From positions 1 through 35,792 of the forward strand of contig NZ_PRLH01000052.1 in the NCBI RefSeq assembly GCF_003013815.1: 35,792 bases of DNA, read 5' to 3'. A program made the translations under genes and the position numbers. How positions within the stretch are numbered: position 1 is the stretch's first letter; each line of letters begins with the position of its first letter. Below, one piece after another: positions 1 through 35,792 of this stretch. The stretch is from Cyanothece sp. BG0011 (GTDB taxonomy: Bacteria; Cyanobacteriota; Cyanobacteriia; Cyanobacteriales; Microcystaceae). The notes beneath the pieces were generated by a model that saw nothing but the letters and a program-made list of their open reading frames with translations, was not told where the DNA came from and made no database searches.

Positions 1-1
1 A

Positions 2-52
2 GAAGAATTACCGAAAAAAAAAGCTAAATTTATTCCCATTAAAAGTCATTGA
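2..52 (+). CDS. C-terminal tail of an upstream gene (partial)
   Basis: An open frame enters from the left edge and stops with TGA at 50-52. It encodes a short Lys-rich tail (EELPKKKAKFIPIKSH). It could be the end of a gene lying outside the window, but 16 codons prove little, and no family can be named. Confidence 0.25.
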   Translation, partial: EELPKKKAKFIPIKSH

Positions 53-88
53 AATTTAAGATAAAAAATTATAAAATGGAGAAGTAAA

Positions 89-463
89 TTGACACAAAAC
101 AATGATATTAAACCTGTTATTTGGATGGGTGATAGTCTCAAACAAGTTAAAAGTTTTCCCAATGAGGTTCGTCGTGAAATAGGCTCATCTCTATTTGATG
201 TACAGAAAGGAGATAAGCCCAATAAAGCTAAACCTTTTAAGGGAGTTGGTAGTGGAGTTCTTGAAATTGTTACTCGATTTGATGGAGATACTTATAGAAC
301 CGTTTATGCCGTTCAGATTGGCAATTCTATTTATGTTCTCCATGCTTTCCAAAAAAAATCCCCCAAGGGTATTAAAACAGCACAAAAAGATGTTAATTTA
401 ATCAAACAACGCTATCAACAAGCTCAAAAACTAGCTCAAAACAATGAATCATCCTATGAATGA
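89..463 (+). CDS. RelE/HigB-type toxin (phage Gp49-like family)
   Basis: This 124-residue protein has the fold signature of Gp49-like HigB toxins (PF05973). It has an N-terminal amphipathic helix with EVRREIG, then a KPFKGVGSGVLEI strand, a YRTVYAVQIGNSIYVLHAF core and a Lys-rich KKSPKGIKTAQKDV helix. Family members are ribosome-dependent mRNA interferases neutralised by a partner antitoxin. The start is TTG at 89, nine bases after a GGAG at 78-81; no ATG fits the conserved N terminus. The 3' end overlaps the next gene by 20 bases, which is the usual toxin-first HigBA arrangement. The family assignment rests on recalled motifs; activity is inferred. Confidence 0.85.
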   Translation: MTQNNDIKPVIWMGDSLKQVKSFPNEVRREIGSSLFDVQKGDKPNKAKPFKGVGSGVLEIVTRFDGDTYRTVYAVQIGNSIYVLHAFQKKSPKGIKTAQKDVNLIKQRYQQAQKLAQNNESSYE

Positions 464-791
464 TAATCTTGAATCTATTAATTTTACTGCTAGTAGTGGT
501 AACATTTTTGCTGACTTGGAATTAGATAATTCATCAGAACTTTTGACCCGTGCCAAACTTGGTTATACTGTTCGTAAACTTTTAGAATCTCGTCATTTAA
601 CACAGGCTGAAATAGCTTCATTATTTAATATTGAACAGAAAGAAGTTGATGATTTAATGACAGGAAAATACCATCTTTTTGAGGAAACTCGTCTGTTTAA
701 TTTCTTAAATAAACTCGAACAAAAAGTTGTTATTCACATCACTTCTCATCAAACTAATGAACCTTTAATTGACGTTGTTCTCGACTCCTAA
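444..791 (+). CDS. HigA-like XRE antitoxin
   Basis: This 115-residue protein contains a helix-turn-helix at about residues 35-75: GYTVRKLLESRHLTQAEIASLF, then a recognition helix around EQKEVDDLMTGKY. This is typical of HigA-type XRE antitoxins that bind the toxin and repress the operon. Translation may start at ATG 444 or ATG 456. Both lie inside the toxin gene, so the two genes are translationally coupled. The acidic N-terminal extension (about 30 residues) would be the toxin-contacting part by analogy. No break or missing motif is visible, so the pair looks functional. Confidence 0.82.
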   Translation: MNHPMNDNLESINFTASSGNIFADLELDNSSELLTRAKLGYTVRKLLESRHLTQAEIASLFNIEQKEVDDLMTGKYHLFEETRLFNFLNKLEQKVVIHITSHQTNEPLIDVVLDS

Positions 792-913
792 AAATGATTA
801 TTTTCGACCCTCAAACGGAGATAATTACACAGGAGAAAATAGTTGAAATTCACTAATAGATAACGACTCTAAAACTGCAAAAAAATACCAAATTCAAGAT
901 AATAACTAGACTT

Positions 914-1150
914 ATGAAAATCATACAAACTGTAGGGAACGTTCAAAATAATGAAATAAAAATAACACTTAAAGAGCCTTTGAATGATAGAAAAGTCAAT
1001 GTCATTATTATTGCTGAAAATGAATTAGATGAATTTGAGCAACGTCATCAAATGATGATTGAAAAAGGGTATGATACTCCTGAAAAAGTCTTAGAACTTA
1101 TCCATAAAGTCAAGCTTGAAATGCTCTCTGAGAAGGGTAGAGCAAAATAA
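914..1150 (+). CDS. small antitoxin-like protein
   Basis: A 78-residue protein with an N-terminal beta-rich part (MKIIQTVGNVQNNEIKITL, then KVNVIIIAENELDEFE) and a charged helical C terminus. The layout resembles the small AbrB-like or Phd-like antitoxin proteins common in cyanobacteria, which begin with a strand like MKxIxAxGxVxxNxLxLxxPL. It ends 22 bases before the mntA start, so it is probably the first gene of the mntA-hepT operon. I do not recognise a specific family. A role as an extra regulator or vestigial antitoxin is inference from size and neighbours. Confidence 0.5.
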   Translation: MKIIQTVGNVQNNEIKITLKEPLNDRKVNVIIIAENELDEFEQRHQMMIEKGYDTPEKVLELIHKVKLEMLSEKGRAK

Positions 1151-1172
1151 TGTCTTCCTTAAAATATTCATC

Positions 1173-1607
1173 ATGTTAGACTTAAATTTACCTCAATTAC
1201 AACAAATCCAAAATCAATTAAAACAAACTGTTCCCTATGTCAAAATGCTAATTCTTTTCGGTTCAAGAGCCAGAAAAGATTCTCATAGTTATAGTGACTG
1301 GGATTTTGCCGCACTTTATGATGAGACTATCAAACAACAAGGTAAATTAGATTATTTGGAAATTTATAATATTTTAGCTGATATTTTTAATATTCCCTCT
1401 GATAAAATTGACTTAGTTTCTCTTGATATCTGTTCCCCCTTAATCGCTCATTATATAGCTCGTGACGGTCAACTTTTATATGAACAAAAATCAGGGTTAT
1501 TTGAGGATTTTAAACAGCAAGCTTTGATGAATAGTGAACAGTTAGAAAATATCCGAAAATCCCTCCGACAAAATCTTGAACATTTTTTAGAAGCTAGAGG
1601 CGTATGA
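1173..1607 (+). CDS. mntA: MntA-like nucleotidyltransferase antitoxin
   Basis: A minimal nucleotidyltransferase of 144 residues. The diagnostic GSX10DXD motif is exact: G30-S31, ten residues, then D42-W-D44 in a LILFGSRAR...SDWDFAALYD context. MntA proteins of this family neutralise HEPN toxins by transferring AMP to a tyrosine next to the toxin's active site. The frame is open upstream to 1116, but I chose ATG 1173 because the extra 19 residues (MKCSLRRVEQ...) overlap the preceding gene and are not conserved-looking, whereas MLDLNLPQL leads into the domain. It overlaps hepT by four bases (ATGA), which implies coupled expression. All catalytic residues are present. Confidence 0.88.
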   Translation: MLDLNLPQLQQIQNQLKQTVPYVKMLILFGSRARKDSHSYSDWDFAALYDETIKQQGKLDYLEIYNILADIFNIPSDKIDLVSLDICSPLIAHYIARDGQLLYEQKSGLFEDFKQQALMNSEQLENIRKSLRQNLEHFLEARGV

Positions 1608-2071
1608 AAACTTTAGATATTAATGTTGTTTTAGTCAGGTTAAATAAAATTGAAGACTATATTACCCGTCTAGAGAAATATCAAAATCTCACTATTGATG
1701 AATATCTCAACTCTCAGGATATTCAAATGATTACTGAAAGAATTATTCAAGTTATTACTGAAGCTGCTTTAGATATCAACAAATATATTTTATCCTGTAA
1801 CGGAATTTTAGAGACTAAAGATAATTGGACTAACAAAGATTATTTTCTTATAGCTGCTCAACAACAAATTCTAACCGAAGATTTAGCTATTCAACTAGCC
1901 AAAGCTGTCGGAATGCGTAATATTTTAGTTCATCTTTATCTTGATATCGATTCAATTCAAGTTTTTGAGGGAATACATCAAAGTTTAATCTACTATCCTC
2001 TCTATATTCGTCAAATTCTCACCTATTTAGACTCAATTACTCTAAAGAACGAACCCGATCTTTCTCAATAA
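1604..2071 (+). CDS. hepT: HepT-like HEPN RNase toxin
   Basis: A 155-residue all-helical protein carrying the HEPN active-site motif RX4HXY as R105-NILV-H110-L-Y112, following the usual AKAVGMRN segment. HepT toxins are dimeric RNases whose cleft is formed by the two R/H motifs; the motif tyrosine is the residue AMPylated by MntA. The gene starts inside the mntA stop region, giving the canonical antitoxin-toxin order for this family. Both partners are intact, so this is predicted to be a working module. Compare the beheaded HepT-like remnant at 26304-26492, which is a different paralogue. Confidence 0.87.
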   Translation: MKTLDINVVLVRLNKIEDYITRLEKYQNLTIDEYLNSQDIQMITERIIQVITEAALDINKYILSCNGILETKDNWTNKDYFLIAAQQQILTEDLAIQLAKAVGMRNILVHLYLDIDSIQVFEGIHQSLIYYPLYIRQILTYLDSITLKNEPDLSQ

Positions 2072-2076
2072 CCATC

Positions 2077-3699
2077 CTAATCCATCGGATATTCTGGCAC
2101 TTCTATCATTTCGCTAATATCAACAGATTTACGATTATCCCCTTCACTTAACTCATAAGTCTGGTTATGAGAGTCTATCTCGTCTTTATGCGCCTCACAC
2201 CAAGGGGTTATGCTTGAGAATCTTCCCCCTACTAATTTATGGATACTGGTGGGATTAATGTACCAGCGTTGCGATCGCTCACTTGCCACATGGGAATTAT
2301 GGTGTTTAATGGCCAAGAATGCCCGTCTGATTTTTTCGGCGGTGGCATCTCGATGACGAATTCGTTTTAATTTTGATAAGGGCATTGACTGGAAATCTTT
2401 TCCTTCATGCCGGTTACGCAATCCTTCACGAAACTTAATCTCTTGCTTAACCAACTCACACACCATGGCCTTAAAATCAGTTTGACCCGTTTCTTCCATT
2501 ACGGCCCCTAACCGTTTCACCCATTCAGGGGATAATCCTAATACTTCAGGGGTTATGTCTGAATCTACAGATTCTTTGACAACTGGTTGAGATTCGTTAG
2601 ATAGAAACCTCATCAATGCTTTTTCATGGTCTGTGGTTTCTAACTTATCGGCGATCGCCTTAATGATTTTAACCCCTGGTTGTCCTAGTTTTATTCCTTG
2701 TCTTTGTCCTCCTGCTGATACGATCGCACCGTCTCCGATTTGATAATCTAGGTAGTGCATGGCCGCGTCTGCTTTCCCTGGTGTGGGTTCATGTCCATTG
2801 ATGGCTTTGATATACACGAAATCTTTGACTTGGGGAGGACAATAATAGAATACGGCGATCGCATCATACACGGCCCGTAACCTCTGAGGATTAACGGTCG
2901 TTTCCCCGTTTAAACGGGATAAAGTGGGGACAATTTCTCTAAAATTCAACTCTACTTGAAATCTCAGGTTATTTTTGTACGTTTCTAGTTCTAAATCGTT
3001 TAATTTGTCTGCTTTAAACGTATTTCTAAGGATATTATACCCTTTGAGTACGGTATCCGCTTCTATCAAAGTGGGCATCTCATAAGCTCTGTTTTTCCCT
3101 CTTGTTTTGGCTTGTCCTTGGCTTAAAATAATGGTGTAGGGGGATGAGGGTTTTAATACGGCATCTCTGAGGATTTCTCCTGGTCTTAACCCCACTAATA
3201 ACGCTAGGGATGCCCCTATATCAGCATAACTAGCATATCCTTCTTTTTCGTAAGTGGCGATCGCACTCTCTAATAATTCTCGGCCCCTGTTCACTATTAA
3301 GTCCGGTTCTTCTATGTGGGCCACATTATGCTGTTTCCAATCTAAAGCTTCTCGTTGTAACCCTAAATTAAGGGCTTTGATATCATCGGGGGTATCAATT
3401 AATGTACAGGCAAAATGTTCTCTTTTTCCCTTAGTTGGGTGGTTTATGCTATTTTTTGCGGTTAATTTGTCTTTGAAGTGGATTCTTACCGCTTTATGTA
3501 AACAAGTGTAATAATTCTTGACGCTAGTTGGTTTAACTTTCTTTAAAAACTTTTCGGTTAGTTCATTATTGAGTTGGGCGATCTCAGTTTCATCTTCCTT
3601 TGTCATCCCTTCTAAACGAGTCAGGGTGTCATCGATGATTTCTATCACCCACCCTGCCGGTGGTTTTCCTTTTCCCCATTCTTTTAACCAATGTTCCAT
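2077..3699 (-). CDS. telomere resolvase (protelomerase)-like tyrosine recombinase
   Basis: A 540-residue protein. Residues 1-150 are a helical DNA-binding part. Residues 155-320 match the catalytic fold of telomere resolvases (ResT/TelK/TelN): LALLVGLRPGEIL with R172, a beta-hairpin Lys (K198 in QAKTR), R275 in RLRAVYDAIAVFYYCPP, H303 in INGHEP, and the likely nucleophile Y316 in AAMHYLDYQIGDG. Residues 385-540 are a C-terminal DNA-binding module shared with the protein at 26570-28660. Family members cut and rejoin inverted-repeat telomeres to give hairpin ends; a plain plasmid resolvase role is the alternative. It lies 126 bases downstream of the gene at 3826-4371 on the same strand. A GGGGTG box precedes the ATG, and a GAGTATAA motif sits at 3720-3727. 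Confidence 0.72.
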   Translation of the reverse strand: MEHWLKEWGKGKPPAGWVIEIIDDTLTRLEGMTKEDETEIAQLNNELTEKFLKKVKPTSVKNYYTCLHKAVRIHFKDKLTAKNSINHPTKGKREHFACTLIDTPDDIKALNLGLQREALDWKQHNVAHIEEPDLIVNRGRELLESAIATYEKEGYASYADIGASLALLVGLRPGEILRDAVLKPSSPYTIILSQGQAKTRGKNRAYEMPTLIEADTVLKGYNILRNTFKADKLNDLELETYKNNLRFQVELNFREIVPTLSRLNGETTVNPQRLRAVYDAIAVFYYCPPQVKDFVYIKAINGHEPTPGKADAAMHYLDYQIGDGAIVSAGGQRQGIKLGQPGVKIIKAIADKLETTDHEKALMRFLSNESQPVVKESVDSDITPEVLGLSPEWVKRLGAVMEETGQTDFKAMVCELVKQEIKFREGLRNRHEGKDFQSMPLSKLKRIRHRDATAEKIRRAFLAIKHHNSHVASERSQRWYINPTSIHKLVGGRFSSITPWCEAHKDEIDSHNQTYELSEGDNRKSVDISEMIEVPEYPMD

Positions 3700-3825
3700 A
3701 CATCACCCCTGTTGTAAGGTTATACTCTCAGCTTACATTAGGGGTATTGTCTTTGTCAATAATCTATCAAAGTTTAATGAAAAAACCGAAGATTTCTGAT
3801 GTTTTACCCTTTAATTAAATTCGTT

Positions 3826-4371
3826 TTAATAAGCTTCTATTTTTTCAATGATGTTCGGATATTTTTCAAATAAAGCACGGACTTCTTTAACGTACCAAGC
3901 TTTACAATACATAGTCGATTCTCTTGTTTCATTGCTATATACTATTATTGTCGGAAACTCATAATCTACTCCACATTTTAACCCATAAGCATATTGAAAA
4001 AATACTTGTTCTTTATTTTGAATAAACTCTACCCATTCTGGAATCTCTTTTTTCATTTCTTTTAATACACTTCTATTTTCTTTACTATCTTTTTTAAAGG
4101 CTGTATATAAACGATATAATTCATCAAGTTCCCTAAAGTCATCGAAGCCAGTAATGATCACTTTATGCTCTTTATTATCTTGTGTCATTACTGTTACTAT
4201 TTGTCCCAAGCGAAAATTTCTCCCTAATATTTTCTGGGTTATCTTTGATATGATTGGATTTTTATCCCCCGTTAACTGAGACAATGTAAGTTTTAGTTGG
4301 TCTTTTTTGAGATTTTTAACCCGTAAGTGAATTGCCTCAACATCCATTTTTGATATCCTATTAACCCTCAT
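3826..4371 (-). CDS. hypothetical protein downstream of rep
   Basis: A 181-residue protein I do not recognise. It is rich in Lys, Glu and Ile, with no signal peptide, membrane segment or Cys cluster. Residues 50-80 (GRNFRLGQIVTVMTQDNKEHKVIITGF) look like a small beta-barrel, similar in style to the KOW/SH3-like barrel that ends the neighbouring Rep (KIGQWVRIKGDLLDDSLIGA). The rest is helical, with aromatic residues toward the C terminus. It starts 11 bases after the Rep stop codon on the same strand, so it is probably co-transcribed with rep. A part in replication or partition is only inferred from that position. Confidence 0.6.
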   Translation of the reverse strand: MRVNRISKMDVEAIHLRVKNLKKDQLKLTLSQLTGDKNPIISKITQKILGRNFRLGQIVTVMTQDNKEHKVIITGFDDFRELDELYRLYTAFKKDSKENRSVLKEMKKEIPEWVEFIQNKEQVFFQYAYGLKCGVDYEFPTIIVYSNETRESTMYCKAWYVKEVRALFEKYPNIIEKIEAY

Positions 4372-4382
4372 ATTTAATATTA

Positions 4383-7300
4383 TTAAATAGAGGTTAAATA
4401 ATCAAGTTTCAGTGACCGTTGCCTTCCATTAATTTCTAGGATAGCGTATCGGCTCAATCCCTCCCTAAGCTCCTTGATTACGGCTTTAGCACCGATTAGG
4501 GAATCATCCAACAAGTCCCCCTTAATTCTTACCCATTGCCCTATCTTAAATGGCCAATCAACCGGTGGACTAGCTTTTTGTAGTATCTTTTCATGATCCA
4601 GATGTGGCTGATCTTCTTTAACAATTATTGGCACATCTGGATCATTACTTCTTGTTTGCTGGTCTGGATTATAGCCGTTTTTGGACTCATGAGTTTGATC
4701 GTTATTTTTTTTCTCGATTTCCGTACTACAAGATTGTTGTTGTAGTATGTTTTCGTCATCCCATCTCAGGGTTTGGAGATGTTCGGGGGAATAATCCCGT
4801 TCGATTCTGGCTTGGAGTATTTCCGTTAATTTATTGATGACCCCATGAACATAATTGTCGTGCTTGTGAGGGTCTATAATTTCTTTGAGGTTTACTTTGA
4901 CCGGCAACACCTTATATACCCGTGTTCTATTTTCATCCGAGAGACGGCGATCGCTTAAATCATAGCCAATTTGATTAAGTAAACACCGTATAAATTTAAT
5001 GGGGTCTTTTGATGGCCGCTTTCCTAGTCCCTGCCAGATTCTCTTAAGGTTGGCCCGCTTGATTAAGTCTTGTACCGGTTCACTATCGGCTGTAAATTCC
5101 CCTGCTACTTCAATGAAGTACAATAACCTTAGATCAAACAATGCTTTTAGGAATAGGTAACGGGGCTTAATTTTCCAGGGGCAAAGTTTTCCTCTTCTGA
5201 CTTTATTTAGTAGGTTATGGTAGAATTTCTTAACCTTAACTAAAGCTGGTGAATTCTCTTGGTCAAACTTTTCAAGATAGATTCTATTTTCTATTTGGGT
5301 TATTAGATTTCGATACTTATATTTAATTAGATAAATTAACTCAGGACTCCAGAAAGTAGAGTTATTTATATTAGGTAAGAGTTTAATTAGTTTGGCTTTC
5401 ATTAAGGCGCATCTATCTTCCCAATGAGCGTCTTGGCTTAACATCATCCAAGGTTTATCTAGGTACTTATCAGAAGATTCAAAGATATCTGTTGAGTCTT
5501 GAAACCTAGTTATTACCTTCTCTTTTGAAACTTCTTTATTAACTCTTTTAAATGGATCTTGATATTCAGGAGTATATCGATTACTAATGTCATATCCTTG
5601 TTGTTCTAATAACCAATAAACACACTGTCTGAGATTAGCTTTTTCATAGTTTATCATTGCTTCTAATCGTTGGGCTAACTTACTCTCAGGAGTCTCTAAG
5701 TCTTCTTTGACTTTGGTGAGTAACTCACTGATTAGTTCTTGTTTGTTATCTTCACCAACCATTGCTAAATGGAGGTCACGGGTTAACCGTTGGTTGAAAT
5801 GATATTGTAATTTTTCTAAGAAGGGTGATTTAATACTATTCTTATCATCTACTTTGGTAAAGGGATTTACCCATAAATAACGGGTCACTTGACTATCCCT
5901 AATTCTCCCAATTATTTGAGTGATTGAGTCCGCATCTAATGCCCCGTAAAATAAGCCAAAGAAGTGAGTAAAATAGTTACTAATCTTAATATCTAAGCCA
6001 CTCTCACAGGAAGGTGAAAATAAAAGTCTATCTATTTTATTTTCCCTTAAATACTTATCAGGGTCTTTTAAGAATTCTTTAACTTCTGGTTTATTGATTG
6101 TTTTTGAGTCAATTCTTAATACTTTCTGACCTAACTTATCTAAAATTCTATGTAAAGATTCTAGTAAGGTTTGATTGTCAGAGGCGATCGCTCCTGTCAT
6201 CTCAGGGATAGTTATTAAGTCATATAACCAAGGGGCATGATCCCGTTTTCTTAGTTTTGTTTTCTTGATGGTTCCTTCTAATAAAACTAAGTTAGCTTTA
6301 TTACCTTTATAGGTATTTTCTACTTTTTCTATCTTTTTGGTCGGGTCACAGGCTGCGATAAAATCGCAATACATATCTGATAGATTACCATCAAAAGATA
6401 TAATCCTATCGGCTTTTATTATGGCTCCTTTGACTAATTCTATTGCTTGTTCTCTACTATTAATGGTTGGAGAAAATAACAGATGTTTTAACACTGAAAT
6501 AATCTCATCTAGTAGTAAGACTTTCTCATCGAAGTCATTGGCATTAAAACGATAATGTGAGTTAATACAAGCTGTGACTTTTCCTTGAGGATTCCTAATA
6601 TAAAGACTACTTTCTTGTTCATGGATATGGGTAAATTCTATGTTTTTACCTGTTTCTTTTTTGGCTTGGGAGGTCTTTTCGCAAAACTGATAAAGTAGTG
6701 AGTTTCTGTATCCTAAACTTACCGCTCCATAGTTCTCTAATCCGTTTTTAAACCACTCAATTGTATTAGTGGTTTTACCTGTTCCTAACCCTGATTTACC
6801 GCATAAGATAGTGTTTTTTTCTGGTACACTTAGGTCTAGATACTCCTGTTCTACTGTTTTAGTTGGGGTAAACTGCTTACAACTTTTCCAAGCTTTAAAA
6901 GCTTTTCTATGATAAATTAATTGGTCTGATTTTTCCTTGAACTCGTCAATGGGAATTAAGCTTATTTCAAGGTTTTCGACATCAATTTCGTCAATGTCTA
7001 AACCATTTTTCTTATCCTGTAGTTGTCCCCAATCAGCTACTTTTAAATCAGGTAATATTTTTCCTAACTTTTCATAGGCGATCGCTACATTGGGGTTGAT
7101 AATTGACCCGGCATCGGCATACAGCACAAATTTGGGTTTTTCCCATCCATATCGTTGCTTAATCGAGGCGATCGCAGCTTCTATGGCCTTTGTACTACTA
7201 CCAAAGTTTCCCCCACTGGCCCCAATAATCGGTATACCTACCTTAGATGACGCTAGAAGGGGTTTATATTCTAATCCCTCACAGAACCCTATTATTTCCT

Positions 7301-8222
7301 TTTCGGGGGCTTCCTGGGGTAAATAAACGGTAATGGGGAGTTCTCCCGATGGTAGGTCGATGGGTATCCCCCTAGAGTTCTTTGAGGATAACCATAGGTA
7401 TTTCCCTAATTCGTTGGCCTGTGGGGTGAGATTGTTGATTCTGAGGCCGGTGTACAATCCATTTTCGTTCGGTACCGGAATGAGGATACCGTCGCAGGGG
7501 TTATTTAGTTTATCCCCCCGGTGGTTTACCCCTGATAATCTAATATCTACAGATTTTCTTAATGTTTGCCACTGGGTGACACTTCGATAGTTTCCTTCCT
7601 CTATTTGAGCATCCGTTAACCCCCTATTTCTGAGATACCGATAATGCTCCTCACTTAACCCCCTACTTCTGTGCGATAGCGCCGGAACGGAGTGAGGAAC
7701 TTCTGACTTCTGACTTCTGTTCGATAGAGCCGGAGCGGAGCGAGGAACTTCATGAAGGCGATCGCTTATTCCCCGTTCCCTCAATATTTGACCGTGGGTT
7801 TGAGATAGGGTTAGCTGGCCCAGTATTTCCCTGATTACCTGATCCCTCTCTGGGATAGATAACAGCTTCTCTAAACTCTCTCCCTGCTCCCTGCTCCCCT
7901 GCTCCCTGCTCCCCTGCTCCCTTGCTCCCTGCTCCCTGCTCCCTTCTCCCTTATCTTCCCCCCTGATGGCTAGAAAACGGGGATTCACCTCTGTGGGAAC
8001 TGTTAACTGTCTTTCACTGGTGACTGGTGACTGGCGACTGGTGACTGATTTAGCCCATATATTAAACCCCCATGTGTCTTGACCACGATAAACGTAGTCT
8101 ACGGGGTTGGCTTCGTTGCTTCGACAATGGACTAAATTGGTGGCGGTGTTTTGGCGGCAATCATTGCGATCGCCCTGACACACCGGACAGGGAGTGCGGC
8201 GATTGTATCTAATCCAGGTCAT
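4383..8222 (-). CDS. CyRepA1-type plasmid replication protein (copy 1)
   Basis: A 1279-residue Rep. Domains in order: a zinc ribbon (C12, C15, C22, C33 in CPVCQGDRNDC...HC); a low-complexity linker with REQGS repeats (about 95-115); a DUF3854/TOPRIM-like primase region (about 230-410, IIGFCEGLEYKPLL and FVLYADAGSI); and a superfamily helicase core with Walker A GKSGLGTGKTT (about 477-487), Walker B LLLDEI (about 569) and a motif VI-like QIIGRIRDSQ (about 770). A long helical region follows, then a C-terminal barrel (about 1230-1279). Such proteins prime and unwind at cyanobacterial plasmid origins. Relative to copy 2 it carries an in-frame insertion of about 46 residues after RGISDR. The start is ATG 8222, directly after an AGGGGG ribosome site buried in a hairpin. 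Confidence 0.85.
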   Translation of the reverse strand: MTWIRYNRRTPCPVCQGDRNDCRQNTATNLVHCRSNEANPVDYVYRGQDTWGFNIWAKSVTSRQSPVTSERQLTVPTEVNPRFLAIRGEDKGEGSREQGAREQGSREQGSREQGESLEKLLSIPERDQVIREILGQLTLSQTHGQILRERGISDRLHEVPRSAPALSNRSQKSEVPHSVPALSHRSRGLSEEHYRYLRNRGLTDAQIEEGNYRSVTQWQTLRKSVDIRLSGVNHRGDKLNNPCDGILIPVPNENGLYTGLRINNLTPQANELGKYLWLSSKNSRGIPIDLPSGELPITVYLPQEAPEKEIIGFCEGLEYKPLLASSKVGIPIIGASGGNFGSSTKAIEAAIASIKQRYGWEKPKFVLYADAGSIINPNVAIAYEKLGKILPDLKVADWGQLQDKKNGLDIDEIDVENLEISLIPIDEFKEKSDQLIYHRKAFKAWKSCKQFTPTKTVEQEYLDLSVPEKNTILCGKSGLGTGKTTNTIEWFKNGLENYGAVSLGYRNSLLYQFCEKTSQAKKETGKNIEFTHIHEQESSLYIRNPQGKVTACINSHYRFNANDFDEKVLLLDEIISVLKHLLFSPTINSREQAIELVKGAIIKADRIISFDGNLSDMYCDFIAACDPTKKIEKVENTYKGNKANLVLLEGTIKKTKLRKRDHAPWLYDLITIPEMTGAIASDNQTLLESLHRILDKLGQKVLRIDSKTINKPEVKEFLKDPDKYLRENKIDRLLFSPSCESGLDIKISNYFTHFFGLFYGALDADSITQIIGRIRDSQVTRYLWVNPFTKVDDKNSIKSPFLEKLQYHFNQRLTRDLHLAMVGEDNKQELISELLTKVKEDLETPESKLAQRLEAMINYEKANLRQCVYWLLEQQGYDISNRYTPEYQDPFKRVNKEVSKEKVITRFQDSTDIFESSDKYLDKPWMMLSQDAHWEDRCALMKAKLIKLLPNINNSTFWSPELIYLIKYKYRNLITQIENRIYLEKFDQENSPALVKVKKFYHNLLNKVRRGKLCPWKIKPRYLFLKALFDLRLLYFIEVAGEFTADSEPVQDLIKRANLKRIWQGLGKRPSKDPIKFIRCLLNQIGYDLSDRRLSDENRTRVYKVLPVKVNLKEIIDPHKHDNYVHGVINKLTEILQARIERDYSPEHLQTLRWDDENILQQQSCSTEIEKKNNDQTHESKNGYNPDQQTRSNDPDVPIIVKEDQPHLDHEKILQKASPPVDWPFKIGQWVRIKGDLLDDSLIGAKAVIKELREGLSRYAILEINGRQRSLKLDYLTSI
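7665..7751 (-). repeat. 39-bp direct repeats inserted in the rep coding region
   Basis: Two 39-bp units (7665-7703 and 7713-7751) differ at only a few positions, with a run of CTTCTGA heptads between them. They encode EVPHSVPALSHRS and EVPRSAPALSNRS in the Rep frame. The matching place in copy 2 (near 32350) lacks them completely, so they are a recent in-frame insertion. Confidence 0.75.
7881..7950 (-). repeat. heptanucleotide tandem repeats (CCCTGCT type) in rep
   Basis: Imperfect heptads of the CCCTGCT family, read in the Rep frame as repeating REQGS residues. They resemble the short tandemly repeated repetitive (STRR) sequences of cyanobacteria. The same array, with a different unit order, occupies the equivalent spot in copy 2 at 32482-32550. 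Confidence 0.75.
8017..8047. repeat. GGTGACT heptad array
   Basis: Four near-identical GGTGACT units lie in the N-terminal linker of Rep copy 1 and are read as SPVTS repeats. The same heptad builds the inverted arms at 24699-24847. Confidence 0.7.
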
Positions 8223-8225
8223 GCG

Positions 8226-8253
8226 TACCCCCTATTCGTGAAATCAGGGGGTA
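8226..8253 (-). promoter_or_regulatory. hairpin hiding the rep ribosome binding site
   Basis: Arms TACCCCCT (8226-8233) and AGGGGGTA (8246-8253) pair perfectly across a 12-nt loop. On the minus strand the 3' arm AGGGGG ends four bases before the rep start codon, so the hairpin would bury the Shine-Dalgarno sequence. The same stem with a different loop precedes Rep copy 2 (32781-32804). That conservation suggests translational control of copy number. Confidence 0.7.
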
Positions 8254-8333
8254 AATGATGGATTTTAGAAAAAATTTTCCATCACATTTTGATCCGCTCA
8301 ATAGCAGATTATATCTAGCTTTCATTCATGTCT

Positions 8334-8357
8334 CCAGAAGGGTTGATTAGCTTCTGG
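8334..8357 (-). promoter_or_regulatory. conserved leader stem-loop upstream of rep
   Basis: CCAGAAG (8334-8340) and CTTCTGG (8351-8357) form a 7-bp stem with a 10-nt loop. Copy 2 keeps the stem exactly (32887-32910) but has a different loop. About 200 bases of leader around it are alignable between the two copies, including ATTTTCCATCACATTT and TGTCTCCAGAAG. It is likely part of the rep control region, possibly with an antisense RNA on the plus strand. Confidence 0.65.
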
Positions 8358-8522
8358 CTACCCTCAAATTGGCTTTATTCGGAATTTATCTGTGACAATA
8401 GAAGTAGAAAAAATTTTTTGAAGTTTAGAAAGCCTGGTTTCCAGCTTTCTTGGTTAGTCAGTCATTCCGATTGCTTTCCATGAGAGTCAACCAGCTTTTT
8501 TTTATTCTTTAAGTTAAATTAA

Positions 8523-8650
8523 CTATGTCATTGTTACTTCTCCTTTAAATCCTTTGGCTAAATCTTCCAAACTCAACCCTAATAAAGAGCAAAGCATCAA
8601 CGTTTGTTCAGGATTTAAAGTAGGCACTGACACCCCTTTTTCCCAGTTGC
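8523..8650 (-). pseudogene. 3' end of an XRE regulator, beheaded by IS4
   Basis: Reading leftward from the IS edge, the last 42 codons are open to TAG at 8523-8525: GNWEKGVSVPTLNPEQTL, then LGLSLEDLAKGF. This is the classic C-terminal half of an XRE helix-turn-helix protein (xWExGxSxPxL). The N-terminal half is not found beyond the IS, so the insertion was accompanied by deletion or rearrangement. In copy 2 the corresponding place upstream of the rep leader holds an intact RHH regulator. This gene was therefore probably the rep-associated regulator here. Confidence 0.8.
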
Positions 8651-9826
8651 CAGAAATGTTGAATGTCTTTAGAAAACTTTACATATCAAATTAGACTAAC
8701 CCTATGGTGCTTAAATTTCACCTTAACCAAATCAGTTTTCTGAACCAATGTACATAGCTAATTTCCTGACACATATAAGCTTGAAGATAACGGAGTTTAT
8801 CTAATATCGTTTTTCCAAATTCTAATGGTATTTCTATTAACTGTAGAATTAAATAAGCAATTAAGCAACTATAGATTTGGATTCTAATTCCATTCTCATT
8901 CTTCGTCATTAGTCTGTCTAATTTTAAGTGCATCTTTAAAAATTTCCAAAGTAATTCTATCTGCCATCTTTGTACATAAATCTCTGCTATTTCCTCATTG
9001 CTTACTCCTTCTTCTCCATCAAAGGGTAAATTAGTTGCTAATCTAAATTCAGTCCTGTCTTCTAAGTCACAAAATGCGACTACTCTAATTTCTACTTCTC
9101 TTTCATCTTTTCCTACTTTAGAATTACCATCATCTAGCCTTTCTAAAGTAACATTATTTTTAATTCTCAAGACAAATGCTTTGTTTTGTTGTTCTTTCAA
9201 CTCCCTGATTCTTTCACAAGAAGCGAACCCTCTATCCATTATGCCTACTCCATTTTCTGGAATTGCATTTACTGTTTGATGTCCATATTTATAGTCATGT
9301 CCTTGCCCAAAATGAATAACTATTCCTCCTGTTTCTGATGTCCAGTTGTCTAATCCACAAAATAGTTTAACTTGATGATATCCTTGACTGCATAAAAGTT
9401 TACTTGTTAGACTAAGTATAGTAGAATCAATAGGAAAATAAGAACGAGCTTTTCTTTCTCCTTTTCGTTGACGAAGCTTTCTTTTTAATTGATTAATGAT
9501 GTCAAGAAAAACTTGAGTGTCTCTTTTCTTGCTTGCCTTAGAAAAATTAGATATTTTTAGGTCTATTCCTTGAGTATTTAATCTTTTAAATAAATCCTGC
9601 ATACTCACAACACTTTTATCCATTACATACTCCAACCAGCAGGAGACAAATGAAAATGTACTGAGAACCGGATAATCATTTCTAGGTAAAGGTTTTAAGA
9701 TAGTTTTAATGACTTTAGGAAAACTTTGTAAAATCAAATTATTTATTTTGCTTTTCTATGTTTTTTCTTATTCTAGCATTTTAAACGGATTTTCTCCAGG
9801 CTTTTTTCTAACATTCAACATTTCTG
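8651..9826 (-). mobile_element. IS4-family insertion sequence, copy 1 (1176 bp)
   Basis: The ends are perfect 16-bp inverted repeats, CAGAAATGTTGAATGT at 8651 and its complement ending at 9826, followed by imperfect extension. Length is 1176 bp, the same as the copy at 25128-26303, which encodes an identical transposase. No target-site duplication is visible (left flank ...CAGTTGC, right flank CCTTCAC...), and a different truncated gene lies on each side. Confidence 0.9.
8718..9737 (-). CDS. IS4-family DDE transposase (copy 1)
   Basis: A 339-residue transposase with the IS4 signature. D104 lies in FPIDSTIL, D168 in GIMDRGFA, and E261 in the YREK motif, Y254-x2-R257-x3-E261-x6-K268 (YVQRWQIELLWKFLK). 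It catalyses cut-and-paste movement of the surrounding 1176-bp element. No frameshift or stop interrupts it, and the second copy at 25195-26214 translates identically, so recent activity or recent recombination is likely. The start at 9737 leaves a normal gap of about 90 bases to the IS end. Confidence 0.92.
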   Translation of the reverse strand: MILQSFPKVIKTILKPLPRNDYPVLSTFSFVSCWLEYVMDKSVVSMQDLFKRLNTQGIDLKISNFSKASKKRDTQVFLDIINQLKRKLRQRKGERKARSYFPIDSTILSLTSKLLCSQGYHQVKLFCGLDNWTSETGGIVIHFGQGHDYKYGHQTVNAIPENGVGIMDRGFASCERIRELKEQQNKAFVLRIKNNVTLERLDDGNSKVGKDEREVEIRVVAFCDLEDRTEFRLATNLPFDGEEGVSNEEIAEIYVQRWQIELLWKFLKMHLKLDRLMTKNENGIRIQIYSCLIAYLILQLIEIPLEFGKTILDKLRYLQAYMCQEISYVHWFRKLIWLR

Positions 9827-9903
9827 CCTTCACGGATAAACCAGTAACGGGAGGGTTCATCAAAGGGGGAGTTTAATATCGGTTCGTTGACTTCGTAGGA
9901 CAT
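9827..9903 (-). pseudogene. 5' remnant of a type III-like restriction subunit (res)
   Basis: ATG at 9901-9903 opens a frame starting MSYEVNEPILNSPFDEPSRY and continuing WFIREG, after which it runs into the IS4 end and stops. The NEPIxNSPFxEPxRxW pattern is how I recall the N terminus of the large helicase/nuclease subunit that accompanies type III-like methyltransferases. Only about 25 of an expected 900 or more codons remain. The matching methyltransferase is intact at 11176-14043 on the same strand, so the restriction half was lost. The identification rests on a short stretch, hence moderate confidence. Confidence 0.68.
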
Positions 9904-9941
9904 TTTTTTGATTAGTAAAGGTTAGTTTTTTTTGTCTTTAA

Positions 9942-10331
9942 CTAAGTCCATAAACGTTGAACAGAGTAAGCATCAAAGGCTATATCTCTACTTAAAATAG
10001 GGATATTTTCTATAATCCCTTGGGCAATTAATAACCTATCAAATGGGTCATTATGATGAAAGGGTAAAGTAGAAATTAAAGCTAAATGGTTCAATTTGAT
10101 TGGCAATAAATCAAAGTCTTCTAGTTTGATTTTGTCAGTAATATAGTCTTCTAATGGTAAAGATAGGGTTAATTTCCCTTTGCTTTGTTTTATTCCCATT
10201 TCCCACACACTCGCTAAACTAATCAATTTTTGATGGTTAATATCGTCCATAATTTGACGAACTCTATTACTCAAGTTAGGATGACCAGAAAAGAACCAAA
10301 TTAAACTATGAGTATCTAATAATACTTTCAT
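9942..10331 (-). CDS. PIN-domain toxin (VapC-like)
   Basis: A 129-residue PIN-domain protein of the type with an LLDTHSLIWF N terminus. Acidic residues expected to bind Mg2+ are D6, E44 (SVWEMGIK), D95/D98 (NDPFDRLLIAQ) and D116 (LSRDIAFDAY). PIN toxins are RNases that cut tRNA or rRNA when unbound by antitoxin. Its start codon overlaps the antitoxin stop by one base (TAATG), so the pair is co-translated. It appears complete. Confidence 0.88.
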   Translation of the reverse strand: MKVLLDTHSLIWFFSGHPNLSNRVRQIMDDINHQKLISLASVWEMGIKQSKGKLTLSLPLEDYITDKIKLEDFDLLPIKLNHLALISTLPFHHNDPFDRLLIAQGIIENIPILSRDIAFDAYSVQRLWT

Positions 10332-10558
10332 TACATATAGTCCTTAAAGTCTTCTAAGGGTTCATCAAAGTCATCACTAATAGAAATAATATTTTTATCG
10401 CTTCCAAAAAGAGAAGGACGTTTATTTAAGGGTTGTACTGAGACTAATTTTACCATTGGTTGATTGTTTTTAGTAATAATAATTTCTTCTCCTGTTGATG
10501 CTATCTCCAGAAGTTTTTTAATCTGAGGTAATGCTTGATTAATATCTATGGTTTCCAT
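10331..10558 (-). CDS. Phd/YefM-type antitoxin
   Basis: A 75-residue antitoxin. The N-terminal half (QALPQIKKLLEIASTGEEII, then ITKNNQPMVKLVSV) is the Phd/YefM DNA-binding fold, and the acidic C-terminal tail (ISDDFDEPLEDFKDYM) is the usual toxin-wrapping segment. Together with the PIN toxin it forms a self-repressing addiction module. It lies between the membrane-protein gene and the truncated restriction gene, within a restriction-modification island, where such modules are common passengers. Confidence 0.85.
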   Translation of the reverse strand: METIDINQALPQIKKLLEIASTGEEIIITKNNQPMVKLVSVQPLNKRPSLFGSDKNIISISDDFDEPLEDFKDYM

Positions 10559-10604
10559 TTTTTATCTTCCTTGTCGGACATTTTAATTTTGATTTTCGGT
10601 AGAA

Positions 10605-11171
10605 CTATTTTCTGACAACAGTAATTTTTCCTCCTAATTGAATAGCATCTGGAGGGAGATTTTGTTCAGGATATCCATTATCTAAATGGTCTTTAAATTG
10701 TTCAATCCCTTCGTTTCCAACTTTGACAACAGCCAGGTCGAATTCTCTATTTGAGTCTTCATTTCCTTCTTGACCAATTATTGCCCTGAGTTGCCATTGA
10801 TTGTTGTCATCAGGAGAAATATTAGTTTCTTGAGGATACCAACCATGAGACTCAGGATGTGTTTCATCTTGCCTTGGATGTACTACTAACCATATCTGTT
10901 CTCCAGAACGTAAATTTCCTTTTAATTCCCCTTTTACATCAACCCATCGTTCAACAACATCCCCATTTTTAGGCTCAATTATTGTTGCTTTAATAGGTTT
11001 ATAGACAGTAATTAAAGGTTTACCATCAGTAAGATGTTCAAGAGTTTCATGAACTCCCCATCCCATTGCAAAACAGGTTATGGCTATTGTCGTTATAATG
11101 ATGAGAGGATTCTTATCAATTAAGTCTTTTAAATTTGTCCAAGGGGACTGATTATTATTAGAATTATTCAT
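10605..11171 (-). CDS. single-pass membrane protein of unknown function
   Basis: A 188-residue protein. A short polar N terminus is followed by one hydrophobic helix (about residues 23-42, PLIIITTIAITCFAMGWGV). A soluble domain of about 145 residues then contains IIEPKNGDVVERWVDVKGEL and GEQIWLVVHPRQ, which reads like an Ig-like or carbohydrate-binding-like beta sandwich. It probably anchors in the plasma membrane with the domain outside. It starts four bases after the methyltransferase stop codon and is therefore likely in the same operon. No link to restriction is known to me. Confidence 0.6.
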   Translation of the reverse strand: MNNSNNNQSPWTNLKDLIDKNPLIIITTIAITCFAMGWGVHETLEHLTDGKPLITVYKPIKATIIEPKNGDVVERWVDVKGELKGNLRSGEQIWLVVHPRQDETHPESHGWYPQETNISPDDNNQWQLRAIIGQEGNEDSNREFDLAVVKVGNEGIEQFKDHLDNGYPEQNLPPDAIQLGGKITVVRK

Positions 11172-11175
11172 AATT

Positions 11176-14043
11176 TCAAGACTTCTTTAAATCCTTAACC
11201 ACTAACAATTCATTCCCCCTATCATCTATTACCTTAACGGCAATTTGTTGATGTTCTCCTGCTTCAAAAGATGCACTGGTTGTCCCTGATAAATGTTCCC
11301 AAACTGAGTCTTCATAAGTACCTTTGAGGGCTTTTTTCAAAGAGTCCCAAGCTTTTGTACGGGGAAAGAATGCTTGATTAACATGGAAGCATAATCCGTT
11401 ATAATTAGTGTCAAGAAACCATGCAGGGACGTTCTTGGCTACTTCATGATCTACTTCCATTGTAACAGGGTCAAATACATCTAAGCCTAATAACTCAACC
11501 TGATATTTATTATCCTCGGTTGGGTGTACTTTAATCTCTGGTAAACCACACACACTAAATATCTGAGAACTTCTCATATTTTTAAGTAAGTCTCCCATTA
11601 ATAAGTCTGGGGTTGCTTGTATATAAGTAGCAGGAATATTCATAGTTTCTTGACAATTTTCTACCAGTTGACGGGCGTTTGGGGCAATAGCAAAGCCTAT
11701 AATATAAAGGTGAGAATAGTGTTTACTGTTTGCTTCTCTGGCTGCTTCAAAGACGGTTCTTTCTGCTATTTGTCCATTTTCTGGACCGAATAAAAAGGCG
11801 ACGGGTTCTAACCCTAATTCCTCATCATTATGTTCATTTTTTTGAGATTTATCAACCGCTTCTGTAATTTTTTTCTCTTCATTATTATCCTCACTTCTGA
11901 CTTTTGACTTCTGACTTCTGACTTCATTAACCATTGCCTCTGCTGAGAGATTTTGAGTTGTAGCAGGTTGTCTAACGTTGGTAAAGGTGACGGTTTTATT
12001 ATCAGGTAAACGAAGAACAGGAGACTTTCTTAATACTTCTAGCATCCTATCAGTAAAGGAGGCGGTTGTATCGGGTTCAATGGCTTCGGTTTCGGGTTCA
12101 TCTTCTGCATCCATGTCAACCGGTGGGGGTATGGTTCCTTCAATGGTAAAGGGACTACAAACACGGACAATACTGTTATCAACTTCGGGACGATCTACTA
12201 AGATTTCTTCGTCTGGGGTTTCATTATTGGCAATACTTTTTAAGGTAATATGGGGGACAATACCGCCGATTTCTTCTCCTTTTCTGTTCTGTTTTCTCTT
12301 ATAAATAAAGCCACCGGTAGGGGAGTTATTGTCTTTTAATTGATACCAAGGGAAGGTAGCGGTTAATAATCTTTGTCTGGCTAATGCTAAGGGAACTCGA
12401 CTGACATCACAAGTGATCCATCTTCTCCCCCATTGTTCGGCAACATAAGCAGTTGTGCCACTTCCACAGGTTATATCTAATACTAAATCCCCTGGATCTG
12501 TTGTCATTAATAGACAGCGTTGAATAGCTTTTGGATTCGTTTGAACTACATAAATTTTTTCATCTAATCTGCTTTGTATCCCACCAACATCTGTCCAAAT
12601 ATTATTAATAGGTGAGGCAGGAAAATCATTTAAAAAACGAACATAGTTCAAGGTATTTGCTGAAGCAACTACTCTATTGTTATTAACAAGATTAGTTAAT
12701 CCTTCTTCATTTGTCTTCCATCCGCCAATAAACTTTTTTCCTTCAAAAGTATAAGGGACTTTAGGACTAGCTTGTGAAGTCATTCCACTTAAACGATATA
12801 CCTTAGCCCCAGTAGGTATTAAATTAGGATTATCTATTTCTTCTTTTGTTAATCTTCTTCGTTCTCCATTTGATAATTGTAAATATGAGTATTTTCCACT
12901 GGCATCAGTTGAAAAGTCTTTAGATAAAAATAGTTGATAATATTTAAAATTTAATTTATTTTTAGAATACCAAATAATATAATCGCCGATTGAAGCAAGT
13001 GATAAAGTTCCAATGGATGGACTACCTGCACCCGTTGTTTTATTAAATGTAATTAATCCTATAAAATTCTCTCCACCAAAAACCTCATCCATCAACTCCC
13101 GAACATGATGAACATTATCATCAGAAATTTGAACAAAAACGCTACCACTATTAGTTAATAATTCCCTAGCTAATAATAACCTATCTCTTAAATAAGTCAG
13201 ATAAGAATGTAACCCTAATTCCCAAGTATCCCGATAAGCTTGCACCATTTCGGGTTCACGGGTGAGGTTATCATCATCATTATGCTTAACATCTCGTTTT
13301 CTAACAAAGGGTTGAAAGTTAGATCCAAACTTCACCCCATAGGGCGGATCTATATAAATCATTTGCACTTGACCCCCCAATCCTTCATACTGTAAAAGGG
13401 AATTCATAGTAACAAGGGAGTCCCCCAAAATCATGCGATTAACCCAATCACCATGATATTCATAAGCCCTTAAAATTTGATCAGTTATTGACCATTCTGG
13501 GGTATTAAATAAGTTTAATTGTAATTGTTCTCCCCCTTGTTTATGACTTTTTAATGTTTCAATAATAGCTCTGGTAGACAATCTTTCATGAACAAATAAG
13601 GGTAACGTTGGTACATCAAAAGATAACCTTTCTGCCTTCCCTGTCCAATTCAAAAACGGTTGACTTAATGTTTTTAATTGATTTAAAGATAGGGTTGCTT
13701 CCCTAATTTGTTCCTCTATCTTATCCCGGACTTTATATAATGTTTTTAACGCTTCACTATTATTATTAAGGGACTCAGCGACAGTATTTAATTCCGTTAA
13801 TTGTTGGGATAAAGACTCAAGATGAGAAGTGATCGCCTGAATATGTGCCTCCCCTTGTTCACGGGAGGGGTTATCATCCCAAGACAACTCAGGATCTAAA
13901 GAAGAGTCATAACGATAAGTTACAGGGGGTTTTTTCTTCTTAAACTGTGCCTCAGTGCCAATATCAGGGCGTTGAGGATGCTTTTCACTATGATTATAAG
14001 CTTGAGCTTCTTTGGGTTTCTTGGTACGTTTCCCTCTAGGCAT
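11176..14043 (-). CDS. type III-like adenine DNA methyltransferase (Mod)
   Basis: A 955-residue methyltransferase. After a basic N terminus and a coiled-coil-like stretch (about 70-125), motif IV is DPPYGVKFG (about 233) and motif I is DITCGSGTTAYVAEQWG (about 520). This is the motif order of beta-class N6-adenine enzymes. The region between holds the target-recognition part. The C-terminal 300 residues (VAFLFGPENGQIAERTV..., WFLDTNYNG) match the extended Mod proteins paired with a helicase-type restriction subunit. That partner survives only as a 25-codon stub at 9827-9903, so this enzyme is predicted to be an orphan methylase. A linker (near 11893-11925) contains in-frame heptad repeats. 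Confidence 0.85.
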   Translation of the reverse strand: MPRGKRTKKPKEAQAYNHSEKHPQRPDIGTEAQFKKKKPPVTYRYDSSLDPELSWDDNPSREQGEAHIQAITSHLESLSQQLTELNTVAESLNNNSEALKTLYKVRDKIEEQIREATLSLNQLKTLSQPFLNWTGKAERLSFDVPTLPLFVHERLSTRAIIETLKSHKQGGEQLQLNLFNTPEWSITDQILRAYEYHGDWVNRMILGDSLVTMNSLLQYEGLGGQVQMIYIDPPYGVKFGSNFQPFVRKRDVKHNDDDNLTREPEMVQAYRDTWELGLHSYLTYLRDRLLLARELLTNSGSVFVQISDDNVHHVRELMDEVFGGENFIGLITFNKTTGAGSPSIGTLSLASIGDYIIWYSKNKLNFKYYQLFLSKDFSTDASGKYSYLQLSNGERRRLTKEEIDNPNLIPTGAKVYRLSGMTSQASPKVPYTFEGKKFIGGWKTNEEGLTNLVNNNRVVASANTLNYVRFLNDFPASPINNIWTDVGGIQSRLDEKIYVVQTNPKAIQRCLLMTTDPGDLVLDITCGSGTTAYVAEQWGRRWITCDVSRVPLALARQRLLTATFPWYQLKDNNSPTGGFIYKRKQNRKGEEIGGIVPHITLKSIANNETPDEEILVDRPEVDNSIVRVCSPFTIEGTIPPPVDMDAEDEPETEAIEPDTTASFTDRMLEVLRKSPVLRLPDNKTVTFTNVRQPATTQNLSAEAMVNEVRSQKSKVRSEDNNEEKKITEAVDKSQKNEHNDEELGLEPVAFLFGPENGQIAERTVFEAAREANSKHYSHLYIIGFAIAPNARQLVENCQETMNIPATYIQATPDLLMGDLLKNMRSSQIFSVCGLPEIKVHPTEDNKYQVELLGLDVFDPVTMEVDHEVAKNVPAWFLDTNYNGLCFHVNQAFFPRTKAWDSLKKALKGTYEDSVWEHLSGTTSASFEAGEHQQIAVKVIDDRGNELLVVKDLKKS
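11893..11925. repeat. CTTCTGA heptads in the methyltransferase linker
   Basis: Four CTTCTGA-like heptads are read in frame as EVRSQKSKVRSE between the catalytic and C-terminal parts of the methyltransferase. The same heptad lies between the 39-bp repeats of Rep copy 1 (7700-7720), so an STRR-type element has spread into coding regions here. Confidence 0.65.
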
Positions 14044-14054
14044 ACATTATCCTT

Positions 14055-14139
14055 GATGCGTTATGCACCTTAATTTTTACATTTAACGTGATGGTTTATG
14101 CACCATTATTTTGGCATTTTACTTGATAGTTTATACACC
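14055..14139. promoter_or_regulatory. three 35-bp-spaced iterons upstream of the methyltransferase
   Basis: The 15-mer GATGCGTTATGCACC and its variants GATGGTTTATGCACC and GATAGTTTATACACC start at 14055, 14090 and 14125, exactly 35 bases apart. The A/T-rich sequence between them is also similar. They fill the gap between the regulator gene and the methyltransferase start, and the third overlaps the regulator's last codons. Regular spacing suggests binding sites for the adjacent XRE protein controlling methyltransferase expression. Confidence 0.7.
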
Positions 14140-14337
14140 ATTATTGTCGTATTGAATGAGATATTGAGTAACCAAACGTTGACCCTTCACACCCAACTCT
14201 GTCAGCTTCCCTTCAATTAACTTTAACGCCATTGGGGAGGGGTTAGCGTGTCCTCTTTCCCATCGGTTTACGGTAGGAAATGTTACCCCTAACTGATGAG
14301 CAAACTGTTCTTGAGTCAGCCTTAACTCTTGTCTCAA
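14131..14337 (-). CDS. XRE-family regulator, probably 5'-truncated by IS605
   Basis: 68 residues from TTG 14337: LTQEQFAHQLGVTFPTVNRW, then ERGHANPSP, a clear XRE helix-turn-helix with a short C-terminal tail. The frame stays open further upstream and encodes QPAIGQLIRALRQEL, which supplies the missing first helix, but no ATG, GTG or TTG occurs before the frame enters the IS605 right end. The native start was therefore probably removed by the IS. Expression could still occur from TTG 14337 or from a start provided by the IS. Its position next to the iterons suggests a controller of the methyltransferase gene. Confidence 0.65.
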   Translation of the reverse strand: MRQELRLTQEQFAHQLGVTFPTVNRWERGHANPSPMALKLIEGKLTELGVKGQRLVTQYLIQYDNNGV

Positions 14338-14392
14338 AGCACGAATTAACTGACCGATAGCAGGTTGTGATGGGGTGGGTGACGTTCTCCCT

Positions 14393-14419
14393 CCGTTAAC
14401 CGCTTGGGCGGTATAACGG
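14393..14419 (-). ncRNA. IS605 right-end hairpin, probable omega-RNA core
   Basis: On the minus strand, just past the tnpB stop, CCGTTA and ACCGC pair with GCGGT and TAACGG around a CCAA loop, with one bulged T. Subterminal hairpins at this place are the TnpA-recognised right end and, in TnpB systems, part of the guide omega-RNA, whose 3' guide comes from the flanking DNA. Transcription was not shown; the role is inferred from position. Confidence 0.6.
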
Positions 14420-14425
14420 GGGCTT

Positions 14426-15691
14426 CTAAAACAGAGATAACTGCATATACTCAGTTCCAGAAGTTTCCTGCTTCACAGGCTGTCCACTGACTAAGCCTCC
14501 ACAGGCAGACGGGATGAGACCCACCCCATGTATTTGCAATGCCTTTTTTATAATATTAACTGCGGCGTTTTCATCCCTATCCATTGTCAAATTACATTTC
14601 GGACATTCATGTAATCTAACTGATAGTGTTTTCGGAACTTTATGACCACAGCTTGAGCAATTTACTGTCGTTCCATGAGGACTAACTTTGACAAACCAAA
14701 CGCCGCGTTTTACCGCCACTGCTTCTAATTTTGTTAAGAAATTTCCCCAAGCGACATCTAAAATACTCTTAGCCAATTTAGTTTTAGCTAACCCTTTGAT
14801 GTTTAAGTCTTCACAAGCAATAAAATCATAATTATTGACCAACCAATGTGCTGTTTTGTAGTGCCAGTCTTTTCGATATCTAGCAATTTTTTGATGAGTT
14901 AAAGCTATTCTTTTTTGTTGTTTCTCATAGTTTTTTGACCCTTTATTTTTTCTGGCTAATTTACGTTGTTGACGAGCTAAATGCTTTTGTCGATTGCGAT
15001 AAATCTTTTTAACAGCAACTGTTTTTCCTTGACTGGTAGTCAAAAACTCTTTTAATCCTACATCAATTCCAACTGCTGATTTGATATTATCTATGGGAAT
15101 AACATTCGGAATCGTCTCATCTTCTGCTGTAATACAGACATAGTATCCATCTGCTTTTTTAACGATTGTAGCTGTTTTAAGAATAAAACTTTCAGGAATC
15201 GGACGATGGATTACAACTGGTATAGCTCCCCATTTTTTTGTCCAAAGACAATTATTTTGAAACTTGATAACAGCTTTGGGATGATTAACTCTCGAAAAAC
15301 TAAAAGACCTTAATTGACCAGCTTTTTTAAATCTAGGTCGCCCTCCTCTTTTACCTTTTTTATCTGGAACTAACCATCTTTTCCAGGCTTTTTCTAATCT
15401 TTGAAGATTCATCTGTTGAACTTCGCAGTAGATATTTTTGTAGTCAGGAAAGAGAGTTTTTGTCTGTTTTAAATCTGATTGTTGAGTGTAATAATTAACT
15501 TTTTCTGGTATTTCTCCTATGGTTTCACTAATTAAACTGCATCTATCAATAGCACATCGAGTCCGTCTTAACCAGTCCAAACGCTGACCTAGCGCATAGT
15601 TCCAGTGACGACGTAAAAGTTCTAACCACTGGTTTATACACTCTGCTTGCTTTTGATTAGGCTTGATTCGGTACTCAAATGTCAGTATCAT
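14426..15691 (-). CDS. tnpB: TnpB RNA-guided endonuclease
   Basis: 421 residues from ATG 15691; the frame is open to 15730, but those codons overlap tnpA, and MILTFEYRIKPNQKQ is the usual TnpB start. The RuvC-like active site is complete: D210 in AVGIDVGLKEFL, E294 in FIACEDLNIKGL, and D373 in DRDENAAVNI. A zinc finger has C345, C348, C363 and C366. TnpB is the RNA-guided nuclease ancestral to Cas12; it cuts donor sites to keep the transposon. The length is typical of full-length TnpB, and nothing is missing. Confidence 0.92.
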   Translation of the reverse strand: MILTFEYRIKPNQKQAECINQWLELLRRHWNYALGQRLDWLRRTRCAIDRCSLISETIGEIPEKVNYYTQQSDLKQTKTLFPDYKNIYCEVQQMNLQRLEKAWKRWLVPDKKGKRGGRPRFKKAGQLRSFSFSRVNHPKAVIKFQNNCLWTKKWGAIPVVIHRPIPESFILKTATIVKKADGYYVCITAEDETIPNVIPIDNIKSAVGIDVGLKEFLTTSQGKTVAVKKIYRNRQKHLARQQRKLARKNKGSKNYEKQQKRIALTHQKIARYRKDWHYKTAHWLVNNYDFIACEDLNIKGLAKTKLAKSILDVAWGNFLTKLEAVAVKRGVWFVKVSPHGTTVNCSSCGHKVPKTLSVRLHECPKCNLTMDRDENAAVNIIKKALQIHGVGLIPSACGGLVSGQPVKQETSGTEYMQLSLF

Positions 15692-15722
15692 AATACTATT
15701 ATTGTAGCACTTATCGTTGTTA

Positions 15723-16136
15723 ATGAACAATAGTTATAGTAAAGAAAATAGGTCAGTTTACTTACTTGCCGTACATATTGTCTTAGTGACTAAATATCGG
15801 AGAAAAGTCATTACCCCTGACATCCTATCTCGTCTGCAACGAATTTTCACAGATACTTGCAGTAAATGGGATTGTCGATTAGTAGAATTTAATGGTGAAA
15901 CAGACCATGTTCATCTACTTGTTGAGTTTAATCCTAAAGTTCAACTTAGTAAATTTATTGCTAATTTAAAAACTGTTTCTTCTCGTTTAATCAGAAAAGA
16001 TTTTTCAGATCATTTAACTCAATTTTATGGACAAAAACCTGTGTTCTGGACTGGTTCTTATTTTATTGCTACTTGCGGTGGTGTAACGATTGAACAACTT
16101 AAACAATATGTTGAAAAACAACAATCTCCTGTTTAA
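15723..16136 (+). CDS. tnpA: IS200/IS605 Y1 transposase TnpA
   Basis: 137 residues from ATG 15723; a TTG two codons earlier is less likely. The HUH motif is H62-V-H64 in TDHVHLLVEF, and the catalytic tyrosine is Y129 in EQLKQYVEKQ. It forms a dimer that cuts and rejoins single-stranded IS ends at subterminal hairpins. It is divergent from tnpB with only 31 bases between start codons, so both promoters must lie within each other's 5' region. It appears intact. Confidence 0.92.
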   Translation: MNNSYSKENRSVYLLAVHIVLVTKYRRKVITPDILSRLQRIFTDTCSKWDCRLVEFNGETDHVHLLVEFNPKVQLSKFIANLKTVSSRLIRKDFSDHLTQFYGQKPVFWTGSYFIATCGGVTIEQLKQYVEKQQSPV

Positions 16137-16146
16137 AAGGACTCCC

Positions 16147-16306
16147 TATGGTCGGTTTATTTTTTGGTCGGTAATTCCCCTCCCCCTAACATTCGTATAA
16201 GGGGAGACCCCTTACCGACATTTAAGTATGGTCGGTTTATTTTTTGGTCGGTAATTCCCCTCCCCCTAACATTCGTATAAGGGGAGACCCCTTACCGACA
16301 TTTAAG
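16147..16306. repeat. two perfect 80-bp tandem copies at the IS605 left end
   Basis: Units 16147-16226 and 16227-16306 are identical. Each contains the arms GTCGGTAA and TTACCGAC with a nested CCCCT/AGGGG stem, so each can form a long hairpin. They begin 11 bases after the tnpA stop. They are probably a duplicated left end of the IS, though iterons of another system cannot be excluded. Confidence 0.75.
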
Positions 16307-16410
16307 TTGGGAACATAGCGGTCTCGCTCCGCGAGTGCTGCTGCATCGCTAACTTAACAACCTAAACTTTATAATGAACTTTATAAGGATTAGCAAAAAA
16401 ATAGAATTTC

Positions 16411-16485
16411 TTAAGACTTATTCCACGGGCATTTCGGCATCGTTACCATCTCACTAATCTCAACAGATTTGCGATTATAATTATA
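16411..16485 (-). pseudogene. 3' remnant of a third telomere-resolvase-like gene
   Basis: The minus strand reads NRKSVEISEMVTMPKCPW before a stop at 16411-16413. The intact gene at 2077-3699 ends NRKSVDISEMIEVPEYPMD, and the two DNA stretches (16424-16475 and 2083-2135) are alignable. Upstream of NRKS the similarity stops. Only the last 20 or so codons of a paralogue remain, between the IS605 element and the UbiA-like gene. Confidence 0.7.
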
Positions 16486-16542
16486 AATGGTTCAGAAATT
16501 TGAGCAAACAGTGAGTTATTAGATTTGTTTTCACGAAAGTTC

Positions 16543-17315
16543 ATGAATTTTAGAAGTATTGGAACATTTATTAGGGATTTTTTACGATATGGCAATGGGA
16601 TGGTCATCATCTTGGCTGTACTTTACACTCTGCTCTTTTACTCTTTGGCAGAATGTGAGCCAGATAGTGTGGTACTCGTCCTGAGTGGTCTGTTAGGGTT
16701 TTTGACCTATAGTTATGACCGTATGCACGATTTAGATGAGGAATCAGACATCATCAATTCGCCAGAACGAACCAATTGGTTGCGAGCGAATTACACCTTC
16801 ATGGTTTACTTGTGTGCGATAGCAGTGGTCATCAGCCTCATCGCAATGCTGTTACGACCAGCTGCAATCTTTCCTATTATAAGTACGATAGGACTCGCAT
16901 TTGCCTATAGTCTCCCCATTCTTCGAGATGGTAAGAGCCTCAAAAAAATCCCAGGGGTTAAAACTGCTCTCATAGTCGTCCTCTGGGTCATTCTTACCTT
17001 TCTCATCCCCATGACAGTAAGTGGTGTCCACTGGAGCTTTCCAATCATCGGAGGAATCCTCTAGAGAGTCTCATGATAGCATCAATTGCGAATCTGAATG
17101 ACATCAGAGATACACCAGGCGATCGTCTTGCAGGTGTTCCCACAATAAGTGTGATTTTTGGTGTGAGGATAGCCTTCTTTTTCTCCCTGGTTACTATTAT
17201 TGCGGCGACAATGGTCGGAGTGGCTTTAGGAAATTGGGTGCTGGTCATGTTAGGTGTTATAGGCACAATTGGGCTTTTGTTCAACAGTAGTAAGATTTTA
17301 GAAATGCTGCGCTAG
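16543..17315 (+). pseudogene. UbiA-type prenyltransferase, split by a frameshift
   Basis: Two consecutive frames together make one polytopic membrane protein of about 255 residues. The first (16543-17064) carries a first Asp-rich motif (YDRMHDLDEESD), several hydrophobic helices and the typical KKIPGVKTALIVVLW segment. The second (17073-17315) begins MIASIANLNDIRDTPGDRLAG, which is the second Asp-rich motif. UbiA enzymes attach prenyl chains to aromatic acceptors in the membrane. The frames differ by one base near 17040-17062, where TAG ends the first. A frameshift mutation is the simple reading; a sequencing error is possible. I chose ATG 16543 over TTG 16525. No substrate can be named. Confidence 0.72.
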
Positions 17316-17494
17316 ATTAATCCCACCACATACACCCCGTTTTCTTCTTTTGTAGTGTCTTTTTTATGGGTTAGCTTCGTTTAAATCAAAATTATATTGC
17401 CATTAAGTTTTAAAACCGTCTAAATTAGCTGAAAATGACTTACTTTAAAACCTAATGGCTATCTATACTAAATACTAGAAACTTTAGAGACTAT

Positions 17495-17608
17495 TTAATT
17501 CGATTCTGTGTTTTTATCGTTAGCAAAATAAGCCCAAGTTCCTAGGGTAGCAGCTAATAACCAGCCAACAACTAAAACTAAAATAACGGGTAAAAAATCA
17601 GTAGTCAT
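17495..17608 (-). CDS. 37-residue single-helix membrane peptide
   Basis: ATG at 17606-17608 follows a good GGAGG box nine bases upstream. The peptide starts MTTDFLP, continues with a hydrophobic helix (VILVLVVGWLLAATLGTWAY) and ends with a polar tail (FANDKNTESN). The size and layout resemble the small one-helix subunits of photosynthetic or respiratory complexes, but I do not recognise it as any named one. It is transcribed opposite to the UbiA-like gene and stands alone. The strong ribosome site and coherent hydrophobicity make it a likely real gene. Confidence 0.6.
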   Translation of the reverse strand: MTTDFLPVILVLVVGWLLAATLGTWAYFANDKNTESN

Positions 17609-17957
17609 AATGGAGCCTCCGATAAGTATAAACACTTATCAATCTTGGTTCATTCACAACCCTAGCAACCCCTCAACAGCAATTGCAACATTTCTTAACG
17701 AATTAACTAAATTGTTGGAACTGTTAATAATTTTCTCAGATAACTGTTAATATTTTCTTAATCTTACCTAGATTTGATATTAGCTAGATAGAGTATTTTT
17801 TGCTCTGTTTTCTAGTATTTTGAGAAATATTTGCTTATTAATTTTATCCCAAAAAAGACCCAGATTATGAGTTTTTTCTATATCCTTTAATTCGTAATTC
17901 ATTTAGTCATGAAATGATAAAATAAGAAATTTATTAAGTTAGTTAAGTTTCCCTCTG
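17609..17957. other. non-coding stretch with a direct repeat
   Basis: No convincing gene. The only structure seen is an imperfect direct repeat, AACTGTTAATAATTTTCT at 17719 and AACTGTTAATATTTTCT at 17742, in an A+T-rich background. It presumably holds the promoters for the small membrane peptide (leftward) and the RuvC-like gene (rightward). Confidence 0.45.
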
Positions 17958-17975
17958 TACGAGCGTACACTCGTA
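17958..17975. promoter_or_regulatory. 18-bp near-palindrome before the RuvC-like gene
   Basis: TACGAGCGTACACTCGTA is palindromic except for one mismatched pair at the centre and ends two bases before the ATG at 17978. There is no Shine-Dalgarno sequence in that space. It could be an operator or an mRNA hairpin over the start codon. Confidence 0.5.
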
Positions 17976-17977
17976 GT

Positions 17978-18610
17978 ATGGCGATTCAAAATTCTAAGTT
18001 AAGACACTTAATTCGGCAAAAACCCAAGTGGAATAATCTTCCCACTAAAGCGGTTCGAGTCCCTGAATGTCTTGTTGAAGAAATTACCCATTATGCCCAT
18101 CGTTTAGATCAAAATACTATTTCTACTACGGGTAGTCCTCGATGGCTTGGGATCAAACCTAGCATCTCTAAATTAGGATGGGCTGTGATTGAAGGAGAAC
18201 CAACAGAAGAACCAAATATGATTGATTTTGGTTTGATTGAAACTGATTCTCATGATCCCTTACCTTATCGTTTGGGGGAAATTGAAGCTGATTTGCGAGA
18301 GATTCTCGTTGAATATCAACCTAACCATATCGCCATTGAACAGCCTTTTATTCGGCCCGAATATCCTTCGACAACTAAATTACTGCAAGTCTTGGGTGTG
18401 GTTAATTTGGTAGCTTATCGTCATGGTTGCTTACCTACGATGATCTATCCTGCTACTTGGAAAAGTAACCTTGATCATCATAGAGCCGAACGAGAAGACC
18501 TTACTGCTATTGTTGAGGAGTTGTTCGATTTGCAGAGTATCTTATTTAACCAAGAAGTCGATGCTATTGCTATCAGTTATGCTGCTTGGTGTGGCTTAGG
18601 ACAACAATAA
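17978..18610 (+). CDS. RuvC-like protein with a damaged active site
   Basis: 210 residues. The N-terminal 50 (KAVRVPECLVEEITHYAHRL) are an added basic-helical region absent from standard RuvC. The rest follows the RuvC fold: WLGIKPSISKLGWAVIEG (strand 1), HIAIEQPFIRPEYPSTTKLL (E121) and EVDAIAISYAAW (D195). In E. coli RuvC the first motif is GIDPG with catalytic D7; here it is K60. The D138 position appears to be Q192, while E121 and D195 (equivalent to E66 and D141) remain. It probably binds junction DNA but cannot cut normally. The chromosomal RuvC is expected elsewhere. The gene is full-length with no stop codons, so it may be kept for a non-nuclease role. Confidence 0.75.
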   Translation: MAIQNSKLRHLIRQKPKWNNLPTKAVRVPECLVEEITHYAHRLDQNTISTTGSPRWLGIKPSISKLGWAVIEGEPTEEPNMIDFGLIETDSHDPLPYRLGEIEADLREILVEYQPNHIAIEQPFIRPEYPSTTKLLQVLGVVNLVAYRHGCLPTMIYPATWKSNLDHHRAEREDLTAIVEELFDLQSILFNQEVDAIAISYAAWCGLGQQ

Positions 18611-18804
18611 TTAACAACGTTAGATTTTACTGATAACATTGCCCTAAATCAAACTAAATCAAACTAATTTCTCTAAAATATAAAGTGTTATGGAAAACTC
18701 AAATTCATTCGTCAACAAAGAATTTTAAAGTTTTTGGCAACCTAACCCAATTTCTGATTACTATATATTTAAAAATAGACTTTTTGGAAAAATCAAAAAG
18801 AACA

Positions 18805-19449
18805 ATGTCTAATAAATATAGATTTGTCACCAAGTTTTTTCTTCAATCAATTTGCTTTGTTATTAGCTTTGGTGCCTTAACCCATAATTCCAGTTCCTTA
18901 GCCAACGGTGGGAGTGATTACAGTATCCGTAATGGAGGAACCGTTTTTTGGGGAGTAAGAACCGCCGGTGGAGGCGAAATCATAACCAATGAAATTGGCT
19001 TTGAATATGGCATAGGAACGAATGAAACTTCATTACTTTATGAAAATTTAGTCTTTGATGAACAAGATGTTGGTAAAACCTTTACCGTTACTGCGACTGA
19101 AGACCCTGACTTTAACTTAATTGTTGAAAAATTAACCAATGGAATAATTGATGATGTCTTTTTAAATCTCACGTTTGCCAACGGAGATAAAATTGAAAGT
19201 ACAACCTCAGATTCCTTGGGAAACACTGATTTTCAAGGTTGGGAAATTAACAGTATTGATTTAGTGATCAATAGCTTAGAAATTACTACGCCAGGAAATG
19301 ATCCCAATGGTGATGGAAATTGGACACAGGTAACTTACGACGTTGAAAGTATTATTAATGTAACGAAAGTTCCTGAACCCTCGCCCCTTGGAGGATTGTT
19401 AGGATTGTGTTGTTTGGGAGGGATTACGCTTCTCAAAAAGTTTACTTGA
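18805..19449 (+). CDS. PEP-CTERM exported protein
   Basis: 214 residues from ATG 18805; the frame is open to 18685, but those 40 codons are not signal-like. It has an N-terminal signal peptide (about residues 1-33, KFFLQSICFVISFGALT...SLA), a beta-rich secreted domain of about 150 residues, and a C-terminal sorting tag: VPEPSP, a hydrophobic helix GGLLGLCCLGGITLL, then KK. PEP-CTERM tags are handled by an exosortase and are common in cyanobacteria with extracellular polysaccharide. The body has no recognised family. A possible role in the sheath or cell surface is inferred from the tag. Confidence 0.82.
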   Translation: MSNKYRFVTKFFLQSICFVISFGALTHNSSSLANGGSDYSIRNGGTVFWGVRTAGGGEIITNEIGFEYGIGTNETSLLYENLVFDEQDVGKTFTVTATEDPDFNLIVEKLTNGIIDDVFLNLTFANGDKIESTTSDSLGNTDFQGWEINSIDLVINSLEITTPGNDPNGDGNWTQVTYDVESIINVTKVPEPSPLGGLLGLCCLGGITLLKKFT

Positions 19450-19457
19450 ATCTCCAA

Positions 19458-22400
19458 TTAATTTAACACCCTTATCCCCTCCATCACTGACAAGGGATAA
19501 CTTACCCCATTTTCATCTTTTAAGTAGCGATCGCCATCAATCTCAACAACTTTTCCTTGTACTTTGATCGTTCCGGTCACAGGATGGGGAATTAAACCTT
19601 GCAACATCTGGCCCACTTCATAATTGGGGGTTGAGAGACGATGGAGCAATGAAGCTTCTTTGAGATTTTCATAAAACTCCAACAATTGAGCATCAGTTAG
19701 ACGTTTGCGAGAACTGACCCCGTATTGGCTTAGTAGGTATTCTTTCCTGATATTGGTTGACCATCCTAACTGGGCCATTTCATGATCAATGCGTTTCATT
19801 AACTCATTTTGAGTAATAACCGAATGCTGTGATGAATTGTTATAGCACTGTTCTGTCTCTGTAACCTTTATGGGAGTTGACTGTGATGGCTGTGACGACC
19901 TTTTTGGGGTTTCGTCTAAAACTACATTCTCAGTCACTACAACCTTGATACTTTCTCTTTCTAAATTTAAAGATTGATCATTAGAAAAATTATTTTTCGG
20001 CTGAGCGACTGAAGAGCCTACACAGCCATCACAATCTTCTCCTGTATGGGTTTCAAGGATTACATAGGGCTTATTAGCCATCACATCTTGAGTCACGACG
20101 GCGGATTTTTGCGCTTCACTCAGGGTAGATCGTTTCACCCATAGTCCTTCGATGAATGGGGCTTCGTCATCCAAATGGTCACGGATTTTTAACCCTTGGA
20201 TAAACACCCCATTCCGGTTCCGGTCTTTCACTACATCGTTTAAGTTGAGTTGGTGGTTACATAAATCTAGTAACAGGGTTGAAAACCGGTTAAGACTAAT
20301 GGGATTAACTTTGATTCCTTTACAGAATGCACAATAGTTTGGGTATAGCCATTTTGATGCTCCTCTATACACCTCATCGCTTTCTGTGGATTTAATGGCC
20401 TTTCCTACATGGGTATAACTTTGGGGGTCGTAGATGATATTCTCATTTAACCACGCTGCAATAGGGTTGTTTTCTACCATCGACTCTATGCGTTCTAAGG
20501 TGAGCTTAACGCACCTAGAATGGGCATTTTTGATGCACTCAGAGGCACTTTCACTCTCCATCTCCAATACCCAATTGAGAAACCCAGGAATATATGGCAC
20601 AAATTCCCCTGATATATTCCCTCGGTTATCATGCTTAATCAGGTTCCGTTGATTCTCTTCACTAATTTTTCGTCTCATACCTACGGTAATGCGCCGGCGT
20701 TGTAATCCACTGGTATAGTCAGAGGTTTTGATATGCTCGTTACCGGCGATAATCACCAAACAGTCGGGTTTAAATCCCCCCGTCGCTTGCTGCATTTTCT
20801 TTTCGTAAGGTAAGCTGTCCTCTCCTGTTAAGGCTTTGAGGGTGGTGACATCCCCTGTATATCTTTCGGCATCGGTGACTAGGACGAGTCTTTTATCCTT
20901 GATGTTGGCTGTCTCAAACTTTGAGGTTTCTAACCGTTTTAAGGTGGTTACGTGACAGTTAGAAAATCCTACTAAGGCGATCGCTAATCTGATTAGGGTT
21001 GATTTGCCAGTTCCTCCGGGGCCAATTAACTCTAAAAATTTCTGCCAATCGGCACGGCCTGTTACCACCCCATGAAGATAAGCCCTCACTAATTCTACTA
21101 GGGACTCATCCCCCTGCATCATTTCCAGTAACCACTGTTTTATGGGTTCTCCTGTGGCTAAGGGGTTATAGTCGTATGGTAAGGACCAAGTAAAGTAATT
21201 GGTTGGACTATGGGGCCATAAATCCCTCGTCTCAATATCGAGTACCCCATTCTTGAAAGGAATTAATCCTTTATGGGCATTGCAAGCCATTTCTTTGACT
21301 AACAAGATTCTCGATAGCTTTTTGCCTAGTTTTTCAACAAAGTTAATGGTAATGTCCCTATAAGTTGGCTTTTGGGCTTTTAATTGGTCAATAATGTCTT
21401 TCTTCTCTTCCCTGCTTCGATTACTTTCTTTGACACTGTTTATGGCTACTGCTATTTGACTATTAATTTTGTCAAATTTCTGCTTTAATTCTCTTAGTTC
21501 TAGGATTATCCTCCTTTCTAGTTGAATCTTGCTGATTTTCCCCCATATTCCTTCTTTTTCGGCACTGTATAAATGCCATTCTCCCGTGGCATCTTCAAAA
21601 ATCAATCTATCTTTGTATAATTCCTCAAAATAAAGGGTCAATCCCTCTTCATTCCATTTTGGTAACTCATGCTCTAACTTGGTTATTTTGATGGGGGCCG
21701 GTTCATTACTCCGGTTTTCCCATATCGAATGGAACCATTGGGCCTCATTAACAACGATCGCATCATCGATTCCTTTCTCTGGGGTGTCCCAACAAAGAAA
21801 TAAAACTTTACAACATTGGTCACGGAAGCAACTGGCTAATCTTTCCCTGGCTGCTATGACACTAGCCTGGGTTTTTAATTTCTCATCTTGGTCAAATACG
21901 ATGACAACCTCGCGGCCCGGTTGTGCTAAGTATTGAAGCTGTGGCAATAACGTGGGGTTTCCGTCCTCATCTTTGGGTGAACCGTTCCATATTCCAGGGA
22001 TACTAATGGCCGCTATTCCTTGGGATAACAATGCCCCGGCTTTTTTCGTGCCTTCGACAACTGCGATCGCCACATCTGGATTCTTCTTCACCCATTTCCA
22101 GAATAACTGGTCTTTTTGCCGTAGAAATTCCTTGTAAGTGATTCCTTCGGTCATTATCCATTGCTCACGTATCTGTTCTCGATATTTCTTGAGAAGACCT
22201 GACTTTTTAGCTACTTTTAACCCAATACGTCGAGAGACTTTGAGACATATTGCCTCAACCGGTTCATAGGGGGGAACTTCATATTTTCTTACTTTGCCAT
22301 CAGAAGTGACTTTTGGGTTATTGGGTTTAAGTTGGCCCCAGAGAATGTCTTCTCCTGTTTCCGGGTCAACGGCGTTGACTCCCCATCCTCCGTCTTCTAG

Positions 22401-22589
22401 GTGCTGATTGGCTTTCAAGGTTCTGTTGTTGATTCGTCCATCGTTCCGTCTGGGTACGTTTTCACTATAGAGTAGGAAGTCAAAGGTGGCGGGGCCAATA
22501 AGCGATCGCACATTGAGATAGACGATTTCCGGGTCAACTCCTGAACCATTTACCCACTCGTTGCGGTGCTTTTCATTAATCTTTTTCAT
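19458..22589 (-). CDS. plasmid/phage-type primase-helicase (DUF3854 TOPRIM plus SF3)
   Basis: 1043 residues. A DUF3854/TOPRIM-like primase part shows VAIVEGTKKAGALLSQG (about 177) and EVVIVFDQDEKL (about 230). A D5-like superfamily 3 helicase follows: Walker A LIGPGGTGKSTL (about 526), Walker B RLVLVTDAERY (about 570), LTGEDSLPYEKK, and motif C LVIIAGNEHI. The C-terminal 350 residues are helical, with a Ser/Gln/Thr-rich linker and a small end domain (QGKVVEIDGDRYL). Such proteins prime and unwind mobile-element DNA. GGAG precedes the ATG at a normal distance. It is not close to the CyRepA1 proteins beyond the primase part, so it represents a second replication system in this window. Confidence 0.85.
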   Translation of the reverse strand: MKKINEKHRNEWVNGSGVDPEIVYLNVRSLIGPATFDFLLYSENVPRRNDGRINNRTLKANQHLEDGGWGVNAVDPETGEDILWGQLKPNNPKVTSDGKVRKYEVPPYEPVEAICLKVSRRIGLKVAKKSGLLKKYREQIREQWIMTEGITYKEFLRQKDQLFWKWVKKNPDVAIAVVEGTKKAGALLSQGIAAISIPGIWNGSPKDEDGNPTLLPQLQYLAQPGREVVIVFDQDEKLKTQASVIAARERLASCFRDQCCKVLFLCWDTPEKGIDDAIVVNEAQWFHSIWENRSNEPAPIKITKLEHELPKWNEEGLTLYFEELYKDRLIFEDATGEWHLYSAEKEGIWGKISKIQLERRIILELRELKQKFDKINSQIAVAINSVKESNRSREEKKDIIDQLKAQKPTYRDITINFVEKLGKKLSRILLVKEMACNAHKGLIPFKNGVLDIETRDLWPHSPTNYFTWSLPYDYNPLATGEPIKQWLLEMMQGDESLVELVRAYLHGVVTGRADWQKFLELIGPGGTGKSTLIRLAIALVGFSNCHVTTLKRLETSKFETANIKDKRLVLVTDAERYTGDVTTLKALTGEDSLPYEKKMQQATGGFKPDCLVIIAGNEHIKTSDYTSGLQRRRITVGMRRKISEENQRNLIKHDNRGNISGEFVPYIPGFLNWVLEMESESASECIKNAHSRCVKLTLERIESMVENNPIAAWLNENIIYDPQSYTHVGKAIKSTESDEVYRGASKWLYPNYCAFCKGIKVNPISLNRFSTLLLDLCNHQLNLNDVVKDRNRNGVFIQGLKIRDHLDDEAPFIEGLWVKRSTLSEAQKSAVVTQDVMANKPYVILETHTGEDCDGCVGSSVAQPKNNFSNDQSLNLERESIKVVVTENVVLDETPKRSSQPSQSTPIKVTETEQCYNNSSQHSVITQNELMKRIDHEMAQLGWSTNIRKEYLLSQYGVSSRKRLTDAQLLEFYENLKEASLLHRLSTPNYEVGQMLQGLIPHPVTGTIKVQGKVVEIDGDRYLKDENGVSYPLSVMEGIRVLN

Positions 22590-22773
22590 TTTGGACTCCA
22601 GTTTTTGTAATGTGCTGGAGATGCCTCGTCATGATGACCAATTGGTAAAACTAAGTTCAGACAACTAAGATAAAAATAGATATGTTTTGAAGCTGGTGGG
22701 TGTTCTTCACCAGTGTTTGTGTTGCCAACTTGTTAGGTAGCAGTCATTAAGGACAGAACATCCCCAGTCTTTC

Positions 22774-22896
22774 CTATTTCGACTTAACTAAATATGTAAC
22801 TAACTCTATGTTTCGACACACAAGCATAGTAATTTGTGAATGCTGATGAGATGGTTTGTCCCCTTGGGTGGTCACAGGGTCTAAATTCGGGTACAT
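22774..22896 (-). CDS. small hypothetical protein (40 residues)
   Basis: ATG at 22894-22896 follows AAGGAG at a good distance. The 40-residue product begins MYPNLDPVTTQGDKPSHQHS and ends LVTYLVKSK. It lies 184 bases upstream of the primase-helicase on the same strand and may head that operon. I recognise no family; the strong ribosome site is the main support. Confidence 0.4.
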   Translation of the reverse strand: MYPNLDPVTTQGDKPSHQHSQITMLVCRNIELVTYLVKSK

Positions 22897-23368
22897 GGTT
22901 TTCTCCTTAATGTGGTTTAAGAACGCATAAGGAGAGCTAAGACTGAGAAAAGAAACTTAATATAACCAGAGTCGGGATTTTTAGCTAAATCCCCTCTTTT
23001 CTAGCAATGGTAATTATTTTTTAGACAAGGGTTGCCTGTACCGCAAATTTCCTATATCATGAGGTTATTGCGGTTAATTACCGTTACTAAAATCTTATAT
23101 TTTCTTTCTTATCTCATCGTTACCTCCTTATGTAGTTGGTTAACAGAGATTTCACAGAGAGAAGCCCTTATGTTAGAAACGTCGGAACCATTCCCCAATG
23201 AGTCGGCGTTTCGTGGTTTTTAAGGGTTTCTACACTTGAGAAACATCCGTTTGATATTGATAATGCCATTTTCAGGACTAACTCAACTATATAGTAAATC
23301 CTTATTGCAAACAAGCGTTAAAAAGAATTGGGGACTTTTTCTGTTTTGCCTAATTTGACAGAAACTTG
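22897..23368. other. non-coding stretch with stem-loops
   Basis: No convincing gene. GGGATTT (22974-22980) and AAATCCC (22987-22993) form a hairpin with a six-base loop, followed by a T-rich run that resembles a plus-strand terminator. Further right, ACCGCAA and TTGCGGT (near 23039-23074) form another inverted repeat, followed by CGGTTAATTACCG. A 63-codon frame at 23032-23223 overlaps these repeats and is not credible. Confidence 0.4.
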
Positions 23369-23593
23369 TTACTCTGCTTTATCTCCAGAGATTTCCTTTA
23401 GTAAATCTTCATTAAGACATTCAGTGCGAATCAACCGCTCAAGCACCTCAGAGCGAGTTAGACGCATTTTTTCTGCTATTGCGTCCACTTTTTCCACTGC
23501 CGTCGGAGTCAACATCAGATTGACTCGTCTCTTTGATTCTCCCCACGCTCCTGCATCTACACGGTAATCCTTTAACATCGCTATTCCACTCAT
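23369..23593 (-). CDS. ribbon-helix-helix regulator (copy next to the rep fragment)
   Basis: 74 residues from ATG 23593; a GTG two codons upstream is possible, but GAGGA lies nine bases before the ATG. The core RRVNLMLTPTAVEKVDAIAE, then KMRLTRSEVLERLIR, is a ribbon-helix-helix DNA-binding fold of the CopG type. A similar protein (33048-33278) stands upstream of the intact Rep copy 2. Repeats of TATACACATA around and upstream of the start codon are its likely operator, implying self-repression. It probably once controlled the rep gene whose fragment lies nearby. Confidence 0.78.
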   Translation of the reverse strand: MSGIAMLKDYRVDAGAWGESKRRVNLMLTPTAVEKVDAIAEKMRLTRSEVLERLIRTECLNEDLLKEISGDKAE

Positions 23594-23680
23594 ATACACA
23601 TATCCTCATATTTATTATTACCTTTTTTTATTATACACATACTTACATACTTGACTATATACACACATATACACTAGAAT
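23593..23680. promoter_or_regulatory. divergent promoter region with TATACACATA repeats
   Basis: TATACACATA occurs at 23593-23602 (over the RHH start) and 23632-23641, and a variant lies at 23658-23674. A plus-strand promoter fits TTGACT (23651-23656), an 18-base spacer and TAGAAT (23675-23680), reading toward the Cys-rich gene. A TATAAT on the minus strand near 23632-23637 would serve the RHH gene. The repeats overlap both promoters, as expected for a repressor site. Confidence 0.6.
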
Positions 23681-23750
23681 TAAATCAGCAAAAAAAATAA
23701 GGAGAAACAGCTTAACTGCTCTCCCTATTCAACATAAATCTATTTCTATT

Positions 23751-23975
23751 ATGCGACAAAACCAAGATTTCACGCCTATCGAGGGCTTAACGCAATGTGA
23801 TACCTGTATTAATTGCTCCATGTTCACCGATTTCCGAGATAATCGCAGTCGAGGATGGTGCAGTGCTTTTGAGAGAATAGCCAAAACGTTCCATCCCCAA
23901 ACCAACACTTGTCAACAGGCGATCGCTCCTGTCATCTCAGGGATAGTTATTAAGTCATATAACCAAGGGGCATGA
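23751..23975 (+). pseudogene. small Cys-rich protein, 3' end replaced by rep antisense
   Basis: From ATG 23751 the frame gives about 56 native-looking residues with five Cys (CDTCINC, WC, TC) in the pattern QCDTCINCSMFTDFRDNRSR. This suggests a small metal-binding protein. At 23918 the sequence becomes a copy of the CyRepA1 gene in antisense, and the frame then stops at 23975. The last 18 codons are therefore foreign, and the original 3' end is lost. The switch lies exactly at GGCGATCGC. The function is unknown; it may still be expressed from the promoter at 23651-23680. Confidence 0.62.
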
Positions 23976-25127
23976 TCCCGTTTTCTTAGTTTTGTTTTCT
24001 TGATGGTTCCTTCTAATAAAACTAAGTTAGCTTTATTACCTTTATAGGTATTTTCTACTTTTTCTATCTTTTTGGTCGGGTCACAGGCTGCGATAAAATC
24101 GCAATACATATCTGATAGATTACCATCAAAACAAATAATTCTATCGGCTTTTTTAATGGCTTCTTTGACTAAGTCTATTGCTTGTTCCCGATTATTAATA
24201 GTTCGAGAAAATAACAGATGTTTTAAGACTGAAATGATTTCGTCTAGTAGTAAGACTTTCTCATCAAAGTCATTGGCATTAAAACGGTAATGGGAGTTAA
24301 TACAAGCGGTGACTTTTCCTTGAGGATTCCTAATATAAAGACTACTTTCTTGTTCATGGATATGAGTAAATTCTATGTTTTTTTGGGTTTCTTTTTTGGC
24401 TTTGGCAGTCTTCTCACAAAACTGATAAAGTAGAGAGTTTCTGTATCCTAAACTTACCGCGCCATAGTTCTCTAATCCGTTTTTAAACCACTCAATTGTA
24501 TTAGTGGTTTTACCTGTTCCTAACCCTGATTTACCGCATAAGATAGTGTTTTTTTCTGGTACTCTTAGGTCTAAATACTCCTGCTCTACTGTTTGGGTTG
24601 GGGTAAATACTTTACAACTTTTCCAGGCTTTAAAGGCTTTTTGATGGTAAACTAGTTGGTCTGATTTTTCCTTGAACTCGTCAATTGGAATCAGATTTAC
24701 AGTCACCAATGAACAGTCACCAGTCACCAGTGTTGTTCTTTCGTTTTTTCCCTTAGCTGTTATACAAAGATTACTAACTTCTGATTGATTATTAGTAACT
24801 GAAAATTGTTTATTACTGGTGACTGGTGACTGGTGACTGATGACTGTTTTAATTTCGTCAATGTCTAATCCAGTTTCTTTGTCATTGAGTTGTCCCCAAT
24901 CAGCTACTTTTAGGTTGGGTAGAATCTTTCCTAGTTTTTCGTATGCGATCGCTACATTGGGGTTGATGATAGAACCAGCATCGGCATACAGAATGAACTC
25001 AACTTCATCCCATTGGTATTGTTGTTTTATTGACGCGATCGCCTCTTCTATGGCCTTTGTACTACTGCCAAAGTTTCCCCCACTGGCCCCTATAATCGGA
25101 ATCCCCACATTAGATGATGCTAGAAGG
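23917..25127 (-). pseudogene. internal fragment of a third CyRepA1 rep gene
   Basis: An uninterrupted reading frame closely matches Rep copy 1 from the primase region (GIPIIGASGGNFGSSTKAIE) through Walker A (GKSGLGTGKTT) and Walker B (LLLDEI) to TIPEMTGAIA, or roughly copy 1 positions 6182-7256. It is cut at the 5' side by IS4 copy 2 at 25127 and at the 3' side by the HIP1 junction at 23918. Zinc finger, C-terminal half and leader are all missing, so it cannot be functional. It carries an extra in-frame segment of about 50 codons (see 24699-24847). Confidence 0.85.
24699..24847. repeat. MITE-like insertion with inverted GGTGACT arms
   Basis: The left arm 24699-24732 (CAGTCACC heptads) and right arm 24815-24847 (GGTGACTG heptads) are inverted copies around 82 bases of unique sequence. 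Copy 1 of rep lacks this insertion at the matching place (near 6960-6985). The element is in frame and adds about 50 residues with SPVTS-type repeats. It encodes nothing of its own. Confidence 0.7.
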
Positions 25128-26303
25128 CAGAAATGTTGAATGTCTTTAGAAAACTTTACATATCAAATTAGACTAACCCTATGGTGCTTAAATTTCACCT
25201 TAACCAAATCAGTTTTCTGAACCAATGTACATAGCTAATTTCCTGACACATATAAGCTTGAAGATAACGGAGTTTATCTAATATCGTTTTTCCAAATTCT
25301 AATGGTATTTCTATTAACTGTAGAATTAAATAAGCAATTAAGCAACTATAGATTTGGATTCTAATTCCATTCTCATTCTTCGTCATTAGTCTGTCTAATT
25401 TTAAGTGCATCTTTAAAAATTTCCAAAGTAATTCTATCTGCCATCTTTGTACATAAATCTCTGCTATTTCCTCATTGCTTACTCCTTCTTCTCCATCAAA
25501 GGGTAAATTAGTTGCTAATCTAAATTCAGTCCTGTCTTCTAAGTCACAAAATGCGACTACTCTAATTTCTACTTCTCTTTCATCTTTTCCTACTTTAGAA
25601 TTACCATCATCTAGCCTTTCTAAAGTAACATTATTTTTAATTCTCAAGACAAATGCTTTGTTTTGTTGTTCTTTCAACTCCCTGATTCTTTCACAAGAAG
25701 CGAACCCTCTATCCATTATGCCTACTCCATTTTCTGGAATTGCATTTACTGTTTGATGTCCATATTTATAGTCATGTCCTTGCCCAAAATGAATAACTAT
25801 TCCTCCTGTTTCTGATGTCCAGTTGTCTAATCCACAAAATAGTTTAACTTGATGATATCCTTGACTGCATAAAAGTTTACTTGTTAGACTAAGTATAGTA
25901 GAATCAATAGGAAAATAAGAACGAGCTTTTCTTTCTCCTTTTCGTTGACGAAGCTTTCTTTTTAATTGATTAATGATGTCAAGAAAAACTTGAGTGTCTC
26001 TTTTCTTGCTTGCCTTAGAAAAATTAGATATTTTTAGGTCTATTCCTTGAGTATTTAATCTTTTAAATAAATCCTGCATACTCACAACACTTTTATCCAT
26101 TACATACTCCAACCAGCAGGAGACAAATGAAAATGTACTGAGAACCGGATAATCATTTCTAGGTAAAGGTTTTAAGATAGTTTTAATGACTTTAGGAAAA
26201 CTTTGTAAAATCAAATTATTTATTTTGCTTTTCTATGTTTTTTCTTATTCTAGCATTTTAAACGGATTTTCTCCAGGCTTTTTTCTAACATTCAACATTT
26301 CTG
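25128..26303 (-). mobile_element. IS4-family insertion sequence, copy 2 (1176 bp)
   Basis: Same length, same 16-bp inverted repeats and same orientation as 8651-9826. The left flank is an interrupted CyRepA1 fragment (...GCTAGAAGG) and the right flank an unrelated HepT-like gene (GAAGAAAGC...). There is no target duplication, so one side was lost or exchanged. With copy 1 it brackets 17.6 kb in direct orientation. Confidence 0.9.
25195..26214 (-). CDS. IS4-family DDE transposase (copy 2)
   Basis: 339 residues, identical in translation to the transposase at 8718-9737, with D104, D168, E261 and the full YREK motif. The absence of any difference points to recent transposition or gene conversion between the two copies. 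Because both copies lie in the same orientation, homologous recombination between them would delete or release the 17.6-kb segment as a circle. Confidence 0.92.
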   Translation of the reverse strand: MILQSFPKVIKTILKPLPRNDYPVLSTFSFVSCWLEYVMDKSVVSMQDLFKRLNTQGIDLKISNFSKASKKRDTQVFLDIINQLKRKLRQRKGERKARSYFPIDSTILSLTSKLLCSQGYHQVKLFCGLDNWTSETGGIVIHFGQGHDYKYGHQTVNAIPENGVGIMDRGFASCERIRELKEQQNKAFVLRIKNNVTLERLDDGNSKVGKDEREVEIRVVAFCDLEDRTEFRLATNLPFDGEEGVSNEEIAEIYVQRWQIELLWKFLKMHLKLDRLMTKNENGIRIQIYSCLIAYLILQLIEIPLEFGKTILDKLRYLQAYMCQEISYVHWFRKLIWLR

Positions 26304-26492
26304 GAAGAAAGCAGAGCTATTTTAGATGAATTACGGCGATTCCGTCATGTAATCAGAAGTGCTTATTCCTTTCAGTTAGATAGGCAAAAAGTGCTAATTG
26401 TTGTTAATAATTTTTTGATTTATCATCATCAACTTATCCAAGAAATTCAATCATTTTGTAATTATTTAGATGAAGAAGAAGATCAACAATAA
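26304..26492 (+). pseudogene. 3' remnant of a HepT-like HEPN toxin gene
   Basis: The frame emerges from the IS edge with EESRAILDELRRFRHVIRSA, then YSFQLDRQKVLIVV, and stops at TAA 26490-26492. LDELRRFRHxxRxxY is the C-terminal signature I associate with HepT-like/HEPN proteins paired with nucleotidyltransferases. The first half and any partner gene are missing to the left of the IS. About 62 codons remain, and there is no start codon. It is not a copy of the intact hepT at 1604-2071. Confidence 0.65.
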
Positions 26493-26497
26493 TTTTC

Positions 26498-26569
26498 TTA
26501 TACTCGTACCTTTACTTATACTCGTTAATTGAGTATAATAATAACAGAGGTTAACTTATACTTATACTC
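26498..26569. promoter_or_regulatory. TTATACTC repeats ahead of the second resolvase gene
   Basis: TTATACTC occurs at 26498-26505, 26516-26523 and 26562-26569, and inverted as GAGTATAA at 26531-26538; TTATACTT is at 26556-26563. The second and the inverted copy form a perfect 8-bp inverted repeat with a 7-base centre. The last copy touches the ATG. This is probably an operator for self-regulation, or a recombinase binding site. One such octamer (3720-3727) also lies upstream of the other resolvase gene. Confidence 0.6.
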
Positions 26570-28660
26570 ATGTCTAATTATGATAGTATCGTTCATTTTT
26601 GCCAGCGAGAATCAGAGATTGATTTAACAGAAGCGATCGCACAAGCGAGAACGGAATGGTTAAAAAACTGGTTATTAGAGCATTTACCGAAAATAGCTGA
26701 ATTAGAGGATACCCCCGAAGACCACGAATTTGCCCGACAATGGGATGCTATGGCGAAGGAGATGATGGCCGATCGCGGTTTGGTTACACCTTCACAGCAA
26801 AAGAACCGCCTCACTGATATCCGTAATGCCCTGAAAACCCTTAATCCTAACCATCCTGCTTTAGCTGATGTGGGGTTTACCTCCCAAGAGTGGGAGGCCA
26901 TTAACCGTTCTTCTGAACAACGAGTTAGCGATCGCAATACTAAATTTTTATCTGACCCTGATGCTATTGTAGAGAAGGCCATCGCTTTACTCGATAGCAA
27001 TGATTGGTCTGACTTGGCCGCTGGTTTGGCTGTTTTGACTGGTCGCCGTTGTGCTGAAATTTTACAGACTGCGGAGTTTGAATATAAATCTCATTATTCG
27101 GTTACTTTTAGTGGATCTCTGAAACGTCGCAGTGAACCGGTTAACCTACAGTTTGAAATTCCGACTTTGGCCTCGGCATCAGTAGTCATTGACGCTTTAG
27201 CTAAACTGAGGGAATGGGTTGATACCAAAGGGTTAGATAACCGGGCCATTAATAATAAATATGCCCATGCTGTCATTAACTCAAGCGATCGCCATTTCCG
27301 TGAGTTAGTCCCCACCCGTGATGGAGAAGATAATCTTTATACTCATTTATTCCGGGCTGTTTATGCTACCATCGCCACTCATTGGTATTGTCCCCCTAAT
27401 GTCCCTGAGTTAGAGTTCAGAGCTTATATTCAAGGTCATTTTAAAATCCTCGATGAGAATAACCCTGAGTTAAGAAGGAGTTTAGCGGCCTCTCGTAATT
27501 ATTTTGATTATAAGATTGCTGATGGTCAAGGGAATGTCGATGGCCGGTTAGGGATTAAGTTAGCGTTCCCCAATGTCACTGTGGTTGAGGCTTTTGAAAG
27601 TTATTATCAACCCCCAATAAGAGATGATGATAACCATGATGAAGCTGTACCGAATAATTCTCAACCCATACCCGAACCCGAACCCCTCACAGATGAAGAG
27701 TTAGTTAAAGCGTTAGTGAGTATGCTTGATAGTTCTGATGATGAAGTGTTATTGACTGGGTTAATGGGGGTTACGGGCCGTACTCCTGGTGAACTGCTTA
27801 AGTCCGGGGTTTTTCGGTTATCTCCTGATGGGATGGTTTTGTTTTCTCCTACTGGTTTAACTCAATCTTCTCCCCTTCCTACTTTGGTTGAGGGGCCTAA
27901 AGTGATTGACGCGATCGCTTGTCTTCGTCACCACCCTGATGTTCAATCAGAGTTATATCTTAGTCCCAATCAAATTAATGACCATTGCCATGCCAAAGTT
28001 GAACCGGTCATTACTCAATCCCTTGGTTTGAAGGATATCAAAGAACTTTACGCTAACTATACTCACCTTTGTTCTCTTCAAGAAATCTCAGTTACATCCG
28101 AACCATCAATGGCAACCGAACTTGATTGGGCTGATGTCGCAAAGTCTTTAGCACAATCTCTTAATCTTGATTCTCCTACTCAATTACAAGATTGGTTTGA
28201 CCAGCTTCCATTTGATTCTACTCCCCATACTCATACTTATACTCATACTCAAGATGAGTCTGATGAACTTAAAAGAATGTTCTCGTCTCAACAACAATCA
28301 TTGAATCATTTAACTGATGCTATCTCGAATCTTGTGGTTACTCTCAAGGGAGAAGAGACAACCACCACGCAAGAAAACACCAATCATACCCTAAATCCAG
28401 GGAAGCAAAAAGTTAATCGTGCCATTGATGCCATTATCGATTACAACAATAATCAGGCTACTAAAACAAAGGATAAATGGCGGATTACTATTTCGGCACT
28501 TAAACAGTTAACTAAATGTAATCAAGGTTTAATTGCTAGAGTTATTGAAAAACGTCAAACTGAAATTGAACAACATCATCAAACCCATCAATTGGGACAA
28601 TATCATAATTCTAAAGGTAAAATGGCTCCTTCTATTTCTGATGTTATCTCTTCTATTTAA
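26570..28660 (+). CDS. telomere resolvase-like recombinase with an internal half-duplication
   Basis: 696 residues. Residues 125-345 are the catalytic fold: LAVLTGRRCAEIL (R169/R170), K185 in SGSLKRRSE, R262 in LFRAVYATIATHWYCPP, H290 in AYIQGH, and the likely nucleophile Y311 in RNYFDYKIADG. Residues 375-505 repeat the first half of this fold (GLMGVTGRTPGELL with R404, then PTLVEGPKVIDAIACLR) but lack the later catalytic residues. Residues 612-696 match the C-terminal DNA-binding module of the 2077-3699 protein (RAIDAIIDYNN, KWRITISALKQL). Family members resolve replicated telomeres into hairpins; here the degenerate repeat may aid DNA binding or dimer contact. The next gene starts ten bases after its stop. 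Confidence 0.72.
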   Translation: MSNYDSIVHFCQRESEIDLTEAIAQARTEWLKNWLLEHLPKIAELEDTPEDHEFARQWDAMAKEMMADRGLVTPSQQKNRLTDIRNALKTLNPNHPALADVGFTSQEWEAINRSSEQRVSDRNTKFLSDPDAIVEKAIALLDSNDWSDLAAGLAVLTGRRCAEILQTAEFEYKSHYSVTFSGSLKRRSEPVNLQFEIPTLASASVVIDALAKLREWVDTKGLDNRAINNKYAHAVINSSDRHFRELVPTRDGEDNLYTHLFRAVYATIATHWYCPPNVPELEFRAYIQGHFKILDENNPELRRSLAASRNYFDYKIADGQGNVDGRLGIKLAFPNVTVVEAFESYYQPPIRDDDNHDEAVPNNSQPIPEPEPLTDEELVKALVSMLDSSDDEVLLTGLMGVTGRTPGELLKSGVFRLSPDGMVLFSPTGLTQSSPLPTLVEGPKVIDAIACLRHHPDVQSELYLSPNQINDHCHAKVEPVITQSLGLKDIKELYANYTHLCSLQEISVTSEPSMATELDWADVAKSLAQSLNLDSPTQLQDWFDQLPFDSTPHTHTYTHTQDESDELKRMFSSQQQSLNHLTDAISNLVVTLKGEETTTTQENTNHTLNPGKQKVNRAIDAIIDYNNNQATKTKDKWRITISALKQLTKCNQGLIARVIEKRQTEIEQHHQTHQLGQYHNSKGKMAPSISDVISSI

Positions 28661-28669
28661 GAATAAATA

Positions 28670-28930
28670 ATGAATAACTCCAACCAATTTGAACTACCGT
28701 CAAGTCAAGAACGAGATTATTCGATTCTCCTCAGAGTCATGGGAGAACTATCTGACGATCCTGTAGATTTAGTCGATAAACTAATTTCATTAGTTAACAC
28801 CGAAACAAGAGATTGGAAAAATCCCGACATCAACACTTATTGCCAAAAGAACAGCTTTGACTCTTCTGACCACAAACAACTCAAAATCATCTTACAACAA
28901 GAGTTAAGAAAAGAAGGTTACGATGTTTAA
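28670..28930 (+). CDS. small protein copying one CyRepA1 domain
   Basis: 86 residues. DPVDLVDKLISLVNTETRDW, then NTYCQKNSF and LQQELRKEGYDV, align with residues about 800-860 of Rep copy 2 (DPVEYIEKLLEMVDCEKRQW, ITAYCNF, FTQELIDEGHEV). The region lies just after the helicase core in Rep. The free-standing domain follows the resolvase gene after ten bases, so it is in its operon, and it overlaps the Rep stop codon tail-to-tail. Possible roles are Rep inhibitor by mixed oligomers, or an adaptor between resolvase and Rep; neither is shown. It could also be a leftover of another rep gene, but it has its own start and stop. Confidence 0.65.
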   Translation: MNNSNQFELPSSQERDYSILLRVMGELSDDPVDLVDKLISLVNTETRDWKNPDINTYCQKNSFDSSDHKQLKIILQQELRKEGYDV

Positions 28931-31900
28931 ATTGCCATTAATCCCTCTACATAATCGATCGCATCATCGGGCATCCTCTCAAATAACCAGTTTAAAAGTT
29001 GATGACTACCCCATCCTAACTTATGACTTAACTGGGTTATCTTGGCCTTGGCCAGTTCTAGCCCCTCAAAACTTTCGGCTGCTAATAACCACCAATACGC
29101 AGTATGGACTGTTAACTCAAAGTCAGGTGAGTAGCGATCACTTGAATAAGGCCACCAGAATGGTTTTAAGTCTTCTGTCACATTCGTTTCCTCTTGGTTA
29201 TTAGTCTTACGAGTTCGAGCAAGTTCTGTGACACCTCCTAGACTCTGTGGGGACTGGCTTTGACCCTCCTCATTTTCTAATTGGTCTTGGGGGTTTCCTA
29301 CCTGAACCACGTTCTCTGTTCCGAGGCTAAAACCTGTTCGGTAATCAGTCTCAGTTCTCCCGTTATTTTCTACTGTCACAGAAGTCTCTTGCTGGTTAAT
29401 TGTATACGAGTTTTCGGGAAGTTCTGTGACACCTTCTAAGCCATATCTGGTGACTGTTTGACCCCATTTGAGATCGAAGGCGTTTAAGATGGCGTTCCGA
29501 TCAGAATTGTTCAGTTTTTCGGGGTCAAGTTTATAGGTTCTTACTCGTTCCCCATTGACCCGTTTTTGTTCACAGATGAATCCTAAACCGATTTTATCTA
29601 GGAACCGGTTCAGCAAATGAATGGCCTTAGATTTTTTGGTGACGATGATGTCGAATAACTGGTACAAGCGATTTCTTCTCCGTAAGCATTTTTGCTTAAA
29701 CTCTTCTAACCAAGAATCATCCTGGGTGTATTCCTTATCTGGGTTAGCTAAAACTTCGAGTATTCCCAGGTCTAATAATTCTTTGACTAGGGGGTAGTAA
29801 GCCCTAATGTCCGGGAGGTACACTATCGAATGAGTAGCGAATTGCCTAAACTTATGGCTGTATTCTTTCTCATCGTAATATTGGGCCGCGTCGGGGTTTA
29901 ATAACTTCCAGTACAACTTAATGGCATTTAGCGATCGCCTTCTATCCCTGACCACGTTCTTTTCTATGAACTCTGGGGTTAACTCGACTCCGGGTATTTC
30001 TTCACCGATAAATGCTTTGGTTGCTTGATGCCGTTCAGTGGCCGTGGCTGTTGCTTTTCTCATTATGGACTGGGCCGCCTCTAAGGTTATATCCCCAGAA
30101 TTGGCGATCGCACTCGCTGTTTCCCTATGAATGGCCTTACCCTGTTCCGTTTCCCCTTCCATGAACTCCTTAGTTTGTAATAAAACTTCACATCCATTAG
30201 TGTTAATTTTTATTACTTCATGGCCTTCGTCTATTAATTCCTGGGTGAAGATTTCTCTGAGGTTAGCTAAGCCAAAATTATCACGGGCTTTGAAGTTACA
30301 ATAAGCAGTAATATGAACGTTAGACCATTGCCTTTTTTCGCAGTCTACCATTTCTAATAATTTTTCAATATATTCTACAGGATCGTCAAGTTTTACTAAT
30401 TGTTGAACATCTAATAAACTTAACCCTTCTTTATGGTATTCGTGAAGGGACTTGTTAATCTCAACAGGGTCAAAACTTCGATTACCTCTTATCATCCCTG
30501 CGGTTCTAATATAAATATATCTGGGTACGTTTGCTCTATATCTCATCAATGCTTGACGACATTGGGAGGGAGTCAAGACGCCGACAAATATTCCAAATAC
30601 TTTATCAAACCAGTGTTTTACTTCATGGTCTATTTTACCATTAATTTTCCCATCGATGCTGGTTCCCGTACTCATTGATGGGGTATAAATTAGGATATCG
30701 GGTCGTTCTTTTTTGATGGATTCATTGACCCTTTCAACATAATCTTTCCCCCATTGATCTTCTACTGTTTTACTGTCTATTCTGTTAATGATTTTATCAG
30801 GAAATCGTTTATGTAATTCCCTTTCCATTTTTTCAGCTTCTGCTTGAGAATCAGTGGCTATGATGATTTTTTGACCGGCTTCAATAGCGTTAAGGGCTTC
30901 TTGTTTAATCCATTTCTTTTGGTTTAAAATATAAGCTTTATAACTCAAAGGCTTTTCATGGTTGACTATAGTAAAGACTGAGGTATTTGTCGGAGCCAAT
31001 GACCTAATGTAATCGATACTCACATCGGTTAAGTCGGCATCCGATAGTAAAACTAATCCTTTATAGGATAAAACTTCATTGATAATCTTTTGAAAAGATT
31101 TTAAGAGTAATGACCGTTTTTCTTTACAGGTTGATGAGGCTAATAAATGGGTTAATCCTAGTTCTGCTTCATCTAAGAAAATGGCTGTTTTCTCTAAGTT
31201 TCTATGGTATAATTTCCAAATAGAATCAAAACATAATCCTAATGTGGCTTGGTTTTCATAGATGGTTAATCGGTTGACTTGTTTACACAAGGGATCATCA
31301 GTATCTATTTGCCATTCGATACCCCATGCTTGTGCCTGTCCCCTTCCTAAAACAATCCTAGGAACAATGGAAATGATTTTGTATCCTTCTGTTCTCAATT
31401 GTTTGATTAGGTTCTCATTGAGGTGACTTTTACCACTTCCTTTGGCACTTTTTAGGTTAATTATCCCCTGTTTGGGCATCAGTTCTATTAGTAAGTCACT
31501 GGGTAAGTATTTACCATCAATTAAGTCTTTTTGGGTTAGCTGTATGTCTGGAGCATAAGTCAAGCTTCTTAAGTCTTTTTGGATTTTCTTGATTCTAGGA
31601 TCTAGCTTTTTCTTCTGATAGCTTTTAGCTTTTTTAAGAAACTGCTTAATCGTAATTAACTTAACATTTCCTTCTCCTTGAAGGCTGAATCTGAACGATT
31701 TAGCTAGTTTGATTTTCTCAATGGTTTGATCGTCTAATTCATCAATGTCTAAACCAGTTTCTTTATCGGTTAATTGTCCCCAATCCACTACTTTTAGGTT
31801 AGGTACAATCTTGCCTAGTTTTTCATAGGCGATCGCTACGTTTGGGTTGATAATTGACCCGGCATCGGCGTACAGCACAAACTTGGGTTTTTCCCATCCA

Positions 31901-32775
31901 TATCGTTGCTTAATTGATGCGATCGCAGCTTCTATGGCCTTTGTACTACTGCCAAAGTTCCCCCCACTGGCCCCAATAATCGGAATCCCCACGTTAGATG
32001 ATGCTAGAAGGGGTTTATATTCTAATCCCTCACAGAACCCTATTATTTCCTTTTCGGGGGCTTCCTGGGGTAAATAAGTGGCAATGGGTAGTTCTCCCGA
32101 TGGTAGGTCGATGGGTATCCCCCTAGAGTTCTTTGAGGATAACCATAGGTATTTCCCTAATTCGTTGGCCTGTGGGGTGAGATTGTTGATTCTGAGGCCG
32201 GTGTACAATCCATTTTCGTCTGGTACCGGAATGAGGATACCGTCGCAGGGATTATTTAGTTTGTCCCCCCGGTGGTTTACCCCTGATAATCTGATATCTA
32301 CAGGTTTTCTTAATCTTTGCCACTTGGTAATACTTCGGTAGTTCCCCTCAGTTATTTGGCGATCGCTTATCCCCCGTTCCCTCAATATTTGACCGTGGGT
32401 TTGAGATAGGGTTAGCTGGCCCAGTATTTCCCTGATTACCTGATCCCTCTCTGGGATAGATAACAGCTTCTCTAAACTCTCTCCCTGCTCCCTGCTCCTC
32501 CGCTCCCTGCTCCCCTGCTCCCTTCTCCCTGCTCCCTGCTTCCCTTGCTCTTTTAACCATTCCTGGCGGCGTTCATCAGCCCATTTCTCAGCATCGGGCT
32601 TGTAAGCCCACAGATTGAATCCCCACGGGTCTTGGCCCCGATACAGGTAATCTAAGGGGTTGGCTTCACTGCTTCGACAGTAAACTAGGTTTGTGCTGGT
32701 GTTTTGTCGGCAATCACGGCGTTCTCCATTACACACCGGACAGGGAGTCTGACGGTTATATCTAAGCCAGATCAT
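28927..32775 (-). CDS. CyRepA1-type plasmid replication protein (copy 2)
   Basis: 1282 residues. The N-terminal 330 or so are nearly the same as copy 1: zinc ribbon CPVCNGERRDC, REQGS linker, then DUF3854/TOPRIM with GFCEGLEYKPLL and FVLYADAGSI. After about residue 340 the helicase is different: Walker A LKSAKGSGKSHL (about 445), IVPRIVLGRGQA, Walker B AIFLDEAELG (about 533), and motif VI-like SQCRQALMRYRAN (about 738). The C-terminal half (wHTH-like segments and a long linker) is also unlike copy 1. Copy 2 thus shares only its primase half with copy 1. The start is ATG 32775, after an AGGGGG sequestered in a hairpin. It appears complete and is probably the active initiator of this block. Confidence 0.85.
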   Translation of the reverse strand: MIWLRYNRQTPCPVCNGERRDCRQNTSTNLVYCRSSEANPLDYLYRGQDPWGFNLWAYKPDAEKWADERRQEWLKEQGKQGAGRREQGSRERRSREQGESLEKLLSIPERDQVIREILGQLTLSQTHGQILRERGISDRQITEGNYRSITKWQRLRKPVDIRLSGVNHRGDKLNNPCDGILIPVPDENGLYTGLRINNLTPQANELGKYLWLSSKNSRGIPIDLPSGELPIATYLPQEAPEKEIIGFCEGLEYKPLLASSNVGIPIIGASGGNFGSSTKAIEAAIASIKQRYGWEKPKFVLYADAGSIINPNVAIAYEKLGKIVPNLKVVDWGQLTDKETGLDIDELDDQTIEKIKLAKSFRFSLQGEGNVKLITIKQFLKKAKSYQKKKLDPRIKKIQKDLRSLTYAPDIQLTQKDLIDGKYLPSDLLIELMPKQGIINLKSAKGSGKSHLNENLIKQLRTEGYKIISIVPRIVLGRGQAQAWGIEWQIDTDDPLCKQVNRLTIYENQATLGLCFDSIWKLYHRNLEKTAIFLDEAELGLTHLLASSTCKEKRSLLLKSFQKIINEVLSYKGLVLLSDADLTDVSIDYIRSLAPTNTSVFTIVNHEKPLSYKAYILNQKKWIKQEALNAIEAGQKIIIATDSQAEAEKMERELHKRFPDKIINRIDSKTVEDQWGKDYVERVNESIKKERPDILIYTPSMSTGTSIDGKINGKIDHEVKHWFDKVFGIFVGVLTPSQCRQALMRYRANVPRYIYIRTAGMIRGNRSFDPVEINKSLHEYHKEGLSLLDVQQLVKLDDPVEYIEKLLEMVDCEKRQWSNVHITAYCNFKARDNFGLANLREIFTQELIDEGHEVIKINTNGCEVLLQTKEFMEGETEQGKAIHRETASAIANSGDITLEAAQSIMRKATATATERHQATKAFIGEEIPGVELTPEFIEKNVVRDRRRSLNAIKLYWKLLNPDAAQYYDEKEYSHKFRQFATHSIVYLPDIRAYYPLVKELLDLGILEVLANPDKEYTQDDSWLEEFKQKCLRRRNRLYQLFDIIVTKKSKAIHLLNRFLDKIGLGFICEQKRVNGERVRTYKLDPEKLNNSDRNAILNAFDLKWGQTVTRYGLEGVTELPENSYTINQQETSVTVENNGRTETDYRTGFSLGTENVVQVGNPQDQLENEEGQSQSPQSLGGVTELARTRKTNNQEETNVTEDLKPFWWPYSSDRYSPDFELTVHTAYWWLLAAESFEGLELAKAKITQLSHKLGWGSHQLLNWLFERMPDDAIDYVEGLMAI
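32482..32550 (-). repeat. heptanucleotide tandem repeats (CCCTGCT type) in rep copy 2
   Basis: Heptads of the same family as 7881-7950, again in frame and read as RREQGS-like residues. The unit order and number differ between the two rep genes although the flanking DNA is nearly identical, so the array evolves faster than its surroundings. Confidence 0.72.
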
Positions 32776-32780
32776 ACGTC

Positions 32781-32804
32781 CCCCCTAACTGTGATACAAG
32801 GGGG
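32781..32804 (-). promoter_or_regulatory. hairpin hiding the rep copy 2 ribosome binding site
   Basis: CCCCCT (32781-32786) pairs with AGGGGG (32799-32804) across a 12-base loop. On the minus strand AGGGGG is followed by GACGT and the ATG at 32775. The stem is the counterpart of 8226-8253; the loop sequence has changed while the pairing is kept. Confidence 0.7.
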
Positions 32805-32886
32805 TTGATGATGGAACTTAAGAAAAATTTTCCATCACATTTAGATCCGCCACAAAGCAGACTACGTATAAGTTTCATGAATGTCT

Positions 32887-32910
32887 CCAGAAGTGGTTAC
32901 AACCTTCTGG
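32887..32910 (-). promoter_or_regulatory. conserved leader stem-loop upstream of rep copy 2
   Basis: CCAGAAG (32887-32893) and CTTCTGG (32904-32910), loop of ten bases. Same stem as 8334-8357 and at a similar distance from the start codon, but with another loop. The leader continues to a T-run (33034-33040) that could end a plus-strand antisense RNA. Confidence 0.65.
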
Positions 32911-33047
32911 CTAACCTCAAACTGGCTTTATTTGGAAATCTTGGGTGACAATAGAAATAAGAAATTTAATTTTTAGGCTTGGTTTTGCCTTAAGGTTAGG
33001 AAACGATTTTCGTTCTAGCTTTGAGGTTGCCAGGTTTTTTTATTGGC

Positions 33048-33278
33048 TTAACTTTCAGCTTTTTCTTGTTCTAATTGATAATCTTTAGCTGACTCTAAAC
33101 CACCAGCACGTATCGCACGTTCCAATAAATCAGAGCGTGTCATTTTGTATTCCTTGGCTAGTCGATCTATTTCATCCGAAGCAAAATCCGTCAACATAAA
33201 GCACTTCTGCTTTTTGACTTCCCCGTAAATTCCTGGTTTTGAACGAACATCTTCAGACATTACTAGCAAAGACATCAT
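33048..33278 (-). CDS. ribbon-helix-helix regulator upstream of rep copy 2
   Basis: 76 residues; KKQKCFMLTDFASDEIDRLA, then KEYKMTRSDLLERAIRAGG, is a ribbon-helix-helix fold like that of 23369-23593. GAGG lies nine bases before ATG 33278. It precedes the rep leader by 270 bases on the same strand and is the likely plasmid copy or rep regulator. GATATCCTGA repeats in the divergent region (33327-33362) are probably its operator. In the left replication block the equivalent place holds a different, broken regulator (XRE type). Confidence 0.78.
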   Translation of the reverse strand: MMSLLVMSEDVRSKPGIYGEVKKQKCFMLTDFASDEIDRLAKEYKMTRSDLLERAIRAGGLESAKDYQLEQEKAES

Positions 33279-33326
33279 ATATCAGTACCTCATTAGGTTA
33301 GCTTTTTTTCTATCCTACCACAAACA

Positions 33327-33362
33327 TCAGGATATCCATACCTTGATATCCTGATATCCTGA
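33327..33362. promoter_or_regulatory. operator-like GATATCCTGA repeats
   Basis: TCAGGATATC at 33327-33336 is the inverse of GATATCCTGA at 33345-33354 and 33353-33362; the last two overlap by two bases. They lie between the divergent RHH regulator and GIY-YIG genes, the normal site for an autoregulating RHH repressor. Confidence 0.6.
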
Positions 33363-33479
33363 AAGTTATTCCCTGAATAGCTATTTCTGATAAAAACTTT
33401 CAAAAATACGAGATAACCCCGTTGTTCTTGCTTTTTAAACCAAATAAGCTCTTAAACAGTATTAATTTATTTATCGTTT

Positions 33480-34883
33480 ATGAAGGTAGAAACAAGCATT
33501 TTAACTTTACCAAAAGTGGCTTTAGAAAACCGAAAAGAATTACCATCCCTTTCTGGTGTTTATTATGTTATCGATCAAAATAATATCATTTGGTACATTG
33601 GTCAGGCTAAAAACCTTCAATCTCGTTGGAAAAGCCAATCTCACCATAGACTATTTCAATTAAAATCACAGAAAAAAGTAAAATTTACTATTTATTATCG
33701 AACTCTCGAATCTTCAAAACTTAATGAGGTTGAACAAAAAGAGATTGCTAAGTATCATCCTCATTTAAACCAGACTAAAGTTAAACATCAAAAAGTTAGA
33801 CCAGCAGAAAGTTTACTACGAGAAACCCTAATTAAGTTTTCTGGTTATATCGTTGTATTAGGTGTTGAAGCACCGAGAGAATTAGATTCTAATTTAATTG
33901 AACAGTGTAGATATTATAGTGAACAATGGTGGGTACAAAAGAAAGCTTTAACCTCTAATGTCATCCATCTTGGTCTTGATGCCACTAAACTAAGTGAATT
34001 TGCCAATGAAGAAGTTGAGACTTTTGCTGGTTTAATTGATAGTCCTTTTAAAAGTAGAAAAAACTATTCTAATAAATGGCAACAACCCCCTGGAGCTATA
34101 AAGAATCCAAATATTGGTGTTGGACATTGTGCGCGTCTTTTTGTTAATGGTTTTGTTATTGAGATATCCGCAATCTATGGTATTAAAGACTTACTAATAA
34201 ATATTAATAATACGGCTTTAGCATCAGAAGATATTCCTAGTCTTAATCAAGAATCATTAAATCAACTTAAAAATAAATGGTTTAAAACTTTAGCTGGTAT
34301 TTATCCCATAGAAGAAGAGATTAAAGAAAAGCAAAAAAATTATCCTAGTAATTTAGTTCTTTCAAGATTACAACCTTATACAGAAAATCCTATTCCTGTT
34401 GTTTTTAAAGAAAATTTAGATAAGTCCACTTTAGTAAATGAGCTTCAAAAAATTAAAGATGATTATAAATCTGGAAAAAGAGGAATAGGTAGTCGCTCAA
34501 AAAAACAACAATTTAAAAATGAATATGAATTAACACAAGTAAACAAGAAAAAAACATTAGACACACAAAGTAATTTATTTCCTCTCTCTGCTATATCGAG
34601 TTGGTCTTCTAAATTACTTATGTATGTAGATCGTTTACCGTTATTCTCAGGAATCTATATCGTTGAAGTTGCTGTACATAGCCAACACTTTGTCTGGTAT
34701 GTTGGTCAAGCCAAAAATCTACGTTCTAGCTGGATAGGAGATAAACATCATCTTCATTCCCAACTAGATAGATGCAAAGAAACACTCTTTTACAGGGTTT
34801 ATTATCATGAGTTTCCTGAAGAACAATTAGATGAGAAACAACAGTATTATATAGATTTACTTGAGCCTATCCTTAATATTTAA
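33480..34883 (+). CDS. double GIY-YIG domain protein
   Basis: 467 residues. Domain 1 (about 22-100) has GVYYV (26-30), YIG (39-41), R49 in NLQSRW, E85 in NEVEQKEI and N97 in HPHLN, a complete GIY-YIG nuclease set. Domain 2 (about 387-467) has GIYIV (391-395) and YVG (407-409), but the Arg position is S417 and the Glu position Q454; only N466 remains. The 280 residues between are unrelated and unrecognised, with a basic stretch (KSGKRGIGSRSKKQQ). GIY-YIG enzymes cut DNA in repair, restriction and homing. Domain 2 is probably a binding domain. The gene lies next to the CRISPR array, but a link is not shown. No Shine-Dalgarno sequence is visible. Confidence 0.8.
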   Translation: MKVETSILTLPKVALENRKELPSLSGVYYVIDQNNIIWYIGQAKNLQSRWKSQSHHRLFQLKSQKKVKFTIYYRTLESSKLNEVEQKEIAKYHPHLNQTKVKHQKVRPAESLLRETLIKFSGYIVVLGVEAPRELDSNLIEQCRYYSEQWWVQKKALTSNVIHLGLDATKLSEFANEEVETFAGLIDSPFKSRKNYSNKWQQPPGAIKNPNIGVGHCARLFVNGFVIEISAIYGIKDLLININNTALASEDIPSLNQESLNQLKNKWFKTLAGIYPIEEEIKEKQKNYPSNLVLSRLQPYTENPIPVVFKENLDKSTLVNELQKIKDDYKSGKRGIGSRSKKQQFKNEYELTQVNKKKTLDTQSNLFPLSAISSWSSKLLMYVDRLPLFSGIYIVEVAVHSQHFVWYVGQAKNLRSSWIGDKHHLHSQLDRCKETLFYRVYYHEFPEEQLDEKQQYYIDLLEPILNI

Positions 34884-34990
34884 TATGGTAATTTTCTATT
34901 TTTAATAAAATAAATTTTTAATAAATTCCTAGGAATTCAGTTATTACCTCAGCCGTTTTTTTTATACATTCTTGAGCGGTAAATCTGACT

Positions 34991-35792
34991 GTAGGAATCC
35001 CCTCTCTAAGCATTACCAATAGTTGAAACCTAAGAATTAGTTTGGGTCTAGGGACTCCGTTGTAATGTTTCAATTCTTCATAGGGATTACTAATAGTTGA
35101 AACAACTGGATTAGTGGTGGCAACAGTAGTCCGTGGGGTTTCAATCCCTCATAGGGATTACTAATAGTTGAAACATATTTATATTCTGAATCATTACCTG
35201 TCACTCTATAAGTTTCAATCCCTCATAGGGATTACTAATAGTTGAAACTTTAGTTTTTACAAATCCATAATATCATACTAAAAAGTTTCAATCCCTCATA
35301 GGGATTACTAATAGTTGAAACATCAGGCGTGAGTACCTTTGCACTTTCCAGGTTCAGTTTCAATCCCTCATAGGGATTACTAATAGTTGAAACAAGATAA
35401 ACAAAGAATACCAAACAAAGCAGACTGGTTTCAATCCCTCATAGGGATTACTAATAGTTGAAACGATAGAAACTCATGACAAAAACAAATCTAAAGAAGT
35501 TTCAATCCCTCATAGGGATTACTAATAGTTGAAACATCATTGGGAATCAAACAACAATAAAGCAAGTCTAGTTTCAATCCCTCATAGGGATTACTAATAG
35601 TTGAAACTTAAGTTCAACAATTTGCTTTTGAAGATGGGATAAAATGTTTCAATCCCTCATAGGGATTACTAATAGTTGAAACTATTTAGTTCTTCTTCAA
35701 TCATTACGTCAAGGAAAGTTTCAATCCCTCATAGGGATTACTAATAGTTGAAACCCGGTTCCTCATCTTTCTCCCCTTCGCACAACCGTTTC
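34991..35792 (-). CRISPR. CRISPR array, ten intact 37-bp repeats, runs off the window
   Basis: Full repeats start at 35067, 35138, 35212, 35285, 35357, 35428, 35499, 35571, 35646 and 35718; another is cut at 35788. Spacers are 33-38 bp and all different. A degenerate repeat lies at 34991-35029, and the one at 35067 has CAATTCTTC instead of CAATCCCTC. Repeats begin GTTTCAATCCC and end TAGTTGAAAC on the plus strand. Read on the minus strand they end GGGATTGAAAC, the usual cyanobacterial crRNA handle, after an AATCCCT/AGGGATT stem. Together with the decay at the left end, this puts the leader to the right, outside the window. No cas gene is visible, so the type cannot be assigned. Confidence 0.96.

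Follow-up and report, generated by a model that had tools for sequence, protein, structure and literature searches.

Two CyRepA1 replication blocks with telomere-resolvase-family recombinases on a cyanobacterial draft contig

Reports of linear cyanobacterial replicons go back to Cyanothece 51142 (cited in both PMC4674748 and PMC5987646), and the enzyme making their ends was not stated in the literature passages available. For plasmids pNPM8, pNPM9 and pNPM10 of Nostoc sp. N6, closed hairpin ends were inferred from sequencing reads, according to the part of PMC5987646 (2018) that was available; the word stems "telomer" and "resolvase" were absent from its main text, and the enzyme was unnamed there. 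All three plasmids matched TelR, one of the two recombinases described here, by tblastn. pNPM10 had terminal inverted repeats (TIRs) and, like the present locus, a PF16684-type gene and a CyRepA1 replication protein (Rep; 204.6 bits, cut-off 200), whereas its telomere-resolvase-family protein (Tel) belonged to another branch and its tip was even (AATTT followed by AAATT). CyRepA1 plasmids such as pSYSA of Synechocystis shared the Rep family and a regulatory RNA region before rep (available parts of PMC9978351 and PMC10899382); the stems "linear", "telomer" and "recombinase" were absent from the main text of PMC10899382. Plasmids 2 and 3 of Chondrocystis sp. NIES-4102 (AP018283 and AP018284) carried a TelR-related Tel [AP018284: 57% over residues 18-344; AP018283: 53% in aligned pieces; tblastn], a CyRepA1 Rep and end palindromes, but had one Tel place each by tblastn and were deposited as complete linear records.

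With TelA of Agrobacterium, TelK and TelN of phages phiKO2 and N15, and ResT of Borrelia, the enzymes studied here shared the catalytic domain, the R-K-R-H-Y residues and the fold core. However, identity in structural alignments was about 20%, and both enzymes had an extra C-terminal region, which in TelR included a second half-domain. The site predicted for TelR is odd (TC-W-GA), in contrast to TelA, for which a palindromic overhang of 6 bases has been described.

The window, that is, the whole stretch of DNA analysed, was a complete 35,792-base draft contig, a point absent from the first-pass annotation. No palindrome was found at either end and a CRISPR array spanned the right end; the ends were therefore considered ordinary assembly breaks. 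As neither end was telomeric, the linearity of the source molecule is only inferred. The first-pass annotation had proposed two blocks, each pairing a CyRepA1 Rep with a telomere-resolvase-like recombinase; the ORFs were found where it had placed them, and their profile scores passed. The features of the two blocks were as follows.

2077..3699, minus strand: TelL, telomere-resolvase-family tyrosine recombinase, 540 aa (PF16684)
3826..4371, minus strand: 181-aa ORF between RepL and TelL, DUF5839 only below cut-off
4383..8222, minus strand: RepL, plasmid replication protein of the CyRepA1 family, 1279 aa (NF042913, 475 bits)
8223..8520, minus strand: structured RepL leader (fold z -3.12, 0/200 shuffles as good)
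26570..28660, plus strand: TelR, telomere-resolvase-family tyrosine recombinase, 696 aa (PF16684)
27695..28069, plus strand: second, incomplete PF16684 half-domain in TelR (profile positions 8-138, E 1.6e-7)
28927..32775, minus strand: RepR, plasmid replication protein of the CyRepA1 family, 1282 aa (NF042913, 338 bits)
32776..33073, minus strand: structured RepR leader, homologous to the RepL leader (fold z -2.87, 3/200 shuffles as good)

Pfam analysis placed both recombinases in PF16684 (ResT/TelK/TelA), far above its curated cut-off of 27 bits [TelL: 88.9 bits, E 4e-25; TelR: 152.8 bits, E 9.8e-45, two matched stretches]. Alignment with TelA gave the catalytic sets R172, K198, R275, H303 and Y316 in TelL and R160, K185, R262, H290 and Y311 in TelR. 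The second arginine (R262/R275) and the tyrosine (Y311/Y316) were conserved without exception across the 28 sequences aligned, TelL and TelR included. The claimed R-K-R-H-Y layout and GRRxxEI-like box were thus both present, the box being exact only in TelR (GRRCAEI; GLRPGEI in TelL).

Among PDB sequences, TelL matched TelA (E 8.5e-7), and TelR matched TelA, TelK and, at E 0.008, ResT. The AF2 model of TelL had a mean pLDDT of 80.7 and that of TelR 73.5; in TelR, residues 21-350 scored mostly 80-98 in blocks, with dips to 73-75 (111-120 and 181-190) and 50-57 (291-310). Both predicted models matched TelA first in Foldseek (TelL at 7.5e-11). At E<=0.001, all eight PDB matches of TelR were TelA, TelK or ResT and all seven of TelL were telomere resolvases, while Cre and lambda integrase matches began only near 1e-2. 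With matches admitted up to E 1, Pfam, NCBIfam and PHROGs assigned neither protein to a Phage_integrase or Xer family. Better matches to XerC/D or phage integrases had been named as grounds for refutation; by profiles, PDB sequences and predicted folds, an ordinary recombinase of these kinds was ruled out, and both proteins grouped with ResT/TelK/TelA. The second half-domain of TelR, absent from the first-pass annotation, was degenerate. In a tree of 32 rows, the closest relative of TelL was from genome G280 (joined with 100/100 support), and the TelL branch held no relative with a known telomere.

Both Reps exceeded the NF042913 (CyRepA1) cut-off of 200 bits. The 298 nt ahead of each were folded and compared with 200 shuffles, and both leaders folded better than shuffled sequence. 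Alignment showed possible stems common to both copies (CCAGAAG/CTTCTGG, GATGGA/TCCATC and CCCCC/GGGGG), so the hairpin leaders proposed from the first reading were real. The CCCCC/GGGGG stem included the G-rich stretch immediately 5' of each Rep ATG; the last possible hairpin likely carries the ribosome-binding stretch.

Further replication and recombinase genes lay between the two blocks.

16411..16485, minus strand: C-terminal remnant of a TelL-type recombinase (sequence match to the TelL end)
19458..22589, minus strand: P4-type primase-helicase (DUF3854, D5_N, DUF5906), another replication protein
23912..25108, minus strand: truncated third CyRepA1 Rep, 398 aa, IS-interrupted (NF042913, 174 bits, cut-off 200)

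The third-recombinase remnant suggested earlier was borne out: across 16411-16485 the minus-strand sequence, NRKSVEISEMVTMPKCPWNK, resembles the TelL end NRKSVDISEMIEVPEYPMD. The truncated Rep shared 94% DNA identity with RepL over 784 bp; it was absent from the first-pass annotation. The primase-helicase had relatives on two linear records that also carry Tel, AP018284 and NC_014534. The presence of two complete Rep-Tel pairs, belonging to different branches, alongside a broken third suggests that plasmids of this kind were duplicated and fused and that IS elements disrupted one copy. The broken third Rep and third Tel would also fit a contig that is chromosomal or a dead mosaic, in which linear-plasmid remnants were captured by IS elements and recombination and the replicon no longer works; two identical copies of a 1,176-bp IS stretch and IS200/IS605 genes in the window agree with this. 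Two full, intact Rep and Tel sets with conserved leaders speak against it, and it is considered unlikely, though not negligible.

Capsid, tail and terminase proteins were not found among the 15 window proteins scanned (Pfam; six also PHROGs), with smaller ORFs outside the scan and the replicon incomplete. This weighs against an N15-type phage-plasmid, as do phage matches covering no more than 23% of TelR and a scan of viral contigs, which confirmed no relative and yielded no further telomeres. The protelomerases of N15, VHML and phiHAP-1 are homologous, and the available part of PMC5987646 regards the Nostoc N6 linear plasmids as possibly phage remnants; even so, a phage-plasmid remains very improbable.

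The search for telomeres in the window was negative. The Chondrocystis-type pattern had no match with up to three mismatches, and half-sites occurred about as often as chance predicts (10 versus 12.9). In the host genome, this pattern had a single, imperfect match (at contig C179); 15 of 32 sites of the form WWTATCNGATAWW (TATC-N-GATA) were examined and none had more than 6 paired bases a side; and of 33 ends of 20 contigs, 6 were all N and none of the other 27 was palindromic. Thus, the searched parts of the host genome yielded no telomere.

On relatives' replicons, telomere-like ends were observed. TIRs, mostly accompanied by end palindromes, were present on several cyanobacterial replicons with Tel, of which seven also carried CyRepA1; such ends are expected from assemblies reading round a hairpin. 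AP018283 had a 189-bp palindrome at both ends and an identical 8,629-bp TIR, AP018284 a 93-bp palindrome at one end only, and pNPM10 a TIR beginning AAATTAACGGAC at both ends. In genome G078, both ends of two Tel contigs were palindromic (106 bp in C53, 38 bp in C59); as a control, a terminal palindrome occurred at 0 of 24 other contig ends versus 4 of 4 here. Contigs L143, L148 and L158 carried end palindromes upstream of tel. Six clean tips of TelR relatives were odd palindromes centred on TC-A/T-GA, one of just 23 bp, and the tip of the Nostoc-type group was GTCCGTTAATTT followed by AAATTAACGGAC. The long inverted-repeat ends whose absence was to count against the proposal were therefore present on relatives' replicons, while the source contig does not include the replicon ends.

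Several candidates were not counted as telomeres: AP018286, G127:C6 and pLBY had inverted end repeats without a clean tip, an Elainella contig had tel at both ends without a clean tip, and G278:C104 had a 29-bp palindrome at its start and none at its other end. NC_014534, Tel-bearing and deposited linear, had no palindrome at either end. Five related Tel-bearing plasmids deposited as circular also lacked a clean tip. AP025026 and NZ_CP091924 had only scrambled or imperfect inverted repeats, as did NC_019775 (pANACY.06) around its junction, and these three were likewise not counted; AP017309 and NC_011738 were examined only in part. These five plasmids, and the absence of a detected telomere in the window, would suit a circular molecule on which the Tel proteins serve as dimer resolvases or are relics. 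Circular labels proved unreliable, however: AP018215 (end palindromes of 98 and 146 bp) and AP018305 (1,491-bp TIR, joined end to end) were deposited as circular, yet were joined through perfect palindromes or TIRs, and pNPM9 is circular in the sequence collection versus linear with hairpins in the available part of PMC5987646. TelL and TelR also retained complete active sites and open frames, and a circular molecule is judged distinctly unlikely.

In two Nostoc genomes with published topologies, tblastn matches to Tel were found on 5 of 5 linear and 0 of 17 circular plasmids; restricted to the seven circular plasmids confirmed in the collection, the difference (5/5 versus 0/7) had a chance of 1/792. 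The survey of the CyRepA1-Tel association showed that the pairing recurs. CyRepA1 scored above cut-off on AP018283, AP018284, pNPM10, AP018305, AP018215, G072:C29, G078:C53, G078:C59 and G127:C6, and was annotated on NC_019775; the pLBY Rep candidate was left out of the NCBIfam test because of its length. In the sample, CyRepA1 was present on only 5 of the 17 contigs that bore Tel, and the circular plasmid pNPM5 carries CyRepA1 without a Tel match. The pairing is therefore frequent and not obligatory.

The analysis showed the family, the catalytic residues, the predicted fold, and relatives' end palindromes and TIRs. The best reading, which we consider probable, is that the two blocks and the broken third copy are replication and telomere modules of linear hairpin plasmids, with linearity, hairpin formation and autonomous replication inferred. 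With good though incomplete confidence, the window derives from an extrachromosomal replicon of a linear type with hairpin ends, or from a fusion of such replicons; its own linearity and enzyme activity are likewise inferences. The linear-replicon family inferred on first reading was supported by profiles, folds and relatives' inverted-repeat ends, without the topology of the source contig being shown.

In the proposed mechanism, the hairpin leader would probably restrain translation of each CyRepA1 Rep, and each Rep would initiate replication in both directions from an internal origin. Forks passing round the covalently closed ends would produce an inverted dimer whose halves meet at palindromic telomere junctions; at each junction a Tel dimer would cut the DNA through its tyrosine (Y311 in TelR, Y316 in TelL) and refold the cut strands into two hairpins, so that the daughters separate. 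Judging by its relatives' tips, the TelR target should be an odd palindrome centred on TC-A/T-GA. TelL has no known site.

A chromosome candidate was found in genome G027, which consists of one 4,681,111-bp contig with a perfect palindrome of 3,079-bp arms and tel in each arm. The palindrome lay at 2.113 Mb, near the GC-skew switch, and its tip was of the odd TC-A/T-GA kind; G027 is apparently a linear chromosome wrongly closed. On balance, we lean slightly towards a wider reading: PF16684 enzymes, often coupled to CyRepA1, would maintain a widespread family of linear replicons with hairpin ends in cyanobacteria, the G027 chromosome (3,079-bp TIRs with tel) included, and TelR-type resolvases would act on odd TC-W-GA sites, implying cuts staggered by 5 or 7 nt and not by 6. 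The enzyme class is already known; the CyRepA1 link, the odd telomere type and the chromosome candidate appear to be new.

A matched enzyme, replication protein and set of predicted telomere sites make the question of which enzyme forms the ends of linear cyanobacterial replicons directly testable and linear cyanobacterial vectors conceivable. The findings also serve as a warning about deposited records: several plasmids labelled circular, and perhaps one chromosome, are linear molecules joined up through their telomere palindromes. The odd-symmetric site, if true, would extend knowledge of DNA cutting and refolding by telomere resolvases.

The window made up all of contig C162 (35,792 bases) of a draft genome of 5,597,925 bases in 227 contigs. 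Because a CRISPR array lay at its right end, the contig ends were regarded as assembly breaks. The features were as follows:

2077-3699, minus strand: TelL, telomere-resolvase-family tyrosine recombinase, left block
4383-8222, minus strand: RepL, CyRepA1-family replication protein, left block, with a structured leader before it and a 181-aa ORF (also minus strand) between it and TelL
8651-9826: IS copy (DDE_Tnp_1)
16411-16485: third Tel, tail only, between the two blocks
23912-25108: third Rep, truncated, between the two blocks
25128-26303: IS copy (DDE_Tnp_1)
26570-28660, plus strand: TelR, second recombinase, right block
28927-32775, minus strand: RepR, second CyRepA1-family protein, with leader, convergent with TelR
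35007-35754: CRISPR array at the contig end (Rfam CRISPR-DR5, nine repeats above threshold)

Two blocks, each with a leader, a CyRepA1 Rep and a recombinase, had been proposed in the first-pass annotation and were present at 2077-8222 and 26570-32775 plus leaders; the suspected remnant of a third recombinase proved to be the tail of a third Tel. The region between the blocks also held IS elements, a DNA methylase, a PIN protein and a P4-type primase. The two DDE_Tnp_1 copies were 100% identical, and the second adjoined the broken third Rep. Next to the Tel remnant and an IS200/IS605 pair (14426-16136), 80 bp were duplicated in tandem (16147-16310). The CRISPR repeat was also found at the start of host contig C54.

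The enzyme family, active site and fold of TelL and TelR were established by profile search, alignment and structure prediction, which bore out the earlier assignment of both recombinases to the telomere-resolvase type. TelL and TelR scored 88.9 and 152.8 bits against PF16684 (cut-off 27 bits). TelA was the sole NCBIfam family with E below 1e-3, but under its strict cut-off. Sequence search of the PDB returned TelA for TelL, and TelA, TelK and ResT (the last at E 0.008) for TelR. The catalytic residues were placed in an alignment of 28 sequences, both window proteins included, and mapped onto TelA R255 and Y405 by counting in alignments. AlphaFold2 models had a mean pLDDT of 73.5 (TelR) and 80.7 (TelL); in TelR, the blocks directly before the tyrosine had values of 50-57, and the middle region past residue 350 was poorly predicted. 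Foldseek at E≤0.001 returned telomere resolvases only (8/8 for TelR, 7/7 for TelL), followed by Cre and lambda integrase near 1e-2. A second, incomplete PF16684 half was found inside TelR and in its relative on the single-contig genome G027. R255 of TelA is named in PMC3558466.

Both replication proteins belonged to CyRepA1 (profile NF042913, cut-off 200), with 475 bits for RepL and 338 bits for RepR. Their leaders were homologous to each other, and the hairpins noted there earlier were upheld, the leaders folding better than shuffled sequence (z -3.12 for RepL, -2.87 for RepR). The last possible hairpin, CCCCC paired with GGGGG, sits directly before the ATG and therefore suggests translation control, which remains an inference. 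That RepL and RepR start replication of the window's replicon is likewise inferred.

In a sample of 386 cyanobacterial genomes that contained the window's own, PF16684 was matched at E≤0.001 in 15, above cut-off in 14 of those. CyRepA1 scored above cut-off in at least 96 genomes (three candidates per genome scored), namely in 9/15 Tel genomes versus 87/371 of the remaining genomes (Fisher p 0.003); with the window's genome excluded, 8/14 Tel genomes had it (p 0.008). Five of the 17 Tel contigs also carried CyRepA1 (the window's, G072:C29, G078:C53, G078:C59 and G127:C6), where contig number alone would predict about 0.4; this expectation is rough, takes no account of contig size and rests on rounded counts of contigs. 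Eight Rep candidates from replicons with Tel were tested with NCBIfam: six exceeded the cut-off, AP025026 fell below it (186.7) and AP018286 had no match. They had been picked as large Rep-like ORFs, so 6/8 should not be read as a frequency. On pNPM5, for example, CyRepA1 is present and Tel is not.

Two reports describe three linear and seven circular plasmids in Nostoc N6 (PMC5987646) and two linear and ten circular in Nostoc ATCC 53789 (PMC7118181). In the searches with TelR, tblastn matched 5/5 linear and 0/17 circular plasmids across both genomes. Presence in the searched collection was confirmed for seven of the 17 circular plasmids (pNPM1, 2, 3, 5, 6, 7 and pNsp_a), and in this set Tel was found in 5/5 linear versus 0/7 circular plasmids (chance 1/792). 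pNPM9 (NZ_CP026691, L236) is labelled circular in the collection and is linear in PMC5987646. Tel presence thus matches linear topology as published there.

End palindromes were observed on the replicons of relatives. The tblastn search with TelR gave 45 plasmid records, 29 cyanobacterial by name; 12 of these 29 were examined whole or in part, plus NZ_CP091924 from the TelL search, and the 13 were deposited as linear (6) or circular (7). Chondrocystis sp. NIES-4102 plasmid AP018283 had a 189-bp palindrome at both ends followed by an identical terminal inverted repeat (TIR), 8,629 bp in all; in AP018284 a palindrome (93 bp) was present at just one of the ends. Two records labelled circular were AP018215 (L076), with palindromes at start (98 bp) and end (146 bp), and AP018305 (L078), joined at a 1,491-bp TIR. 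In genome G078, both ends carried a palindrome of 106 bp on C53 (22,857 bp; TIR ~780 bp) and of 38 bp on C59 (18,151 bp; TIR ~920 bp); as a control, 24 further G078 contig ends were inspected, and none carried a terminal palindrome of ≥16 bp. The tip, i.e., the palindrome centre, was GTCCGTTAATTT joined to AAATTAACGGAC in both G078:C53 and AP018215, and pNPM10 (TIR ~1.06 kb), both ends of which start AAATTAACGGAC, ends in exactly half of it. For pNPM8-10, covalently closed hairpins were inferred from palindromic reads and coverage, with end motif AAATTAACRGAC (PMC5987646), and this supports independently the reading of such palindromes as hairpins. In the linear plasmid Cy782202 of Gloeothece verrucosa (NC_014534.1, L047:1-50), the left end looks on inspection like a vector polylinker, and in the deposited record it may thus be an artefact of the library.

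All six clean tips from TelR relatives were odd palindromes centred on TC-A/T-GA, with arms that differed beyond the centre:

AP018283 and AP018284: TATC-A-GATA
G027: TTATC-A-GATAA
L143 and L148: GTTC-T-GAAC
L158 (the short one): TATTC-A-GAATA

The chance of a shared centre is (1/16)^5, ~1e-6, a rough value that takes the tips as independent. In a 49-row tree, the six tip-bearing relatives and TelR fell in a 27-row group (support 100/99), apart from Nostoc-type telomeres. In a second tree of 32 rows, including genome G280, TelL grouped with G280 (100/100) and full-length Nostoc-type rows were separate; the G078:C59 and ANACY06 rows, short and on long branches, stood among TelR relatives at support 46, so the border of the TelR group is unsure there. 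The inferred substrate of TelR is an odd TC-W-GA junction.

The scan of genome contigs confirmed at least 39 tel loci among the 80 matches listed, two of them PF16684 relatives in Chloroflexota (Thermosporothrix hazakensis, L155; Dictyobacter arantiisoli, L163). Among the matches listed, terminal palindromes of ≥16 bp occurred at the 5'-side contig end of 3/29 reachable loci (Chroococcus FPU101, 45 bp; Microcoleus FACHB-1515, 53 bp; Leptolyngbya FACHB-8, 23 bp) and at the 3'-side end of 0/21. Since 25/4,000 interior positions of G027 start a palindrome of ≥20 bp with small mismatches allowed, the 23-bp tip alone is weak evidence. On contigs >9 kb, listed tel matches lay ≤1.2 kb from the end on the 5' side in 11 cases and the 3' side in one (binomial p 0.006); the size and distance limits were set post hoc, and a few of the 11 genes were cut by the contig end. 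Elainella saxicola contig LUGL01000231.1 (98,395 bp) had a tel gene at each end, the two inverted relative to each other (L159, L160). A Nostoc-type group (L052, L053, L054, L056, L075, L077) had a split tel, a short catalytic ORF and then a separate ORF that also matched TelR and TelL.

G027, a single contig of 4,681,111 bp, contained a perfect palindrome at 2,113,189 (C1:2110111-2116269) with 3,079-bp arms around the one base of its tip, each arm holding a 902-aa tel frame (L080, L081). The longest perfect arm elsewhere was 18 bp (41 sampled windows). Circular molecules do not readily maintain perfect palindromes this large, and for this reason an apparent linear chromosome wrongly closed into a circle is the likelier reading. 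Among 45 windows of 20 kb, GC skew changed most strongly between those with midpoints at 2.06 and 2.08 Mb, ~40 kb away from the palindrome, and mean skew on the palindrome's two sides was +0.013 versus -0.004 (Mann-Whitney p 0.009, permutation p 0.033). This skew was weak, and the four windows nearest the palindrome (two a side) went the opposite way. Seven of ten scanned flanking proteins matched a family at E≤1e-20 and three had no match; matches above cut-off included ArgZ and a KaiC protein, and those below it malic-enzyme-like and cytochrome-bd-like proteins. From these matches the flanks look chromosomal. CyRepA1 was not found in G027 at E≤1e-20.

The linearity of the window's replicon is inferred; three points count against this reading: no telomere was found in the searched parts of the host genome, some related plasmids are deposited as circular and lack a clean tip, and the pairing with CyRepA1 is not universal. 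No report joining CyRepA1 with telomere resolvases was found in searches of the open-access PMC literature, and earlier reports are not excluded; PMC3558466 mentions cyanobacteria once among hairpin-telomere bacteria, without a reference in that passage. The plasmid records AP018215, AP018305 and NZ_CP026691 carry circular labels despite joints at telomere palindromes or TIRs, or published linearity.
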